NCBI RefSeq assembly: GCF_002979915.1
Contig: NZ_PCQA01000003.1
Coordinates: 1-64,000 of the forward strand
DNA: 64,000 nucleotides
Direction: 5' to 3'
Origin: Arthrobacter sp. MYb213
GTDB taxonomy: Bacteria > Actinomycetota > Actinomycetes > Actinomycetales > Micrococcaceae
The position numbers were made by a program, and so were the translations under genes. Positions 1-64,000 of the stretch are shown here, piece by piece (position 1 is the stretch's first letter; every line of letters begins with the position of its first letter). The notes under the pieces were generated by a model. It was not told the DNA's origin, searched no databases, and saw only the letters and a list, made by a program, of their open reading frames with translations.

Positions 1-133
1 TTATATATCCACCAAATTAAAAATAATTCGGTATCAACAAACTTGGCACACTATTGAGTTCTCAAACAACAAACACTCTCGACACCACAACCACCAAAAC
101 TCGGTGACTGCTTCGCTCCGGAGCAACTTTTCA
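1..133 (-). promoter_or_regulatory. rRNA operon (16S) leader, leftward, partial
   Basis: Read on the minus strand, this holds the conserved actinobacterial 16S leader block GAGAACTCAATAGTGTGCC (about 44-62), followed by AT-rich sequence running off the left edge. Upstream lies a small perfect hairpin palindrome GCTCCGGAGC (115-124). The same block is known just downstream of rrn promoters in mycobacteria and other actinobacteria, where it takes part in antitermination and RNase III processing. The mature 16S gene would start left of base 1. Reading it as a trailing spacer on the plus strand is less likely, because no rRNA follows. Orientation comes from remembered leaders, not alignment. Confidence 0.72.
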
Positions 134-163
134 ACTCTAGCATGTTTCGTGAACCGGTCATAA
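134..163 (-). promoter_or_regulatory. candidate rRNA operon promoter
   Basis: On the minus strand TAGAGT (134-139) forms a -10-like hexamer in the context TGCTAGAGTTG, just upstream of the rRNA leader. A weak -35 (TATGAC or TTATGA, about 157-163) lies 17-18 bases further up. The -10 is convincing by context, the -35 is not. Actinobacterial rRNA operons often have several promoters, and further ones may lie in 164-260. Confidence 0.45.
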
Positions 164-333
164 CCAGTCGAAACGCCTTGTGAAAAGCTCTTTGCTACCG
201 AGTGAATTCTTCATGTATTCCACGTTGTTTTCGTTTCGGCAACAAAGAAAAACTATACATAGGTTTTCAGGTTCGCACAAATCGGGGGGCCGCGTTCTAG
301 GTCACATTCAGATCCCTGTTCTAATCTGGGCTT
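140..333. other. divergent intergenic region, no gene seen
   Basis: Together with the leader, bases 1-333 contain no convincing protein gene. The short open frame at 180-368 has no family resemblance and overlaps the start of the nitronate monooxygenase. On the plus strand TAATCT (322-327) sits exactly six bases before the ATG at 334 and may be the -10 of a leaderless transcript. No Shine-Dalgarno sequence precedes that ATG. Confidence 0.5.
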
Positions 334-1296
334 ATGAGCGACCTTCAAACACTCCTCGGATACCGTGAACCAATCTTTAACGCATCGATGGCCGGAGCCG
401 CTGGCGGTAAGCTGGCCGCCTCAGTGAGCGCCGCCGGCGGGGTTGGGATGATCGGCTGCCCTGCTTCACCTACCGAAGAATGGATCTCGGCTCAGGCAGC
501 GCACCTTGCCTCAACTGATTCTCCTTGGGGAGTTGGTTTCATGGCTTGGTCATTAGAAAACGACCTGAGCCCGTTAGAAACGTTCCTCAACTACGACCCC
601 TCATTGGTCGTACTGAGTTTCGGAGATCCCACGAGAAGTGCCGCGCTAGCCCATGAGGCTGGGGTACTAACCGCCATGCAGGTTGGAAACGCCAAGGATT
701 TAGCTCGTGCAATGCACGATGATATCGATATTGTCATCGCGCGAGGCGGTGAGGGAGGCGGCCACGGCCGCAACGAAGCAGGAACTCTTTCACTACTTCA
801 GTTAGCAACCGCGCAGAATCGTAAGCCCGTCATCGCAGCTGGCGGCATCGGCACCGCACGGGGAGTTGCCGCTGTCCTATCGGCAGGAGCCGAGGCAGCT
901 TGGATAGGGACACGCTTTTTGGCCTGTACGGAATCCTGCGGGCATCAGAACGTTAAGGCTGCGGTACTGGCAGCTGGCCTAGATGACACCGTCTACACCC
1001 GAGCATTTGATATCGCTCAGCAGCTACCTTGGGCCGAAGAGTTTGGCGGTCGGGCGTTAGACAACGACTTCAGCCAGCGTTGGTCCGGGGATATCGCTGG
1101 GCTTCAAGTCGTTGCCGATGATCCCCTGCGTGAACAGATGCTAACTGCCCGCGCGCAAGCGCAGGTTGCCATGGCTCCCGTGTATGCCGGTGAAGCTGTC
1201 GAGTTCGTCCAGGGAGAGCAAAGCGCTGCACAGATCATGGAAGAACTAACGCAATTCCGGCAGATCTTGGCACAGACTGCACGGCGCTTCGGCTAA
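334..1296 (+). CDS. nitronate monooxygenase family protein (NPD/2-nitropropane dioxygenase-like)
   Basis: A 320-residue TIM-barrel flavoprotein of the NPD family, which oxidises alkyl nitronates with FMN and O2; many members have unknown physiological substrates. Visible are the N-terminal substrate/FMN loop with ASMAGAAGG, the glycine-rich GGEGGGHG segment (about 146-153) carrying the usual active-site His, and AAGGIGTARGVAAVLSAGA plus IGTRFLA, typical of the FMN phosphate site. The ATG has no clear ribosome site and may be leaderless. The stop abuts the stop of convergent panC. The family is clear; the substrate is not. Confidence 0.85.
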   Translation: MSDLQTLLGYREPIFNASMAGAAGGKLAASVSAAGGVGMIGCPASPTEEWISAQAAHLASTDSPWGVGFMAWSLENDLSPLETFLNYDPSLVVLSFGDPTRSAALAHEAGVLTAMQVGNAKDLARAMHDDIDIVIARGGEGGGHGRNEAGTLSLLQLATAQNRKPVIAAGGIGTARGVAAVLSAGAEAAWIGTRFLACTESCGHQNVKAAVLAAGLDDTVYTRAFDIAQQLPWAEEFGGRALDNDFSQRWSGDIAGLQVVADDPLREQMLTARAQAQVAMAPVYAGEAVEFVQGEQSAAQIMEELTQFRQILAQTARRFG

Positions 1297-2160
1297 TTAG
1301 ATCGGCTGGTTGTCGATCAACCGCACGCCGCCAACCTTTGCCGCCACCAAGATGAGAGCTTCACCGGTAAAGGGTGTGTCCTGGCAGATGAACGCCAGCT
1401 CTTGGAGGGTATGGGGATCTACCACTACAAAGTAGTCGAGCTGTACAGCGGGTTCCATTTGGAACAGACCCAAAGCATCGTCGATATTTAGTGGTTCATG
1501 GCGTGCCGCGCGCGAAGCAATTAATTCGATCGCGCGATGCAGAACTAATGCTGCTTCCAACTGCTCGGCGTTGAGCAACGCGTTGCGGCTGGAGAGAGCC
1601 AGACCCTTGGCGCTACGTACGATGGGCACCGAACATAATTCCACCTGGTAATCCAGGTCTGCCACCATCCGCCGAATCAGCGCTAGTTGCTGTGCGTCCT
1701 TCTGCCCGAAGTATGCGCGATATTCGCCCTGCCGAGGGTCGGCCAGATGCAAAAGCTTTGCAACGACGGCGAGCATTCCATCAAAGTGTCCGGGGCGTGA
1801 GGCGCCTTCATACATTTCACCCAAGATGCCGCTGTGTAACTGAATGAGCGGTTTGCCAGCATGGTAGATTTCCTCGGCCGATGGCGCAAAGACAATATCA
1901 ACCCCGGCACGCGTAGCCATAACGAGATCGGTATCCAGATCTCGCGGATAGTTGGCATAATCCTGCGCATCATTAAACTGCAGTTCATTGACAAAAATCG
2001 AGATGACAACCAACTCGTTTTCGGCACGCGCCTTGTCAAAAAGCCGCTCGTGGCCTTCGTGCAACGCCCCCATCGTAGGGACAAAGCCCAAGGACTTCGG
2101 GTTGGCATGCGCAATCGCAGACTTCAGCTCTTCGCGAGTATGAACAATCATTGGGGTCAT
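1297..2160 (-). CDS. panC: pantothenate synthetase
   Basis: Condenses pantoate and beta-alanine using ATP, the last step of pantothenate synthesis, in the cytoplasm. The 287-residue length fits the family. The nucleotidyl-transferase HIGH-like motif appears as PTMGALHEGH near the N terminus; FVNELQFN, GQKDAQQLALIRRM and SSRNALL are PanC hallmarks. Three starts are possible: GTG 2163, ATG 2160 and ATG 2151. ATG 2160 was chosen because AGAG lies a few bases upstream. It follows the DUF2520 gene by about eight bases, so the two are surely co-transcribed. Confidence 0.95.
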   Translation of the reverse strand: MTPMIVHTREELKSAIAHANPKSLGFVPTMGALHEGHERLFDKARAENELVVISIFVNELQFNDAQDYANYPRDLDTDLVMATRAGVDIVFAPSAEEIYHAGKPLIQLHSGILGEMYEGASRPGHFDGMLAVVAKLLHLADPRQGEYRAYFGQKDAQQLALIRRMVADLDYQVELCSVPIVRSAKGLALSSRNALLNAEQLEAALVLHRAIELIASRAARHEPLNIDDALGLFQMEPAVQLDYFVVVDPHTLQELAFICQDTPFTGEALILVAAKVGGVRLIDNQPI

Positions 2161-2168
2161 CACGGACT

Positions 2169-3035
2169 CTATTCTAGAACCTGCAACAATTCTTGGAGCG
2201 TGGCCTGAGAAATTCGGCCAAGAGCCGCGGCCCGCATGGCGGTAGCCCGGGACAGGCTGCGGTAGCTGTCTTGGGTATCTGGTTGGTCTTTAGCCATTGA
2301 GGCAAGATGCGCCTGCACGGTACCTACATCGCCGCGGGCCACAGGGCCGGTCAATGCCAAAGCCCCGGAGCGTAAGGCATTGTCCAGACTCGCACTCATC
2401 AAAGCACGCAGGGTAGCCGACGGATCCTCCACGCCAATGCGGCGCAACATATCAGCGGATTGCGCGGTAATAGTGTTCAAATGATTTGCCGCATGCGCCA
2501 GCGCCGCATGGTAACTAACACGATCTTGCTCGGCGATCACCACCGGCTCCCCACGCATCTCCACCACCAGTGCCTGCGCGACCGGGAGCATGATTTCATC
2601 TGCGGTGACCGCAAAAACGCAGTCGGTCAGCCGGTGCAGGTCCATAGACATTCCGGTGAAGGTCATCGCCGGGTGGATCGCCAGACCGAAGGCCCCGGCT
2701 GCTATCGCGGGCTCCAGAATCCCAATGCCATACCGCCCCGCGGTGTGCGCCACCAGCTGCCCGGTGACAAAGTGCCCGCCTGCGGCTAGCCCCTGAACGA
2801 GTTCACCCAACACGTCGTCTGGAACCGCAAAGATCACCAGCTCGCTGCGTCGCAAGATTTCGGCCGGATCGAGGATCTGAACTCCCGGAAGCAGCGCGTC
2901 GGCACGCTCTCGAGAGGCTTCGGAGACCGCGTGGACTCCGGTGATGCGGTGCCCGGAGGCCGCCAGCGCGGTGCCAAGAACAACTCCCACCTTCCCGGCG
3001 GAGATGATTCCAATACCTAAGCGTGGTGCGTCCAT
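2169..3035 (-). CDS. Rossmann-like/DUF2520 protein, candidate ketopantoate reductase-like dehydrogenase
   Basis: A 288-residue protein with an N-terminal NAD(P)-binding Rossmann fold (LGIGIISAGKVGVVLGTAL, GxxxxGxxG type) and a C-terminal helical DUF2520 domain resembling 6-phosphogluconate/ketopantoate dehydrogenase C-domains. HPAMTFTGM is typical of the family. Start ATG 3035 was chosen because GAAAGGTAG lies nine bases upstream; a longer frame to 3074 would run into the upstream gene. It sits directly upstream of panC, and no panE or panB is in the window, so a role in pantoate formation is a reasonable inference, not shown. Confidence 0.85.
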   Translation of the reverse strand: MDAPRLGIGIISAGKVGVVLGTALAASGHRITGVHAVSEASRERADALLPGVQILDPAEILRRSELVIFAVPDDVLGELVQGLAAGGHFVTGQLVAHTAGRYGIGILEPAIAAGAFGLAIHPAMTFTGMSMDLHRLTDCVFAVTADEIMLPVAQALVVEMRGEPVVIAEQDRVSYHAALAHAANHLNTITAQSADMLRRIGVEDPSATLRALMSASLDNALRSGALALTGPVARGDVGTVQAHLASMAKDQPDTQDSYRSLSRATAMRAAALGRISQATLQELLQVLE

Positions 3036-3039
3036 GGGG

Positions 3040-4368
3040 CTACCTTTCAACCTGGCGCTGCGCTTGCGCCGCAAAAAATTCGCTGGCTACCGACGCGTCT
3101 AGCTGATGCAGGTACCCAATAATCGTGCCACCGGCGCTATACAGTCTGACCCCGGCAAGGTCGTGGCGACGTTCCCACGGACCCTGTTGCCAACCCATCC
3201 CCTGGATTCTGTTGTGCGGCACGAAGGCTGCACTGCGCGAGAGCCAGCCGAAGCGCGTGATGACACAATTTGGTGTTGCAAGAAAAGCCTGATGTTTCCA
3301 AGCTCCCGGGGAAAGCGTTTTGGCTCGCAGCGGTGAATTGATAAAACCGTGTGCGGTGCCGGTGGTGATGGCAGTCAACAGGACCTCGCGCTGATTTTCC
3401 GCGCCGAGGTCCGGTAGCAAGATCCCCATCACCTGGGTGACTGCATTAAAATCGCCGACCGGAAGCACCAAGAGGGTTGAAAATTCCTCATCACCCACGC
3501 CCAGCGCATTGACCTCTACCCGGTACCAACCAAGTAGTCGCCAAAAGGCCGGCGAGCTGACCTGGATCGACTGCACGCGCCCTGCAGGCAAAGACTGTTG
3601 TTTGGTATCGGCCAGCCCATGACTGATCCGCAACCCGGTATCCGTGGCGCTGGCGCTGAAATTCCAGGAGTTATTTAGCTCCTTGTAGAACCAACCGCCA
3701 AAGCCGAGCAGAATCGGCAGCAGGCCGGCAACAAATGCTCCGTTGCCGGTGATACTCACGATCCCCACGGTCAGCGCTCCGAGCAACCCGATGATTGTCG
3801 GCACGCGCAACAGCAAGGAAGCAAGCAGGCGTCCGGCTGGCACCTTGGCCATCAGCGGAACCGGTTCCATGGCCTCGGCCTGTTCCGCGTGTTCGCTCGG
3901 CGCGGCGACCTCTCCCTGGGCCAAGGCCAGGATTTCGGTACGTAACTGGTGCGCGTGGGCCTTACGTAAAAATGACAGGCGCATCACCGAGGCTGAACCA
4001 TCGGCCACATCAAAGCGCAGCTCGGCTAATCCCAGCAGGCGCGCCACCAAGGGTTGGGCAATATCGATTCCCTGCACCTTGTCGATGCGTGCCTGTTTTT
4101 GGCTGCGGAAGATCATTCCGGAATTCACGTAGACATGAGTTTCGCTGATCTTGTAGCGGGTGAAATACCACGACAGCGCATAAAAGATGAGCACCAATAG
4201 CAGCGCTGCCGAGCCGATGGCCACGGTCCAGGTCAGCCGACTACCGGAAAACCGGTCCTCCCAGGACAACTCGTCGGTATTTTGCCAGTACACCCACAAC
4301 AACCCGACGATGGCCAGCCAGCCGTGCACAAAGGGACTTGCCGGGTGTACTCGCTGCCACTCATTCAC
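3040..4368 (-). CDS. PH domain-containing membrane protein (YdbT-like)
   Basis: A 442-residue membrane protein with repeated bacterial PH (bPH2) domains and paired transmembrane helices: near 15-60, near 185-235 and an embedded C-terminal PH repeat. The segments YKISETHVYVNSGMIFRSQKQARIDKVQGID and HNRIQGMG are the recurrent bPH2 signature. The GTG start overlaps the stop of the upstream YdbS-like gene by four bases (GTGA), so translation is probably coupled. Function of YdbS/YdbT pairs is poorly known; envelope stress has been suggested in Bacillus. Confidence 0.85.
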   Translation of the reverse strand: MNEWQRVHPASPFVHGWLAIVGLLWVYWQNTDELSWEDRFSGSRLTWTVAIGSAALLLVLIFYALSWYFTRYKISETHVYVNSGMIFRSQKQARIDKVQGIDIAQPLVARLLGLAELRFDVADGSASVMRLSFLRKAHAHQLRTEILALAQGEVAAPSEHAEQAEAMEPVPLMAKVPAGRLLASLLLRVPTIIGLLGALTVGIVSITGNGAFVAGLLPILLGFGGWFYKELNNSWNFSASATDTGLRISHGLADTKQQSLPAGRVQSIQVSSPAFWRLLGWYRVEVNALGVGDEEFSTLLVLPVGDFNAVTQVMGILLPDLGAENQREVLLTAITTGTAHGFINSPLRAKTLSPGAWKHQAFLATPNCVITRFGWLSRSAAFVPHNRIQGMGWQQGPWERRHDLAGVRLYSAGGTIIGYLHQLDASVASEFFAAQAQRQVER

Positions 4369-4862
4369 AGCAGGTTCGCCTCGCCGGCCGCGACCAAACG
4401 TTCACGAAGCTGCTCACCGGTTTCTGCTCGCAGCCCCGGAATAACAGCGGTGGCCGCGCCGGCCGCGGTATTCAGCGTCAGCTTACACAGACCATAACGG
4501 CGTTCCACCGGGCCAGAGGTCACTTCCACATACTGCATCCGCCCATAGGGAATGACCAGCTGTTTACGCCACAGCACCCCGGAACGGACCATGAGGTCCT
4601 CGGCTCGTTCTTGGTAACCGAGGGCTCGAACCTGACGGCGCAGGATCCGCAGAACCAGCAGCGCAATCCCAATGACGAGTATCGGGGGCACGATCACCAG
4701 CCACCAGGGCACGAGGAGGCCGCACAGGCGCAGGATCAACGGCAGTAGCGCGACCAGCAGGTAGCAGCTGCTCTGGATCGACCAGTTGACCAGCTTAACC
4801 TTGAAGTAGTCGGGGTCTACCGCGGTGAAATTATTCGGTAACGATTCCATCGGTGTTTTCAT
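4365..4862 (-). CDS. PH domain-containing membrane protein (YdbS-like)
   Basis: A 165-residue partner of the following PH protein. Two adjacent hydrophobic helices (about 32-75) precede one bPH2 domain with MVRSGVLWRKQLVIPYGRMQYVEV and GLCKLTLNTA. Start ATG 4862 is supported by GAGGA six bases upstream; the second ATG at 4850 has no ribosome site. It overlaps the DUF3180 gene upstream by 32 bases, which shows tight operon packing. Membrane location is clear, role unknown. Confidence 0.87.
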   Translation of the reverse strand: MKTPMESLPNNFTAVDPDYFKVKLVNWSIQSSCYLLVALLPLILRLCGLLVPWWLVIVPPILVIGIALLVLRILRRQVRALGYQERAEDLMVRSGVLWRKQLVIPYGRMQYVEVTSGPVERRYGLCKLTLNTAAGAATAVIPGLRAETGEQLRERLVAAGEANLL

Positions 4863-5292
4863 CGGTGTCCTCGGGCGGTAGTTTGCAAAGGTGCTGAACG
4901 ATGTAGCCGATGATCACCATCAGTATCCCGGAGCCGGCCAGTACCAGCGCACGAGTCAGCGTGGGGCTCGGTCCGGAAACGAACACTAAGGTAATCAGCG
5001 GGGCTAGGTGCCAGCCGGTTATTAATGCGCCGGCATAGGCTGCGGCCTGGGCGAGCACTAGGGTACGGGCGGCGGCTATCGGATCAATATGCGATCGGCC
5101 CAGCGTGGAGCGTTTGACCCGAATACCCAGAAAAAGTATGACCGCGCAAACCGCCCCGAGGGAGAACAGTGCCGTGTAGTCCAGCACCGGGGAGAATCTG
5201 CCCGCGGCGGTGAGCAGGCGTAACGTTACCCAGCCCAGCACGCCACCAAGCAGCATGCACCAGATCAGCGTGCGCAACTTAAGCCGGTTCAT
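4831..5292 (-). CDS. DUF3180 family membrane protein
   Basis: A 153-residue protein with about four transmembrane segments (near 5-25, 35-55, 75-100, 112-135) and an acidic C-terminal tail, matching the DUF3180 family that follows folK in many actinobacteria. ATG 5292 overlaps the folBK stop as ATGA, and an upstream in-frame extension lacks support. No catalytic motif is visible. Its fixed place between folate and PH-domain genes is known from the phylum, but function is unknown. Confidence 0.83.
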   Translation of the reverse strand: MNRLKLRTLIWCMLLGGVLGWVTLRLLTAAGRFSPVLDYTALFSLGAVCAVILFLGIRVKRSTLGRSHIDPIAAARTLVLAQAAAYAGALITGWHLAPLITLVFVSGPSPTLTRALVLAGSGILMVIIGYIVQHLCKLPPEDTDENTDGIVTE

Positions 5293-6122
5293 AGCCTGAC
5301 GATGTCCTTGGTGTCCGCGGCCGACTGAGCGAGTCGGGAAACCAGCTGTCCGTGCAGTACCGCATCGGCGTCCATCCAGCTCCACGGAGCCAGCACAAAC
5401 CCGCGAATATGCGCCCGCGGGTGAGGTAAGGTCAAGCGCTCATCGTCTAGTTCAAGCTGATCATAGGTGATCAGGTCCAAATCCAGCGTGCGTGCTTCCC
5501 AGCGCACCTGGCGGGTACGGTGATGATTCGCTTCGATACGCTGAATTAAATCTAGTAGTTCGTGAGGCCCTAGGGTGGTGCGCACCTTGATGACCTGATT
5601 GGTGTAATCGGGCTGATCCGGTGGTCCGCCCACGGGTTTGGTGATCGCCACCGGGGAAGTTTCCAAAATTTGCACATGCTCGGCAAGTTCTTCGATCGCC
5701 GCGCGCAGGGTGCCTTGGCTATCGCCAAGGTTGGCACCCAGCGCAATAATCGCGGTGTGCAACTGCTGGTGCCGGGTCAAGGCGACTGAAACATCCGAGA
5801 AAGGCACCGGGATCGGCGCCTGTGGTTTGTGCACCACCACATCTACGGTTGCCACCGTCGGCCAGGTGCCCAAAATTGCCTCGGCGATCTGCAGGCCGAG
5901 CTTTTCAATGAGATCCCAGGGGCCGGCTTTAATCTGCTCGACAACCAACTGGCTCACCGCACCGTAGTCCACGGTGTCAGCAACATTGTCGCTGAGCGCG
6001 GCTCGGGTGATGTCCACGTGGAGCACGACGTCGATGCGGAATTCCTGGCCTTCGCGCTTCTCGAAGTCGAAGACTCCGTGATAGCCGGTGGCGCAAATTC
6101 CGTCGATACTAATTCGATCCAT
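5289..6122 (-). CDS. folBK: bifunctional dihydroneopterin aldolase / HPPK (FolB-FolK fusion)
   Basis: Two consecutive folate enzymes in one 277-residue chain. Residues 1-118 are dihydroneopterin aldolase (GICATGYHGVFDFEKREGQEF, DYGAVSQLV, LIEKLG). Residues 122-277 are hydroxymethyl-dihydropterin pyrophosphokinase (IIALGANLGDSQGTL, RWEARTLDLDLITYD, LPHPRAHIRGFVLAPW). The fusion joins adjacent steps and is common in this group. Its start lies inside the 3' end of folP (14-base overlap). All key motifs of both domains are present. Confidence 0.95.
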   Translation of the reverse strand: MDRISIDGICATGYHGVFDFEKREGQEFRIDVVLHVDITRAALSDNVADTVDYGAVSQLVVEQIKAGPWDLIEKLGLQIAEAILGTWPTVATVDVVVHKPQAPIPVPFSDVSVALTRHQQLHTAIIALGANLGDSQGTLRAAIEELAEHVQILETSPVAITKPVGGPPDQPDYTNQVIKVRTTLGPHELLDLIQRIEANHHRTRQVRWEARTLDLDLITYDQLELDDERLTLPHPRAHIRGFVLAPWSWMDADAVLHGQLVSRLAQSAADTKDIVRL

Positions 6123-7011
6123 AAGCCTTCACGACTTCCAGCGCGTCGCGGCTGCCTGCCACATTGTGTACACGCACCGCCCAGACGCCGTCGCGGGCTG
6201 CCAGCGCGGTGGTTGCAGCGGTGGCTCCATCGCGTCCTAGTGGTTCACGCGGGGTGCCACCATCGGCCAGTAGTTCGCCGAGGAAACGCTTGCGGCTGGT
6301 GCCCACCAGTACGCGGTGACCTAGTTCTTCGACCGCCGCCAGATTCGCCAGCAACGCCCAGTTATGCGCCGCATCCTTGGCGAAGCCCAATCCCGGATCG
6401 ATGATCAGCTGTTCTGGCTTGACGCCCTTGGCCACAAATTCGTCGCGTAGCGTGCGTAGCTCGGCCACCACCTCGGTGACCACGTCGGTGTAGTTCGCCT
6501 CGCGCACCATATCCGCGGCGGTACCGCGACGGTGCATGAGTACGTAGGGGACGCCGGTTTCAGCGATCAGTTCGGGCATACCCGATTCGTAGGTCAACCC
6601 GGAAACATCGTTAATCAGGTGCGCCCCGGCAGCGATTGCCGCGCGGGCGGTAGATACGTGCATGGTGTCCACGGAAATCACCGCACCGGCTTTGGCCAAC
6701 GCCTCGATGACCGGAATGATCCGCGCCTGCTCCAGAGCCGGATCAACATCCTTGGCTCCGGGGCGGGTAGATTCACCGCCGACGTCGATAATGTCGGCTC
6801 CGGCGTACAGCAACTTCAGGCCGTGGTCCAGCGCCTTGTCGATGGCCAGATACTGCCCGCCATCGGAGAAAGAATCCTCGGTGACATTCAAGATTCCCAT
6901 CACCAAGGTACGCCCGGTAGGCAGCTCTGCGAAGCTTTTGCGCTTCGACTTACGGACCACTGACAACGGACTGGTGTTCGGGCCGGTGCCCGGGATAGCT
7001 CCAAGTGACAT
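6109..7011 (-). CDS. folP: dihydropteroate synthase
   Basis: Joins 6-hydroxymethyl-dihydropterin pyrophosphate and p-aminobenzoate to give dihydropteroate; the target of sulfonamides. 300 residues with a basic N-terminal extension of about 33 residues before the core. Both signatures are visible: LVMGILNVTEDSFSDGG and GADIIDVGGESTRPGA, then DPGLGFAKDAAHNWALL and VLVGTSRKRFLG. ATG 7011 follows GGAAGG. It is the second gene of the folE-folP-folBK operon, five bases after folE. Confidence 0.96.
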   Translation of the reverse strand: MSLGAIPGTGPNTSPLSVVRKSKRKSFAELPTGRTLVMGILNVTEDSFSDGGQYLAIDKALDHGLKLLYAGADIIDVGGESTRPGAKDVDPALEQARIIPVIEALAKAGAVISVDTMHVSTARAAIAAGAHLINDVSGLTYESGMPELIAETGVPYVLMHRRGTAADMVREANYTDVVTEVVAELRTLRDEFVAKGVKPEQLIIDPGLGFAKDAAHNWALLANLAAVEELGHRVLVGTSRKRFLGELLADGGTPREPLGRDGATAATTALAARDGVWAVRVHNVAGSRDALEVVKAYGSN

Positions 7012-7016
7012 AGGTT

Positions 7017-7595
7017 TTACCTTCCGAGGATTAGGCTCATGGCTTCGGCACGCGTCGCGGTTTCACGCAGCTGGCCGCGCACCGCACTGGTGACCGTCTT
7101 CGCTCCGGGCTTGCGCACCCCGCGCATCGACATGCACATATGCTCACATTCGATCACCACGATCGCGCCGGAGGGTTCTAGGTGTTCCACCAGAGCGTCA
7201 ACGATTTGTGTGGTCAAACGTTCTTGGACCTGCGGGCGGCGGGCGAAGACCTCGACCAGGCGCGCCAGCTTACTGAGCCCGGTGACCTTGCCGCCCTTGC
7301 CCGGGATGTAACCGATATGCGCGGTCCCGTAAAACGGCACCAGATGGTGCTCGCAGGTGGAGTAGAACGGAATGTCCTTCACCAACACCATCTCATCATG
7401 TTCGATGTCAAAGGTGGTGGACAGGTGCTCGGCGGCGTCCTGATGTAAGCCAGCAAAAAATTCTGCGTAGGCCTTCGCTACCCGCTTGGGGGTATCGAGC
7501 AAACCGTCGCGGTCCGGATCTTCGCCAATGGCTTCAAGGATTTCGCGGACCGCGGCGGCAATACGCGGCTGGTCGATCTTCGTCTCTTCAATCAC
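7017..7595 (-). CDS. folE: GTP cyclohydrolase I
   Basis: Converts GTP to dihydroneopterin triphosphate, the first step of folate synthesis. 192 residues. The zinc-site [19 protein letters not shown], the conserved QVQERLT and the second Cys in [11 protein letters not shown] identify the type IA enzyme. The start is GTG with a weak GAAGTC ribosome site, ten bases after the ftsH stop. Placement behind ftsH is normal for actinobacteria. Confidence 0.96.
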
Positions 7596-7605
7596 GACTT
7601 CGATA

Positions 7606-9531
7606 CTAGTCGGTTGACTGCGCCGCGCGCTCCTTTGGACTTAATATCGGTCCTTCTTCGTGGACCGGACGTGCATCATTGCTCAACCAAACCTCACGCT
7701 TCTCGCGCTTAACCAGGTCGACGAACAAGTCCGCGATTTCTTTCTGGTTCAGCGTTTCGCGTTCCAGCAAGGCCAGCGCCAAACGGTCCAGCACGTGACG
7801 GTTCGCGGTCAGCGCCGAGTACGCGTCGTCGTGCGCCTGTTCGATCAGCGCGCGCACCTCTTCGTCCACCAGGTGCGCCATCTCCTCGGAGAACTCGCGG
7901 GTGGCGGTACCCATGCCCTGTGCGGCCGCCGAGGAAGCCAGACGCACCGCGCCGACCTTCTCGCTCATGCCGTACTCGGTGACCATCTTGCGGGCGGTAT
8001 CGGTAGCCTTCTCGATATCGTTAGACGCGCCGGTGGACGGATCGTGGAAGACGATTTCCTCGGCGACGCGGCCACCCATGGCGTAAGCCATCTGGTCCAG
8101 CAGTTCGTTACGGGTCACCGAATACTTATCGGATTCCGGAACCACCATGGTGTAACCCAGCGCGCGACCACGCGGCAAGATGGTGATCTTGGTGACCGGT
8201 GCGGTCTGGTTCATCGCAGCGGCCACTAGCGCGTGGCCACCCTCGTGATACGCGGTGACCTTACGCTCGTGCTCGTCCATCAGGCGGGTACGCTTCTGCG
8301 GTCCGGCCATCACACGGTCGATAGCTTCGTCCAGCGCACGGTCGTCAATCAGGTTTGCGTTCGAACGCGCGGTCAACAGCGCCGCTTCGTTCAGTACGTT
8401 GGCCAGGTCGGCACCGGTGTAACCCGGGGTCTTCTTCGCTACCGCATGCATGTCAACGGTCGCATCCATTGGCTTGCCCGCCGAGTGAACCTTCAGGATC
8501 TGCTCACGGCCGGCGAGGTCAGGTGCTTCTACCGGGATCTGACGGTCAAAACGTCCCGGTCGCAGCAGCGCCGGGTCAAGCACGTCCGGACGGTTGGTCG
8601 CCGCGATCAGGATGACGTTGGTGGAGGCATCAAAGCCGTCCATTTCGACCAGCAGCTGGTTCAGCGTCTGTTCGCGTTCGTCGTTGCCGCCGCCGATGCC
8701 GGCACCACGGTGTCGACCTACGGCGTCGATCTCATCGACGAAGATAATTGCCGGCGAGTTGGTTTTAGCCTGTTCGAACAGGTCACGCACGCGTGAGGCG
8801 CCAACGCCGACGAACATTTCAACAAAGTCGGAACCCGAAATTGAGTAGAACGGCACCTGTGCTTCGCCGGCAACAGCCTTGGCGAGCAAGGTTTTACCGG
8901 TACCCGGAGGACCGTAGAGCAAAACGCCCTTCGGGATCTTCGCGCCCAAGGCCAGGAACTTCGCAGGCTCTTGGAGGAACTCTTTAATTTCATGAAGTTC
9001 TTCCACCGCCTCGTCCGCGCCGGCCACGTCCACGAAGGTCACCTGTGGCATGTCCTTGGTGATGAGCTTCGCCTTGGACTTGCCGAACTGCATCACCTTC
9101 GAGCCGCCACCCTGGCTACGCGCCAGAATGAACCAGAAGATGCCTGCGATCAGGATAAAGGGGATGATGATGCCGAGCATCGACAGCAGCCAGTTGTTTT
9201 CCACCGGCTGATCGGTGAACTTGCTCAGCTTGGCTTCGTTCATCGCGTCGACCACTTGATCGGCACGGGGAATGGAGTAGTAGAAGGAAACCTTCTTTCC
9301 CTTGTCCACCCCGTCGACGTTGAGCGCGTCGCGCAGGGTCAGGTCTACTCGTTGATCTCCGTCGAAGATCTTCGCTTCGGTGGCGTTACCGCTGGTTAGT
9401 TGGTTCAGCCCTACGGAGGTATCCACGCTTGCCGAACCGTTGCCAAATACCATCGGCAAGAACAACACCATTGCGGTGACACCGACCAGGACCCAAATGA
9501 TCCAGCTGTTAAAAATCTTCTTAGTTTTCAT
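7606..9531 (-). CDS. ftsH: ATP-dependent zinc metalloprotease FtsH
   Basis: Membrane-anchored AAA+ protease that degrades misfolded and regulatory membrane proteins. 641 residues: TM1 about 10-28, periplasmic domain 30-112, TM2 115-137, Walker A GPPGTGKT 207-214, Walker [12 protein letters not shown] near 262-272, zinc motif HEGGH 429-433, then a short C-terminal tail. Start ATG 9531 ([10 protein letters not shown]) puts TM1 at the N terminus; the longer frame to 9621 adds a non-conserved leader. About 107 bases separate it from hpt, so it may have its own promoter. Confidence 0.96.
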
Positions 9532-9638
9532 CGATCCGAAAGGTCCCGTACCTTCCGCATCCCCCTCACGCGTTCTGCCGGCGTCCGGGCAACGCCACCT
9601 TCGATACAGTTCAACGCCCAAGTGGCGTTAAAAGTTCC

Positions 9639-10190
9639 CTACTCGTAGATGTGCGGAGCCAAGGTGCCCACGCAATCAAGGTTGCGGTACTTTTCCGCGT
9701 AATCCAGACCGTAACCAACCACAAATTCGTTCGGGATGTTCATGCCGACGTACTTCACGTCGATTTCTACCTTTGCGGCTTCCGGCTTGCGCAGCAGGGT
9801 GCAAATTTCTACCGAGGCTGGGCCACGGGATTCCAGGTTCGCCTTCAACCACGACAGGGTCAGGCCCGAGTCGATGATGTCTTCAACGATCAGCACGTGC
9901 TTACCCATCAGGTCGGTGTCCAGATCCTTCAGGATCCGAACTACGCCGGAGGACTGGGTGCCCGAACCGTAGGAGGAGACCGCCATCCAGTCCATGGACA
10001 GGTGGGACTTCAGCGCGCGGACGAGGTCAGCCATGACCATCACCGCACCCTTAAGCACGCCGACCACGAGGATGTCGCGTCCCTCGTAATCCGTATCGAT
10101 CTGCGCTGCCAGCTCCTCAATACGAGCCTGGATTTCTTCCTTGGTATAAAGGACATGCGCCAGATCGGCCTTGACAGTGTTCGAATCCAC
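9639..10190 (-). CDS. hpt: hypoxanthine phosphoribosyltransferase
   Basis: Purine salvage: transfers phosphoribosyl from PRPP to hypoxanthine/guanine. 183 residues, with the PRPP loop VLIVEDIIDSGLTLSWL and LVVGVLKGAVMVMADLVRAL, SSYGSGT and VGYGLDYAEKYRNL motifs. The GTG start is supported by CAGGAGA ten bases upstream. Located between tilS and ftsH, the classic order. Confidence 0.95.
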   Translation of the reverse strand: MDSNTVKADLAHVLYTKEEIQARIEELAAQIDTDYEGRDILVVGVLKGAVMVMADLVRALKSHLSMDWMAVSSYGSGTQSSGVVRILKDLDTDLMGKHVLIVEDIIDSGLTLSWLKANLESRGPASVEICTLLRKPEAAKVEIDVKYVGMNIPNEFVVGYGLDYAEKYRNLDCVGTLAPHIYE

Positions 10191-10256
10191 GAGGGTTCTC
10201 CTGATTCTTGAAAGGTGGGGTACTCAACTAGAGTGCCACATTTAGTTTAGTGTTGT

Positions 10257-11198
10257 TCATCCGGTGGTGGTGAAAACTATCACCGACGAGCGCCGAAACG
10301 CGCTAATTTTCCCGTCTAACTGCACCGGACCGGCGGAACGTGACTTATTCGTTCCCACCCCGGCCAACGCGCAGAGAGCCGAAGTTCGTTCGCTGCTCAG
10401 GTTCCGTGCCCCGGCCTCGATAGCCGCCAGGCGCAGTACCCGCGAGCCAACTGCCGGCGGAAAACTGTGAAGAACTCGCAGGTTTAAACCCTGAGTTCCG
10501 CGTGACTGTTCCCAGGCTTGATGCGACCACGCCTCCAGCGCCTCGGCATCCGCGGCCGCCAGCCGCGCAGTGCGGGCCAGCGATTCGGTCAGCTGCCCAC
10601 CAAGTTGCTCACGCAGAAATGGGAGCACTGTGTGGCGGATGTGATTCCGTCGATAAGCGGTGTCCGTATTACTTGGATCTTCCCAATAATCGACCGCGGC
10701 CCGCCGGCAGATCGATTCGGTGTCGGCTCGTGTTAGTTCCAGTAGCGGCCGCGCGTAGCGGCCGCGGATGGGCGGAATACCGGCCAGCGTTCGAGTACCA
10801 GATCCGCGCAGAATTCCTAAGAGCACCTGTTCGGCTTGATCATCCTTGGTGTGTGCCAGCAATAAGCGTTGCGCCCCGGATTCGCTCAGGGCTTGTTCGA
10901 AGGCGGCATAACGCGCGGTTCGCGCCGAGGCCTCGTCACCGCTGGTACTCACGGTTTTGATCTGTACCTGTTCGAAACCCAGTTCGGTGCATTGGCTCGC
11001 GGCACGCTGCGCTACCCGGTCACTACCTGGTTGCAGGCCGTGATCCACGATCACCACCCCAAAGCGGGTATCGCGCAGTAGCTGACTAGCGGCAATCGCC
11101 AGGGCCATCGAGTCGGCCCCGCCAGAGATGCCCAGCAAGGTGTGCGGCTCCGCGAGCCGGTTGATCTGGTTGCGGGCCAGATCGATGGGTCGACTCAT
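10257..11198 (-). CDS. tilS: tRNA(Ile)-lysidine synthase
   Basis: Modifies C34 of the CAU-anticodon tRNA-Ile to lysidine with ATP, so the tRNA decodes AUA. 313 residues, at the short end for actinobacteria. The N-type ATP pyrophosphatase loop SGGADS is at 25-30; AHTKDDQAEQVLLGILRGSGTRTLAGI and RRNHIRHTVLPFL are TilS-specific. The C-terminal domain is reduced. ATG 11198 overlaps the upstream stop as ATGA. Confidence 0.93.
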   Translation of the reverse strand: MSRPIDLARNQINRLAEPHTLLGISGGADSMALAIAASQLLRDTRFGVVIVDHGLQPGSDRVAQRAASQCTELGFEQVQIKTVSTSGDEASARTARYAAFEQALSESGAQRLLLAHTKDDQAEQVLLGILRGSGTRTLAGIPPIRGRYARPLLELTRADTESICRRAAVDYWEDPSNTDTAYRRNHIRHTVLPFLREQLGGQLTESLARTARLAAADAEALEAWSHQAWEQSRGTQGLNLRVLHSFPPAVGSRVLRLAAIEAGARNLSSERTSALCALAGVGTNKSRSAGPVQLDGKISAFRRSSVIVFTTTG

Positions 11199-12118
11199 CG
11201 AGTACGGGCCAGCCAGAGCGCGGGGTTATCGAGTTCTTCGGAACTCGGGAACAGCTCGCGGGCACCGAAAATAGTGTTAAATTCCGCGTACCCGATCTCA
11301 TCAACTAGGTGGCGCACGAACTTCGCGCCGCGCTCATACTGGCGCGCCTTGGCGTCCATGCCCAGCAGTTTGCCAATCCAGGTGGCCCATGGTGAACGAT
11401 TTTTGCCTCGGGCGGTAAAGCGATTTTGGATGGTCTTGATGCTTGCGATGCTTGAAACATCGTTCATCACGACCATGGCATGGCCTTCAAGCACCGACAT
11501 GATGCTGGTTAGTTCCCCGACCTCACTACGCATGGATTTCACCCGTGCACCGATGTCATTCATTGAGTTTGTTTTCTCACCCAAGGGCTCAAAAACCTCG
11601 GCGAGAATCTGCTTCATCACCACGGGAATCCACGGGGCGTGTTCAAACTGCAACCGGTGAGTCTGTTCGTGGGTGGCGATCCATAGGTAAAAATCGCGTG
11701 CATTTAGGTTCAGTTCGCCACGGATTTGGGTGATCGTTGGGGCGTTGAGTAGCAATCTGGGGCCAGCGAAAGGATCAAACTGGCCAAGCACTCGGGTGCC
11801 CAGAATGGAGAGTACCGCGCCGAGCTCGGCGCCGGCGATCAGCGGTAACGCGCTGGGAGTGTTTGGTAGCTCGGGAAGCATCGCCGCGAAGTTCTGACTG
11901 ACCGCCTTAGCCCAGCCGCCACGGTCCACCACCAGGGTTTGTGAGGGTGCGGTGCTGGTCAGTTTCGAGATTTTCTCCGCCTCGTGCAACCCCTGCCCGG
12001 CGGCGATACGCAGCTCCTCGACGATTCGCGCCGCCTGTTTTCCGCTGAGTGCCGGTCCGGCGGGCATCAAGGTTTTGGCCGTGCCGACCGCGAGGTCCCA
12101 ATCGATGAACTGGCTCAT
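11195..12118 (-). CDS. zinc-dependent metalloprotease, DUF2342 family
   Basis: A 307-residue protein of the actinobacterial DUF2342/zincin family that always lies next to dacB and tilS. The zinc motif HEQTH is at 150-154, followed by RLQFEHAPW. The rest is helical, with a conserved DRGGW near 65-69. Some annotations call it coenzyme F420 biosynthesis-associated, with no direct proof. TAGGAG precedes ATG 12118. Substrate unknown; context suggests a link to the envelope. Confidence 0.88.
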   Translation of the reverse strand: MSQFIDWDLAVGTAKTLMPAGPALSGKQAARIVEELRIAAGQGLHEAEKISKLTSTAPSQTLVVDRGGWAKAVSQNFAAMLPELPNTPSALPLIAGAELGAVLSILGTRVLGQFDPFAGPRLLLNAPTITQIRGELNLNARDFYLWIATHEQTHRLQFEHAPWIPVVMKQILAEVFEPLGEKTNSMNDIGARVKSMRSEVGELTSIMSVLEGHAMVVMNDVSSIASIKTIQNRFTARGKNRSPWATWIGKLLGMDAKARQYERGAKFVRHLVDEIGYAEFNTIFGARELFPSSEELDNPALWLARTR

Positions 12119-12127
12119 GAATCTCTC

Positions 12128-13489
12128 CTACCGGCAACCGCATCCGCGCAGGGCGGTGACTGCCTGGTCGATAGTTTGTTTATGGGGCGCCAACGCTCCG
12201 TCAGGTTGCGTGGCAAAAATACTGAAGGCGATCAGTCGACCGTCCTCGGTGAGTGTCATTCCGGTCAGTGTGGCCACCCCAGACAGTGACCCGGTTTTGG
12301 CACGCACCAGACCCAGCGTTTGTTCCGAAGTCAGCCGATTCATCAGTGTTCCGTTGTAGCCGGCTACCGGTAGGGAATACACCAGTTCGCGCAGTTCAGG
12401 TTTGCCGCTGGTGGCCGCTGCACGCAATAAGGTGGTCAACGCGGCTGGTGAAATCTTGTTGCTAGCCGCTAATCCGCTGGCATCCACCAAAGATATGCCA
12501 GTTGCGCCATATGACTCGGCGACCTGTTGCACCGCCAGACCGGCCTGCTTCGGGTCGAGCTCTTTTTTCACCGCAACGAGTCGACCCATGGTTTCGGTGA
12601 GGTAATTATCCGAGACCAGCAACATGTGCTTAATCTGATCGCGTAGCGGTGCGGAGAGTACTTGCGTGATTTGCTCCCCGCCGCCGTAAGCCCCGCGGCC
12701 GCCTTCACTGACCCGAACCTCTTGGCTCAGCGCTGCGCTAAACACCTTGCGCACCTGCTGCGCAGCATCTGATTGATAGGCCGAGCGGGTGCTCTCGGTG
12801 GCACGTCCGGCATAGTGCGCTATCGGGTAGACGTCGCCAATATTGTTCGAGGTGAACAAGGACTTGTCCCACGCCGGATTAACCTGCGCGTCGCCGAATA
12901 GTGAATCGTCTAACCAAAGTTTTACTTCACTGACCCCACGCGCCTTGAGCTCCTTAGCGGTCTGCTCCGCCAAGGTTGCTAGCCCCGCATACCCTTTGGG
13001 ATGTGCCGGATTCGATTGACCATCACCGAGCAGCACGTCACCACCGCCACGCAGCACCAAGGTATCCCCGTCCAACCAGACACTGGTCGCTAACCGGTGA
13101 TCCCCTCCGAAGGTATCCAAGGCCGCCACCGCGGTGGCAACTTTCAAGCTTGAGGCCGGAGTTCCGGGGGTCTGCGAGTTTTTGTCGTAGAGCATCTGGC
13201 CGCTAGCAACGTCGACCACCTGTGCGTTAAATGAGGTCTTATCGGGCTTGGTAGTCAGGATCGCGTCCAGTTGCGCGGTAAGTTTTGCCTGATCGGGAAC
13301 CGGCGCTTCGGGGTTCAAATCCTTCACGGTGACCGGCTGTGTCTCCGGTGCTTTTCCCTGCGCGCTCACGTAATGTGCGGCTGACTCACCGGTGAAGGTC
13401 CGAGGCGAGAGGAACATCGCCGTGGCCATGCCCACCACTGCTAACAGCGCCGCTCCAAGCGTCATGACGCGTCGGAAGGCAATGTTCAT
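12128..13489 (-). CDS. dacB: D-alanyl-D-alanine carboxypeptidase/endopeptidase (PBP4 type)
   Basis: Low-molecular-mass penicillin-binding protein that trims peptidoglycan peptides outside the membrane. 453 residues. An N-terminal hydrophobic stretch (about 9-28) acts as signal or anchor. Catalytic motifs: SSLK 113-116, SDN (in VSDNYLTETMGR) and KTG (in VRAKTGSLSG), in PBP4 order with a long insertion between the first two. GAGAGGAA lies upstream of ATG 13489. Divergent from ppa. Confidence 0.94.
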   Translation of the reverse strand: MNIAFRRVMTLGAALLAVVGMATAMFLSPRTFTGESAAHYVSAQGKAPETQPVTVKDLNPEAPVPDQAKLTAQLDAILTTKPDKTSFNAQVVDVASGQMLYDKNSQTPGTPASSLKVATAVAALDTFGGDHRLATSVWLDGDTLVLRGGGDVLLGDGQSNPAHPKGYAGLATLAEQTAKELKARGVSEVKLWLDDSLFGDAQVNPAWDKSLFTSNNIGDVYPIAHYAGRATESTRSAYQSDAAQQVRKVFSAALSQEVRVSEGGRGAYGGGEQITQVLSAPLRDQIKHMLLVSDNYLTETMGRLVAVKKELDPKQAGLAVQQVAESYGATGISLVDASGLAASNKISPAALTTLLRAAATSGKPELRELVYSLPVAGYNGTLMNRLTSEQTLGLVRAKTGSLSGVATLTGMTLTEDGRLIAFSIFATQPDGALAPHKQTIDQAVTALRGCGCR

Positions 13490-13587
13490 GTGAGCAGGTT
13501 CCTCTCGAAAGTTTAGCTACTTAATCCCTTAGGGGCGCTACGCTTATTAGCGGATATCCCTAAGACTAGTTTAGGAGTGTGCTTTTT

Positions 13588-14067
13588 ATGCGCCACGACG
13601 TGACCATCGAGATCCCAACGGGATCACGCGTCAAGTACGAGATCGACCACGAGACCCACCGCTTGCGCCTGGACCGTGTGCTCTTTACTGCCATGCAGTA
13701 CCCAACCCACTACGGTTACTTCGACGATACGCTAGGCGAAGATGGCGATCCTTTGGACGCCATGGTCTTCATCCCAGGCGTCGATTTGATCCCTGGCGTC
13801 ATCGTTGAATCGCGCCCTATCGGCGTATTCAACATGACCGATGATGGCGGTGGAGATGCGAAGCTACTCTGCGTCCCAACCGACAAGCGCTTTGATCACA
13901 TCAAGGAACTTGAAGACATGGATGAGTACTTGATCAAGGAGATCGAGCACTTCTTCTCCCGTTACAAGGACCTGGAACCGGGCAAGTGGGTTAAGGCCGA
14001 GGGCTGGGAAGGCCGAGAGGCTGCCGAGGCCGAGCTGGCACGCTCCATCGAGCGCTTCAAGGCTTAA
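13588..14067 (+). CDS. ppa: inorganic pyrophosphatase
   Basis: Hydrolyses pyrophosphate in the cytoplasm and so pulls biosynthetic reactions forward. 159 residues, family I. The signature DGDPLDAMVF with its metal-binding Asp residues, EIDHETHRLRLDRVL and YPTHYGYFDDTLG are complete. ATG 13588 is preferred over the in-frame GTG 13579 because AGGAG (13573-13577) is well spaced for the ATG and the shorter N terminus matches the family. Confidence 0.96.
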   Translation: MRHDVTIEIPTGSRVKYEIDHETHRLRLDRVLFTAMQYPTHYGYFDDTLGEDGDPLDAMVFIPGVDLIPGVIVESRPIGVFNMTDDGGGDAKLLCVPTDKRFDHIKELEDMDEYLIKEIEHFFSRYKDLEPGKWVKAEGWEGREAAEAELARSIERFKA

Positions 14068-14075
14068 GTACGATC

Positions 14076-14108
14076 AAAGGGTGGGCACCATGACGGTGCC
14101 CACCCTTT
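14076..14108 (+). terminator. intrinsic terminator after ppa
   Basis: A perfect 14-base-pair hairpin: AAAGGGTGGGCACC (14076-14089), loop ATGAC, and its complement (14095-14108) ending in TTT. It starts nine bases after the ppa stop. The T-run is short, but the stem is very GC-rich. Confidence 0.85.
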
Positions 14109-14133
14109 GTTAACCCCTCTCGAAAGGTCGCAG

Positions 14134-14625
14134 ATGCTCGACGCACTTGTACTGCCCACACCGCTGACCGCGCTGGTTCAACTGCGCCGCGCCGAACCGG
14201 GCGACTTAGCGCAGCTGCTGGAACTACTCAGCGATGACCCACTCAGCGCTAGCCGCGAGGCACCTTTTTCGCACGATGCCGGTTATGCACGCGCACTGGC
14301 ACAGATCATCGCGGATCACGGAAATGAGCTCATTGTTGGTGTGCAAGGTGACCAAATCATCGCCATGTTGCAGCTGACTCGGATTCCCGGAATTTCTCGG
14401 GGCGGCTCCACCCGGCTTAATGTCGAGGCGGTGCGTGTGCGCGCGGAGCAGCGCTCTAGCGGGCTTGGCACGGCACTGTTGCGCTGGGTCATTGACCAGG
14501 CCGCACCCGCCTGCAACGCCGACCTGATCCAACTCACCTCGGATAGCTCACGGGCCGACGCACACCGTTTTTATGAGCGACAGGGGTTCAGCGCCTCGCA
14601 CGTGGGATTTAAGTTACGTCGCTAA
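14134..14625 (+). CDS. GNAT family N-acetyltransferase
   Basis: A 163-residue acetyl-CoA-dependent N-acetyltransferase. Motif A appears as VRAEQRSSGLGTALLRWVIDQA (R/QxxGxG/A form), followed by LIQLTSDSSRADAHRFYERQGF, the usual C-terminal beta bulge and DAHRFYER helix. ATG 14134 has GAAAGG six bases upstream. Substrate unknown. The stop overlaps the stop of convergent rmuC by four bases (CTAA). Confidence 0.88.
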   Translation: MLDALVLPTPLTALVQLRRAEPGDLAQLLELLSDDPLSASREAPFSHDAGYARALAQIIADHGNELIVGVQGDQIIAMLQLTRIPGISRGGSTRLNVEAVRVRAEQRSSGLGTALLRWVIDQAAPACNADLIQLTSDSSRADAHRFYERQGFSASHVGFKLRR

Positions 14626-15842
14626 AGACCGAGGGCGGTTTCCAATACTGGCTCATCGGGCAGGTTTTCGACTTCGCGCAGCGTTCGCTCCACCGCACGG
14701 GTGCGTGTTCCAGCGCTTTGCACGGTATTTTGCGCCGCCGATAGCTGTTTGCCAAGCTTGTCCCACACATCACCATATTTGCGGAATTCGGCTTTCGCCG
14801 CGGAAAGTACCTGCCATACTTCGCTGCTGCGCGCTTCGATTGCCAGGGTTCTGAACCCCATTTGTAGCGAGTTGAGCAGGCTCATCAGCGTGGTGGGCCC
14901 GGTGACCAGCACTCGGTGTTCGGTTTGCAGTTTACTGGCCAGTCCCGGGCGACGCACGACCTCGGCAAAGAGCCCCTCGGTGGGCAGATACATGATCGCA
15001 AAATCGGTGCTGTACGGTGGGGCGATGTATTTGGATGAGATCAATTTAGCCTGCTCGACAATTGCCCGATCCAGCGCCTTGCTGGCCTTCTCGATGGCTT
15101 CCTTGTCACCCGATTCCTGGGCATCCAAGAGCCGCTCATAGTCTTCCTGCGGCAGCTTCGAGTCGATCGGCAAATACACCGGAGTTTCATCATGGCCCGG
15201 CATCTTCACCGCAAATTCGACGCTGTCCCTGGTTTCGGGTTTGATCACCACGTTCTGCGCATACTGCTCCGCGGTGAGAATATCTTCGAGCTGACGTGAG
15301 AGCTGCACCTCGCCCCAGGTGCCACGGCTTTTCACATTGGTCAGCACCCGTTTAAGCCCGCCAACATCGGCTGCGAGGTTCTGCATTTCACCCAGGCCCT
15401 GTTGCACCATTTCGAGCCGTTTGCTCACTAGTTCGAAGCTTTCACCGAGCCGTTTCTCTAGCGTGCCCTGCAGTTTCTCGTCGACGGTTTCACGCATTTT
15501 TTCGAGCTTTGCCTCGTTGCCGACGCGCAGCAGTTCCAACTCTTCGCGCAATGCAGCTTGTAGTTGACTGTGCATCAGCCGATTGGACTGGCTCAGCGAA
15601 CTAATCTTGTCATCCACGGTGGCGCGGATCGTCTCCAACCGAGCCTCATTATCGCGGCGAACCTCGCCCAATGATTCACGCAGTTCTCCACGCTGCGCCC
15701 CCAGATCCTGCCGTAACTCGCCGTGGGTGGCGCGCACTCTGGCGGCGATCGAGTCTTGATCCACGTTTCCGGTACGACGCACCAGTAGCACCATGGTGCA
15801 AAGCACGAGGAAGATATTGAGCAGCAACAAGACGATATTCAT
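14622..15842 (-). CDS. rmuC: DNA recombination protein RmuC
   Basis: A 406-residue protein with an N-terminal membrane helix (MNIVLLLLNIFLVLCTMVLLV), a long coiled coil (about 30-150) and the RmuC nuclease-like domain (GTWGEVQLSRQLEDIL, LPIDSKLPQEDYERL, TDFAIMYLPTEGLFAEV). RmuC limits inversions at short repeats in E. coli, and the domain resembles restriction endonucleases. ATG 15842 puts the helix at the N terminus; ATG 15872 would add ten residues, and neither has a strong ribosome site. Divergent from pcp. Confidence 0.93.
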   Translation of the reverse strand: MNIVLLLLNIFLVLCTMVLLVRRTGNVDQDSIAARVRATHGELRQDLGAQRGELRESLGEVRRDNEARLETIRATVDDKISSLSQSNRLMHSQLQAALREELELLRVGNEAKLEKMRETVDEKLQGTLEKRLGESFELVSKRLEMVQQGLGEMQNLAADVGGLKRVLTNVKSRGTWGEVQLSRQLEDILTAEQYAQNVVIKPETRDSVEFAVKMPGHDETPVYLPIDSKLPQEDYERLLDAQESGDKEAIEKASKALDRAIVEQAKLISSKYIAPPYSTDFAIMYLPTEGLFAEVVRRPGLASKLQTEHRVLVTGPTTLMSLLNSLQMGFRTLAIEARSSEVWQVLSAAKAEFRKYGDVWDKLGKQLSAAQNTVQSAGTRTRAVERTLREVENLPDEPVLETALGL

Positions 15843-15881
15843 GTACCCATCACTACCAGCGCCTTGGGACATAATGGGTTA

Positions 15882-16484
15882 ATGCGCATTCTTGTTACCG
15901 GGTTTGAGCCCTTCGGCGCCGATACCAGCAATGCCAGCGAGCAAACGCTGAAGCTTCTGCCACAGACGGTGGGTGGGCACCGGATCCACACCGGTGCGCT
16001 GCCGGTCTCTTTTAAGCGCAGCGCTCAGGTACTCGATGAACTGATTGCGATGCACGTGCCCGATGTGCTGGTGCTTTTGGGCGAGGCCGGGGGTCGCCGG
16101 CAGATCAACCTGGAACGCTTTGCGGTGAACCAGATGAGCGCGCGCATCGCCGATAACGACGGCGCCCAACCGGACGGCGAGCGCATCGAGCCAGCGGGCC
16201 CTGCCCGGCGCACTGCCACGCTCACGGTCCCCAGTGAGCTTTCGTTCAGCGAGGATGCCGGTCGTTTTGTCTGCAACAAGATCGCCTACCACGCCTATGG
16301 TTTAGCGCTACCTGCCCAGTTCATTCACGTGCCTGCGGTACGCCCGAACCAGCAGCGCGCACTAGTTGGCGCGGAGACCGACGCCGGCGCCCCGGTGGAC
16401 AGCGAGCTGACCGTGGCGCAGCTGGCGGCTTCGCTAACTCAGTATCTTCAGGACATTTGTTTTCACTACGCGCCCCGTAGCTAG
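15882..16484 (+). CDS. pcp: pyroglutamyl-peptidase I (pyrrolidone-carboxylate peptidase)
   Basis: Cysteine peptidase that removes N-terminal pyroglutamate. 200 residues. Catalytic triad by motif: Glu79 (LERFAVN), Cys131 (GRFVCNKIAYHAY) and His149 (FIHVP). The start MRILVTGFEPFG is the canonical N terminus. CATAAT (15870-15875) is exactly six bases before the ATG and no ribosome site is present, suggesting a leaderless mRNA. Confidence 0.93.
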   Translation: MRILVTGFEPFGADTSNASEQTLKLLPQTVGGHRIHTGALPVSFKRSAQVLDELIAMHVPDVLVLLGEAGGRRQINLERFAVNQMSARIADNDGAQPDGERIEPAGPARRTATLTVPSELSFSEDAGRFVCNKIAYHAYGLALPAQFIHVPAVRPNQQRALVGAETDAGAPVDSELTVAQLAASLTQYLQDICFHYAPRS

Positions 16485-16497
16485 TTACGGTTAACCT

Positions 16498-17148
16498 ATG
16501 AGCCTGACAAACCTTTCCCCGCGCCAGCAGTTTGCCGCCGGCCGAGTCCCGCTGCGTTTAGCTAGTTTGTTCGTCGGGCTACTGCTCTTCGCGTTGGCGA
16601 TGGCGTTGATGGTTCGGGCAAATCTCGGTGTTGACCCGTGGAATGTGTTCCACCTGGGCATCAGCCACCACGTGCCACTCTCCTTGGGCAGCATCGTGAT
16701 CATCGTCGGGGTGATCATGTTGCTGACCTGGATTCCAATGAAGCAGTGGCCCGGGGTCGGCACCATCGCCAACGTTTTTGTCATCGGTGTGGCGCTGGAC
16801 GTTTTCCTGCTGATCCTGCCCGAGTTTTCCGGGCTGGGCTGGCAAATTTTGTGCCTCATCGCCGCGATCTTGATCAATGGGCTGGGCGGCGCCATGTACA
16901 TCGGTAGCCACTTTGGGGCCGGCCCGCGCGACGGGCTGATGACCGGGCTGCATCTGCGCACCGGGTTAAGCATCCGGCTGGTGCGCACCAGTATCGAACT
17001 GCTGGTGTTGGGCATCGGCTGGCTGCTGGGCGGCCCGGTAGGCCTGGGCACCGTGGCCTACGCGCTGTTGATCGGCCCCTCCACGCAGTTCTTCTTCCGC
17101 TTCACCATCATCAAGTTGGCCCCGGGCAAGCTAGAGCGAGTCAACTGA
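16498..17148 (+). CDS. YczE/YyaS/YitT-type integral membrane protein
   Basis: A 216-residue protein with about five or six transmembrane helices and the family motifs ANLGVDPWNVFHLGIS and GSHFGAGPRDGLMTGLHLRTG. Members are uncharacterised; YczE of Bacillus affects surfactin synthesis. TACGGT (16486-16491) lies six bases before the ATG, again a leaderless pattern. The last 18 bases overlap the convergent M20 gene. Confidence 0.85.
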   Translation: MSLTNLSPRQQFAAGRVPLRLASLFVGLLLFALAMALMVRANLGVDPWNVFHLGISHHVPLSLGSIVIIVGVIMLLTWIPMKQWPGVGTIANVFVIGVALDVFLLILPEFSGLGWQILCLIAAILINGLGGAMYIGSHFGAGPRDGLMTGLHLRTGLSIRLVRTSIELLVLGIGWLLGGPVGLGTVAYALLIGPSTQFFFRFTIIKLAPGKLERVN

Positions 17149-18312
17149 CAGCTCGCTCAGCGCGGCGAGCACCATGGCCTGCACACCGCGGGTCAGGGTC
17201 GGTTCGAGTACCGGGGCGAACAGCGGCGAGTGGTTTCCCACCATAGTCCCTCCGCCTAACAGCCAGAAGGTGTACGGGATCCCAAAGGCATCCGGGATTC
17301 TACTGAAATCCTCCGAGGCGCTTTGTCTGCTGGCGGTGCCCACCTGCCCGAAGTACTTTTCAAATGCCTGACTCACCTGTGCGGTCACCGGCCGATCGTT
17401 GGTGGTCAGCGGGAACTGGTCGTAAAATTCAAACTCGGGCTCCTTCGGCGATCCGGCGGCCGCGCATTCACCACGCACGATCCGTTGAACCGCGTTGATC
17501 AGCGTGTCACGTACGGCGTTGTCATAGGTGCGCAAGTTCAGCAGCAGCGTGGCCCGGTCGGCGATGATATTGGACTTCGTGCCCACCTGGAGCGAACCGA
17601 TGGTGAGCACCGCAAATTCTCCCGGAGCCACCTCGCGGGAGACCACCGCCTGCAAGCGCATCACAATCGAGGCGGCCAGCACCACCGGATCCACCGACAA
17701 TTGCGGCGTCGACCCATGAGAGCCGGCGCCATGCACGGTAATGCGGATCGAGTCTCCGGCCGAAAGCACCGGGCCAGTGACCGTTTGTAGCTCACCGGCC
17801 GGTAACTGCATCACATGCTGCGCAAAGGCTACGTCGGGTGCGGGGATCTTGTGGACCAGGCCGTCGGCAATCATCGCCGCCGAACCCTGCGCGGTTTCCT
17901 CGGCCGGCTGAAAGAGCACAATATACGTTCCGGACCACTTAGCGCGGTGCTCGGCCATCAGCTTTGCCGCACCGAGCAACGCAGTCACATGTACGTCATG
18001 CCCGCAGGCATGCATCACCCCGTCATTTTGTGAGGCGTAGTCCAGCCCGGTGGCCTCAGAAACCGGCAGCCCGTCCATATCCGCACGAGCAAGTACTGTG
18101 CGCCCGGGACCATTGCCCAGCACGCCAACTACCCCGGTGCCGCCGATACGTTGCACCTGATAGCCAAATTCTTCGAGCTTGCCGGCCACCAGCGCACCGG
18201 TGCGGGTCTCTTGCAGACTGAGTTCGGGATGCCGGTGCAGATCCCGATAAGTTTCATGAATCGACTCAAGTTCGGTGTCGAGTTCGGCCAGAACCTCGCG
18301 TGCGGTTTCCAT
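17131..18312 (-). CDS. M20 family metallo-amidohydrolase (N-acyl amino acid hydrolase type)
   Basis: A 393-residue binuclear zinc hydrolase of the AmhX/HipO/IAA-amino-acid hydrolase group, which cleaves N-acyl groups from amino acids. Visible: ADMDGLPV, MHACGHDVHVTALLGAAKL (metal Cys/His), QPAEETAQGSAAMIADGL (general base Glu and metal Glu) and the dimerisation lid. AAAGGGAA precedes ATG 18312. The exact acyl substrate cannot be told from sequence. Confidence 0.9.
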   Translation of the reverse strand: METAREVLAELDTELESIHETYRDLHRHPELSLQETRTGALVAGKLEEFGYQVQRIGGTGVVGVLGNGPGRTVLARADMDGLPVSEATGLDYASQNDGVMHACGHDVHVTALLGAAKLMAEHRAKWSGTYIVLFQPAEETAQGSAAMIADGLVHKIPAPDVAFAQHVMQLPAGELQTVTGPVLSAGDSIRITVHGAGSHGSTPQLSVDPVVLAASIVMRLQAVVSREVAPGEFAVLTIGSLQVGTKSNIIADRATLLLNLRTYDNAVRDTLINAVQRIVRGECAAAGSPKEPEFEFYDQFPLTTNDRPVTAQVSQAFEKYFGQVGTASRQSASEDFSRIPDAFGIPYTFWLLGGGTMVGNHSPLFAPVLEPTLTRGVQAMVLAALSELSVDSL

Positions 18313-18429
18313 ACAGTTCCCTTTCGGCAGACAGTTCTCAATATATGCCCGCTACCCCGTCGGCGAAAGAAAACACGTCATGTTCGCCGGTTACAGGACA
18401 AACCGCGCACCTCGGGCAATACTTAAACC

Positions 18430-19032
18430 ATGTTTGTCCTCGCGCTCAGCCCTAAGCCGCGCTCCGTCACCGACGTGCAGGCGGCCACCGAACTTTTGTG
18501 GGACCAGCTAGATCAGGTGCACACCCACGCGCCGTTTATGGCACTGAGCGGTCAGTTACTGCTCGGAGTCCCGCACGATGCCCACGGCGCCATCGATGCG
18601 ATCATGCGCTGCGCCAGGCTGAACTTCTGCCACATCGGGCTCGGCGTAGGCACGCTCTACGAGCCTGTGCCGGCGCAGGCAGACCTGGTCGAGGGCAAGG
18701 CTCAGCGTCGCGCGTTGGGTGCCTTAGAAGCGGCCACGCACCGCGGCGAACGCGTACCTATCTCCGTGTCCTGCGGAGACCCAGACCTCGACCTTGAGCT
18801 CGAAGGCTTATTACGCCTGCTCGGCCAGTCCGTGCGCACGCGTAGCGCCGCCGAATGGGCCGTGGTGGATCTACTGACCCCCGGGGTGCGCGGCCAGCAG
18901 AAGGCCATTGCGCAGGTTCTCGATGTCACTCCGCAAGCTGTCTCGGCCGCCATCGTGCGCTCCGGATATCACGATGAGATCGACGCCCGCGGCGGAATCG
19001 CACGATTGCTGGAGCTAGCCGACCAGCTTTAA
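18430..19032 (+). CDS. uncharacterised SatD-like protein with C-terminal helix-turn-helix
   Basis: A 200-residue protein that resembles the SatD family in layout: an N-terminal alpha/beta part with LGVPHDAHGAIDAIMRCARLN and IGLGVGTL, a middle with ARG/GLY-rich turns, and a C-terminal winged-helix-like segment (about 142-195) with QQKAIAQVLDVTPQAVSAAIVRSG. SatD proteins are of unknown function. AATACT (18418-18423) with AGGACA 17 bases upstream lies six bases before the ATG, and there is no ribosome site, so probably leaderless. Family assignment is tentative. Confidence 0.6.
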   Translation: MFVLALSPKPRSVTDVQAATELLWDQLDQVHTHAPFMALSGQLLLGVPHDAHGAIDAIMRCARLNFCHIGLGVGTLYEPVPAQADLVEGKAQRRALGALEAATHRGERVPISVSCGDPDLDLELEGLLRLLGQSVRTRSAAEWAVVDLLTPGVRGQQKAIAQVLDVTPQAVSAAIVRSGYHDEIDARGGIARLLELADQL

Positions 19033-19042
19033 AGCAAAAATA

Positions 19043-19060
19043 TTCGAAGACATTTTCGAA
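19043..19060. promoter_or_regulatory. LexA-like SOS box upstream of the DUF222-HNH gene
   Basis: Perfect inverted repeat TTCGAA-N6-TTCGAA. The core TCGAA-N6-TTCGA (19044-19059) matches the actinobacterial SOS box TCGAAC-N4-GTTCGA at 10 of 12 informative positions. It overlaps the candidate -35 (19047-19052) of the next gene, a good position for a repressor. The match is seen directly; LexA binding is inference. Confidence 0.55.
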
Positions 19061-19075
19061 CAAGAAGCGTATAAT
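19047..19075 (+). promoter_or_regulatory. promoter of the DUF222-HNH gene
   Basis: Consensus -10 TATAAT (19070-19075) and a 4/6 -35 AAGACA (19047-19052) with a 17-base spacer. The -10 ends six bases before ATG 19082, so transcription should start at or next to the start codon. AGAGG lies directly against the ATG, too close to act as a ribosome site. Confidence 0.7.
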
Positions 19076-19081
19076 AGAGGT

Positions 19082-20536
19082 ATGTCCGAAGCAATGGCGC
19101 CAAGGAATCGCCCGCCCCAAGCAGAGTTTTACCCGGTCGCAAATGACCTGGTGACTTCACCGCGGCGCGAGCCAACTCAAAGCAACGCGCAACGTGCGGC
19201 CGCTAAACATTTCCAGAAAATTGCGAACTACGAAAAAGAAATCGCTCGACTTCGTAGCAAACAAGCAGCGGAAAGCTATCAGGCCGAAAAAGAAATCGTG
19301 CGCGAGAATGAGTACCTTGGAACCTCTTGCAACGACCTCACCCGCGGGGCAGCAAGCGCCGTGGCTTTAGCCCGGCAACAGGCACCCAACGGATTTCGAA
19401 ACTACTTGGTCAACTGTCGAGTCTTGGCAGAAGACACCCCCTACCTCCGGCAGCACTTTGCGCAAGGCAAATTCACCGAGCAGCAAATATTGGCGATCCT
19501 CACGCCACTGCAAGAGGTCAAAGCCGAACGTCGCGCCGAATTTGATGCTGCTTTCCGGGACAATCCGGAAATGTTTGAGTCTCAGGGGCCAAAGCAGATT
19601 GGCGAAACTGTAAAACGTTTCACCTTAGACTTCGCCTCCGATGAGCAATGTCTAAAAATGAAACAGCAAGATTCCAAGCGCTACGTTCACCTCAAAAGGG
19701 GAAAGGACTGCGTTCTCATCAACGGCAGACTGCCAGTTGTCTCCGGCACAGCGTTACAGATGCACCTGCAGCAGGAGTCTTACCGCTTGAAGCAACTTGG
19801 AGATCCCCGCACTAGGGAACAGATCAAAGCGGACCTTCTGTGCACTTACCTACTCGCAGGTCGTCCGGAAAAACTACCGATTCAGTTGCATGTCGGCCTA
19901 ATCATGACCGACAAGACGCTCTTCCTCGGCGACCGGGAACCTGCTTATATGGAAGGTTATGGCTACGTTCCGCCGCAGTACGCGCGGGAGCTCATTGCCG
20001 GAAGCGCTATCGCAAACGAGCTGAGTTTCGCTCAAATGGAAGCTGGCAAAGCCGACGACCATTTGGATCGGTTAGAGACGCTACCCGACCTTATTCGCCT
20101 CTATACGGCACCCGGGGATAAAGAATTAATCGCCATGGATTCCAAGGCTCGTATCTTCCCGGAAAAACTTCGCCGCTTCGTAAAAATTCGTGACAGGCAT
20201 TGCCGCACCCCATTTTGCGATGGCAAGATCACGGAAATTGACCACGTATTGCAGCATCATTTGGGTGGCCCCACAGATGTAGACAATGCAGATGGTCGGT
20301 GTTCATCATGCAATAAGGCCAAGGAGAGTCCGGGGTGGATTGAAATTGTGGCGCTCAAGGGGCCTCACACTATGCGTGTGAACCCCGGCTCCTCGATGAC
20401 CTATCGCTCCACCGCACCACCGGCAACGGGATACGCACATAATCCATTTCCACAGTTGATCTGTGATTCACAATGGATACGTCGGGTGAAGCGCAGGCTA
20501 CATACCCAGCAAGATTCAAGCAGCCCCGGGCCCTGA
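19082..20536 (+). CDS. DUF222/HNH endonuclease family protein (13E12 repeat-like)
   Basis: A 484-residue protein with an N-terminal coiled segment, a central DUF222 domain (about 90-330) and a C-terminal HNH-type zinc motif (about 365-425): HCRTPFC, EIDHVLQHHLGG, DNADGRCSSCNKAKESPGW. The last His of HNH is replaced by Asn in CNKAK, a known variant. Such genes are multicopy in actinobacterial genomes and are suspected mobile or damage-linked nucleases. The codon content looks more AT-rich than its neighbours, consistent with transfer. Activity not provable from sequence. Confidence 0.87.
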   Translation: MSEAMAPRNRPPQAEFYPVANDLVTSPRREPTQSNAQRAAAKHFQKIANYEKEIARLRSKQAAESYQAEKEIVRENEYLGTSCNDLTRGAASAVALARQQAPNGFRNYLVNCRVLAEDTPYLRQHFAQGKFTEQQILAILTPLQEVKAERRAEFDAAFRDNPEMFESQGPKQIGETVKRFTLDFASDEQCLKMKQQDSKRYVHLKRGKDCVLINGRLPVVSGTALQMHLQQESYRLKQLGDPRTREQIKADLLCTYLLAGRPEKLPIQLHVGLIMTDKTLFLGDREPAYMEGYGYVPPQYARELIAGSAIANELSFAQMEAGKADDHLDRLETLPDLIRLYTAPGDKELIAMDSKARIFPEKLRRFVKIRDRHCRTPFCDGKITEIDHVLQHHLGGPTDVDNADGRCSSCNKAKESPGWIEIVALKGPHTMRVNPGSSMTYRSTAPPATGYAHNPFPQLICDSQWIRRVKRRLHTQQDSSSPGP

Positions 20537-21367
20537 CTAATCCTGCAAGAGTCCTTCTAGGACGATCGCTAGGCCGTCTTCATCCACTGAAGCAGTCACT
20601 TCATCAGCAACGATCTTGACTTCTTCTGGAGCTTGGCCCATGGCGACACCGCGCCCAGCCCACTGCAACATCTCGATATCGTTTCGTCCATCACCCACGG
20701 CAAGAGTCTGCGACGATTCGAACTCTAATTCGGTGCGCAGACGCTCCAGTCCGCTGGCCTTGGTAATACCTTCGGCTGCAATATCCAACCATGCGGTCCA
20801 ACCCACCGAGTAGGTTACGCCCGAAAGCCCCAGCCCATGTACTGCCTGACCAAAGTCCTCGGCGGTGGCATCTGTGGAGAAGACCACTACACGCACCGCC
20901 TTGCTGCGCAGTAATTCGTCAAATTCGACCACCTTGGAGGTGGCACCAAAGCTCGCATCGGTAAACACATCACTGGAGAGGAACTCGCCGAGTTCATTTT
21001 CCACGGCATATTTAGCATTAGGAAGCTGGCGCATCAAGGCAGCCAGGGCCAACGATGGATCAAAAACTTCACGGTGCAAAACCTCAACATCATTGCCGCG
21101 CACTCGGGCTAGCACGCCACCGTTACTTGCCACCACGTAACCGTGGTCGATACCCAGTTCGGTCATCAGCGGCACAGCCGCACCAAGCGACCGGCCGGTA
21201 GAAATCACTACCTCATGCCCGGCCTTCACTACCTCGCGGGCAACCTCACGCACGCGTGCACTCATCAGTCCCTGATGATTGACGATCGTCCCGTCAACAT
21301 CGAGGCAAATCATCAACTTGTCGTCATCTAGCCGGTCGTCGTTGCCGGTCTTAGTCAAAATTGTCAT
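20537..21367 (-). CDS. HAD superfamily Cof-type hydrolase
   Basis: A 276-residue phosphatase of the Cof/HAD-IIB type. Motif I is MICLDVDGTIV (about 18-28), motif II VISTGR, and motif IV AVGDGRNDIEML, with a type C2 cap between. It likely dephosphorylates sugar phosphates or cofactors; substrate unknown. It directly abuts the end of the convergent DUF222 gene. A start at the inner ATG (21316) would remove 17 non-conserved residues and cannot be excluded. Confidence 0.88.
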   Translation of the reverse strand: MTILTKTGNDDRLDDDKLMICLDVDGTIVNHQGLMSARVREVAREVVKAGHEVVISTGRSLGAAVPLMTELGIDHGYVVASNGGVLARVRGNDVEVLHREVFDPSLALAALMRQLPNAKYAVENELGEFLSSDVFTDASFGATSKVVEFDELLRSKAVRVVVFSTDATAEDFGQAVHGLGLSGVTYSVGWTAWLDIAAEGITKASGLERLRTELEFESSQTLAVGDGRNDIEMLQWAGRGVAMGQAPEEVKIVADEVTASVDEDGLAIVLEGLLQD

Positions 21368-21446
21368 AGTTCCAGTGAACCACTGCTACGTAAATTTTAC
21401 GATGAGCCACAGCACAATGGCAGGTGAACGGCTGGTTAAATGAAAA

Positions 21447-21472
21447 TCGACCGGCCTTGTGGGGCCGGTCGA
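21447..21472 (-). terminator. intrinsic terminator after serS
   Basis: Perfect ten-base-pair stem TCGACCGGCC (21447-21456) / complement (21463-21472) with a six-base loop. On the minus strand it is followed by TTTT, and it lies nine bases after the serS stop. Confidence 0.85.
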
Positions 21473-21480
21473 CGTTCGCT

Positions 21481-22758
21481 TTACTTCATGATTTCGAGTC
21501 CACCAAGATAAGGCTGCAGTGCCTTAGGCACGTTGACCGTGCCGTCCGGGTTCTGGTGGTTTTCCAGAATCGCAACGATCCAGCGGGTCGTGGCGAGCGT
21601 TCCGTTTAAGGTAGCAACCGCGCGCGTCTTGCCCGGCTTGCCGTCGACGATTTCGCGTTCACGAATATTCAGTCGGCGTGACTGGAAAGTCGTGCAGTTC
21701 GAGGTCGAGGTCAATTCGCGGAAAGTTCCCTGCGTTGGTACCCAAGCCTCGCAGTCGAACTTGCGTGCGGCACTCATGCCGAGGTCACCTGCTGCGGTAT
21801 CGATGACCCGGTAAGGAAGTTCCATGCGTCCAAGCATTTCTTCTTCCATAGCCAGCAAGCGCTCGTGTTCTCCGGCGGCCTCTTCGACCGTGGTGTAAAT
21901 GAACATTTCGAGCTTGTTGAACTGGTGCACGCGAATAATGCCCCGGGTGTCCTTACCCGCGGAACCAGCCTCACGGCGGTAGCAGGAGGACCAACCGGCA
22001 TAGCGGATCGGACCATCGGTAAGGTCCATGATCTCATTGGCGTGGTAACCGGCCAACGCCACCTCGGAGGTGCCGACCAGGTAAAGGTCGTCGCGCTCCA
22101 GCTTGTAGATCTCGTCGTCGTGTTCGACGTCGAAGCCGGTGCCCTGCATAGTTTCTGGGCGGACCAATGTCGGGGTGATCATCGGAATGAAGCCACGCTC
22201 GATCGCAAGATCCAGAGCCATGTTCATCATCGCAATTTCCAGGCGGGCGCCGATGCCCTTGAGGAAGTAAAAGCGTGAACCGGAGACCTTTGCGCCGCGT
22301 TCCATGTCGATCGCGTCGAGTTTCTCGGCGATCTGCAGATGGTCCAGCGGTTCAAAACCCTCGGCGGCAAAGTCGCGCGGGGTGCCGACGGTCTTCACCA
22401 GGGCGAAGTCGTCTTCACCGCCGGACGGGATGCCATCGGCGATCAGGTTCGGGATGGAGCGCTGCAATGAGGTGCACTTAGCAGCCGCTTCGTCGGAGGC
22501 AGCTTGGGCGGCCTTCACGGAAGTCGCCAGCTCCTTGACCTCCGCCAGCAGTGCTGTGCGTTCCTCACCCTTAGCGGCGCCAACCTTCTTGGAGAAGGCA
22601 TTCTGCTCCGCGCGCAGGCGCTCGTAGGTGCTTATGGTCTCGCGACGCGCCGAATCAGCCTCAATAAGCTGGTCGATTAGCGCTTCGTCGGCACCGCGCG
22701 CGCGTTGCGAGGCGCGGTACATTTCCGGATTATCGGTGAGCATTTTCAGGTCGATCAC
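21481..22758 (-). CDS. serS: seryl-tRNA synthetase
   Basis: Class II aminoacyl-tRNA synthetase charging tRNA-Ser (and tRNA-Sec where present). 425 residues: an N-terminal coiled-coil tRNA-binding arm (about 25-110) and a catalytic core with motif 2 ([25 protein letters not shown]) and motif 3 ([19 protein letters not shown]). The GTG start (MIDLKML) has TACGCT (22765-22770) exactly six bases upstream and no ribosome site, pointing to leaderless translation of an essential gene. Confidence 0.96.
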
Positions 22759-22796
22759 ATCTTAAGCGTAGCAATCTTGAGTACGATGAGAGCACT

Positions 22797-23843
22797 ATGC
22801 AGACAAACCGCGTGATCTTAATTTCTGTAGCCGGCGCCGCGGCAGTACTTGCGGGCGTTACCGGGTACTCCGTGCGTAAGCTTTCGCACACGAGCAAACC
22901 GATCAGCAAAGAGCCTTCGATCAAGGAGCAATCCGAGTCTAAGAAGGTCGGACTAGTCATTAATCCGTCCAAGTCAGGTGCTGACGAGGCCTTTGAGGCG
23001 GTCAAGCATGTCTGCGCAGAAGCGGGGCTGGAAGAGCCACTGGTTTTTGAAACCACCCCCGAAAACGCGGGTCAAGAAGCTGCTCAAAAGGCGATCGATG
23101 CCGGATGCGACACAATTATTGCGGCCGGTGGCGACGGCACGATTCGCGCCGTCGGAGAGGTACTTGAAGGCACCGATTGCACCCTAGGACTGCTTCCACT
23201 AGGTACCGGCAACCTGTTGGCGCGTAATATTGAGGTCCCGCTTGATGACTTGCACACCGCCGCGCTAATCGCCGTGCGGGGCATGGTGCGACGCATCGAT
23301 GTGGGACATATGAAGCTGAACCTGCTCGATGGCACTAAGGCAGATCATGCATTCCTGGTGATCGCCGGTGTCGGTACCGACGCAGACCTCTTTGACGATA
23401 CCGACGAAGAGTTGAAGTCCAAGGTGGGCTGGCTGGCATATTCGGAAGCCGGCTTGCGCCAGCTTCCGGGACAACGCAAAAGGGTCGAATTTAAGCTTTC
23501 CGAAGATGAAGCCTGGCAGACCCGTAAGGTTCGCTCCGTGCTTTTCGCCAACTGCGGCAAGCTGCAGGGCGTGGACTTTGTCCCGGACGCCAAGATCGAC
23601 GACGGAATTCTCGATGCCGTAGTACTCTCCCCGCGTTCGGCAGCCGGCTGGGGTTGGATCTTGTTGAAGACCGCCTTCCGCTCGCGCAACAAGATCCCGG
23701 TGATGGGTTTCTACCAGACCACCGAGGTCTCATTGCGTTGCGCGGAACCTATGAATACACAGATCGACGGCGACCCAACAGGTCAGGTCAACGAGCTGAA
23801 AGTTACCGTCAGCCCTTCGTCGCTGCGTATTCGTACCCCTTAG
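22797..23843 (+). CDS. diacylglycerol/lipid kinase family protein (YegS/DgkB type)
   Basis: A 348-residue lipid kinase-like protein. A hydrophobic N-terminal helix (about 5-25) suggests membrane anchoring. The catalytic domain shows VGLVINPSKSGA, the nucleotide site AAGGDGTIRAVGEVL (GGDGT 111-115) and LPLGTGNLLARNIEVPL. The C-terminal domain ends in IDGDPTG. Probably phosphorylates diacylglycerol or a related lipid. Its stop overlaps that of convergent pheA by four bases (TTAG). Confidence 0.88.
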   Translation: MQTNRVILISVAGAAAVLAGVTGYSVRKLSHTSKPISKEPSIKEQSESKKVGLVINPSKSGADEAFEAVKHVCAEAGLEEPLVFETTPENAGQEAAQKAIDAGCDTIIAAGGDGTIRAVGEVLEGTDCTLGLLPLGTGNLLARNIEVPLDDLHTAALIAVRGMVRRIDVGHMKLNLLDGTKADHAFLVIAGVGTDADLFDDTDEELKSKVGWLAYSEAGLRQLPGQRKRVEFKLSEDEAWQTRKVRSVLFANCGKLQGVDFVPDAKIDDGILDAVVLSPRSAAGWGWILLKTAFRSRNKIPVMGFYQTTEVSLRCAEPMNTQIDGDPTGQVNELKVTVSPSSLRIRTP

Positions 23844-24763
23844 AGCCGCGATTTGAGCGACTGCACCCACGCCCGGGATTCGGCAAACGCACTATCTGAA
23901 TTGTGCGTATCGATGAACGGGCGGGTGCCCTGCGCCGCCGGGTAAGATCCCAAGAAGCGCAATTCTGGACACAATCTGTGCAATCCGGCGAGCGCCGCGG
24001 AGACACGTTCTTCAGCAATATGACCTTCAACGTCTACGGAGAAGAAGTAGTGCCCGAGCCCCGCGCCGGTAGGACGTGACTCGATCCGCGAAAGGTTCAC
24101 CGCACGAGCGGTAAACTGCTCCAGGAACTCCATCAACGCTCCGGGCCGATCCTCGGACAACGGCAAGATCAGCGTTGACTTATCCACACCGCTTGGCGCC
24201 GGAATGGCTCCAGGCCGCGTGACAAGGATAAAGCGGGTTACCGCCCCGGCGTGATCTTCCACCTCGCGCGCCAACACCTTGAGGTTTTTCTCCTGCGCCA
24301 CCAAGGGTGAGCAAATCGCGGCATCGTGGTGAGTTTCTGGGTCCAATAGACCCAGCGCACCGGAAGCAGTGGATGAGGCCGGGGTGAAACTGGCGGCGGG
24401 AATGTTTGTTTCCGCCCAATGCCGGCACTGTGCCCAAGCGTGTCCGTGAGTGGAAATCTCCCGGATCTGTTCGAGCGAGGTAATTTCCTCGCGCACCGCC
24501 AACACGAAGCTAATCGGGACCAGCACTTCGGCGACAATCTGTAACGATTCCCCGGCAGCAATGGCATCCAATGTGGCCGAAACTCCGCCCTCTACCGAGT
24601 TTTCGATCGGGACCATCGCGGCGTCTGCCTGCCCTAAGCGGACCATATCCAGTGCGCTATTAACGCTGCTGGCAGCAATCCGCTCGCATTCCCCGGCTCC
24701 GGGTATCTGTAGCAAGGCCGCCTCGGTGAAGGTGCCCGCAGGGCCTAGATAGGCATATTTCAT
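23840..24763 (-). CDS. pheA: prephenate dehydratase
   Basis: Converts prephenate to phenylpyruvate in phenylalanine synthesis. 307 residues: two periplasmic-binding-like lobes (YLGPAGTFTEAALLQI, MVPIENSVEGGVSATLD, STHGHAWAQCRHW; catalytic Thr expected in this region) and a C-terminal ACT domain with the phenylalanine-sensing ESRPTGAGLGHYFF near residue 220. It is monofunctional, with no chorismate mutase domain. Start overlaps the rhodanese gene as ATGA, so the two are coupled. Confidence 0.94.
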   Translation of the reverse strand: MKYAYLGPAGTFTEAALLQIPGAGECERIAASSVNSALDMVRLGQADAAMVPIENSVEGGVSATLDAIAAGESLQIVAEVLVPISFVLAVREEITSLEQIREISTHGHAWAQCRHWAETNIPAASFTPASSTASGALGLLDPETHHDAAICSPLVAQEKNLKVLAREVEDHAGAVTRFILVTRPGAIPAPSGVDKSTLILPLSEDRPGALMEFLEQFTARAVNLSRIESRPTGAGLGHYFFSVDVEGHIAEERVSAALAGLHRLCPELRFLGSYPAAQGTRPFIDTHNSDSAFAESRAWVQSLKSRL

Positions 24764-25086
24764 CGAACGGTAGGTTCCGCACCGTTGTCGGCATCCATCG
24801 GAAGTTTGGCTTCCAGCCAGGCATCGGAACCACCGGCGATATTAAACGCGGTATAGCCCAGGCCGGTCAACCACGCGGCAGCCTGTGCCGAGCGGCCACC
24901 GGTGCGGCAGATAACGTAGGTATCAACGTCGGGGTCCAGTTCCTCGACACGGGTAGGCAATTCACCGAGCACAATGTGCTTGGCGCCGGTCGCGCGGCCT
25001 GCTTCCCATTCGAAGTCCTCACGGACGTCCAAGATCAATGCGTCCTTAGGTACGTCGGTGACCTGCACAGTCTCAAAGTCGCTCAT
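24760..25086 (-). CDS. rhodanese-like domain protein
   Basis: A 108-residue single-domain sulfurtransferase-like protein. Active-site loop Cys60-RTGGRS is intact, and ILDVREDFEWEAG with HIVLGELPTRVEEL is standard. It may carry persulfide sulfur; the real acceptor is unknown. GAGAGGAAAG precedes ATG 25086. It is the first gene of a two-gene unit with pheA, with no obvious functional tie. Confidence 0.9.
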   Translation of the reverse strand: MSDFETVQVTDVPKDALILDVREDFEWEAGRATGAKHIVLGELPTRVEELDPDVDTYVICRTGGRSAQAAAWLTGLGYTAFNIAGGSDAWLEAKLPMDADNGAEPTVR

Positions 25087-25153
25087 GGTTGGCTTTCCTC
25101 TCTGGTTGGGTGTTTGCTTATAAGACTATCCATTCCCCGCCTCGAAAGCCGAC

Positions 25154-26500
25154 ATGAAGACAAGATCAGCCCTGAAATTGCGTGATGAGCTGGCCAGTGG
25201 AGAACGTTCTAGCCGCGAGGTCACCGAACACTATCTGCGTCGCATCGACGAGCTGAGCGCGCTGGGCGCCTTTGTGTATGTCTCCCCCGATGCGATGGAT
25301 GCCGCGGCCGCGGCCGACGAGCGGCAGGTGCGCGGGCAAATCGGACGTTTACATGGTCTTCCCACGGCCTTCAAAGACCTCAATGAGGTCACCGGCATGC
25401 CCACCACCTATGGAACCGCGGCATTAAAGCATCAGGTGGCGCGGGCAGATCATCCGCTGGTGGCACGCTTACGGTCCGAAGGTGTGGTGATTACCGGCAA
25501 GACGCAGGTTCCGGAATTTGGATTGAGCAGTTATTCAGAGAACCTCGTTGCCCCACCGTCGCGCAACCCCCTTGACCCACGGTTAACCTCAGGCGGTTCC
25601 TCGGGCGGTCAAGCGGCGGCGATCGCCGCGGGGATGATTCCCGTAGGCCCGGGATCCGATGGTGGCGGTTCGGTGCGCATCCCTGCGGCGAGTTGTGGCC
25701 TGGTGGGGCTCAAACCCTCCCTGGGGCGAATTCCCAGTGATGTGATTGATGGTTACCTCGATGGCTTTGGTGCGCCAAAATTGACGGTTTCCGGCCCGCT
25801 GGCCCATGATTCCTTGGACGCGGCGATGTTGCTCGACGCGATGCGCGGCTCCGACCACTATCTACCACTGCTGCGTGGCAGCTACCCGGAGCGGCTCAAG
25901 GGGTTGCGCATCGGTTACAGCACGCACTCTCCCTTCGAAAGCGCTTATGCGATCTCCTTACAGCCCGCTGCGCTGCAGGCATTTGATCGAGCCAAGCAGT
26001 TATTGTCTGACCGACACCGGGTGGAGCCAGCGGATCTGCGCTATGCCAGTGACTACCCCGAGGCCTTTGCGCGAGTGTGGAGCAATGGACTGCGCAATAT
26101 CCAACTCGACGACGAGGGACTGCTCGGTGACTTGGCAAGGGATTTCCGGCGACGCTCCGCGGCGCGCAGCATGGAGGTCAGCCTGCAGGCGGCCGCTAGA
26201 CTCAAACAAATTTCGGCAGACTTTGTGCGACAATGGTCCGCTCATGACGTGATCCTCACTCCGGCCATGGCCTCGACGCCACCGGAGGTCGGCTACTTTA
26301 CTACCGCGGATGCGGATACCGATTACATGCGACAGTGTCAGTACACCCCATATACCTCCATGGTGAATGTTTCTTCGGTAGCCGCGATCACCGTTCCAAT
26401 CAGCAATTCCAGCTCCGGAATGCCGATGAGCGTGCAACTGATTTCACCACGTGCCGACGAGGGGTTGCTTTTGGCGCTGGCCAAACAATTGGGCAAGTGA
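25154..26500 (+). CDS. amidase signature family protein
   Basis: A 448-residue amidase with the Ser-cisSer-Lys triad: Lys74 (AFKDL), the glycine/serine stretch TSGGSSGGQAAAIAAG (Ser149/150 region) and Ser173 (GSDGGGSVRIPAA). It hydrolyses an amide of unknown nature. It lacks the features of GatA (no gatC/gatB neighbours), so it is more likely a catabolic amidase. GAAAG precedes the ATG. Confidence 0.9.
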   Translation: MKTRSALKLRDELASGERSSREVTEHYLRRIDELSALGAFVYVSPDAMDAAAAADERQVRGQIGRLHGLPTAFKDLNEVTGMPTTYGTAALKHQVARADHPLVARLRSEGVVITGKTQVPEFGLSSYSENLVAPPSRNPLDPRLTSGGSSGGQAAAIAAGMIPVGPGSDGGGSVRIPAASCGLVGLKPSLGRIPSDVIDGYLDGFGAPKLTVSGPLAHDSLDAAMLLDAMRGSDHYLPLLRGSYPERLKGLRIGYSTHSPFESAYAISLQPAALQAFDRAKQLLSDRHRVEPADLRYASDYPEAFARVWSNGLRNIQLDDEGLLGDLARDFRRRSAARSMEVSLQAAARLKQISADFVRQWSAHDVILTPAMASTPPEVGYFTTADADTDYMRQCQYTPYTSMVNVSSVAAITVPISNSSSGMPMSVQLISPRADEGLLLALAKQLGK

Positions 26501-26594
26501 ACCGGGAATTTAGCCGATACCAGCGGTATATGAAACATGTGAAATAGATCGCTAAAGTAGGCACTTGCTCCTAAAAGCGCGAAAAATGTAACGT

Positions 26595-28052
26595 ATGTCT
26601 ACTGTTACTTCGAGCACCACGGGTACGGATAAAACCTTCTTCGGTCACCCGCGCGCGCTTGCAAACCTCTTTAGTGTCGAGATGTGGGAGCGTTTCTCCT
26701 TCTACGGCATGCAGGCCCTACTGGCCTATTACATGTACTACGAGGTCACCGCCGGTGGCCTCGGGATGGATCAGGGCCTAGCGCTGTCACTGGTCGGCGC
26801 GTACGGCGGCGCCGTATACCTGTCCACCATTTTGGGTGCTTGGCTCTCGGACCGACTCTTCGGTTCCGAGCGAGTGCTGTTCTTCTCCGCGATCGGCATC
26901 ATGGCCGGACACGTCGCACTGGCACTATTGCCGGGCTACGTTGGACTCACCATTGGCCTGATCCTGGTGGCCATCGGCTCCGGTGGCCTGAAGGCCAACG
27001 CAGTAGCCTTGGTCGGTTCGCTGTACTCCAAGGAAGACTCACGTATCGACGCGGGCTTCTCACTGTTCTACATGGGCGTGAATGTTGGCGGTCTACTCGG
27101 CCCGCTACTGACCGGCCTATTGCACAAGCAGTTCGGCTTCCACGTGGGCTTCGGCGCCGCCGCCGTAGGTATGGCAATTGGCCTGTTGATCTACTCCAAG
27201 GGTCGCAAAAACCTTCCGGAGACCGCGGGGCACGTGGCCAACCCACTGCCAGCCGGCGAACACAAACGCTACATCGGGATCTTCGCAGCCATCGTGGTTT
27301 TGATTGTGTTGGTCTTCGCGCTGAAGATCGTCACCCCGGCAAATCTTGCTAGCACCATCGCCTACGTAGTCATCGCCGCTTCGGTGGTCTACTTCGTGTT
27401 GATTTTGCGCAGCAAGAAAATTGACGCCACCGAGCGTAAGCATGTCTGGGCGTTCATCCCGTTCTACATCGGCTCGGCAGCTTTCTGGGCATTGTTCCAG
27501 CAGCAGTTCACCTTCATCGCGGCCTACTCCGATACCCGTTTGGATCGTCACCTCGGCGGCTGGGAGATGCCTGCCAGCTGGGTCCAGTCGATCAACCCGG
27601 TCTTCATTATCTTGTTGGCCAGCGTCTTCGCAGGACTGTGGACCAAGTTGGGCAACCGCCAGCCGCGCACTTCGGTGAAGTTCGGCTTGGCGTTGGTTGT
27701 CGTGGGTGCGGCATTCTTATGCTTCATTCCGCTCGAATCGCTGGAAATGACACCGCTGTTGGCGCTCGTTGGCATCTTGTTGCTGTGCACCATCGCCGAG
27801 TTGCTGCTGTCCCCGATCGGTCAGGCGGTGGCCACCAAGCTGGCTCCGGCGGCTTTCGGTACGCAGATGATCGCGCTGTTCTTCCTGTCCGTATCGCTGG
27901 GCACCACGCTGTCGGGCGTGCTGGCCGGTTACTACGTTGAAGGCAACGAAATCCCTTACTTCATCGCGATGGGCGGTACCGCTATCGTGCTGGGTGTGGC
28001 AATGATTGCAGCTACCCCGGCTTTGAAGAAGCTCATGGGCTCCGTGCTCTAA
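26595..28052 (+). CDS. POT/PTR family proton-dependent oligopeptide transporter
   Basis: A 485-residue membrane protein with about 14 helices, an MFS member importing di- and tripeptides with protons. The N-terminal signature VEMWERFSFYGMQALLAYYMYYE contains the ExxERFxYY-type motif, and GSGGLKANAVALVGSLY is the second PTR2 motif. It follows the amidase by 95 bases, so the two might work together on short peptides or amides, which is speculative. Confidence 0.93.
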   Translation: MSTVTSSTTGTDKTFFGHPRALANLFSVEMWERFSFYGMQALLAYYMYYEVTAGGLGMDQGLALSLVGAYGGAVYLSTILGAWLSDRLFGSERVLFFSAIGIMAGHVALALLPGYVGLTIGLILVAIGSGGLKANAVALVGSLYSKEDSRIDAGFSLFYMGVNVGGLLGPLLTGLLHKQFGFHVGFGAAAVGMAIGLLIYSKGRKNLPETAGHVANPLPAGEHKRYIGIFAAIVVLIVLVFALKIVTPANLASTIAYVVIAASVVYFVLILRSKKIDATERKHVWAFIPFYIGSAAFWALFQQQFTFIAAYSDTRLDRHLGGWEMPASWVQSINPVFIILLASVFAGLWTKLGNRQPRTSVKFGLALVVVGAAFLCFIPLESLEMTPLLALVGILLLCTIAELLLSPIGQAVATKLAPAAFGTQMIALFFLSVSLGTTLSGVLAGYYVEGNEIPYFIAMGGTAIVLGVAMIAATPALKKLMGSVL

Positions 28053-28071
28053 GGCTTCAAAGCACCAAAGG

Positions 28072-28098
28072 CAGGCTCTACCTCTCGGGTGGAGCCTG
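28072..28098 (+). terminator. intrinsic terminator after the POT transporter
   Basis: Stem CAGGCTC (28072-28078) / GAGCCTG (28092-28098), extended inward by wobble and A-T/G-C pairs, followed by TTTTTT. A strong rho-independent terminator. Confidence 0.9.
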
Positions 28099-28105
28099 TT
28101 TTTTA

Positions 28106-28426
28106 TTACGCGAAATCGTTGAGCCCGGAGTAGTCGAAGTTTTCAGCATATCCAACGGAAAACCAAATGGCCCAGATGATAAACGCGTAGAACAGGACCG
28201 CGATAGCTAGCCCTACCCACGAGGTAATCAAGCCTGCCAGGCTCAGTCCACGGACAGTCGGTTCGCGCCGATACCCCATATGGCCGGTAATAATGCCGGC
28301 CAAGGGAACTAAGATGAGTAGACATAGGCCGAGCATCGATAAGATGCCCAGCACAAGCGACGCCGTCGAAAGCCCTACTGGCTGACGTGGCTGCTGATAC
28401 GGATTGCTCGGGTAGTAAGTCATCAC
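28106..28426 (-). CDS. DUF4190 family small membrane protein
   Basis: A 105-106-residue protein: a Pro/Gln/Tyr-rich N terminus (YYPSNPYQQPRQP), then two transmembrane helices (about 24-50 and 62-90) with GIITGHMGYRREP between them, the DUF4190 hallmark. Role unknown. GTG 28426 or ATG 28423 may be the start; TAGAAT (28435-28440) lies eight bases upstream of the GTG, so it too may be leaderless. Confidence 0.8.
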   Translation of the reverse strand: MMTYYPSNPYQQPRQPVGLSTASLVLGILSMLGLCLLILVPLAGIITGHMGYRREPTVRGLSLAGLITSWVGLAIAVLFYAFIIWAIWFSVGYAENFDYSGLNDFA

Positions 28427-28475
28427 TTTTGATTATTCTACGAACCCGCGCAGAAGCACAAAGATAAGAGAGAAC

Positions 28476-30092
28476 ATGGCCCACGAACGTGCCGGGACAC
28501 CTGCCCGCGAAGCAGATCTCATCGACCTAGACGCTGTCCTTGAATCTTACTCATCGATCCGCCCAGCGGCCGATAACCCAGACCAGGCAGTCATTTTCGG
28601 CACCTCCGGTCACCGTGGCAGCTCGCTGAAGGGAACCTTCAACGAACTTCATATCGCGGCCATCACCCAGGCCGTGGTGGATTATCGTCAGGGAGCGGGA
28701 ATCACCGGACCGATGTACGTGGGCAAGGATAGCCATGCGCTATCGGAGCCGGCCTACCGGACCGTCTTAGAGGTGTTATCCGGCAATGGTGTCGCGGTGC
28801 TTGCCGACTCAGGGCTGACGCCAACCCCTGCGGTCAGCCACGCTATCTTGGTGCACAATGCGCGCGGCGCAGAGCAGGCCGATGGACTGATTATCACGCC
28901 TTCGCATAACCCTCCGGCGGATGGTGGCATCAAATACAACCCGCCACACGGCGGTCCGGCAGAATCCGAAATCACCGCACCAATCGCTGCGCGCGCCAAT
29001 GAACTTATGGTTACCGGGGAAATCCTTCGCGGAACCGACGACGCCCAAGATTTTGATTTTCGTGAACTGTACATCACCGATTTGGCTACGGTGATCGACT
29101 TTAAAGCGATTGCCGATTCTGGTATTTCGATTGGCGCCGATCCACTAGGTGGCGCTTCGGTGCATTACTGGGCTGAGATTGGTCGACGTTACGGGTTGAA
29201 CTTGACCGTGGTCAACGAACAGGTGGATCCCCGCTTTGGATTCATGACCTTGGATAAAGATGGCAAGATCCGCATGGACTGCTCCTCGGCACATGCCATG
29301 GCTTCACTGGTGGCCAACCGCGACAAGTTCGACATCTCCACGGGCAATGACGCGGATGCCGACCGTCACGGCATCGTCACCCCAGATGCCGGGCTGATGA
29401 ACCCAAACCACTTTCTGGCGGTAGCGATCGATTACCTCCTGACCCACCGCCCGCAGTGGCCAGCGGATGCACAGATCGGCAAAACTCTGGTCTCCTCGGT
29501 GCTGATCGACAAGGTGGTTGCCGCACACGGTCGCGTATTGCGCGAGGTACCGGTGGGTTTCAAATACTTCGTTGAACCGCTGGCCTCAGGCAAGGTGGCG
29601 TTCTGTGGAGAGGAATCGGCTGGAGCCAGCTTCTTGGATTTCACCGGTCAGGCATTCAGCACCGACAAGGATGGGCTGATGTTGGCATTACTGGCCAGTG
29701 AGATTCGCGCGGTCACGGGCAAAAGCCCAAGCCAGCGTCATGCCGAGCTGGTAGTCGAACATGGGGCGAGCTTCTACGATCGCTTTGACGCCCCAGCCAA
29801 CCGTGAGCAGAAGTCGGTTCTGGGCAAGCTAAACCCGCAGGCGGTCACGGCAACCGAACTCGCCGGGGACCAGATCACCACAAAGCGCACCGAGGCCTCG
29901 GGCTTTGCCATCGGCGGGCTGAAGGTCTCTAGCGAGCACGCCTGGTTTGCGGCACGCCCCTCGGGAACCGAAGATATCTACAAGATTTACGCGGAGTCCA
30001 CTCGCTCCGCAGAGCACCTCGCGCAGGTTTTGCGCGAGGCGCAGATCATCGTCAACGCTGCGCTTAGCGCAGGGTCCACGGATCGATCTTAA
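28476..30092 (+). CDS. pgm: phosphoglucomutase (alpha-D-glucose phosphate-specific)
   Basis: Interconverts glucose 1-phosphate and glucose 6-phosphate, linking glycogen/trehalose metabolism to glycolysis. 538 residues. FGTSGHRGSS, the phosphoserine loop TPSHNP (Ser143), the metal loop DADADRHGI, the sugar loop GEESAGASFLD and the phosphate loop RPSGTEDIYKIY are all intact. AGAGAG precedes the ATG. Its last 29 bases overlap the convergent permease gene. It could use glucose 1-phosphate from the GH65 phosphorylase encoded elsewhere in the window. Confidence 0.95.
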   Translation: MAHERAGTPAREADLIDLDAVLESYSSIRPAADNPDQAVIFGTSGHRGSSLKGTFNELHIAAITQAVVDYRQGAGITGPMYVGKDSHALSEPAYRTVLEVLSGNGVAVLADSGLTPTPAVSHAILVHNARGAEQADGLIITPSHNPPADGGIKYNPPHGGPAESEITAPIAARANELMVTGEILRGTDDAQDFDFRELYITDLATVIDFKAIADSGISIGADPLGGASVHYWAEIGRRYGLNLTVVNEQVDPRFGFMTLDKDGKIRMDCSSAHAMASLVANRDKFDISTGNDADADRHGIVTPDAGLMNPNHFLAVAIDYLLTHRPQWPADAQIGKTLVSSVLIDKVVAAHGRVLREVPVGFKYFVEPLASGKVAFCGEESAGASFLDFTGQAFSTDKDGLMLALLASEIRAVTGKSPSQRHAELVVEHGASFYDRFDAPANREQKSVLGKLNPQAVTATELAGDQITTKRTEASGFAIGGLKVSSEHAWFAARPSGTEDIYKIYAESTRSAEHLAQVLREAQIIVNAALSAGSTDRS

Positions 30093-31506
30093 CCTCTGGT
30101 TGCTTGCGGGTCACCCACCAGTGACCCGCCCAGAGCAGCAGGAAGAGCGGTAGACCGATGTAGCTGGAGAGTACCTCTAGCACGCGGCCATCAACGACCG
30201 CCCCGTAGTTCTGTCCGGCGATCACCACGATCAAGATGACAAACGCGAGGATGGGCCCCAACGGGAACAGTGGCGCTTTATAGGGCAGCTTTGTCAGATC
30301 TTGACCGCTGGCTATGTATGCCTTGCGGAACTTGTAATGACTTACTGCAATGCCCACCCAGGCGATAAAGCCGGAGAGTCCGGAGACGTTGAGCAGCCAC
30401 GTGTAGGCAGAGCCCTGGCCAATAATTGCGGTGAGGAATCCGAAAAGACCTACCGAAGCTGTCAATAGCATCGCGGGCACCGGAACACCACGGCGGTTTA
30501 GGCGAGCAAAGATCTTCGGGGCCTTACCGTCAAGAGCCATCGAGTAAAGCATACGAGCAGAGGCATATAGTCCTGAGTTGCCCGCCGAGAGAATCGCGGA
30601 CAGGATTACCGCGTTCATCAACGCGGCAGCAAAGGCAATGCCGGCCCGCTCGAAGACCATGGTGAACGGTGAGCTGGCAATATCGGCTTCCCCACTGGAA
30701 AGCAGGCTCGGATCGGCATATGGAAGCAACGTGCCGATAATGAAGATCGCGCCCACGTAGAAGAGCATGATGCGCCAGAAGATCGCCTTGATGGCCCGAG
30801 GAATATCGCGCTGTGGATTCTCTGCTTCACCTGCGGCCACACCAACTAGCTCGGTGCCCTGGAATGAGAAGCCTGCGATCATAAATACCGACACCACCGA
30901 AAGCCAACCGCCCACGAAGGGTGCGTCTCCGTTTGTCCAGTTACTGAAGCCCGGCGAGCTGTCGCCCAAAATTCCCAGCACCATGGCCACGCCGGCAATG
31001 AGGAAGACGATGACGGTGATGACCTTGATCATCGCGAGCCAATATTCGCTCTCGCCAAAGGCCTTGGTGGACAGCGCGTTTAGTCCTGTCAGCAAGAGCA
31101 GGAAGATACCCGCCCAGATCCATCCGGGAACATCCGGTAACCAGTAGGACATCACGATGCCGGCCGCCACTAATTCTGCGGCCACGGTAATTGCCCAGTT
31201 AAACCAGTAGTTCCAGCCGATAGCGAAGCCAAAGTGTCGGTTGACGAAGACCGAGGCGTAGGTCTGGAAGGAACCAGATACCGGCAGTCGGGCACTCATT
31301 TCACCCAGTGATTGCATCAGCAGCAGCACCATCGCGCCAATGAGCGCATAGGCCAGCAGTGATCCGCCGGGTCCTGCTTGAGCGATGGTGCCGCCGGAGG
31401 CTACAAAGAGCCCGGTGCCGATAGACCCGCCAATGGCGATCATCTGCATATGGCGGGCTTTGAGACCGCGCTTTAAGCCATCGGTGGGGGCTACGGGCTT
31501 GGTCAT
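30064..31506 (-). CDS. amino acid permease (APC superfamily, AAT type)
   Basis: A 480-residue proton-driven amino acid importer with about 12 helices. LKRGLKARHMQMIAIGGSIGTGLFVASGGTI and FSFQGTELVGVAAGEAENPQRDIPRAI are diagnostic for the AAT family (GABA, aromatic and basic amino acid permeases). ATG 31506 follows GCAGGAG; the in-frame extension to 31554 has no support. Substrate not determinable. Confidence 0.93.
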   Translation of the reverse strand: MTKPVAPTDGLKRGLKARHMQMIAIGGSIGTGLFVASGGTIAQAGPGGSLLAYALIGAMVLLLMQSLGEMSARLPVSGSFQTYASVFVNRHFGFAIGWNYWFNWAITVAAELVAAGIVMSYWLPDVPGWIWAGIFLLLLTGLNALSTKAFGESEYWLAMIKVITVIVFLIAGVAMVLGILGDSSPGFSNWTNGDAPFVGGWLSVVSVFMIAGFSFQGTELVGVAAGEAENPQRDIPRAIKAIFWRIMLFYVGAIFIIGTLLPYADPSLLSSGEADIASSPFTMVFERAGIAFAAALMNAVILSAILSAGNSGLYASARMLYSMALDGKAPKIFARLNRRGVPVPAMLLTASVGLFGFLTAIIGQGSAYTWLLNVSGLSGFIAWVGIAVSHYKFRKAYIASGQDLTKLPYKAPLFPLGPILAFVILIVVIAGQNYGAVVDGRVLEVLSSYIGLPLFLLLWAGHWWVTRKQPEVKIDPWTLR

Positions 31507-31583
31507 GCGAATGCTCCTGCTTTTAAGATTTTTGGGCCTTAACAAGCATTCCACCTCAGGCGACTCAACAGCTATGAACCGCG

Positions 31584-33017
31584 CTACAGTAAGCGATCAA
31601 TAATCTTTCGCTTAGCCCATGTATATGGAGGATATATTGCGCTCAGAGTGTCAATGACCGTCGTTTTGCTGAGTTCTGAACGAATTTGCGAAAGACGATC
31701 GAAGCCAAACTTGCCATGGTACGACCCCATTCCACTGGCACCAACCCCACCGAAGGGTAATGACGGAATAATCATTTGAGCCAGTGGCGCGTTGTGCACG
31801 ATGGCGCCCGCACGCACCCGATCCGAAAAGATTGACTGCAGTCGTGGGGACTCACTCATCAGATAGGCAGCCAACGGGGAAGGGCGCGCGGCGATAAATT
31901 CGAGCGCCTCATCGAAGGAAGACACCTCGATGACCGGCAGGATGGGACCGAAGATTTCCTCTGTCATCAACGGTGAGTCCAGATCAACGTTGCGCATGAT
32001 GGTCGGTGCGATACGCAGCGTTTGTTCGTCATAGTCACCGCCGTGGGCAATATCGCCCGAGTCAAGCATGCTCACGAGTCGGTCGAAGTGGTTTCGGCTG
32101 ACGATCCGGCCAAAATCCTGATGGTTGATCGGATCCTTACCGTAAAAACTGGTGATCGCCTGGCCCAAACGGCTAATCAGCGCATCGGTATCTGCGAAGG
32201 ACAACACGTAGTCCGGTGCGACACAGGTTTGGCCTGCATTCATGAACTTCGCGTAGGCCAGACGCTTGGCGCTCGGCAAGAGATGGTTATCAACCACGGC
32301 TGGGCTCTTACCACCTAACTCCAGCGTGGTGGGAGTCAGATGTTTCGCCGCGGCCTGCGCCACGATGCGGGCAACTTTTTCTCCGCCGGTGTAAAAAATG
32401 TGATCCCAGCGCGCTGCGAGTAGCTCCGTGGCAGTATCCACGCCACCCTCGACTACCGCATAGACCCGGGAATCCAGATACATCGGCAGGAGTTTGGCCA
32501 GCACCCCGGAGGTCACCGGGGCAAGCTCGGAGGGTTTCAGTAGCGCGGCGTTACCAGCGGCGATGGCTGCAACTAGCGGGGCCAGCATTAACTGCAATGG
32601 ATAGTTCCACGGCCCAATAATTAGTACGACGCCCAACGGGCGTGGCTCAACCTTTGCGATGGCCGGTTGCAGTGCGAGCGGCACCTTCACGCTAGTGGAA
32701 TCCATCCACTCGGCCAGGTGCTTCTGGGCATGGTCGATTTCCGATCGGACCACGTCAATTTCGCTGAACTTTGCTTCCGTGGCCCCCTTCCCCAGATCCT
32801 GATTTAGCGCCTCAACGAACTCCCCGGTACGTTCGGCCAACATTTTTTCTAGGGCGCGTAGCTGCCCGGCACGAAAGCGCCGCGGGTGTGTGATGCGGGT
32901 GTCCGCGGAATGACGCAGATGTTCCAAGACCGTGGCAATACGCGAGGGATGTTCATCGACCGGTGGCGCGGAGTCGCCGACGGGATCGGGCAAAGGATTT
33001 GAGGTGAAGAGACCCAT
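31584..33017 (-). CDS. aldehyde dehydrogenase family protein
   Basis: A 477-residue NAD(P)-dependent aldehyde dehydrogenase of the class 3/YwdH-like type. LELGGKSPAVV (general-base Glu) and NAGQTCVAPDYVL (nucleophile Cys) are present, with IIGPWNYPLQLMLAPL for the dinucleotide. The C-terminal WAKRKIIDRLL tail is typical of membrane-associated class 3 forms. TAGCAT (33024-33029) lies exactly six bases upstream of the ATG. Gap to the downstream permease is about 77 bases; co-transcription is possible. Confidence 0.93.
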   Translation of the reverse strand: MGLFTSNPLPDPVGDSAPPVDEHPSRIATVLEHLRHSADTRITHPRRFRAGQLRALEKMLAERTGEFVEALNQDLGKGATEAKFSEIDVVRSEIDHAQKHLAEWMDSTSVKVPLALQPAIAKVEPRPLGVVLIIGPWNYPLQLMLAPLVAAIAAGNAALLKPSELAPVTSGVLAKLLPMYLDSRVYAVVEGGVDTATELLAARWDHIFYTGGEKVARIVAQAAAKHLTPTTLELGGKSPAVVDNHLLPSAKRLAYAKFMNAGQTCVAPDYVLSFADTDALISRLGQAITSFYGKDPINHQDFGRIVSRNHFDRLVSMLDSGDIAHGGDYDEQTLRIAPTIMRNVDLDSPLMTEEIFGPILPVIEVSSFDEALEFIAARPSPLAAYLMSESPRLQSIFSDRVRAGAIVHNAPLAQMIIPSLPFGGVGASGMGSYHGKFGFDRLSQIRSELSKTTVIDTLSAIYPPYTWAKRKIIDRLL

Positions 33018-33102
33018 GGGTTGATGCTACTTCATTAGCCGTCAAGATCTTCCGTTTGTATCAAGTAGTTGCTACATTAGTTTTCAGCCAACGAAGGAAA
33101 TT

Positions 33103-34632
33103 ATGGATCAGCTCTCCTCCGCTACATTCGGAATCGCAATCGGTGCCTCCTTGATCTATCTGTGGCTACGTTTGGTAGCCCAGCAGGACGACCGCCCGGC
33201 GCTCACCCGCGCACGCTCGCATTCCTTCTGGTGTGCGCTGATCGCTTTCTTCGTCTGTACTTCTGGCTCGGCCGGAGATCTACAAGATACCGTCACAGGT
33301 TCGGAGATTGGTGTCGCTGAAGTTATAGACTCCATCAACCCGGGACTTTGGTTACTACTGATCTACCTACTGGGACTTTATTCGTGGCCGAAGTCGGTCA
33401 CCGCCGTGCGCGCCGCCTCATTGGAACCTCGCTCGGTGTTCACCCCATTGCCTCGGGCGCTGAGTCTGATCGCAGGCCTGGTATTTCTGGGCTCCACAAC
33501 CGCACTATTTTTCATCCGTGATGTCACAGGATATCCCGCACAATTTGCCGTGGAATCCTTCGATTCCACTGGCGGCGGCGGGACCATACAAAGTGCTCAG
33601 GAAGGGTTAGCTGAGGCCACAACACTCATCCCCCTATATGCGTTGAACCTGGCTTCATTAGGTCTTGGGCTGCTGATCGCCGCGGCCTTGATTCTGTTCC
33701 GCAAACCCTTGGGTTCACTGACTCCCCACGACAATCAGGTAATCCGTGCCATCTGGCTAAATCGACTCTTCCGCACCGCAATCCTTGGCTTCGCGGCCGT
33801 GGGCGCAGGCGCGCTACAGTACAAGTCGTCCTGGTTACTCAACCTTTACCCCGAGGCAGACGCTTATCGGTTATGGCAGAACATCGCGAATTTTACGATG
33901 TTACCGATTTTCATTCTTGTAGCCGCGTGGGCGCCTCCCACAAACTTTGGTAAAAATGCAGGCACCGTGCCGAGCAGCGCCTTTTCGCGCATGCGCGAAA
34001 ACCTCTTCTCCCTAGGCTTTATCACCACCGCACTCAGCCTGGTGGTGTTGGCCCTGATGCCATGGTCCAGGCAGAGCGAAGTGAGCTTCGAAACCCTTCC
34101 CGGGGAAGATGCCCCACAGGTGATGCTGCTGCTGGTGGGCTTTGTCGCCCTATACCTGGTACTAAACGCCGGATACTTGGGATATGTGCACCAAAGCTCC
34201 AAATCCATTCACCACCAGGCACGCAATGTTCGGAATCTTCCGCGCTATATATATGTAGTTGCCGGGATCTTGATCCTTGGCAGTGGTTATCTACTGATCA
34301 ATCCCCCATTAAAATATTTCTGGGGGCTGGTCAAAGTCGGTCCGACTTTTGCACTGCTGATGGTCCTCGCGGTCCTCATGCTGACCGCCGGATATATTTG
34401 GTGGACGCGACGGGTGTCCCTACCCTGGCAGGTCAATGATGAGCAAGAAATTTGGTACCGCCGGGTGCTGGAATTTCGAGCACTGCGCACCGGAACCGCT
34501 GCCATCCTCATGATGCCTGGCTGGGGCTACGCGCCTGCCCCGTACCTGTGGGCCGCCGCCGTTGTCGTCTTCTGTTGCCCGGCGGTCATCGTCCTGGCTC
34601 GGCCAGCGGCGAAAGTACGCCAACTGGTATGA
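33103..34632 (+). CDS. large multi-pass membrane protein of unknown function
   Basis: I do not recognise this 509-residue protein. About 12 hydrophobic segments spread over the whole length, with soluble loops near 145-180 (Gly/Ser-rich SFDSTGGGGTIQ) and near 315-340. The C-terminal third has YIWWTRRVSLPWQVNDEQEIWYRRVLEFRALRTG before a last helix pair. GAAGGA precedes ATG 33103. Its stop overlaps the start of the next GntR gene (ATGA), so they are coupled. YtrA-type regulators usually control such membrane proteins or ABC exporters, so an envelope or export role is possible. Confidence 0.75.
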   Translation: MDQLSSATFGIAIGASLIYLWLRLVAQQDDRPALTRARSHSFWCALIAFFVCTSGSAGDLQDTVTGSEIGVAEVIDSINPGLWLLLIYLLGLYSWPKSVTAVRAASLEPRSVFTPLPRALSLIAGLVFLGSTTALFFIRDVTGYPAQFAVESFDSTGGGGTIQSAQEGLAEATTLIPLYALNLASLGLGLLIAAALILFRKPLGSLTPHDNQVIRAIWLNRLFRTAILGFAAVGAGALQYKSSWLLNLYPEADAYRLWQNIANFTMLPIFILVAAWAPPTNFGKNAGTVPSSAFSRMRENLFSLGFITTALSLVVLALMPWSRQSEVSFETLPGEDAPQVMLLLVGFVALYLVLNAGYLGYVHQSSKSIHHQARNVRNLPRYIYVVAGILILGSGYLLINPPLKYFWGLVKVGPTFALLMVLAVLMLTAGYIWWTRRVSLPWQVNDEQEIWYRRVLEFRALRTGTAAILMMPGWGYAPAPYLWAAAVVVFCCPAVIVLARPAAKVRQLV

Positions 34633-34997
34633 GCCAACATATTTTTGTGGATTTGAATGCCGCATTGCCGCCCTATGCGCAGATCCGCACGCAATTTTCT
34701 TCCCTCATTTCGCTCGGTGAGCTACCTGCTGGCAGTAAATTACCCACCGTACGCGCGTTGGCTACCGATTTAGGGGTAGCTTCGGGAACCGTGGCACGTG
34801 CCTATAAAGAACTTGAGGCGGCCGGGCTGGTGACCTCCCGCAGACGTGCCGGAACCGTGGTTAACTCCGTGCCCGCTACGGAAGAAATTAACGATGAGCT
34901 GATTGAAGCGGTGGATAAAGTGTGGCGCTTGGCCCACGAGCAAGGAATCGATGAACTGACAGTCAAAGCGCTCGTGCAACGCCGGGCGCGTAGCTAA
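34629..34997 (+). CDS. GntR family regulator, YtrA subfamily
   Basis: A 122-residue DNA-binding protein: winged helix about 10-75 (PPYAQIRTQFSSLI, LPTVRALATDLGVASGTVARAYKELEAAGLV, RRRAGTVV) and a short C-terminal helical tail, as in the YtrA subgroup that lacks a large ligand domain. ATG 34629 overlaps the membrane-protein stop. It most likely controls its own operon. The effector is unknown, though YtrA members often respond to cell-envelope stress. Confidence 0.9.
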   Translation: MSQHIFVDLNAALPPYAQIRTQFSSLISLGELPAGSKLPTVRALATDLGVASGTVARAYKELEAAGLVTSRRRAGTVVNSVPATEEINDELIEAVDKVWRLAHEQGIDELTVKALVQRRARS

Positions 34998-35039
34998 ATT
35001 TGTTCTTCGTACACTAATCTGAGTACGCTCGACTGAAGT

Positions 35040-35113
35040 GACACGGGGTGTCGGATTCACCGACTGAGATGAGACCCGTCGAACCTGAACTAGTTCAAAC
35101 TAGCGGAGGGATG
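35040..35113 (+). promoter_or_regulatory. TPP riboswitch (THI element)
   Basis: The conserved core is readable in order: CGGGGTG (35044-35050), CTGAGA (35064-35069), GAGACCCG (35071-35078), GAACCTGA (35081-35088) and the closing TAGCGGAGGGA (35101-35111). All match the thiamine pyrophosphate aptamer. The GGAGGG in the closing block is also the ribosome site of thiM, seven bases before its ATG, so ligand binding probably blocks translation initiation directly. No separate terminator is seen between aptamer and gene. Confidence 0.93.
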
Positions 35114-35117
35114 TCGC

Positions 35118-35912
35118 ATGACTCTAGTGACCGTTGCCCAAAAATATCGGCAACAATCGCCCTTGGTGTTTTGCCTGACCAACACTGTGGTCACAAATTT
35201 CACCGCCAATGTACTACTTGCTTCCGGTGCTTCTCCGTCGATGACAAACCTTCCTGGGGAGGCCGGTCCATTCGCCGCTATAGCGTCCGCGGTGTTGGTA
35301 AATCTGGGGACGCCGAGCACCGAACAACTACTCGCAATGGACGAAGCGGTACACGGTGCGACCAAAGCTGGAACACCGTGGGTATTGGATCCTGTGGCAG
35401 TGGGCGCCTTGCCGGTGCGTACCGAATTCGCCCGAAAGATCCTTGCCCAACATCCCACATTGATTCGCGGTAATGCTTCAGAGATCCTCGCACTGGCTGG
35501 ATATCAGTCCACCGGGCGTGGAGTAGATGCCCAGGACACCGTATCCGCAGCGATCAGCGCAGGACGAGAACTGGCGCAGAATTACGGGAGCGTGGTGGCA
35601 ATTTCTGGGGCAGCCGACGCGATTATTGATGCCAATCGCACCACCTTGGTCCATAGCAATGGCATCGGTCTCACCGGGATAACCGGTGGTGGGTGCGCAC
35701 TGGGCGCGGTGTGTGCCGGCATGCTGGCGAGCACCGATGATCCTTTTGAAGCGACCATTGCGGCTCACGGCATGTATGGCTTAGCCGCCGAGAAGTCGTT
35801 AGCGCTCAGCCGCGGTCCGGGAAGCTTTGCCGCAGCTTTCCTCGACGAACTTTCACTATTTGACCCGGAAGACCTGCTCAATCTGCGCCTTCAGGAGGCA
35901 AACCATGCGTGA
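35118..35912 (+). CDS. thiM: hydroxyethylthiazole kinase
   Basis: Salvages the thiazole part of thiamine by phosphorylating 4-methyl-5-hydroxyethylthiazole. 264 residues. SPLVFCLTNTVVTNFTANVLLASGASPSM, VLDPVAVGALPVRT, LIRGNASEILAL and GITGGGCALGAVCAGMLA are ThiM motifs. Controlled by the TPP riboswitch just upstream. First gene of the thiM-thiE-thiD/tenA-permease operon. Confidence 0.95.
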   Translation: MTLVTVAQKYRQQSPLVFCLTNTVVTNFTANVLLASGASPSMTNLPGEAGPFAAIASAVLVNLGTPSTEQLLAMDEAVHGATKAGTPWVLDPVAVGALPVRTEFARKILAQHPTLIRGNASEILALAGYQSTGRGVDAQDTVSAAISAGRELAQNYGSVVAISGAADAIIDANRTTLVHSNGIGLTGITGGGCALGAVCAGMLASTDDPFEATIAAHGMYGLAAEKSLALSRGPGSFAAAFLDELSLFDPEDLLNLRLQEANHA

Positions 35913-36546
35913 TCTCGGAATTTACCTCGTGGCCAACACCCAAAGCTGCCAGCCACACAGCACCCTAGAAGTTATTCAGGCAGCGGTAGCCGCTGGCGTT
36001 CAATGGGTGCAGCTACGCGCCAAAGAAGAAAGTGCCCGCGAATTTTTCGAACTGACCTGTGCCGCAGCGCAGCTCACCGCGGGAAAGGCAGAACTACTGG
36101 TCAACGACCGGATCGACGTGTTTATGGCAGCCCGTGCCGCCGGCGCAGCGGTGACAGGAATTCACATCGGACAGAAGGATATTCCGGTTTCCTACGCCCG
36201 GCAGATCATTGGTGAGGGAATTATCGGGCTGAGCGCCTCCACCGATGAACAACTTGCTCACGCCACTGACCAGGCGCAGTACCTAGATTATTTAGGGGTC
36301 GGCGCGATTCGCGCTACTCCCACCAAAAAAGACCACCCGACCCCATTGGGTTTAGCTGGTTTTGCCCGTGCCGCGGCACTGACCACACTGCCCTGTGTAG
36401 CCATTGGTTCGCTCACCGTAGCCGATGTGCCAGCCTTAAAAACCGGCGCGGCAGCCGGTATGGCAGTAGTGCGCGCCATCTGCGCCGCCGAGGATCCGCA
36501 GTCGGCGAGCGCCGAATTGCTCAGCATGTGGGAGGCAACCAATTGA
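35905..36546 (+). CDS. thiE: thiamine phosphate synthase
   Basis: Joins HMP pyrophosphate and thiazole phosphate to thiamine phosphate. 213 residues. [41 protein letters not shown], and [29 protein letters not shown] are the ThiE motifs. A Thr is inserted in the usual GVHLGQ motif (TGIHIGQ) without loss of key residues. ATG 35905 has a strong AGGAGG and overlaps thiM by eight bases. Confidence 0.94.
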
Positions 36547-37979
36547 GTCCAAACATTCTTTCCATCGCCGGATCCGACCCGTCCGGGGGTGCAGGGATCC
36601 AGGCAGATCTGAAGACCATCGGCGCCAATGGCGGATACGGCATGTGTGTGATTACCGCACTCACCGCACAAAACACTCACGGTGTGGACGCGGTGCTGCC
36701 CATCGATGCGCAGTTCGTGAGCAAACAGCTCACCTCGGTATCCCAGGACGTGCACATCGATGCGGTCAAGATCGGGATGCTGGCAAATTCGCAGACTGTT
36801 GCGGCGGTGGCTACCTGGTTAGAAACGCTCAGCGCCCCGGTGGTGTTGGATCCGGTGATGATCGCCACCAGTGGGGACCGACTGTTGGACAGCGATTCGG
36901 CCCTGGACGCGTTGTTAACCCGAGCAGATGTGCTCACCCCGAATACTACGGAACTTGCCGCGTTGCTCGGCGAGGAACAGGTCAGCAACTGGGAAGAGTT
37001 GGTGGCACAGTCTGGACGTCTCGCTGCTAAATACTCGGTCTTGGTGGTGGCCAAGGGCGGACATCTTCCCGGCGACAGGTGCCCCGATGCATTGGTTGGC
37101 CCCGAGGGGTTGATCGCCAGTTTTGATGGGCAACGACTGTCCACCAAAAATACCCACGGTACCGGTTGTACCCTGTCTAGCGCGCTGGCCACACAGTATG
37201 CACTGCTCGGCGACTGGGCCACCGCACTGGGAGCAGCCAAAAACTACCTTCATGCGGCGATTGCTGCGGCCGATGAGCTCACGGTAGGCAGTGGACACGG
37301 CCCGGTGAATCACTTCGCAGCACTACTGCCGCAGCCCTCGCACAATCCCATGGCACAGTGGTGGGAAGACCTCTCGGAATTGCGTGCGGGAATCGATGAG
37401 CTCGAATTCATTACCCAGCTCTCGGCGGGCACCTTGGAGCGTGGACGGTTTGAATACTATCTGGCGCAAGATGCCCTCTATCTGCAGCGTTATGCACAGG
37501 TTCTGACACAGGCGAGCACGCTAGCCCCGGGCATCGAGGCACAACGGTTCTGGGCTAAGGGCGCGCAAGGGATCTTGGAAGATGAGTTGCAGTTGCACCG
37601 TAGTCAGTTGCGTAATTTAGCCCCCGAGCCCAGTGCCACCACGTTGAACTACGTCAACCACCTAAGTTCCTGCGCGGGCAGCTACGCGGAACTGATCGCC
37701 GCGATTCTGCCGTGTTATTGGATCTATCAGGACATTGGCCGCCGGCTTAGTGCCGCGAACCATCCAGGTCATCATTACGAGAGCTGGCTTTCCACCTACA
37801 GCTCGGTCGAATTTGATGAGGCCACGGCGCAGGCAATTAACTTAGTAGCTGAGGCCTGGCAGCTCGCGGACCGCGATACCCGGAACCGAATGTGGGATGC
37901 GTTCAGGCGTTCGGCCGAACATGAGTTGTCATTCTTCGCGCAGGCGCACCTACAGGGCGTAGACTTTTCTACGGCCTAA
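36543..37979 (+). CDS. thiD: HMP/HMP-P kinase fused to TenA-like domain (ThiD-TenA)
   Basis: A 478-residue two-domain protein. Residues 1 to about 265 are ThiD ([53 protein letters not shown]), which makes HMP pyrophosphate. About 275-478 is TenA/thiaminase II-like ([55 protein letters not shown]), which salvages aminopyrimidine breakdown products to HMP. The fusion joins salvage to phosphorylation. The start is best read as TTG 36543 (TTGA overlap with the thiE stop) with GGGAGG eight bases before; GTG 36528 is the alternative. Confidence 0.93.
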
Positions 37980-38006
37980 ACGCGGGCCCGGATACTGGAG
38001 GAACGC

Positions 38007-39278
38007 ATGAAGTGGAGCATTCACGGCAACGGGAAAACCATCACCGACGGTGAGGTTGTTGCCCCGGATGAGCGGCTGCATTGGCCGCAGACCATTTCCA
38101 TCGGTGTTCAGCATATTCTGGCGATGTTTGGTGCCAGCATTCTGGTACCAACCTTGACCGGTTTCCCGGTCACTACGACCTTGCTGTTTACCGGTGTCGC
38201 AACCATCATCTTCCTGCTGATGACCAAGAATAAGGTGCCTAGCTATTTAGGTTCCTCTTTTGCGCTCATTGCCCCGGTGATGGCTTCCAAAGTGGGGGAC
38301 GACTTCTCAGCGGCGCTGGGCGGCATCGTGATGACCGGCGCAGCCCTGTTCATCGTCGGTGTGATCGTAGCGAAGACCGGCACACGCTGGATTCATGCAC
38401 TTATGCCCCCGGTAGTAATGGGAACCATTGTCGCACTGATCGGGCTGAACCTGGCCAGCGCTACCCTCGCTCCGATGCGCGACTTCCCGGCCACTACCTT
38501 CTTGACCGTGCTCGCGGTGGTGCTGGCTACCGTAGCGTTTAAGGGTTTGCTAGGCCGCTTGTCCATTTTGGTGGGCCTGGTGATCGGGTACTTAATTGCA
38601 CTGGTTCAAGGTCAGGTAGATTTCACCCCGGTAGGTCAGGCAGCGTGGCTGGGTCTGCCCGCATTCCACACTCCGAGTTTCGACTTTAATGTGGCACTGA
38701 TGTTCTTGCCGGCGGTCTTCGTGTTGATTGCGGAGAATATCGGTCACGTGCGCACCGTGGGTCTGATGACCGGCAAGGATTTGTCGAAGTTTAACGGCCG
38801 CGCCTTGATGGCCGATGGCATCGGCACCGTGGTGGCAGGCGTTGGCGGCGGCTCGGCGACGACTACCTACGCGGAAAACATCGGCGTCATGGCTGCCTCA
38901 CGGGTCTATTCCACCGCGGCTTATTGGGTGGCCGCAATTGCGGCCATGGCGTTGGCCTTCCTGCCGAAATTTGGCGCGTTGATCAACACCGTTCCGGTGG
39001 GAGTCATCGGCGGACTGGGAATCGTGCTGTACGGCATGATCGGTATCGTTGGTGCCCGCTTGTGGATCGAGGCAAAGGTTGATTTTGGTAACCCGATCAA
39101 CCTGATGACCGCCGGTACCGGCCTGATCATTGCGATCGCAGTGACCCAAGACCTGGTCTTTGGCCAATTCCAGATGGGCGGCATTGCCTTGGGCACGATC
39201 GCTACCCTGGTCGTTTTCCATCTGATGAGCAGCGTGGCGAAACTTCGCGGGACCGATCTGACAGAGGTTGACGCGTAA
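38007..39278 (+). CDS. NCS2 family permease (UraA-like), candidate pyrimidine-moiety transporter
   Basis: A 423-residue nucleobase-cation symporter with about 12-14 helices. SSFALIAPVMASKV, LPAVFVLIAENIGHVRTVG and GGGSATTTYAENIGVMAASRVYS are UraA/PyrP hallmarks, so sequence alone points to uracil. However, it starts 27 bases after the thiD-tenA stop with no terminator between, inside a TPP-riboswitch operon. It may therefore carry HMP or another thiamine-pyrimidine compound. TGGAGGAA precedes the ATG. Confidence 0.88.
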   Translation: MKWSIHGNGKTITDGEVVAPDERLHWPQTISIGVQHILAMFGASILVPTLTGFPVTTTLLFTGVATIIFLLMTKNKVPSYLGSSFALIAPVMASKVGDDFSAALGGIVMTGAALFIVGVIVAKTGTRWIHALMPPVVMGTIVALIGLNLASATLAPMRDFPATTFLTVLAVVLATVAFKGLLGRLSILVGLVIGYLIALVQGQVDFTPVGQAAWLGLPAFHTPSFDFNVALMFLPAVFVLIAENIGHVRTVGLMTGKDLSKFNGRALMADGIGTVVAGVGGGSATTTYAENIGVMAASRVYSTAAYWVAAIAAMALAFLPKFGALINTVPVGVIGGLGIVLYGMIGIVGARLWIEAKVDFGNPINLMTAGTGLIIAIAVTQDLVFGQFQMGGIALGTIATLVVFHLMSSVAKLRGTDLTEVDA

Positions 39279-39294
39279 CTAGAAAAGACTTGGC

Positions 39295-39330
39295 AAACCG
39301 GCACTGTGGCGAAGCTCACGGTGCCGGTTT
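39295..39330 (+). terminator. intrinsic terminator of the thi operon
   Basis: Ten-base-pair stem AAACCGGCAC (39295-39304) / GTGCCGGTTT (39321-39330), with further weak pairing inside the 16-base loop, followed by TCTTT. It lies about 16 bases after the permease stop. Confidence 0.85.
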
Positions 39331-39536
39331 TCTTTAATCTCAAATTCGCAGTGAATTTTGCGCACCTGAGGGAATTTCGCATGAATTCGGGGTTGGTGTG
39401 TAGAGATTCGGAGAAGCGCCCATCTAAATTGTAAGGATTCTTTCCTATTTGTGATGCGGCTCGCATTCAAGAGCTTTTATTGAACGCAAAAACGAGTCAG
39501 GGTTCTTTGCGACACCACCTATTGGCGATAGCATGA

Positions 39537-40949
39537 ATGCTTGTGACTGCGACTACATCTGACGGAAAGATCTCCGCGCGACTCATCTTCATAGCCCTCG
39601 GCGCTGCCCTTGGCGGTTTTGTTTTCGGCTATGACTCTTCAATTGTTAACGGCACGGTAGACGCCGTAGAACACGAATTCGGGCTCAATCCGGTGACCAT
39701 TGGTTTCACCGTGTCTTGCGCCCTACTCGGTGCGGCTATTGGTGCCTGGATCGCCGGAATGGTCTCCGAACGCGTCGGCCGTGTGCGCACCATGGTGATT
39801 GCCTCCGCGATGCTTTTGGTGTCCGCGCTAGGCTGTGGCCTCTGCTTCAGCGAGGTCGACCTGATCATCTGGCGCATCGTCGGCGGCATCGGCGTCGGCT
39901 TCGCCTCGGTTATCGCTCCGGCCTATATCGCCGAGATTTCTCCGGCACAGCACCGCGGACGTTTGGGCTCCATGCAACAGATGGCCATCGTGCTAGGTAT
40001 CTTCGTGGCCTTCTTGATCAGCGCGCTGCTGGTCTTCGTCATGGGCTCGGCAGACGCTATCGGTTGGTTCGGCCTGTCCGCCTGGCGCTGGATGTACCTG
40101 TCCTTGGCGATCCCGGCAATCATTTACGGGCTACTCGCATTGCGCTTGCCAGAATCCCCACGTTACCTGGTTGAACGTGGCCGCTTCGTTGAAGCCGCCA
40201 CCGTACTAACCCGCGATATGGGCATGGATCCAGGTCAAGCCACGGAAGCTAAAATCGAAGAAATTCGTACCACCGTGCACGTCGAACGCCGTCAGGTGTT
40301 CAAAGACCTCTTGGGCCGTTTCGGATTCCATCCTCTGGTCTGGGTGGGCATCTTGCTCTCGGTCTTCCAGCAGTTTGTCGGCATCAACGTGATCTTCTAT
40401 TACTCCACCACGCTGTGGAAGTCCGTCGGTTTCGCAGAGTCTGACTCGTTCACCATCTCGCTGATTACCTCGGCGACCAACGTGCTGGCCACCATCATTG
40501 CGGTGCTACTGATCGACGTTTTGGGTCGCAAGCTGTTGCTAATGATCGGTTCCACGCTGATGACCTTGTCATTGGGCATGATGGCTATCGCCTTCGCGCA
40601 GTCGGTCACCATCGACGGGGCCGTATCACTGCCGGGCAACTGGGGCATCATCGCACTGGTCTCCGCGAACCTGTTCGTGGTCGGCTTCGGCGCGACCTGG
40701 GGCCCTGCGGTTTGGGTCTTGCTTGGCGAGATCTTCCCGAACTCTATTCGCGCGTTGGCGCTCGGTGTGGCCGCTTCCGCTCAGTGGATCGCCAACTTCA
40801 TCGTGTCCACTACCTTCCCCTCGCTGGCCGAGGCCGGACTGGCGTTGGCCTACGGCATTTACGCTTTCTTCGCGTTGCTCTCATTGATCTTCGTGATCTT
40901 CATGGTCAAGGAGACCAAGGGTCGTCAGCTCGAAGAGATGACCCTGTAA
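39537..40949 (+). CDS. MFS sugar porter
   Basis: A 470-residue, 12-helix sugar/proton symporter of the sugar porter family (XylE, GalP, IolT-like). Motifs: GGFVFGYDSSIVNGTVDAVE, ERVGRVRT, IAEISPAQHRGRLGSMQQ, LPESPRYLVERGR, QQFVGINVIFYYS, GPAVWVLLGEIFPNSIRALALG and a C-terminal KETKGRQLEEM. The PESPRYL and PETKG-type motifs are intact. It is convergent with the HAD-GH65 gene and may bring in its disaccharide substrate. The 206 bases upstream hold no feature I can name. Confidence 0.93.
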   Translation: MLVTATTSDGKISARLIFIALGAALGGFVFGYDSSIVNGTVDAVEHEFGLNPVTIGFTVSCALLGAAIGAWIAGMVSERVGRVRTMVIASAMLLVSALGCGLCFSEVDLIIWRIVGGIGVGFASVIAPAYIAEISPAQHRGRLGSMQQMAIVLGIFVAFLISALLVFVMGSADAIGWFGLSAWRWMYLSLAIPAIIYGLLALRLPESPRYLVERGRFVEAATVLTRDMGMDPGQATEAKIEEIRTTVHVERRQVFKDLLGRFGFHPLVWVGILLSVFQQFVGINVIFYYSTTLWKSVGFAESDSFTISLITSATNVLATIIAVLLIDVLGRKLLLMIGSTLMTLSLGMMAIAFAQSVTIDGAVSLPGNWGIIALVSANLFVVGFGATWGPAVWVLLGEIFPNSIRALALGVAASAQWIANFIVSTTFPSLAEAGLALAYGIYAFFALLSLIFVIFMVKETKGRQLEEMTL

Positions 40950-40976
40950 TACACGCATAACCCTCGAGGAGGAAAA

Positions 40977-41008
40977 GTCGGGCGAGCACCAATCGGTGCC
41001 CACCCGGC
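40977..41008. terminator. bidirectional terminator between sugar porter and HAD-GH65 gene
   Basis: A 14-base imperfect stem (40977-40990 / 40995-41008, loop AATC), with TTTTT (41009-41013) on the plus side and CTTTTC on the minus side. It separates the two convergent genes. Confidence 0.8.
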
Positions 41009-41013
41009 TTTTT

Positions 41014-44000
41014 CTATTTCCACGGCTTATGCGGCACATCCACTCCGGCATCACGTTGCAAGGACAGCACATGTTCTAAGCTGGGGCGCCCGGAAAGTTG
41101 CGGACCTTGATCGGCCAGTGGCACGCGTTGGCTCTGGCCTGGCTGGAGCACAATCTCTTCTCCTCGCACCCAAACACTTTGTTGCTGCGCACCGGTCAGG
41201 GTGAACTCAATCCACGAGGATTTAAGCTGCACCTTGATCACCGAACCGTTAAAGATCAGTTGGAAACCAATTGATTTCCAAACCTGTGGCAATCGTGGAT
41301 CAAACTCGAGCTTTTGATTATCGTCGCGTAACCCCGCAAACCCGTTGACGAGTGCCGCCCACACACCACCGGTGGAAGCCACATGTACTCCGTCGGCGGT
41401 ATTTCCATGAAGGTTTTCCAGATCCACGTTTAACGCATGCTCAAAGTAATCAAATGCCAACTCACGATAGCCGACCTCGGCCGCAAGAATTGACTGCACG
41501 GTCGCCGAAAGCGTCGAGTCCCCGGTAGTCAACGGATCATAGTAGTTGAAGTCAGCGAGTTTCTGTTCTGCGGTGAAATCACTAGAACGCAACCAGAGCG
41601 CGAGCACCGTATCGGCCTGCTTAATGACTTGGAAACGGTAAATCACCAGCGGGTGGTAATGCAGCAGTAACGGACGTTTATCCGCGCCACTAGCCGCTAA
41701 ATCCCAAACCTCGCGGTTCAGGAAATGGTCATCCTGTGGGTGAATTCCTACCGCATCCGAATAAGGAATATGAATTCGCTCGGCCGCCAGCTGCCAGGTA
41801 TCGATCTCGGAATCTTCCAGTTCCAAACGTTGCGTCAATTGCGCATAAAACTCCGGGCGTCGACTAGCCAATTCGCCTAGCAGCTGGGCCGAACGTCGGA
41901 GGTTAAAGCGCGCCATGACGTTGGTGTAGGTATTGTCGTTGACCACCGCGGTGTACTCGTCCGGACCGGTCACCCCATGGATATGGAAACTACGCTGGTC
42001 ACCCGAACCACGCCAGAACCCCAACGAGGCCCACATGCGGGCGGTACCAATGAGAATCTCGGCCCCACCTGCCTCGAGGAACTCGTCGTCACAGGCGGCG
42101 AAAAGGTAGCGGTTCAGCGAATACACCACGTCCGCGTTGATGTGATATTGCGCGGTACCCGCTGGGTAGTAGGCACTGGCTTCCTCACCGTTGATAGTGC
42201 GCCAAGGGAAAAGTAGTCCCTCCTCGTTCATGGTGCGCGCCCTACGGATCGATGCCGGGATCATCGAAATGCGGGCACGCAAGGTGTTACGCGCCCACTG
42301 CTGATTCGTGTAGGTCAAGAATGGCAACACATAAATTTCGGTGTCCCAGAAGTAATGACCGGAGTACCCATTACCGCTCACTCCCTTGGCACTGATCCCT
42401 AGACCGTCGGCCCTGGCCGACGCCTGAGCCAATTGAAAGAGGTTCCAACGGATCTTCCGCTGCAAGCCTGGATCATCACTATCGACCAGCACGTCACTGC
42501 GCTGCCAGTAAGACTCCATAAAGGCCCGCTGGATGCGCAAGTGTTCATCAATTCCACGAGGCACCAGATGATCCAGTGCGCGAGTGGAGCGTTGCAGCAT
42601 TTCTTGGGCTGGATGTCGGCGCGACGAATGATACACAGCAAATTTCGAGACGCGCAGCCCCTGTCCCGCATCGAGGTTTGCGCTCGAAACCTCATCCGCA
42701 CGGTTCGGCTGCGCGGTACGTTCGGTGTGGACCTGCGCGCTGGCGCCACCGGTACTTTCTACCCGGTGTTCCATGACCGCCGCAACAGACATCTGGGAAC
42801 CGGACACGTGGTAGGACAAGCCGAGCTGAGCACCCTGAGAGATATGGCCCGCGGGATGCAATGGGTTATCCGAAGATTCATCTGATTTGCGTGGATCCTT
42901 GCCAGAATCAACTTCGGCTGGCGACGACACCTCGGGTTCCGAACGATAACCAATCAGCGAAGACTGCACCAACACATGCGCCGGTTCATCGAGCAGGCGC
43001 ACATGCAGGTCAGTTACCGCTAGGTGTCGGTCGCTGAAGGAGATCATGGTTCGTTCGGTTACCGCGACTCGATGGCCCTCCGCGGTTCGCCAGAGGGTCT
43101 GGGATATCAGCGTTCCATCACGGAAATCAAGACGCAGGTCATCGCGGATCATCTCGGTACGCCCCACCTCGAGCGCCTCATCGTTGATGAACACGCGCAG
43201 CGTGCGGAAATCCGGGGCGCTAATCATCGTCTGCCCGGTCTCGGCCAGCCCAAAAGCGCTTTCGGCGTGGCGGATCTGCCAGGTCTCATGCAGCCCGTTG
43301 ATGAAGGTACCGGCCACTTGTTCCCCGAGTCCGACCTGTGCCGCCCTAGCTCCAAGGAAACCATTACCCAAGGCGAAGACGGTGTCTTGGGCCCCGGTAT
43401 GGTCACGTTCGCTGTCACGGGTGATTGACCAAGGGTCATAAGTCCAGGCTTGAATCGCCAAGGATGAGACCAGTTCGCTCAGGTCTTCAACGACGAAGTC
43501 TGCGCCGGCGGCTAAGAGCTGCTCGGCATTATCCTCTCGGGCCACGCCGACGACCATAAAGCCTCCGGCGCGAGCTGCTTGTACTCCGCTGCTGGCATCT
43601 TCGATCACCACACACTCTTCCGGACGCCAGCCAAGGTCTTTGGCGGTGGCTAGGAAGGTGTCCGGAGCCGGTTTACCGGCTAGCTGTCGAGCTTGTGCCT
43701 CACGGCCGCCCATGACTGTTGAAAAGTATGGCGAAAGCCCGGCGGCTTCCAGCACCATGTTGGCGTTACGTGAGGAGGAAACCACCGCAACGTCTAGACC
43801 GACTTTCAGTGCCTGTTGCAGGTAGTCCTTGGAACCCGGGTAAGGGGCGATGCCATCTCGTTCCAATACGGTGGTGAACACCGAATTTTTGAGATTACCC
43901 AGAGCACAGACCGAATTGGTGCCGGGATGATCCTCCGGGTCACCATAGGGCAGAGAGATATTTCTGGAGGCCAACACGGCGCTGACCCCTTCATAACGTG

Positions 44001-44196
44001 GTCGCCCATCGAGTAGCTCGAAGTAGTCTTGCTCGGTATACGGCGGCACGCCCGGGTGTTCCTGCGCGAAAAATTCTGTGAATAATTCATTCCAAGCGGC
44101 GCGGTGTAATAACGCGGTCGGAGTGAGCACACCATCCAGGTCAAAAAGGACGGCCTTAAAATCACGGTGGCGGTACGTCGGACGTGTAGCGTTCAC
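41014..44196 (-). CDS. HAD (beta-phosphoglucomutase-like) fused to GH65 disaccharide phosphorylase
   Basis: A 1060-residue fusion. Residues 1 to about 240 form a HAD phosphatase/mutase of the beta-phosphoglucomutase type (AVLFDLDGVLTPTALLHRAAW, VVSSSRNANMV, VVIEDASSGVQAARAGG). About 250-1060 is glycoside hydrolase family 65 (maltose/trehalose/kojibiose phosphorylase): WDTEIYVLPF, AYYPAGTAQYHINADVVYSL, and HGVTGPDEYTAVVNDNTYTN with catalytic acid Glu747. Phosphorolysis would give beta-glucose 1-phosphate, and the HAD domain would turn it into glucose 6-phosphate. GTG 44196 follows AAGGAT. Exact disaccharide unknown. Confidence 0.92.
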   Translation of the reverse strand: MNATRPTYRHRDFKAVLFDLDGVLTPTALLHRAAWNELFTEFFAQEHPGVPPYTEQDYFELLDGRPRYEGVSAVLASRNISLPYGDPEDHPGTNSVCALGNLKNSVFTTVLERDGIAPYPGSKDYLQQALKVGLDVAVVSSSRNANMVLEAAGLSPYFSTVMGGREAQARQLAGKPAPDTFLATAKDLGWRPEECVVIEDASSGVQAARAGGFMVVGVAREDNAEQLLAAGADFVVEDLSELVSSLAIQAWTYDPWSITRDSERDHTGAQDTVFALGNGFLGARAAQVGLGEQVAGTFINGLHETWQIRHAESAFGLAETGQTMISAPDFRTLRVFINDEALEVGRTEMIRDDLRLDFRDGTLISQTLWRTAEGHRVAVTERTMISFSDRHLAVTDLHVRLLDEPAHVLVQSSLIGYRSEPEVSSPAEVDSGKDPRKSDESSDNPLHPAGHISQGAQLGLSYHVSGSQMSVAAVMEHRVESTGGASAQVHTERTAQPNRADEVSSANLDAGQGLRVSKFAVYHSSRRHPAQEMLQRSTRALDHLVPRGIDEHLRIQRAFMESYWQRSDVLVDSDDPGLQRKIRWNLFQLAQASARADGLGISAKGVSGNGYSGHYFWDTEIYVLPFLTYTNQQWARNTLRARISMIPASIRRARTMNEEGLLFPWRTINGEEASAYYPAGTAQYHINADVVYSLNRYLFAACDDEFLEAGGAEILIGTARMWASLGFWRGSGDQRSFHIHGVTGPDEYTAVVNDNTYTNVMARFNLRRSAQLLGELASRRPEFYAQLTQRLELEDSEIDTWQLAAERIHIPYSDAVGIHPQDDHFLNREVWDLAASGADKRPLLLHYHPLVIYRFQVIKQADTVLALWLRSSDFTAEQKLADFNYYDPLTTGDSTLSATVQSILAAEVGYRELAFDYFEHALNVDLENLHGNTADGVHVASTGGVWAALVNGFAGLRDDNQKLEFDPRLPQVWKSIGFQLIFNGSVIKVQLKSSWIEFTLTGAQQQSVWVRGEEIVLQPGQSQRVPLADQGPQLSGRPSLEHVLSLQRDAGVDVPHKPWK

Positions 44197-44274
44197 GATC
44201 GAGATCCTTCGAAAGAGGGCAATGACTGGCCGTAGTCCCCACCCTAGCGCGCTAACGCACTTGCATCGACATAC

Positions 44275-44287
44275 TACGATAAGGAGT
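44275..44287 (+). promoter_or_regulatory. -10 element of a probably leaderless gene
   Basis: TACGAT (44275-44280) lies seven bases before the GTG at 44288. AGGAG is present at 44282-44286 but only one base from the GTG, too close to act normally. A -35 is not obvious. Confidence 0.4.
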
Positions 44288-45265
44288 GTGGCTCAGTGGA
44301 TAGATGTATGGAATAGCGAGCAATGGCGTGACGATGCCGCCAGCTGGATCGATGAGGCCTGCGCGGCTTACGGCATCGAGCGTGTTGCAGGACCGGACTT
44401 TTGGCCGGCTTCTCTGCATCAGATCTCGGCGTTGGTAGGAACTGACGCGGCAGATCTGGTGTTTAGCGCAAACGCGCCTGGTTTGACGGCCGAGGCCGCC
44501 ATTACGATTACCGCCGGTGAATTACTTCCGGATCGTGTGGTGATGCCTTTGGCAATCGACCGTGTGGCCGGTTATATGCTCGCCCCCGACTTTGGTCATA
44601 CCTTGGCAGATCTCAAAGACAGCGTCGAGAATTGGCAGCTGGCGTTGGCCTCGCTCGGTTCCTTCCAGGTTGCACTGATGGGCAACGAAGAGGCTTTCTT
44701 TGACGTGGGCATGCCGGTGGTAGATCCACAGTTCTTGCCAGAACAATTTGAACAGGCCTTGAGCATGCATGTCTCGCTTGATGCCCAACATCCATTACAT
44801 CTGGATCCGCAGCAAGCCGACGAGCTGCACCGCCACGTCTCCACACTCTCGGATGCCTGTGCGGCCTTGCATCGTGGACCGGTTCCGTTGAGCTTGGAAC
44901 ACGGAGCCTTCGACTTGGCCCAGGCAGTGGTTCCCGCCGAGCAAGGTCAGCAAGCACGGATCATTAACTTTGCAGCGGCGCACTGGGCTCACCCTTTCTC
45001 TTCGTTGGCCGCTCCGCTGGCTGCCATGACGCAAACCTGGAATTGCCGAACCGATGACGAACGAGTCATGCGAGTTTTAGGTGCCTATCTGGCAGAGTTC
45101 GCTGTCTACGGTAATGCCGATGAGCTTTACGATCTGATTGCTCCGGCCTGTTTGGTTGCGCCGCTATCCCAGCATGAAACCTGGCTGCGGTTGCTCCTTG
45201 ATGCCAGCGACGAGCAGTTGCAAGAACATGCACCGCTGGTCTTGGATACACTGTCGGTACGCTAA
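44288..45265 (+). CDS. APH-like kinase-fold protein lacking catalytic residues
   Basis: A 325-residue protein of unknown function. The C-terminal half echoes aminoglycoside/maltose kinase folds: SLEHGAFDLAQAVV stands where HGDLHPGNVLV is usual, and RIINFAAAHWAHPFSSLAAPL where the VIDWxxAxxGxPxxDLA motif is usual. The catalytic Asp (HGD) is Ala and the metal-binding Asp (IDW) is Asn. So it is a likely pseudokinase or a divergent phosphotransferase. Start GTG 44288 is chosen because of the -10 and the AQWIDVWNSEQW N terminus; longer frames run back across the promoter of the divergent gene. Confidence 0.65.
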   Translation: MAQWIDVWNSEQWRDDAASWIDEACAAYGIERVAGPDFWPASLHQISALVGTDAADLVFSANAPGLTAEAAITITAGELLPDRVVMPLAIDRVAGYMLAPDFGHTLADLKDSVENWQLALASLGSFQVALMGNEEAFFDVGMPVVDPQFLPEQFEQALSMHVSLDAQHPLHLDPQQADELHRHVSTLSDACAALHRGPVPLSLEHGAFDLAQAVVPAEQGQQARIINFAAAHWAHPFSSLAAPLAAMTQTWNCRTDDERVMRVLGAYLAEFAVYGNADELYDLIAPACLVAPLSQHETWLRLLLDASDEQLQEHAPLVLDTLSVR

Positions 45266-45266
45266 A

Positions 45267-45302
45267 AAGTCTGGCGAGGAATAAATATTCCTCGCCAGAC
45301 TT
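45267..45302. terminator. bidirectional terminator
   Basis: A perfect 17-base-pair palindrome, arms 45267-45283 and 45286-45302. TTATAT follows on the plus strand and TTTTT on the minus strand. It ends the kinase-fold gene on one side and the solute-binding protein gene on the other. Confidence 0.93.
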
Positions 45303-45321
45303 ATATACAGGTCAGCTTCTT

Positions 45322-46638
45322 CTACTGAACTGCCGACTGCATTTCATTGAATGCATTTTGTGCAGCATCTTGTGTTGTCTGGCGCTTGAAGAAGATTTCC
45401 ATTTCGTAACGGTACAAGATGTCTTGAATCTTACTGAACCCCATAGGTGGAATCGGCTCGGTTCCGGCAAGCTCTTCCTCAATACCGGTCACGAAATCAG
45501 CTGAAGCCGCTTCAATCGGCTGAAGGTCTGAAACAACTAACTCACGGATTTCAGTATTCGCAGGCAAACCGCGATCCATCTTGTTCAGCTCGCCCGCTTC
45601 TTCCGAATTCACCATGAAGTCAATAAACTTCTTAGTTTCTTCAGGATGCTTTGACTTGCTGTATCCGGACATCAGCATCGATGATTTGTACCAGAGCCCA
45701 TTGTCCTGAGCATTGCCCGAGGCGCTTGGGAGACGTAACGGCACTAAGTCGACACCGGCCGCAGCGGACAACGAACCAAGCTGGTTACTCCACCACATCC
45801 CAAACGCAGACGTTCCCGTTCCTGTCATCGAACGATCGGGGCCAGCATTTTGATTTTCGGCCAGAACAGAGGCTACCGGATAGGATCCATTATCCAGCAG
45901 ATCCTGGTGGTGCTGGAAATATCCCGCAAGATCCTCGACGGTTAGCCCTAGTTCTCCAGATTCATTAGTCAAGTGCTTATCAGACTGTCGTAACCACGTC
46001 TGCAATCCTGCCGGTTCGTTGGGCGCCTCGGATCCATATTTTCCCTCCACCTTCTCACTGACCGTCTCGGTGATTTCCCGATAGTCGTCCCATGTCCAGG
46101 TTTTATCGTCTGGAACGTCGAGCCCAGCTTCCTTCAACACCTTAGGATTTGCCGTCAGAGTGAACGAGTTAATTCCCGTCGTGATGCCAACTAAACCATT
46201 TTCAGTGGTTCCATTGGAAATGGATACCTCTTCAAATTTCGAAACATCGACACCATCAAGATCGAGCAGTGCCCCTCGATCCGCGTATTCACGAAGATAC
46301 TTGTCATCCATCTGAATGATGTCCGGAGCATCGTTCGAAGCAACCTGAGTAGCAAGCTTGTCCCAGTACCCACTCCAGTCCGAATACTCACCTTGAATAT
46401 CAATATTCGGATTCTTCGCTTCGAAGGCCTCGATAATCTTATTTGTTGCCTGTGCGCGAGAGTCTGAACCCCACCAAGCGAAGCGTAAACTCACCTTTCC
46501 ATCTGCACTATCGGCCGCATTTCCTCCTCCGCCACATCCCGTTAACGCCAGTGCGGCGACTGCCGTAATGGCAAGAGATCTAGCGAGACGATTACCGGCC
46601 ACACGATGCGCGGCACCAGAGCGTTGTTGTTTGTTCAT
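45322..46638 (-). CDS. ABC transporter solute-binding lipoprotein (carbohydrate type)
   Basis: A 438-residue family 1 (MalE/UgpB-like) sugar-binding protein. An N-terminal basic region and hydrophobic stretch end in the lipobox ALTGC with Cys35, so it is lipid-anchored outside the membrane. Features: LRFAWWGSDSRAQATNKIIEAFEAKNPNI, WDKLATQVASNDAPDIIQMDDKYLREYADRGALLDL, MTGTGTSAFGMWWSNQ. AAGGAGGAG precedes ATG 46638. A LacI operator lies on its promoter. The two permeases are about 10 kb away in the same apparent regulon. Confidence 0.94.
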   Translation of the reverse strand: MNKQQRSGAAHRVAGNRLARSLAITAVAALALTGCGGGGNAADSADGKVSLRFAWWGSDSRAQATNKIIEAFEAKNPNIDIQGEYSDWSGYWDKLATQVASNDAPDIIQMDDKYLREYADRGALLDLDGVDVSKFEEVSISNGTTENGLVGITTGINSFTLTANPKVLKEAGLDVPDDKTWTWDDYREITETVSEKVEGKYGSEAPNEPAGLQTWLRQSDKHLTNESGELGLTVEDLAGYFQHHQDLLDNGSYPVASVLAENQNAGPDRSMTGTGTSAFGMWWSNQLGSLSAAAGVDLVPLRLPSASGNAQDNGLWYKSSMLMSGYSKSKHPEETKKFIDFMVNSEEAGELNKMDRGLPANTEIRELVVSDLQPIEAASADFVTGIEEELAGTEPIPPMGFSKIQDILYRYEMEIFFKRQTTQDAAQNAFNEMQSAVQ

Positions 46639-46710
46639 GGGCTCCTCCTTGGATGGGCGAAAACTCGCAGAGGTTAAGTCAGCGGCGAGCCATAAATACG
46701 TTCCCTATTC

Positions 46711-46726
46711 GGGAAAGCGCTTCCCC
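46711..46726. promoter_or_regulatory. LacI operator 1 (solute-binding protein promoter)
   Basis: GGGAAAGCGCTTCCCC, a 16-base near-perfect palindrome around AAGCGCTT. It lies just downstream of the -10 of the solute-binding protein gene, over the expected transcription start. It shares the core GGAAAGCGC and the TTCC arm with the other two operators in this window. Confidence 0.8.
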
Positions 46727-46729
46727 TGT

Positions 46730-46759
46730 AATCTAGATGTGATTCACTTCACAAGTCAA
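46730..46759 (-). promoter_or_regulatory. promoter of the solute-binding protein gene
   Basis: On the minus strand -35 TTGACT (46754-46759), 18-base spacer, -10 TAGATT (46730-46735), immediately followed by operator 1. Same layout as at operator 2. Confidence 0.7.
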
Positions 46760-46825
46760 GAGCTTGAGGGAAATTGTTGATGACACCTTTGAATCGCACG
46801 ATCCACAAAAGGTATCGCTGTGGAA

Positions 46826-47833
46826 TTAACGCTCCGTACTCTCGCGCAATACCGGAGTTCCAGTCATCACAACCAGCTTCGAATTACTGTGGGCAACAAC
46901 CATTTCACCGGCAAGTCGTCCGATTTCCTCCAAAGGTAAACGAGCTGTGGAAATCGATGGGGTGACGTCACCCAGCGTTGGGATATCATCAAATCCGGCA
47001 ATCGCTACATCTTCCGGGATACGTAATCCACGCTCCCTTATGGCACGAATTGCACCAAGAGCCATCACGTCAGAAACGCAAAATACGCAAATCTGATTTG
47101 CAGTCTCCTGAGATTCAGCTTGGTCAAGATAATCACCCATCGCCAAGTAGCCTCCCTCCCTTGAGAATGCGCCATACAGGGCGGTTTCCACCGGGACGCC
47201 GGAACGCTTAAGCTTCCCAGTAAAACCATCTGCCCTATGCTTTGCCGTCATGTAGTCCGGATTTCCAGCCAACACAACAAACCGACGATGCCCAGCCTTG
47301 AGCAATTCGCCAGCCAGCTCGCTCGCAGCACCCTCATTGTCGAGCTGAATCCCGCCCGTGGCAGGGAATGGCTGTCCAATCATGGCGACCTGTCCGCCGT
47401 TCGTTTGATAGCTTTCCAGCAGCTCCGCCAACTCGTGATCTTCACTGAATCGACGTGACCCGGACAGGATGATCGCATCAGTGCGGTGAGACATAAAGGC
47501 ACGTACCGCTAAAGCCTCACGATCTGCCTCTCCCCCTGTACTTGTAAGCAAAAGCTGAATCCCATTTGCCTGGATCCCTTTCTGCACGCCTCGTGCAATT
47601 GACGAGAAATAGGGGTCGGCGATGTCATGCACCACAAGTCCAATGAGCTTCGTCGATGCCCGGGCAAGCGCTTGCGCCTGAGCATTGGGAAAATACCCAA
47701 GCTTCTGGGCCGCAGCACGGACTTTCTCGGAGATTTCCTCGGCCGGCTTTCGCGCCGACCCATTAAGTACACGGGACGCGGTTGCCAATGAAACTCCAGC
47801 TTCATCAGCCACGTCAGTCAGTCGAATAGCCAC
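46826..47833 (-). CDS. LacI family transcriptional regulator
   Basis: A 335-residue regulator: helix-turn-helix and hinge helix at 1-58 (IRLTDVADEAGVSLATASRVLNGSARKPAEEISEKVRAAA) and a periplasmic-binding-type effector domain (LIGLVVHDIADPYFSSIARGVQKGI, VCFVSDVMALGAIRAIRERG, AIAGFDDIP). GTG 47833 has AAGGA upstream. It sits inside the sugar cluster, divergent from the first catabolic gene, so it most likely binds the three AAAGCGC palindromes described here and is released by a cluster intermediate. Confidence 0.93.
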   Translation of the reverse strand: MAIRLTDVADEAGVSLATASRVLNGSARKPAEEISEKVRAAAQKLGYFPNAQAQALARASTKLIGLVVHDIADPYFSSIARGVQKGIQANGIQLLLTSTGGEADREALAVRAFMSHRTDAIILSGSRRFSEDHELAELLESYQTNGGQVAMIGQPFPATGGIQLDNEGAASELAGELLKAGHRRFVVLAGNPDYMTAKHRADGFTGKLKRSGVPVETALYGAFSREGGYLAMGDYLDQAESQETANQICVFCVSDVMALGAIRAIRERGLRIPEDVAIAGFDDIPTLGDVTPSISTARLPLEEIGRLAGEMVVAHSNSKLVVMTGTPVLRESTER

Positions 47834-47892
47834 ATGAAATCCTTATCACCCATTGCAATTTCGAACAAGCATAACCCCAACCCCAGTGATGG

Positions 47893-47921
47893 TTGACACA
47901 GCAATTTACTAACACTATCGT
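47893..47921 (+). promoter_or_regulatory. promoter of the oxidoreductase-DUF993 operon
   Basis: Perfect -35 TTGACA (47893-47898), 17-base spacer, -10 TATCGT (47916-47921). Operator 2 begins at the next base, so bound repressor would block initiation. Confidence 0.8.
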
Positions 47922-47935
47922 GGAAAGCGCATTCC
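47922..47935. promoter_or_regulatory. LacI operator 2
   Basis: GGAAAGCGCATTCC, directly downstream of the -10 and over the expected transcription start. It is the exact reverse complement of operator 3. It lies between the divergent lacI-family gene and the first catabolic gene and could also mediate autoregulation. Confidence 0.85.
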
Positions 47936-47980
47936 CAAGATCTTTCTCAGCAGATTTCCACAGTTCAAGGAGCCCTCTAC

Positions 47981-49147
47981 ATGTCCGAAACACGAGTCCT
48001 GCGCATCGCAATGAACGGCATCACCGGGCGCATGGGGTACCGTCAACACCTCGTGCGCTCCATCCTGCCTATCCGCGATCAAGGCGGCATCACCCTCTCC
48101 GATGGCACCAAGGTTACTGTCGAGCCAATCCTAGTGGGCCGCAACGTAGACAAGCTCAAAGAGCTAGCAGCCCTGCATAATGTCGAGCACTACACGACTG
48201 ACCTAGACTCGCTGATCAATGATCCTTCCATTGACATAATTTTTGATGCATCGATGACTTCACTTCGCTACAACACATTGTCTAAGGCAATTGCTGCTGG
48301 CAAACATGTATTCACGGAGAAACCAACTGCAGAAACACTGACCGAAGCGATCGAACTTGCCCGGCAGGCTTCAAGGAGTGGTGTGACCGCCGGTGTAGTT
48401 CACGACAAGCTCTACCTTCCTGGTCTAGTTAAGTTGCGCCGCTTGGTTGATGAAGGCTTCTTCGGGCGAATCCTTTCCCTACGTGGGGAGTTCGGGTACT
48501 GGGTATTCGAAGGTGAGATACAAGAAGCTCAGCGTCCTTCATGGAACTATCGCTTAGCAGATGGTGGCTCGATGACCACCGACATGTATTGCCACTGGAA
48601 CTATGTACTTGAAGGGATCATCGGCAAGGTTAAGTCCGTAACTTCCAAGACCGCGACGCATATTCCAACACGATGGGATGAAAAAAACGAGGCTTATGAT
48701 GCTACGGCCGACGACGCCGCATACGGAATTTTCGAACTTGAAACGCCACAGGGCGACGAAGTAACTGCGCAGATCAACTCCTCTTGGGCAGTGCGTGTTT
48801 ACCGCGACGAACTTGTCGAGTTCCAGATTGACGGTACACATGGTTCGGCTGTAGCAGGCCTGAACAAGTGTGTTGCACAGCAACGCGCCCACACCCCAAA
48901 ACCTGTTTGGAACCCCGATTTACCAGTCACAGAGTCCTTCCGCGACCAGTGGCTAGAGGTTCCCGCAAACGGTGACTTAGACAACGGATTCAAACTTCAG
49001 TGGGAAGAATTCCTCGCCGATGTCCAAACCGGGCGGGAACACCGATATGGTTTACTTTCAGCTGCGCGTGGCGTGCAGCTTGCCGAACTTGGTTTGCAGT
49101 CCGCTGCCGAACGTCGCACCATCGACATCCCGGAAATCACGCTATGA
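47981..49147 (+). CDS. Gfo/Idh/MocA family oxidoreductase (first of three)
   Basis: A 388-residue NAD(P)-dependent sugar dehydrogenase-like protein. N-terminal Rossmann fold with GITGRMG (13-19) and the catalytic-Lys motif EKP (113-115), then a C-terminal alpha/beta domain. AAGGAG precedes ATG 47981. First gene of a five-gene operon with DUF993, TIM-barrel, Gfo-DUF6807 and M24-like genes. It may oxidise a sugar hydroxyl (C1 or C3), which cannot be told from sequence. Confidence 0.93.
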   Translation: MSETRVLRIAMNGITGRMGYRQHLVRSILPIRDQGGITLSDGTKVTVEPILVGRNVDKLKELAALHNVEHYTTDLDSLINDPSIDIIFDASMTSLRYNTLSKAIAAGKHVFTEKPTAETLTEAIELARQASRSGVTAGVVHDKLYLPGLVKLRRLVDEGFFGRILSLRGEFGYWVFEGEIQEAQRPSWNYRLADGGSMTTDMYCHWNYVLEGIIGKVKSVTSKTATHIPTRWDEKNEAYDATADDAAYGIFELETPQGDEVTAQINSSWAVRVYRDELVEFQIDGTHGSAVAGLNKCVAQQRAHTPKPVWNPDLPVTESFRDQWLEVPANGDLDNGFKLQWEEFLADVQTGREHRYGLLSAARGVQLAELGLQSAAERRTIDIPEITL

Positions 49148-50400
49148 GCGCCACTGAGGATCTTCCAAAAATAGACTTGCCGAACGAGCATGGCGAGATA
49201 TTCGGCTACACCCTTTCTGGCCCGGGTAACTTCCAACGTCCTACCGGTCCAATCCGTTCGCGCAAAGCCTATGCGGCGGCACATGTTGTCCCGCAAATGA
49301 CAGCCGACAACACCCCGGGAGCGGTCGCGTCCTTAGATTGGGAGGCTACTCTTGCATATCGCCACGAGTTGTGGTCGTACGGGTTCGGAGTCGCCGACGC
49401 AATGGATACCGCTCAGCGTGGCATGGGCTTAGACTATTCCGCCACCCAAGAGTTAATACGGCGCTCAGCGGCCGAAGCTGCCAAAGTTGTAGGAGAATCA
49501 CGATATCCTGCGCTGGCTGGCCGTACCGTTCGCGATTTGCTTGCCTGCGGTGCAGGAACAGACCAGTTGGACCCCGCCACCATTCAACCAGGCGATTTGA
49601 AGCCTGTCACGGATGCCTACCTGGAGATGTTGCAACACGTAGAAGATTCCGGGGCGAAGGTGATCCTCATGTGTTCCCGCGCCCTAGTTAAGGCCGCAAG
49701 GAACGCAGAGGACTATGTAAAGGTGTATTCCACTTTGCTAGAAGCTGCTGCTGAACCAGTTATCCTTCATTGGCTGGGTGAAATGTTTGATCCCGCCCTC
49801 GCTGGATATTGGGGAGGGGAAAGCATTGAGCAATCAACCAACACCTTTATCGAACTATTGGAAGCACATGCGTCAAAAATCGATGGGGTGAAAGTTTCTT
49901 TGCTCGATGCCGAGCACGAAAAGTACTTGCGGTCTCGCCTTCCGAACGGAGTGCGTCTCTATACTGGAGACGATTTCAACTATCCGGAACTCATTCACGG
50001 CGACGGAACTGAACACTCAGATGCCCTGCTCGGGATCTTCGCTGCCATATATCCCGCGGCTTCGACCGCACTGCAAGCCTTTGATGCAGGGCAAGAATTA
50101 CGAGGTCGAGAAATTCTGGATTCGACCCGAGAACTGGGACTGCACATCTTCTCGGCTCCGACGTTCTACTACAAGACGGGCATTGCTTTTCTGTCCTGGC
50201 TCAATGGACACCAAACGGGCTTCCAAATGGTCGGCGGTCTGCAAGCTGGCCGCTCGGTCCTGCATTTGGTACGCACTTTCGTCTTGGCCGACAAAGCCGG
50301 ACTACTACTCAAACCAGAGCTCGCAGCGCGGCGCATGAGCCAACTGCTTGAAATTAACGGCATCAAAGCCTCGATCCCTACTTTGACTGGAGTCTCATGA
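49144..50400 (+). CDS. DUF993 family, dihydrodipicolinate synthase-like aldolase
   Basis: A 418-residue TIM-barrel protein of DUF993. The candidate Schiff-base lysine is Lys250 in IDGVKVSLLD, placed as in the DHDPS/NAL motif GxK. The usual Tyr motif (YNxP) is replaced by ILHWLGEMFDP. It may cleave or form a C-C bond in a keto sugar (acid). ATG 49144 overlaps the preceding stop (ATGA). The DUF993 family is known next to Gfo/Idh/MocA and isomerase genes; its reaction is unproven. Confidence 0.85.
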   Translation: MSATEDLPKIDLPNEHGEIFGYTLSGPGNFQRPTGPIRSRKAYAAAHVVPQMTADNTPGAVASLDWEATLAYRHELWSYGFGVADAMDTAQRGMGLDYSATQELIRRSAAEAAKVVGESRYPALAGRTVRDLLACGAGTDQLDPATIQPGDLKPVTDAYLEMLQHVEDSGAKVILMCSRALVKAARNAEDYVKVYSTLLEAAAEPVILHWLGEMFDPALAGYWGGESIEQSTNTFIELLEAHASKIDGVKVSLLDAEHEKYLRSRLPNGVRLYTGDDFNYPELIHGDGTEHSDALLGIFAAIYPAASTALQAFDAGQELRGREILDSTRELGLHIFSAPTFYYKTGIAFLSWLNGHQTGFQMVGGLQAGRSVLHLVRTFVLADKAGLLLKPELAARRMSQLLEINGIKASIPTLTGVS

Positions 50401-51305
50401 GCTTCGCACTTTCTTTGAATACCGGTACCACCCCGACGCTAAATCTCCGTGAAGCGGTACAGCTGAGCGCCGAGGCAGGACTCACTCACATCGGGCCATG
50501 GCGCCATCTCATTTCCGACGTTGGAGGCGCTGCTGAAGCGGCCAAAATTATTACCGACGGCGGCCTGAAAGCCAGCACGCTGTGCCGAGGAGGCTTCCTG
50601 ACAGCAAATTCAAAACAGGGCCAAGCCGCGGCGCTGGAGGCAAACCGGGAAGCCATCCGCGAAGCCGGGATCATCGGTGCGGATGAGTTGATCATGGTGG
50701 TCGGAGGGTTACCAGCCGCTGCACACGTGCTTGGCGGCGAAGGTGAGCGCAGCGACAAGAATATCGCCTCTGCTCGCGAGCGTGTGGCCCGGACTTTAGA
50801 CGATCTGGTTCCTTACGCACTCGAACACGGCGTACGTTTGGTACTCGAAGCGCTTCACCCGATGTATGTTGCCGACCGCGCAGTCCTCTCGACACTTGGT
50901 CAGGCCTTGGACCTCGCCACTCCTTACCCGACAGCGGCGGTAGGGGTCGTAGTAGACACCTTCCACGTCTTTTGGGATCCCCAGCTACAGCAACAGATCC
51001 AACGCGCCGGGCTTGAGAACCGTCTAGCTAGCTACCAGATTTGCGACTTCAACCTCCCTCTTGCCAATGACGCATTGAAGTCCCGGGGGATGATGGGCGA
51101 TGGATACGTCGATTTCGAAACGATATCTCGGTGGGTATCAAAGGCCGGATATCGTGGTCCTGTGGAGGTGGAGATATTTAATGAGCAAATCAACAGTCAA
51201 CCACCTGCGCAGACCCTCGCCACGATGGCCGAACGCTACACCGAACTGGTGCTTCCACATCTGAATGAGGCTGCCGGAATTGTCCCCGCAGACGTTGCTC
51301 TTTAA
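50397..51305 (+). CDS. sugar phosphate isomerase/epimerase-like TIM barrel (AP endonuclease 2 family)
   Basis: A 302-residue xylose isomerase-like TIM barrel. Metal-site segments are visible: VRLVLEALHPMYV (Glu), GVVVDTFHVFWDPQL (Asp/His), YQICDFNLPLAN (Asp) and VEVEIFNEQIN (Glu), the usual order in IolE/IolH/keto-epimerase relatives. It overlaps the DUF993 stop (ATGA). Likely isomerises, epimerises or dehydrates a sugar intermediate of the pathway. Confidence 0.9.
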   Translation: MSFALSLNTGTTPTLNLREAVQLSAEAGLTHIGPWRHLISDVGGAAEAAKIITDGGLKASTLCRGGFLTANSKQGQAAALEANREAIREAGIIGADELIMVVGGLPAAAHVLGGEGERSDKNIASARERVARTLDDLVPYALEHGVRLVLEALHPMYVADRAVLSTLGQALDLATPYPTAAVGVVVDTFHVFWDPQLQQQIQRAGLENRLASYQICDFNLPLANDALKSRGMMGDGYVDFETISRWVSKAGYRGPVEVEIFNEQINSQPPAQTLATMAERYTELVLPHLNEAAGIVPADVAL

Positions 51306-51344
51306 TTCTGCTATCTCACCGAATGTCTGCAAGCTAGGACTGCT

Positions 51345-53471
51345 ATGACCGACTTTTTCCCGCACCCATCCGTGGCAACAAAGGTTCCCGGCATAAAAAC
51401 TCCGGCGATCGCTCTAGTAGGACTCAACGGATTCGGAAGGCAGCATCTTCTGAATATCCATCGTCTAGTGAAGCTGGGGAAGATCCGATTTGTCGCGGGC
51501 GCCGGACCAGATGATCCTGGTCCTGCTATCCGTGGCGAAGACACACCGATCTTCGCCTCATTAGACTCTCTCATCGCTTCTGGGATCAAGCCGGATATCA
51601 TCATCGTCTCCACACCCATCAACACCCACTACGAGCTAGCGATGAGCGCTCTGGCAACTGGGGCTGACCTATACCTAGAGAAGCCTCCAACCGCGACGCT
51701 TGAACAGTATGAGCGACTGCTAACTGCCACGAGGGCAGCGGGCATCAGGGTGCAAGTTGGTTTTCAGGCGATTGGCTCCAAAGCGCTGGAGGCAATCGAA
51801 GAATTCTTTTGTGGAGATCCAGAACAATCTCCCATTGGTACTTTGCGCGCGGTAGGCGCCAGCGGAACGTGGGTTCGAACCAAGGGTTATTACGATCGGG
51901 CACCGTGGGCCGGACGCCGTACGCTCAACGGGAAACATATCGCAGACGGCGTCATTACCAATCCACTAGCCCACGCAGTGATGAGCGCCTTGCATATCGC
52001 TGGAGCCCGCCTAACCAGCGATATTGCAGAACTTTCAACCGAGCTCTATCACGCACACAATATCGAAGCCGATGACACCTCAGTGGTGCGGCTGAAAACT
52101 ACTTCTGGAATTCCTGTCACTGCCGCCCTGACTGTGTGCGCATCAGAGCAACGAGACCCGTGGATCACCATCTACGGCACAGAGGGTCAAGCGACCCTGT
52201 ATTACACCCGCGATGAACTTGTAGTCCAACCGAATCCCGAGTCGGGCAAAGAAGAATACATTTGCACTTTTGGCCGTACGAACTTGCTGGAGAACCTCGT
52301 TGATTTTCAGCGAGGAGACGCACCCGCGCTGCTATGCCCGCTGGAATCCGCCGGCGCTTTTATGCAGGTTTTGGAACATGTGCGCACCGCTCCTGCGCCT
52401 AGCGCATTGCCGGTCGCTGAGATCCACTACGAAGGCCAAGGCTCCGAATATCATCCAGTCATACCAAACATTGAACAATTTATTGATCGGGCAGTCTCAG
52501 CTCAAAGTGGATTCTCGTCACTGGATGCACCCTGGGCCCCGCCGGCTCATTTCAGCGGTACCTTGAAACTGAGAAATCCACAGAATTCCGAACAAGTAAT
52601 TGTCGCTAGACGCCGCACTGGGTCCGATATAGCACCGACTAACTCTCCACGCCCCTTCTTGGACCAACTGTGCACTTTGTCTGGCGTAGTCCTTTGCGCG
52701 CAGCAACCACTGGATCACACTTGGCATCTCGGTGTGGGCGTTGCCTTGCAAGACGTCAATGGAACAAATTTCTGGGGTGGCCGAACTTTTACCCGCGATG
52801 CCCTACGTTACATCTGGCGCAAAGACCACGGTCTGATTCGCACCGTGAGCGAACATTTCGACGAGACGAGGCAAACCGTAGACTCACATTTAGAATGGGT
52901 TGATCATCACCAGAAAGTCCTCATGGACGAACGCCGCAGGGTCAGCGCAGAAGGTTTCAGAGTTGACGGCACCGAAGGATGGGTTTTAGATTTCAGCTTC
53001 ACCCTTAGCAGCCGGGAACACACCGTCTCTCTAGGTTCACCCGGTTCCAACGGACGTGAAAGGGGAGGTTATGGCGGCTTCTTCTGGCGCTTGCCGAGTG
53101 TCAACCACGGTGAGATTTACACCGAGGCACACCACGGCGAGGAGCAGGTCCACGGAACGAAAAGCGACTGGCTTGCTTTCAGCGCGGACTTTTCCGCAGA
53201 CAGTGTGCCCTTGAATTCAAAAACCACCGGGCACGGTCGAGCAACACTTTTGTTCTGTTCCTCCGACGATGACCCTTGGTTTGTGCGATACGCGGGTTAC
53301 CCAGGAATTGGCAGCTCGCTTGCCTGGGACCGCCCCGTTTATCTCAGGCCACACAGCTCGATCACTCGAAATATGCGAGTCTTAGTCGTTGACGGAACCT
53401 TGAGCAAAACCCAGGCGTCGATCTTCGCAGAACACCTCCGAAACCAGCCAGCACTGGAAGCCAACGGATGA
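51345..53471 (+). CDS. Gfo/Idh/MocA oxidoreductase fused to DUF6807 (PmoA-like) domain
   Basis: A 708-residue fusion. About 1-375 is a Gfo/Idh/MocA dehydrogenase (GLNGFG 26-31, EKP 112-114, GVITNPLAHAVMSALHIAG). About 425-700 resembles the DUF6807/PmoA-like family (PFLDQLCTLSGVVL, HTWHLGVGVALQDVNGTNFWGG, GGYGGFFWRLPS), often called methane oxygenase PmoA by name only. The two families are normally separate neighbours, so fusion suggests consecutive steps or channelling. AGGAC lies six bases before the ATG. Confidence 0.9.
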   Translation: MTDFFPHPSVATKVPGIKTPAIALVGLNGFGRQHLLNIHRLVKLGKIRFVAGAGPDDPGPAIRGEDTPIFASLDSLIASGIKPDIIIVSTPINTHYELAMSALATGADLYLEKPPTATLEQYERLLTATRAAGIRVQVGFQAIGSKALEAIEEFFCGDPEQSPIGTLRAVGASGTWVRTKGYYDRAPWAGRRTLNGKHIADGVITNPLAHAVMSALHIAGARLTSDIAELSTELYHAHNIEADDTSVVRLKTTSGIPVTAALTVCASEQRDPWITIYGTEGQATLYYTRDELVVQPNPESGKEEYICTFGRTNLLENLVDFQRGDAPALLCPLESAGAFMQVLEHVRTAPAPSALPVAEIHYEGQGSEYHPVIPNIEQFIDRAVSAQSGFSSLDAPWAPPAHFSGTLKLRNPQNSEQVIVARRRTGSDIAPTNSPRPFLDQLCTLSGVVLCAQQPLDHTWHLGVGVALQDVNGTNFWGGRTFTRDALRYIWRKDHGLIRTVSEHFDETRQTVDSHLEWVDHHQKVLMDERRRVSAEGFRVDGTEGWVLDFSFTLSSREHTVSLGSPGSNGRERGGYGGFFWRLPSVNHGEIYTEAHHGEEQVHGTKSDWLAFSADFSADSVPLNSKTTGHGRATLLFCSSDDDPWFVRYAGYPGIGSSLAWDRPVYLRPHSSITRNMRVLVVDGTLSKTQASIFAEHLRNQPALEANG

Positions 53472-54574
53472 ATGCTCAGCCTCCGGAAACCGAACAACAG
53501 TTAAAACACGAGAAGATGGTGCAACTTCTAGATACATTCGACGCCGACGGCATACTGCTTTCGAGCTCTGCCTCGCTGTCTTGGTTCCTAAGCGGTGCAC
53601 GCACTCATGTCTCGCTAGCTGGCCCACCGGTCGTGCGTGTTTTGGTTCACCGGGAGGGGTATGAAGTGGCGGTACCTATCAGCGAAGCAGCTAGGGTGCA
53701 GAACGAAGAACTACTTGACACACCTTTGCTTAGGGTACACATTCTGGATTGGTATGAATCTCTGGATGATTTCGCCAGATGGTTCTCTGAAGTAGCTGCT
53801 CACCGAATACTAAACGAAGCGCAGGTAGAGCCGGAACTTCGGATGTTACGCACGGTGCTAGTGCCAGAAGAAATATCGAGATACAGGAAGTTGTGCCAAG
53901 ACACCGCGAGTATTTTTACCCAGGTACTCTCCATGGCGACACCAATGGATTCCGAACGGGAACTCGCTGCACGATTAAGCGCGGCCGCCGTGGAAATTGG
54001 CGGCGAGGTCTTGGTTGCCCTAGTTTGTGGTGAGGAGCGCTCGACTTACCGCCACCCATTACCCACTCAGGCCCACTTGGGACGACGCGCAATGGCAGTT
54101 CTTTGCGTCCGCCGCCACGGGTTAATCGCGAACGTGACTAGGTGGGTAAGGTTTGGCACTGCCAGCCCCGGAGAAATACTTGCCGAGCAGTCGATCCTTG
54201 AAGTCGAGCGGGAAATCTTGGCTGCGTTGGTTCCCGGAACAAAGCTGAAATCCGTGTTACCGGTGATCGCTCAGGCTTATCCAGCTCATGGCTTCAGCGC
54301 AACTGAATGGCGCAACCACCATCAAGGCGGCGTTGCGGGCTACAACGGTAGAGATCCGAGACTCACGCCAGAGGTGACAGACGCTATCCGATGTTTTCAA
54401 TCATTTGCGTGGAACCCCAGCGCGCTTCGGGACGGCCAATGTTTCAAAGTGGAAGACACCATGCTACTCACGGAGGGTTCTGGGAAGCCAACGTTAGAGG
54501 TGCTCAGCGTTGACCCATTGTGGCCGACAGTACGCGTGGGTAGGCTTGCTCGACCTTCAGTTTTAGAGCTTTAA
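53468..54574 (+). CDS. M24-fold (creatinase/aminopeptidase P-like) protein with lost metal ligands
   Basis: A 368-residue protein with an N-terminal creatinase-like domain (1-130) and a C-terminal pita-bread fold. Of the five metal ligands of M24 peptidases, the first Asp region reads AVLCVRRHG (211-218), the second Asp is Asn222 (ANVTR), and the first Glu is Asn316 (FAWNP). His284/285 and Glu329 (KVEDTMLLTE) remain. It is thus unlikely to be a metallopeptidase and may, like creatinase, hydrolyse a C-N bond without metal. ATGA overlap with the previous gene. Confidence 0.8.
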   Translation: MNAQPPETEQQLKHEKMVQLLDTFDADGILLSSSASLSWFLSGARTHVSLAGPPVVRVLVHREGYEVAVPISEAARVQNEELLDTPLLRVHILDWYESLDDFARWFSEVAAHRILNEAQVEPELRMLRTVLVPEEISRYRKLCQDTASIFTQVLSMATPMDSERELAARLSAAAVEIGGEVLVALVCGEERSTYRHPLPTQAHLGRRAMAVLCVRRHGLIANVTRWVRFGTASPGEILAEQSILEVEREILAALVPGTKLKSVLPVIAQAYPAHGFSATEWRNHHQGGVAGYNGRDPRLTPEVTDAIRCFQSFAWNPSALRDGQCFKVEDTMLLTEGSGKPTLEVLSVDPLWPTVRVGRLARPSVLEL

Positions 54575-54584
54575 ACCCGGAAAT

Positions 54585-54621
54585 CCAAGGACATGGCGCA
54601 AAGCTGGCGTCATGTCCTTGG
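54585..54621. terminator. bidirectional terminator between the two catabolic operons
   Basis: A 15-base-pair stem (54585-54599 / 54607-54621, one G-T pair) with a seven-base loop, between convergent M24-like and SDR genes. T-runs are weak on both sides, but the stem is long. Confidence 0.7.
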
Positions 54622-54633
54622 CTTATCGGTTGA

Positions 54634-55542
54634 TTAGTCTTGTTGGCTAAGTTCAGTGCGCCAGCTGCGTCGCGGCTCCCAGCCAAGTACTTGGCGTGCC
54701 TTGTCGCTACTAAACGCAGGGGAGGTCCCCGTCAGCTTGCTGGCCAAATCACGAAGTTCGGGATAGCTCTGCGGAATTAGCTCGGCCAGCGGTTCGGTAG
54801 CCAACGCATCGGCGGCGCCAACGAAAAAGACATCGCCATTATCGACTCGATCAAATTTTTCAAGCAACATCAATAAGAAGTCACATACATCTCGGGCATC
54901 TACGTAGTTGAACAATGCTGGAGCCGAAAGTGACGGATCTGCCAGGCGTTCGCGAACCGTATGTCCCTGCTGAGTTGGCGAGCCCTCCCATTCCTCTTCA
55001 GCAATCACGAAACAAGGTCTAAAAGACGCAAATTTAACCGTACTGTCGGGCCCCTGCTGCGCCGCGAACATTGCTGCAATCTGCTCGGCAACGTACTTTG
55101 AGAGTCCGTATGCGTGCCAAGGACGCGGAGTTTCCTGTTCGTCCAGAGGCAGTCGGCTCGGAATCCAACCGCTGGGGGCGCCATATCCCATTATTGAAGG
55201 ACTGGAAGCGAGGACTATTTTTGTAGACCCCACGGCAACCGCAGCGGCGACAACGTTGTGTGCGATCGATGCGTTAGTTCTTAACAGCACTTCCTCTGGT
55301 GCCATGAAGGGCACAGCCAAAGCGGCCAGGGAGATCACTGAGGTCGGTTTATGATGCACGAATAATTTGATTGTTGCTGCGGCATCTAGGAGATCAACTC
55401 GCTGATAGTTCACCGCAGGAACCGGCTCCTGTGGCAATTCTTTGTCGACGGAAATGACCTGATGCCCAGCTGCAGCAAACCCTGTTACAACTGCACGGCC
55501 GAGCCTGCCGGATCCTCCGGTGATGATTATGGTTTCACGCAT
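54634..55542 (-). CDS. extended SDR family NAD(P)-dependent oxidoreductase/epimerase
   Basis: A 302-residue Rossmann protein. Cofactor motif TGGSGRLG (8-15), Asp33 after beta-2 suggests NAD preference, and catalytic Tyr145-xxx-Lys149 (YGLSK), with Ser113/114 in LASSPS. Resembles UDP-sugar epimerases and uronate dehydrogenases. Last gene of the permease-permease-Gfo-SDR unit, four bases after the Gfo stop. It could oxidise a free sugar or uronate, or epimerise an intermediate. Confidence 0.88.
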   Translation of the reverse strand: MRETIIITGGSGRLGRAVVTGFAAAGHQVISVDKELPQEPVPAVNYQRVDLLDAAATIKLFVHHKPTSVISLAALAVPFMAPEEVLLRTNASIAHNVVAAAVAVGSTKIVLASSPSIMGYGAPSGWIPSRLPLDEQETPRPWHAYGLSKYVAEQIAAMFAAQQGPDSTVKFASFRPCFVIAEEEWEGSPTQQGHTVRERLADPSLSAPALFNYVDARDVCDFLLMLLEKFDRVDNGDVFFVGAADALATEPLAELIPQSYPELRDLASKLTGTSPAFSSDKARQVLGWEPRRSWRTELSQQD

Positions 55543-55546
55543 GTGT

Positions 55547-56902
55547 TCAGAGCTTCACTTTCTCTACCCGTTTGAAATCTACGCCGAATTCTGCCTCAGA
55601 TACACGCTGAGATGTCCCCGTAATCAGGGAATCATTAGCGCAAACACCGATTGCAATGGCACGTACGCCATCTCTGAATCCTGCCTGACGGCTGTACTGG
55701 TCTTCGTCGGCACCGCGTAAAAGTTCAGTTAGCAAGAGTGCGTCGCCACCCCCATGAGAACCTTTTCCGTTGATAATTTCTAGCTCTACTGCCGATTCCC
55801 AATGACGCTGCAAGACCAGACGGTCGCCTTTGCATCGCACAGCCGAGTTTTGCGCATCGTCGCTGACTGACGGGTCAACGGGACTAGCCCCGGACGCAGG
55901 AAGCACCGCTGCACGTTCCACAACGTTGAGTTCCAGCCGTCCTTTTGTACCGTTCACCGCGACACTGTAGCCCTCCCATGGGCTGTGTGCATTTAATGAA
56001 TAATTGAGCACCGGTCCGTCCTCGTACTGCACTATCACCGCGAGGTTGTCTTCAATGGAGATTTCCCCTTGGAAGACTCCCTGATCGCGTCTATATCCAT
56101 CAAAGTGCTCGTTATCTAGATAGAGGTGTTCAAGCCGTTCGTCCGTGTGCAAATCAAGATCAAAAGGTTCGCTTTCGCTGTTTGCGTGTGTCCCTCTGTC
56201 GCTCGGAATTATTCCTCGATCTTCGGCATTCTTGGCGCCATAGAATTTCAATCCGCCTGCCGCGTAGACCGACGAAGGCGAATCGTCTAGCCACCAGTTA
56301 ACTAGGTCAAAGTGATGGCTTGATTTGTGCACAAGTAGGCCACCAGAATTTTCCTTGAGCCGGTGCCAGCGGCGGAAGTAATCCGCACCATGGACGGTGT
56401 CGAGCATCCAACTAAAGTCCACGGAAGTTACCTCACCGACTAGCCCATCCGCGATCGCCTTTTTAAGTGCGGTATTTCGAGGTGAATACCGATAATTAAA
56501 GGTGACAATCACTTCTCTCCCTGTTCGTTCAACTGCTTGGGCGATCCGCCGTGTGCTTTCGGAATCAACAGTTAGTGGCTTCTCAACGATGACGTCAGCG
56601 CCGGCTTCTAGACAAGTGCAGATCAGGTCAGCATGCGTGTAATCCGGGCTGGTGATAATGGCCCGGTCTATTTTCTGCTCGCGAATGTACTGGGCGAGAA
56701 TCTCTGGATCAAAAACATCAACCTGTTCTCCGAAGGTTTGTTCAATGACATCCAGGTAATACTCAGTGCGTCCCGGGTTGGTATCGCTCAAGGCCACCAG
56801 TTCCGCAACGTCTGCATGATCGCCAAGGATCGCGGTGAGGTACATTTCGCAACGGTTGCCAGTACCTATCAAGACGTATCGGATTCGTTTATGATTGTTC
56901 AT
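55547..56902 (-). CDS. Gfo/Idh/MocA family oxidoreductase (third of three)
   Basis: A 451-residue dehydrogenase with YVLIGTGNRCEMY Rossmann loop, EKP motif and a long C-terminal domain carrying GGLLVHKSSHHFDLVNWWLDD, as in glycosidase/oxidoreductase members. Starts are ATG 56902 or GTG 56911; neither has a perfect ribosome site. An intrinsic terminator lies directly upstream (56937-56963), so expression may depend on read-through or a separate promoter. Confidence 0.92.
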   Translation of the reverse strand: MNNHKRIRYVLIGTGNRCEMYLTAILGDHADVAELVALSDTNPGRTEYYLDVIEQTFGEQVDVFDPEILAQYIREQKIDRAIITSPDYTHADLICTCLEAGADVIVEKPLTVDSESTRRIAQAVERTGREVIVTFNYRYSPRNTALKKAIADGLVGEVTSVDFSWMLDTVHGADYFRRWHRLKENSGGLLVHKSSHHFDLVNWWLDDSPSSVYAAGGLKFYGAKNAEDRGIIPSDRGTHANSESEPFDLDLHTDERLEHLYLDNEHFDGYRRDQGVFQGEISIEDNLAVIVQYEDGPVLNYSLNAHSPWEGYSVAVNGTKGRLELNVVERAAVLPASGASPVDPSVSDDAQNSAVRCKGDRLVLQRHWESAVELEIINGKGSHGGGDALLLTELLRGADEDQYSRQAGFRDGVRAIAIGVCANDSLITGTSQRVSEAEFGVDFKRVEKVKL

Positions 56903-56936
56903 CAAATTCACTGCCTACTCGTTATTTGCAAGGAAA

Positions 56937-56963
56937 ATGGGCTCGGCTTGTCACCGAGCCCAT
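56937..56963 (-). terminator. intra-operon intrinsic terminator
   Basis: Perfect ten-base-pair stem ATGGGCTCGG (56937-56946) / complement (56954-56963) with a seven-base loop, followed on the minus strand by TTTT. It lies between the second permease and the third Gfo gene, in the same direction. Confidence 0.82.
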
Positions 56964-56976
56964 GCGCTGTAGTTCG

Positions 56977-57951
56977 TTATTTGATACCGGTGGTAGCGAT
57001 TCCCTTGATCAAGAACTTTTGACCGAAGAGGAACGCAAGGAATACCGGTACAAGAGTAACGATCGACATGGCAAACAATGCTCCCCAATTTGATTCACCT
57101 GTTGAATCGATGAAGGCATTCAATGCCACCTGAACCGTGTAGTTACTTGGATTTGTCAGGTATATCAGTGAGGTGAAGAAGTCACTCCACGTCCAAATGA
57201 AAGTGAAGATCGCGGTGGTGGCCAGCGCAGGAACCATCAGTGGCAAAATGATCTGGAAAAAGGTTCGAGCGTGCCCTGCACCGTCGATGCGTGCAGCCTC
57301 ATCCATGTCTCTAGGAATGCCACGGATGAACTGGATCATCAAGAAAATGAAGAACGCGTCGGTCGCCAATAGCTTCGGAACGATAATTGGCCAGAAGGTG
57401 TTAACCCAGCCGATTTGGGAGAACATGATGTACTGCGGAACTATGATGACGTGGATTGGAAGCATGATCGTCATCAGCATGAGTACGAACATAGTCTTCT
57501 TAAATTTGAATTCGAGCCGAGCGAAAGCATAGGCCGCCATTGAACAGGAAACCAAGTTCCCCAAAATGCAGCCAATGACAATAATGGCCGAGTTCATCAG
57601 ATATTTGCTAAATGGTTCCGAAAGCGCGTCCCAGCCGTTGGGATAGTTTTCCCACTCCACATTAGCGATCACCAGACCAGCTTCGCGGAAGATCAGGTCG
57701 TTCGGCCTGAAGGAGCTGGCTATCATCCATAACAGCGGGTAGATCATAACCAGCGCAGCCAGGATCAGGATGGTGTGCTTGATTAACGAACGCGCACGTG
57801 CGCGTCCACTAGGTCGATAGCCTTTAACCTTCTTACCATTTGAATCAGTTCCGCCTACCGGCGGCTGACCTCCGAGCATGGCAGCCTCGTCCAGTCCCGA
57901 TACTTGAGTCCCGTCGAGATCATTGTGCGAAATTGAAGTCTGATTAGTCAT
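56977..57951 (-). CDS. carbohydrate ABC transporter permease (MalG/UgpE-like)
   Basis: A 324-residue inner-membrane permease with six helices and a long N-terminal cytoplasmic stretch (about 1-48). The ATPase-binding EAA loop reads FIRGIPRDMDEAARIDGAGHARTFFQIILPLMVPAL. Ends with GQKFLIKGIATTGIK, typical for CUT1 MalG-type proteins. It overlaps the upstream permease by eight bases. No ATPase gene is nearby; a shared MsmK/UgpC-type ATPase is probably used. Confidence 0.95.
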   Translation of the reverse strand: MTNQTSISHNDLDGTQVSGLDEAAMLGGQPPVGGTDSNGKKVKGYRPSGRARARSLIKHTILILAALVMIYPLLWMIASSFRPNDLIFREAGLVIANVEWENYPNGWDALSEPFSKYLMNSAIIVIGCILGNLVSCSMAAYAFARLEFKFKKTMFVLMLMTIMLPIHVIIVPQYIMFSQIGWVNTFWPIIVPKLLATDAFFIFLMIQFIRGIPRDMDEAARIDGAGHARTFFQIILPLMVPALATTAIFTFIWTWSDFFTSLIYLTNPSNYTVQVALNAFIDSTGESNWGALFAMSIVTLVPVFLAFLFGQKFLIKGIATTGIK

Positions 57952-58870
57952 CGTAGAACACCCAATACTTAGAAACGAAGAAGTTCAGCGCCGTGAAACC
58001 ACCGACGATTATGACCAGCAGCCAAGCCATCGCCGAGGCGTAACCCATATCGAATTGCTTGAAACCCTGTTGGTACAGATACAAGGTGAAGAACATCGTT
58101 GAGTCCGCCGGGCCTCCCGAACCGTTGGAAACGATGAACGCCTGAGTGAAGTTTTGGAAGGCTCCAATGACCTGAAGTACCAAGTTGAAGAATATGATCG
58201 GGCTGAGCATCGGAATGGTGATACTCAGGAACTGACGCCATTTGTTCGCTCCATCGATCGAGGCTGCCTCATAATACATTGCGGGGATCTGCCGAAGCCC
58301 GGCGAGAAAAATTACCATCGGAGAACCGAAGGTCCACACGTTGAGCAGGATCAGGCTGCCCAATGAGGTATCTGGATCCGAAATCCACCCCATCCCTTCG
58401 ATGCCCACCAACCCGAGAAGTTGGTTGACCAGGCCGGTAGTTCCAAAGATCTGCTTCCAGAGCACAGCAATGGCAACCGATGAACCGAGCATTGAAGGCA
58501 GATAGAAGATCGAACGATAGAACGATAGTCCACGCATTCCACGGTCTAGCAACATTGCAACGCCTAGCGCGACACCAAGTTGGAGGGGAACACCCACTAG
58601 CACGTAGGTGAACGTCACGCGCAGCGAATTATGGAGCCGATCATCGCTGAGCATGCGCTCGATGTTTTCCATACCGGTAAATTCCGGCGCTTGCAAAAGG
58701 TTATAGTCCGTAAAGGAAAGATACAGGGACATTGCCATTGGACCCAAGGTGATCAGGAATAATCCGATGGTCCATGGCAACAAAAAGATGTGCCCTGCCT
58801 TATTATCCCTGGTAGGCGACTTTTGCCCTTTGGTTTTACTCAGTCTTGATAATTCAGCAATGGCACTCAT
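57944..58870 (-). CDS. sugar ABC transporter permease (MalF/UgpA-like)
   Basis: A 308-residue six-helix permease of CUT1. EAA loop: LAGLRQIPAMYYEAASIDGANKWRQFLSITIPMLSPI. ATG 58870 (MSAIAELSRLSKTKG) follows GAGGGCG and gives the usual short N terminus before HIFLLPWTIGLFLITLGPM; the frame extending to 59044 would cross operator 3. First gene of the leftward transport-oxidoreductase unit. Confidence 0.95.
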   Translation of the reverse strand: MSAIAELSRLSKTKGQKSPTRDNKAGHIFLLPWTIGLFLITLGPMAMSLYLSFTDYNLLQAPEFTGMENIERMLSDDRLHNSLRVTFTYVLVGVPLQLGVALGVAMLLDRGMRGLSFYRSIFYLPSMLGSSVAIAVLWKQIFGTTGLVNQLLGLVGIEGMGWISDPDTSLGSLILLNVWTFGSPMVIFLAGLRQIPAMYYEAASIDGANKWRQFLSITIPMLSPIIFFNLVLQVIGAFQNFTQAFIVSNGSGGPADSTMFFTLYLYQQGFKQFDMGYASAMAWLLVIIVGGFTALNFFVSKYWVFYDD

Positions 58871-59147
58871 TGACCAACGCCCTCGTTCAAATGAGCCCTT
58901 AGAGACCCAAGGCGAGTGTGGACCAACATGACTGACTCCTCGGTTTGATGCTTCTCGCGAAGCTAAATGACATATTGTCGGAATGCGCTTTCCAATACCT
59001 GTTCCACAACGGTAAACTAAACAGCAACGTGAGGTCAACCACATTGAGTGTCGTTACTAGCTCAACGTCCAACGAATCTTCCAAATACATCTGGAACCAG
59101 CTCCATCATGGCTGGCGTTCCACTTGCCGAAACGGAGAAATATTACT
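58871..59147. other. divergent regulatory region of the permease and enolase-family genes
   Basis: 277 bases without a convincing gene. It carries operator 3 (58980-58993). For the rightward gene a -10-like TATTGT (58973-58978) abuts the operator, as at operator 2. For the leftward permease TTGACC (minus, 59033-59038) is a possible -35 with a poor -10. The short frame 59048-59356 has no family resemblance. Confidence 0.55.
58980..58993. promoter_or_regulatory. LacI operator 3
   Basis: GGAATGCGCTTTCC, the exact reverse complement of operator 2. It lies between divergent transport and enolase-family genes, suggesting control of both by the cluster LacI regulator. Confidence 0.85.
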
Positions 59148-60350
59148 TTGCCGCAAGTCAGCAACGAAAAATCGGACTTCATCCAATCTATCGAACTGAT
59201 CCTAGTTTCCATGCCGTTCGATGCCGGACGGCAAGAACGCAGTTATTCCATTGTGGAATCGGTCGATGCTTTCAACGCATCTTCACGGGGTTTTACGCAT
59301 ATGGAGTCACTCATGGTGAAAGTCCGCACCAAGCAAGGGCTCACGGGTTGGGGTGAAGCTTTCGGGCACAAATCTAATCCTGCAACGTGGGCATCGTTAG
59401 AGCACATAGTAGGACCGTTCTTCATCGGGAGACATACCGACATCGCTGAAGCCATAGGTGAAGCCGAATACGCATTCCATGCTTTCGGGCGGACCGGTCC
59501 AGTCCACTACGCGTTGTCAGCCATAGATATTGCGCTGTGGGATATCGCTGCTCAACAGGCCGGCGTGACGTTGCGGGAATACCTTGAGCCTGGCGCGCGG
59601 AACCATGTCAACGCCTACGCTTCACTGGTGCATTATGCCGAAGACCCGCTGGAGGTTTCACACCATGTGAGCCAAGCTCAACAGCTGGGATTTAAAGCGT
59701 TCAAACTCCACGAATCCACACCCGCGGCCATCGCTGCTGCCCGCGAGAGCGCTGGCGACGCAGCACTCATGGTCGATGTGAACTGTGCGTGGAGTCTGGA
59801 CGGGGCCCGACAAGCAATGGAGCAGCTTGAAGAGCTGCAGCTTCTCTGGGTCGAGGAACCTATCTTTCCGCCGGATGCTACGGCCGCATTGCGCGAACTC
59901 AACTCTCAATTCTCGAACGTCTCTGCCGGGGAAAACCACTCAGGAGTCGCTGGCCTCATCGATGCGATGGGATCCGGAGCGCTAAGCTTTGCACAACCCA
60001 GTGTTGGAAAAATTGGTGGTATCTCCGGGATGCTCGAGGTTCGTCGAGCTGGCAAGCGACTCGGTATTCCCGTAATCCCCCACTGTTTTTACTACGGACC
60101 CGCGTTGCTAGCGACCGCGCAACTGGTGGCGCTCGATCCTCCACAGCGCCATACGGATGGAAGGTCTCTTCCCGAGTTGGAAATTCCGTTTGTGAATTGG
60201 GAACATACTTTGCACTCACTGCATGCACCACACCAATCAGGCATGGACCAGCACGGAGTAGTACAGCTACCTCAGAGACATGGACTCGGATTCGAACCCG
60301 ATGAGCAGATGATAGAGACCTATCTCGTGAAACGGCTGTTGCTTATCTAA
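59148..60350 (+). CDS. enolase superfamily (mandelate racemase/muconate lactonizing) protein with atypical active site
   Basis: A 400-residue acid-sugar dehydratase-like protein. Metal ligands are present: Asp210 (VDVN), Glu236/237 (WVEEP) and Glu262 (SAGEN). The base His312 is in IPHCFYY. But the usual KxK reads K186-L-H188 (FKAFKLH), and the Asp of the His-Asp dyad (QPD) is Ser285 (QPSVGKIGG). Substrate could be an aldonate or lactone. Start TTG 59148 has GGAG 11 bases upstream; TTG 59124 is the alternative. The stop overlaps the convergent GDPD gene by four bases. Confidence 0.87.
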   Translation: MPQVSNEKSDFIQSIELILVSMPFDAGRQERSYSIVESVDAFNASSRGFTHMESLMVKVRTKQGLTGWGEAFGHKSNPATWASLEHIVGPFFIGRHTDIAEAIGEAEYAFHAFGRTGPVHYALSAIDIALWDIAAQQAGVTLREYLEPGARNHVNAYASLVHYAEDPLEVSHHVSQAQQLGFKAFKLHESTPAAIAAARESAGDAALMVDVNCAWSLDGARQAMEQLEELQLLWVEEPIFPPDATAALRELNSQFSNVSAGENHSGVAGLIDAMGSGALSFAQPSVGKIGGISGMLEVRRAGKRLGIPVIPHCFYYGPALLATAQLVALDPPQRHTDGRSLPELEIPFVNWEHTLHSLHAPHQSGMDQHGVVQLPQRHGLGFEPDEQMIETYLVKRLLLI

Positions 60351-61063
60351 CCGAGCACTTTGGCCAAAAGTTCGCCGTTGTCGCTCATGATCGCGTCAAC
60401 GTTCTTCTTCATCAGCGCGCGCATGGTCGGCTCATCGTCGATGACCCAGACGTGGACCTGCAATCCAGCGCGTTGCACCGCCTTGATAAATCGGGGTGTC
60501 ACTACCGGTATGACACCCTGCTTAAGCGGCACTTGAACCGCCCAGAAGCCCCGAGCCAGCACATTGGGAATACGACCGAAAAGCGCGGCGCATAACCAGA
60601 TCAACGCCATCTCCCAGCGTCCAGGAGATCGTAACACCGGGGCCGAGATCAGGTGCTGCACCGCGGCGCTTCGTGAGCTCTCAAAAGACGCCAATGCGAT
60701 CTGCCCGTGACAGCCAAGCTCTTCGATCAGCTTTGCCAGTGGAGCGATGGCCCGCTCATCCTTCACATCAATATTAAGCAACGCGTCGGGAAAGCTGAGC
60801 AATAATTCGCGAAGTGTGCACAGCGGTTGGCCGCCGGCGCGCACCGTGGCCAACTGCTCATCGGTGTATTCGTGCAATGCTCCAGCAGCATCGGTAACCC
60901 GATCCAGCGTCTCGTCATGAAAGGCATATACCGTCCCATCCTTGGAAGTACGCACATCCGTCTCCAGATGGGTGATTCCAAGATCCCAGGCCCGCTGAAA
61001 GGCGATGAGTGTATTCTCTTCATCGCCGAATCGAATGCCGCGATGTGTGAATGCGTAGGTCAT
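60347..61063 (-). CDS. glycerophosphodiester phosphodiesterase
   Basis: A 238-residue GDPD-family enzyme that splits glycerophosphodiesters to glycerol 3-phosphate and an alcohol. FTHRGIRFGDEENTLIAFQRAWDLG and LETDVRTSKDGTVYAFHDETLDR carry the catalytic His pair and metal Glu/Asp residues; LNIDVKDERA is the third metal motif. No signal peptide is seen, so probably cytoplasmic. ATGA overlap with the HAD gene upstream. Confidence 0.93.
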   Translation of the reverse strand: MTYAFTHRGIRFGDEENTLIAFQRAWDLGITHLETDVRTSKDGTVYAFHDETLDRVTDAAGALHEYTDEQLATVRAGGQPLCTLRELLLSFPDALLNIDVKDERAIAPLAKLIEELGCHGQIALASFESSRSAAVQHLISAPVLRSPGRWEMALIWLCAALFGRIPNVLARGFWAVQVPLKQGVIPVVTPRFIKAVQRAGLQVHVWVIDDEPTMRALMKKNVDAIMSDNGELLAKVLG

Positions 61064-61854
61064 TTTAATAGCTTCTCAATCACCTGCGCGACACCGTCTG
61101 CCTCAATGGTGTCCGCGGTGTGCTGTGCGGTGGCTAGGGCCAATGGATGACCCGAGGCCATCGCATAACCATGGCCGGCGTATTCGAGCATCTCCAAGTC
61201 GTTGGGCATGTCCCCGAAGGCCATCACCTCATCGGCGCTGATCCCCAATTCACGGCAGTACACGTCTAAGGTGGTGGCCTTGTGGATGTCTACATGCGCC
61301 ATCTCCAGTAACGAGACCCCGAAAGCCGAGTGGGTGACCGAGAGCAGTTGAGCTAATTCGGGGGCCACGGCAGCGTAGAAATCATCGATAGGCAAGGATT
61401 TGGAGCGTGCCAAAAACTTGACGATACCTTCTTCATCAATGGCTTCCGAGTTCAGGTCCAGAACCGATTGGCTTCCCAAGGTACGATTTTGTTCGGCAAA
61501 GTTCGCCCCAAGGTGCAATCCACGCGTGGTTTCCGCGGCAAAGGCAGCGTTCGGTTCATGTTCCAAGATAATCTGCTCCGCCTGTTTAGCGGTAGCCGCG
61601 GAGAGGGTCCGCGACCAGATGACGCGGTCTTGTTCCAGATCGTAGAGCACGGCGCCGTTGGAGCAGATCACCGTGCCCATGCCTCCAAAGGCTTCGATAA
61701 TGGGCGTGAGCCAGCGAAACGGCCTACCGGTCACAAAAACGATGTGAATACCGGCATCTCGAGCGTCTAAAAACGCGCGGCGAGTACGTTCACTGATATT
61801 CCCCTCGCGGTCCACGATGGTGCCATCTAGATCAGAGGCGATCAGTTTAATCAT
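61060..61854 (-). CDS. HAD superfamily Cof-type hydrolase
   Basis: A 264-residue Cof/HAD-IIB phosphatase: motif I LIASDLDGTIVDREG, motif II VFVTGRPF, motif IV MAFGDMPNDLEMLEYAGHG. A type C2 cap lies between. It is the second paralogue of this type in the window (see 20537-21367). Overlaps the kinase gene upstream by four bases. Likely acts on a sugar phosphate. Confidence 0.92.
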   Translation of the reverse strand: MIKLIASDLDGTIVDREGNISERTRRAFLDARDAGIHIVFVTGRPFRWLTPIIEAFGGMGTVICSNGAVLYDLEQDRVIWSRTLSAATAKQAEQIILEHEPNAAFAAETTRGLHLGANFAEQNRTLGSQSVLDLNSEAIDEEGIVKFLARSKSLPIDDFYAAVAPELAQLLSVTHSAFGVSLLEMAHVDIHKATTLDVYCRELGISADEVMAFGDMPNDLEMLEYAGHGYAMASGHPLALATAQHTADTIEADGVAQVIEKLLK

Positions 61855-62756
61855 GAAAGTTCCCCGCGGTGCGGCGGGTTCGCCCCGGCGCGGCCTACCG
61901 TTACCGACGCCGCATGAGCGGCAAAAATCAGTGCCTGCTCCAACTGCTCAGCTTCTAGGCGCGCAAGTTTTTCACGGTTTGCGGCGCCGATCATCCCGCG
62001 TTCGGCAAGCCAGCATAAGAGGGCAGCGGTAAACGTATCTCCGGCGCCGACGGTGTCGGTTACCTCGACCGAGGGGGCACTGTATTCGGCCTCACCGGCA
62101 CGCACCACGCCCCAGGATCCACGTGATCCGGAGGTGGCCACAACGATGGCTGGGCCCATCGCCAACCAGGCCCGAGCAGACTCATGCACCGAACGCATCG
62201 GGTAGAGCCACTTCAAATCGATTCCGGAAACACGCACCACGTCGGCTTGGCCGACATATCGTTCAACTTCGGCGACGGTTTGCCCGTGGTTTGTCACCAG
62301 CGAGGGGCGCAGGTTCGGATCGTAGCTGATGGTGGCGTGAGAGCGGGCTGCGGCCAGCAACGGGAGCAGTTCGGCCGGGCTGAACAGTGTTGCGATGGAG
62401 CCGGTGTGAACCAGTTCGGTGTCTTGGGCCAGTTCCGGGCCCACCGTTGGCATCTGCCAGAAAGCATTAAATGCGAAGGTCGCTCCGCCGGCTGGATCCA
62501 AAATGCCATGGGCAATCACCGTCGGTTCATCATCGGCACCGCCAAGGTATTTGACGTTATTTGCCGAGAGGAAACGCTCGATACTCGCACCCTTATCATC
62601 ATGTCCCCAGCGGGTGATGAGCGTACCGGGGTAACCGAGTCGGGCCAACGCGACGGCAACGTTGAGCGGGCTTCCGCCCACAAATTCTTGCGCCGGGGCG
62701 ATTCCTGAGGCCAATACGTCGACTAGTGCCTCGCCAATGACCGTCGGGTTCATCAT
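61851..62756 (-). CDS. PfkB/ribokinase family carbohydrate kinase
   Basis: A 301-residue sugar kinase, most like fructokinases: GGSPLNVAVALARLGYPGTLITRWG (sugar site) and VTDTVGAGDTFTAALL with the catalytic Asp. An A-rich/AAGGAG ribosome site precedes two tandem ATGs (62756 and 62753); the second has better spacing. Four-base overlaps on both sides show tight coupling. It could serve sugars liberated by the neighbouring catabolic regulon, but the operons are separate. Confidence 0.92.
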   Translation of the reverse strand: MMNPTVIGEALVDVLASGIAPAQEFVGGSPLNVAVALARLGYPGTLITRWGHDDKGASIERFLSANNVKYLGGADDEPTVIAHGILDPAGGATFAFNAFWQMPTVGPELAQDTELVHTGSIATLFSPAELLPLLAAARSHATISYDPNLRPSLVTNHGQTVAEVERYVGQADVVRVSGIDLKWLYPMRSVHESARAWLAMGPAIVVATSGSRGSWGVVRAGEAEYSAPSVEVTDTVGAGDTFTAALLCWLAERGMIGAANREKLARLEAEQLEQALIFAAHAASVTVGRAGANPPHRGELS

Positions 62757-63427
62757 GCTCCTTTGTAATGCAGCGGGTACAGCTGTTTAACGCATGCCTC
62801 CCACTGGTGGCTTGACGGATCGATCCAGCTGAAATGGTCACCGTCAAAAATCCGCAGGGTGTGCTGTTGACCCAGCGCGGCGGCATGGTCTGCCGCACGC
62901 CGTGCAATTTTCACCGGAACATCTGTATCGGCCCGTCCATGAAAGATTACGACACGTGCTGGCATCGGCCATAATTCCACGGGGTTCACCGAGGACAAAT
63001 CGGCGTCGCCAAGCATCTCATCTACCGCATCATTGCTCAACCGCAAGGTTTTAGCCAGCTGCAAATCTAATAGTCCGGCCTGCGAAATGACCTGCGTGAC
63101 GCGGTCCTCGTGCGCTGCAAGCAATGAGGCTAGATGCCCGCCGGCGGAATGACCAATGAGCGTGATCGGGCCTTCTTCTTTGATCAGCGCCAGCGCGAGC
63201 CGGGCATCTGCCAGCATCTGCGCTGCGCTGCCCGGCCCACGCCGGTATTCAAGGTTATAGGTGGGGATACCTCGAGCGGCCAGGTCCATGGCCAGTGCTT
63301 CACCGAGCTGCGCGGTGTATTTTTCGCGCCAGTATCCGCCATGAATGATCATCACCGCACCCAGCGCGGTGACCTGTTCCGGCGCATAAAAGCGTAACCA
63401 CTGATCATGATGCGCCCCGTAATGCAT
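62753..63427 (-). CDS. alpha/beta hydrolase (kynurenine formamidase/esterase type)
   Basis: A 224-residue serine hydrolase. IIHGGYWREKYTAQLG is the HGGYW oxyanion motif of kynurenine formamidase-like esterases; the nucleophile lies in GHSAGGHLASL; DVPV and the DGDHFSW His complete the triad. No signal peptide. Substrate unknown. Confidence 0.9.
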   Translation of the reverse strand: MHYGAHHDQWLRFYAPEQVTALGAVMIIHGGYWREKYTAQLGEALAMDLAARGIPTYNLEYRRGPGSAAQMLADARLALALIKEEGPITLIGHSAGGHLASLLAAHEDRVTQVISQAGLLDLQLAKTLRLSNDAVDEMLGDADLSSVNPVELWPMPARVVIFHGRADTDVPVKIARRAADHAAALGQQHTLRIFDGDHFSWIDPSSHQWEACVKQLYPLHYKGA

Positions 63428-63429
63428 GG

Positions 63430-64000
63430 TTAGTTTCCGGGAAAATCTGCGGCGCGTTTTTCGACAAAGGCGGCGCGGCCTTCCACGGAGTCAGCGGTGT
63501 TAAACGCTTCGGTAAAGCTCTGCGCTTCAACCTTTAGTCCATCGTGGACGTTCAGTGCATCCATAGTGACCATCGCGCGCTTTGCGTTGGATACGGCCAT
63601 GGGGGAAACCTTCGTCAGCTCATTGATGGTGGCCACCGCCTGAGCAAGCAGTTCTTCCGGAGCCACTACACGATTAACCAGACCAATGCGTAGTGCCTCG
63701 GCGGCCTTGATTCGGCGTCCGGTGAAGATCAGCTCACGCGCCATCGCGTTACCTACTCGGCGCGGAAGCCTGACCGAACCGCCAAAGCCTGGCACCAGGC
63801 CCAAGGTCACTTCTGGCTGGCCGAAGCTGGCACGCTCCGAGGCGTAAATGAAGTCGCAGGCTAGGGCCAGTTCACAGCCACCACCGAGGGCAAAACCGTT
63901 CACCGCGGCGATTACCGGAATCTGCAGGGATTCTAGACGTTCGGTGAGCACGTGCATCCGGTGTCCGTAGGCCAAAGCCGCCTCGGCGTCCATGGAGTTC
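63430..64000 (-). CDS. enoyl-CoA hydratase/isomerase family protein (N terminus beyond window)
   Basis: The frame is open to the window edge, so about 70-80 N-terminal residues are missing. The seen part contains VIAAVNGFALGGGCELALACDFIYAS (oxyanion hole), the catalytic region GQPEVTLGLVPGFGGSVRLPRRVG and the crotonase C-terminal helices ending in RAADFPGN. It hydrates enoyl-CoA esters, or a related crotonase reaction. An internal ATG at 63993 is not the real start. Confidence 0.9.
   Translation of the reverse strand, partial: NSMDAEAALAYGHRMHVLTERLESLQIPVIAAVNGFALGGGCELALACDFIYASERASFGQPEVTLGLVPGFGGSVRLPRRVGNAMARELIFTGRRIKAAEALRIGLVNRVVAPEELLAQAVATINELTKVSPMAVSNAKRAMVTMDALNVHDGLKVEAQSFTEAFNTADSVEGRAAFVEKRAADFPGN

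Follow-up and report, generated by a model that had tools for sequence, protein, structure and literature searches.

The oxidative uronate pathway comprises uronate dehydrogenase, galactarolactone cycloisomerase or galactarate dehydratase, KdgD and alpha-ketoglutaric semialdehyde dehydrogenase. Work by Mihasan et al. in 2013 concerned an oxidative xylose pathway encoded on plasmid pAO1, whose dehydrogenase was reportedly assayed and preferred D-xylose. The levoglucosan locus of B. smithii, as given in the excerpted text of PMC7676230, combines a LacI regulator and an ABC transporter with two Gfo/Idh-type and two TIM-annotated enzymes.

We analysed a window of 64,000 nucleotides from the soil-type bacterium Arthrobacter sp. 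MYb213, in which an earlier note had proposed that twelve genes form a self-contained, probably undescribed regulon for oxidative sugar or sugar-acid catabolism. All twelve open reading frames were located as claimed and their families were confirmed by Pfam. The genes and the LacI-type operators are as follows:

45322..46638, minus strand: ABC-transporter solute-binding protein (SBP); Pfam SBP_bac_8/SBP_bac_1; orthologs in the contiguous clusters
46712..46725: LacI-type operator GGAAAGCGCTTCCC in the SBP promoter, 74 bp upstream of SBP; one of three zero-mismatch places
46826..47833, minus strand: LacI-family regulator; Pfam LacI and Peripla_BP_3; homolog in 69/80 DUF993 loci
47922..47935: LacI-type operator GGAAAGCGCATTCC between the divergent LacI and GIM1 genes; zero-mismatch place
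47981..49147, plus strand: GIM1, Gfo/Idh/MocA dehydrogenase of module A; Pfam; in 79/80 DUF993 loci; PDB relative 3oqb
49144..50400, plus strand: DUF993, candidate DHDPS-like lyase/aldolase of module A; Pfam DUF993, 565 bits; start refined to 49144
50397..51305, plus strand: AP_endonuc_2 TIM barrel (TIM), candidate isomerase/dehydratase of module A; Pfam; in 78/80 DUF993 loci
51345..53471, plus strand: GIM2-DUF6807 fusion (Gfo/Idh/MocA dehydrogenase plus DUF6807); Pfam
53468..54574, plus strand: M24 (pita-bread fold) protein without metal aspartates; Pfam Peptidase_M24, 31.5 bits against a cut-off of 23
54634..55542, minus strand: extended SDR (Epimerase family); YxxxK = Y145, K149; Pfam and motif
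55547..56911, minus strand: GIM3, Gfo/Idh/MocA dehydrogenase; Pfam
56977..57951, minus strand: ABC permease 2; Pfam BPD_transp_1
57944..58870, minus strand: ABC permease 1; Pfam BPD_transp_1; start corrected from 59044
58980..58993: LacI-type operator GGAATGCGCTTTCC between the divergent permease 1 and enolase-family genes; zero-mismatch place
59124..60350, plus strand: enolase-superfamily (MR_MLE) protein, candidate sugar-acid dehydratase/cycloisomerase; Pfam MR_MLE_C/N

Permease 1 probably starts at 58870, giving a 308-aa protein that matches the 308-aa ortholog in L142. Judged by gene content across relatives, the set is two joined modules: A, consisting of LacI, GIM1, DUF993 and the TIM barrel, and B, consisting of the ABC transporter, the GIM2-DUF6807 fusion, the metal-less M24 protein, the SDR, GIM3 and the enolase-family protein.

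Comparison with the described systems revealed partial likeness to each. In the sugar-catabolic cluster on pAO1 of Paenarthrobacter nicotinovorans, GIM1 (82%) adjoins DUF993 (66%), an ABC transporter is present, and aldehyde dehydrogenase and glycerate kinase are also encoded on the plasmid; however, GntR stands where the window has LacI, the transporter has its own ATPase, and no TIM, DUF6807 fusion, M24, GIM3, SDR or enolase gene is annotated in the stretch shown. The earlier view of the locus as undescribed has to be qualified, given the GIM1-DUF993 pair on pAO1; the word DUF993 was not found in the literature searched. Across phyla, plasmid pSymB of S. meliloti strain Ak57 (L098) carries homologs of SBP, both permeases, GIM1, DUF993, TIM and GIM3 (the last 37.5% identical) together, and a further Sinorhizobium meliloti cluster is presumably SMc04130-SMc04139, going by gene numbering. 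Solved relatives from this species, 4dnh for DUF993 and 3ju2 (SMc04130) for TIM, are both titled uncharacterized. S. meliloti differs in having a TetR regulator and an enolase-family protein without a match to that of the window, and on pSymB no DUF6807 fusion or M24 protein is annotated. The oxidative uronate pathway is resembled by module B of L163, L165, L174 and L177, where GIM3, SDR, KdgD-type, enolase-family and aldehyde dehydrogenase genes lie in a row. In contrast, the window cluster adds DUF993, TIM, the DUF6807 fusion and M24, and it lacks the KdgD and the semialdehyde dehydrogenase of a Udh-Gci-KdgD-KGSADH pathway. With the levoglucosan system lgdA-lgdB1-lgdB2-lgdC it shares LacI, an ABC importer, Gfo/Idh and TIM-annotated enzymes and oxidation as the first step, whereas that system ends in glucose, and the excerpted text of PMC7676230 describes neither a DHDPS-like lyase nor a protein of the enolase family or DUF6807. 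GIM1 was rejected as a member of the levoglucosan dehydrogenase family, its similarity lying far under the family cut-off (NF052479, 67.3 bits vs 650).

A whole-genome pattern search placed the operator GGAAWGCGCWTYCC without mismatch at exactly three positions in the 3.79-Mb genome (46712, 47922 and 58980), each in an intergenic gap at a cluster promoter, against a chance expectation of ~0.15-0.31 calculated from base composition. Since the pattern was derived from these same three sites, independent support comes from its conservation in relatives. The contiguous cluster was found in 12 other genomes (L142, L143, L145, L169, L170, L171, L172, L179, L181, L182, L183 and L184, where L142 is the same genome as L002 and L144, and L183 the same as L004 and L141), with all twelve genes in nine of these and 10 or 11 in L145, L170 and L182 within the stretch covered, and operators are kept at the cluster promoters of all 12. 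The LacI/GIM1 gap operator is perfect in every contiguous cluster whose gap sequence was covered. The equivalent of the permease 1/enolase-gene site is perfect in L142, L143, L145, L170, L179, L181, L182 and L184 and has one mismatch in L169, L171, L172 and L183, while sites with one mismatch to the consensus lie at or near the SBP gene 5′ end in L142, L143, L145, L169, L172, L181, L183 and L184; none was seen at this 5′ end in L171. Among the 79 other DUF993 loci, the gap upstream of GIM1 holds a perfect operator in 26; the count rises to 32 when a single mismatch is tolerated, and is 0/79 for the reversed control pattern. As is typical of LacI-family regulons, the regulator is encoded among the regulated genes and a shared palindromic operator lies at the promoters. 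From its position we infer that the cluster LacI is the repressor that binds this operator. The operator evidence confirms, at the level of sequence, the proposal that the twelve genes at 45322-60350 form one LacI-type regulon. No glycoside hydrolase or sugar kinase is present among the Pfam matches of the twelve genes, as the earlier note had stated, nor is an ABC ATPase. The cluster is flanked at 41014-44196 by a gene for a GH65-HAD fusion and at 61851-62756 by one for a PfkB kinase, both without a perfect operator; a XylB-family kinase scoring above its cut-off is encoded elsewhere in the genome.

DUF993 is a candidate DHDPS-like lyase or aldolase. Matches to the Pfam DHDPS family (PF00701) with E<=1 were obtained for five of 46 members, the best at 5e-4, and in the solved-structure profile search a flagellar protein (0.013) outranks DHDPS (0.07-0.43) behind 4dnh. 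Alignment to DHDPS using hhalign was collinear and not significant; in this weak alignment K250, invariant in 46/46 rows, falls in the region of the DHDPS Schiff-base lysine, and TGDD is aligned with DHDPS too. The pyruvate-carboxylate motif of DHDPS is GxxGE, in the form GTTGE. DUF993 lacks it, and the invariant or nearly invariant DTAQRGMG in its place makes a 2-keto-acid substrate doubtful. Since KdgD-bearing genomes also keep DUF993, the protein is not simply a KdgD substitute. For the TIM barrel, profile matches were 7vpf, 3ju2 and 3qc0, followed by IolI (1i60) at 4e-19. The M24 protein lacks both metal-binding aspartates of an M24 metallopeptidase: where 5cdl has these two ligands, it has C213 and N222, and each of these residues is kept in 95% or more of 27 rows. 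The SDR gave weak galE/Azf-type NCBIfam matches only, the enolase-family protein best matches TalGalacDh (118 bits, under the cut-off of 500), and the nearest NCBIfam relative of GIM3 is IolG (90 bits).

The neighbourhoods of relatives point to a food source. A PL11 rhamnogalacturonan lyase gene, with the PL11 domain confirmed, lies between M24 and SDR in L179, L181 and L182, which all belong to a single related genus, and in each of the three the same 17-base operator stands upstream of it; this insertion is possibly a single event, and the cluster of G092 and G109, from the same genus, is present without PL11. In L003 a PL11-type gene adjoins M24, L167 has a PcRGLX-type lyase, and L164 has GH78 and GH42. 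PL11 occurs in 16/149 family genomes, all 16 of which hold DUF993; in ten of them it is no more than 30 kb away from DUF993, M24 or GIM3, with no such linkage in six; counted by genus, the association is only 5/5 inside 18/32 (~0.04). No PL11 match was found in the window genome or in the three other genomes of its genus that carry the cluster (G075, G095, G142), so that for the window the polymer link rests on orthology. A rhamnogalacturonan-I utilisation locus is expected to include an unsaturated rhamnogalacturonyl hydrolase (GH105/GH88); none is among the Pfam matches of the twelve genes. In module B of relatives, a KdgD-type protein accompanies the enolase-family protein, SDR and aldehyde dehydrogenase, passing NF002958 (377-378 bits, cut-off 278) but failing the stricter TIGR03249 (284-287 vs 374). 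Glycerate kinase follows the enolase gene in five of the six contiguous clusters covered there (L169, L170, L171, L172, L184) and directly adjoins module A in L017, L031, L034 and pAO1; it is near only 5/80 DUF993 loci, and none lies near the window cluster. The 5-dehydro-4-deoxyglucarate dehydratase, aldehyde dehydrogenase and glycerate kinase added in relatives fit the order dehydrogenase, dehydratase, aldolase/lyase, in keeping with the oxidation-first logic, without kinase or glycoside hydrolase, that had been suggested.

The explanation we favour, to which we give an even chance of being right, is that the regulon would serve import and non-phosphorylative oxidative breakdown of a sugar or uronide derived from rhamnogalacturonan I (pectin), with DUF993 as a DHDPS-like lyase; such a substrate better replaces those guessed earlier (free sugar, inositol, C-glycoside). 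The ABC importer would take up the (oligo)saccharide, which GIM2-DUF6807, M24, GIM3 and SDR may oxidise and open or cleave, and the enolase-family protein would dehydrate the sugar acid. GIM1 and TIM could oxidise and rearrange the released monosaccharide, and DUF993, as a Schiff-base (lysine) retro-aldol lyase of DHDPS fold, would yield a C3 product that may enter central metabolism via glycerate and glycerate kinase.

A lesser but real possibility, compatible with the pectin reading, is that modules A and B are functionally separate pathways for different monosaccharides, such as one for each half of the rhamnogalacturonan repeat, with a common regulator in this clade since the substrates arrive together. 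Module A stands without any of the other eight cluster genes in 66/80 DUF993 loci within the stretch covered (21/80 are interrupted by a contig end): LacI is found in 69, GIM1 in 79 and TIM in 78 of the 80, and each other cluster gene in at most 8. No gene beyond module A recurs in more than 14/80 neighbourhoods, and a pectin enzyme is therefore not a recurrent companion of module A on its own. The contiguous form makes up one clade of the DUF993 tree. Where module B is split off, a separate LacI-like gene accompanies it in L163, L165, L174, L175, L176, L177 and L180, and the A-type operator is missing from it in L165, L174-L178 and L180; in L168, however, module B also has an operator, located between its GIM2 and SBP genes. 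M24 and GIM3 (the latter at E<=1e-70) occur in an identical set of 32/149 family genomes, 31 of which have DUF993, and GIM2-DUF6807 (E<=1e-40) occurs in 31/149, all with DUF993 (by genus, 13/13 inside its 18/32, p 2.5e-5). This strict co-occurrence argues for shared function, although shared ecology alone might or might not produce it. Exceptions are G066, with M24 and GIM3 but no DUF993, and G006, with GIM2 but neither M24 nor GIM3. Independent occurrence in relatives, which the earlier note held would count against it, is thus seen for module A, whereas module B almost always accompanies A, and the cluster is self-contained in its regulation in the window genome but not as a gene set.

It is unlikely that the genes encode an oxidative pentose pathway (xylose-type, Weimberg/Dahms-like), in which GIM1 would oxidise D-xylose at C1, the enolase-family protein dehydrate xylonate and DUF993 cleave or dehydrate 2-keto-3-deoxy-xylonate. 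The pAO1 protein whose gene lies between those of AldH and DUF993, reported to be a D-xylose-preferring sugar dehydrogenase, shares 82% identity with GIM1, and esterase-type neighbours (BD-FAE, AXE1-like) occur in relatives, but a glycerate kinase beside the module is unnecessary for xylose, the pectin-lyase linkage is left unexplained and the genome encodes the XylB-family kinase noted above. Somewhat more doubtful is a route through 3-keto-glycosides, of the kind known from levoglucosan LgdA-C or from Bacteroides BT2158, with Gfo/Idh enzymes oxidising an imported glycoside at C3, TIM and/or DUF6807 cleaving it by beta-elimination and a Gfo/Idh enzyme reducing the 3-keto sugar. The parts list resembles the B. 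smithii locus as excerpted in PMC7676230, and an excerpt of PMC5342196 describes a metagenomic clone in which two novel beta-galactosidases share a putative operon with a PF14100 ORF and one of the enolase superfamily. However, levoglucosan dehydrogenase, the best NCBIfam relative of GIM1, scores far under cut-off (67 vs 650), no DUF1080-type hydrolase is among the twelve genes, and a DHDPS-like lyase, an enolase-family dehydratase, KdgD and glycerate kinase would all be superfluous to it. A cyclitol (inositol-like) pathway, with GIM1 forming an inosose, the IolI-like TIM isomerising or dehydrating this product and DUF993 acting in ring opening, is very improbable. In its favour, IolI is the nearest named match of TIM, behind relatives of unnamed function, and GIM3 is nearest to IolG; against it, scores are under cut-offs, no other inositol-pathway family is among the twelve genes, and neighbours such as pectin lyase, KdgD and glycerate kinase would be out of place.

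On the favoured rhamnogalacturonan-I reading, the presence of PL11 under the same operator in some relatives suggests that the food consists of pectin sugars, and the regulon would offer a testable role for three protein families of unknown function.

Twelve genes at 45322-60350 had been described in the earlier note as a self-contained catabolic regulon; all twelve are in place and their families are upheld by Pfam. They comprise a solute-binding protein (SBP), a LacI regulator, three Gfo/Idh/MocA dehydrogenases (GIM1, GIM2 and GIM3), DUF993, an AP_endonuc_2 TIM barrel (TIM), an M24 protein, an SDR, two permeases and an enolase-family protein, with GIM2 fused to DUF6807, and are arranged as follows:

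Leftward: SBP and LacI
Rightward: GIM1, DUF993, TIM, GIM2-DUF6807 and M24, overlapping or no more than about 40 bp apart
Leftward: permease 1, permease 2, GIM3 and SDR
Rightward: the enolase-family gene

Permease 1 probably starts at 58870, matching the 308 aa of its ortholog. None of the twelve genes encodes an ABC ATPase and we therefore infer that a shared ATPase must serve this importer. G+C content is 0.50-0.56 at 44 to 60 kb versus 0.54-0.62 in the rest of the window (2-kb steps). A GH65-HAD fusion (41014-44196) without a perfect operator adjoins the regulon. It does so too in the congeneric loci L145 and L142/L144 (the latter two being one genome), while L143 was not seen to have it at the equivalent place. 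A 395-aa ORF between this gene and SBP (44078-45265) has no NCBIfam match; the equivalent place in L142, L144 and L145 holds ORFs of 325-334 aa.

A single palindrome, GGAAWGCGCWTYCC, is common to all three regulatory gaps (46712, 47922 and 58980), and these are exactly the three perfect occurrences in the 3.785-Mb genome, the chance expectation from base composition being about 0.15-0.31 per genome. Allowing up to one mismatch adds four genome places, which is not above the reversed control. Up to two mismatches give nine matches in the window versus a shuffled mean of 4.1, and since 3 of 100 shuffles reach nine, we place weight on perfect sites only. The pattern was derived from the three cluster sites, and its conservation in relatives provides an independent test. 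Within the best 80 of at least 588 DUF993 relatives, a perfect operator lies 5' of GIM1 in 26 of the 79 other loci and one with at most one mismatch in 32, while the reversed pattern occurs there in 0 of 79. Streptomyces loci have a variant or no operator at this position according to a 16-base palindrome rule, which overlooks several operators found by direct pattern scan; an 18-base rule does not pick up the cluster operators. Twelve other genomes have the contiguous cluster; in these, every LacI/GIM1 gap that was covered holds a perfect site, the permease/enolase site is perfect in eight and has one mismatch in four, and the SBP site has one mismatch in most. It is thus highly probable that the twelve genes form a single-operator regulon.

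Operator-like sites were also seen elsewhere. Distal examples in L131, L132, L135, L136, L137 and L140 have no common neighbour gene. The Arthrobacter relatives L133 (11619-12521) and L134 (site 10772) carry a second AP_endonuc_2 gene with a one-mismatch operator-like site in or near its promoter, and their LacI gene is followed by an alpha/beta hydrolase gene; both genes are possible further members of the regulon of LacI, GIM1, DUF993 and TIM (module A, below). Locus L168 (genome G004; 10949-13912) has genes for a Gfo/Idh protein and a cupin directly 5' of GIM1, and a second operator between GIM2 and SBP.

DUF993 relatives occupy at least 588 places in species-representative genomes, and our neighbourhood survey covers the best 80 of these, 21 of which are truncated by a contig end. 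A scan of these loci found GIM1 at 79, DUF993 at 79, TIM at 78 and LacI at 69, DUF993 being present in all 80 by construction; greedy choice of non-overlapping ORFs undercounts them (LacI 62, TIM 60, DUF993 58, GIM1 45). The other cluster genes each occur at eight or fewer of these 80 loci, and 66 have none of them. Since LacI, GIM1 and TIM recur with DUF993 while the others rarely do, LacI-GIM1-DUF993-TIM is, judged by its neighbourhoods, an autonomous module (module A). Among the best 80 loci it is mostly actinobacterial, with representatives in Chloroflexota, Gemmatimonadota and Deinococcota. It occurs without LacI on alphaproteobacterial plasmids (Proteobacteria were surveyed through plasmid records), and DUF993 relatives were found on 147 plasmid records, many of them rhizobial. 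On pAO1, which is typed as conjugative, GIM1, DUF993 and glycerate kinase lie at 10820-14364 (L102); five Arthrobacter plasmids of similar size carry them too. Comparisons used set A1 (the window and 45 of the 80 loci, after a k-mer redundancy filter), set A2 (the window and 41 of 50 k-mer-filtered rows, nine Streptomyces rows being left out) and set A3 (the window and 31 rows).

The remaining genes, here module B, comprise the ABC transporter, GIM2-DUF6807, M24, SDR, GIM3 and the enolase-family gene. In a sample of 149 genomes from the window's family (window included), DUF993 occurs in 51, GIM2-DUF6807 in 31, M24 in 32 and GIM3 in 32. M24 and GIM3 share an identical set of 32 genomes, 31 of which also have DUF993, and all 31 genomes with GIM2-DUF6807 have it. 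Three genomes depart from this pattern: G066 has M24 and GIM3 but neither DUF993 nor GIM2, G042 lacks GIM2, and G006 has GIM2 without M24 and GIM3. Hypergeometric values for co-occurrence with DUF993 (8e-19 for GIM2, 2e-17 for M24) exaggerate the link because the genomes are related; counted by genus, 13 of 32 have GIM2, and each of these 13 belongs to the 18 genera that have DUF993 (2.5e-5). Two G066 genes of 575 and 312 aa, considered as dehydratase and aldolase, are actually an MGH1-like GH and a GH43. The modules are joined in the window's clade, where the DUF993 genes of the joined clusters form one supported group (100/97) in a tree where two genomes are represented more than once (L002/L142 and L004/L141/L183). 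In several genomes (e.g. L165, L174) module B stands apart from A with its own LacI-like gene. On a Sinorhizobium meliloti megaplasmid both permeases (54-56% identical), SBP, GIM1, DUF993, TIM and GIM3 lie side by side, and the association therefore spans phyla. The pairing extends beyond the window's family, since Micromonospora, Sediminihabitans and Saccharopolyspora (L048, L024 and L041) also have parts of module B next to module A.

A link to substrate came from another genus, three genomes of which (G072, G020 and G048; loci L179, L181 and L182) encode a protein of some 1800 residues in the M24-SDR gap. Pfam assigns the L179 protein a PL11 rhamnogalacturonan lyase domain (775 bits), accompanied by GDSL-esterase and galactose-binding domains; its counterparts in L181 and L182 are 73-76% identical and have a PL11 domain at these places. 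The conserved N-terminus looks signal-peptide-like by eye. All three loci have the identical 17-base TTGGAAAGCGCAATCCA 5' of the conserved start of the PL11 gene; it differs from the consensus at one position. Two further members of the genus of L179, L181 and L182 (G092, G109) have the cluster without the PL11 gene. In L003 a similar protein comes after M24. Of the 149 family genomes, 16 have PL11; every one of these also has DUF993, and 12 have module B. In 10 of the 16, PL11 lies no more than 30 kb from DUF993, M24 or GIM3, a count that took in only some of the GIM3 places; these linked genomes include four with DUF993 but without module B (G031, G079, G116, G130). Counted by genus, the co-occurrence shrinks to five genera with PL11, all five among the 18 of 32 that have DUF993. 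In other relatives module B lies beside a PcRGLX-type lyase (L167), GH78 and GH42 (L164), GH42 (L166, L173), acetyl-esterase-like genes (L162, L174) and GH43 (L175, L176). The regulon is rather likely to be tied, through these relatives, to rhamnogalacturonan I. No PL11 was found in the window genome, and if the pectin reading is right the host would therefore live on fragments made by others.

The interpretation in the earlier note is partly supported. An oxidative sugar regulon of two modules under one operator, with a tie to rhamnogalacturonan I through relatives, has good support as to genes and regulation, and its reactions are inferred only. In the module B of L163, L165, L174 and L177, GIM3, SDR, a KdgD-type protein (5-dehydro-4-deoxyglucarate dehydratase), an enolase-family protein and aldehyde dehydrogenase form one row, in the order known from oxidative uronate breakdown; the KdgD-type proteins of L175 and L176 score above the subfamily cut-off and below the stricter equivalog cut-off. 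KdgD and aldehyde dehydrogenase were not found in the clusters of the window's clade, which have a different enolase subgroup from the KdgD-bearing relatives. DUF993 is not a simple substitute for KdgD, since several genomes carry the two together. A glycerate kinase gene comes after the enolase gene in five of the six clusters with that DNA covered (L169, L170, L171, L172, L184); the window cluster is the exception, its genome's own copy lying elsewhere. The kinase touches module A in L017, L031, L034 and on pAO1, lies about 3 kb from it in L020 and L021, and is near 5 of the 80 DUF993 loci in all (best 80 of at least 588). Read most simply, DUF993 would release a C3 unit, which is then turned into glycerate.

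Profile searches revealed a weak but collinear likeness of DUF993 to DHDPS, in which the invariant K250 and TGDD fall, in a weak alignment, at the positions of the DHDPS lysine and SGDD. GTTGE is the pyruvate-binding motif of DHDPS; at its position in DUF993 the motif is replaced, and hence the substrate may not be a 2-keto acid. The nearest named relative of TIM is IolI. The M24 protein has Cys and Asn where the metal aspartates stand and so should not be a metallopeptidase (L002, L141 and L144 were omitted from the conservation analysis as copies of other rows). In the proposed route, GIM2-DUF6807 and the metal-less M24 protein would oxidise and cleave imported (unsaturated) galacturonosyl-rhamnose without GH105, DUF993 would be a lysine-dependent (class I) lyase of a new type, cleaving a keto-sugar and not a 2-keto acid, and its C3 product would enter glycolysis via glycerate kinase. 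This chemistry for DUF993 is tentative, and the joint proposal of a GH-free oxidative route for the rhamnogalacturonan-I repeat with DUF993 as a new class I lyase is more doubtful still.

The closest GIM1 relative with published context is a pAO1 protein (82%). A 2013 paper on the oxidative xylose pathway of pAO1 reportedly describes a dehydrogenase that prefers D-xylose, which from the ORF numbering we take to be this relative. SMc04132 is presumably the DUF993 gene of S. meliloti. Together with SMc04133, SMc04135, SMc04138 and SMc04139 it has negative values in a table of a PhaR study (PMC12542648). Among mechanisms already worked out, the levoglucosan pathway (PMC7676230) comes nearest in build. 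The word DUF993 was not found in a literature search, and the main text of a LacI-regulon paper (PMC4052901) contains no Arthrobacter, oxidoreductase or rhamnogalacturon-. DUF6807 (PF14100) is still termed methane oxygenase in passages of PMC5342196 and PMC10291797, and served as a PmoA marker in the metatranscriptome study of the latter. Since it is here the fusion partner of a sugar dehydrogenase (51345-53471), PF14100-based PmoA counts may be misassigned.

The solved relative of DUF993 is named just 'uncharacterized protein', and the metal-less M24 protein has no assigned role. Through co-occurrence, one operator and a lyase under that operator in relatives, these orphan families become parts of one pathway, and DUF993, DUF6807 and M24 gain a named substrate class. 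DUF993 stands at no fewer than 588 places, and 147 plasmid records carry it, so that a function for this family would close a gap in sugar catabolism that many bacteria share.
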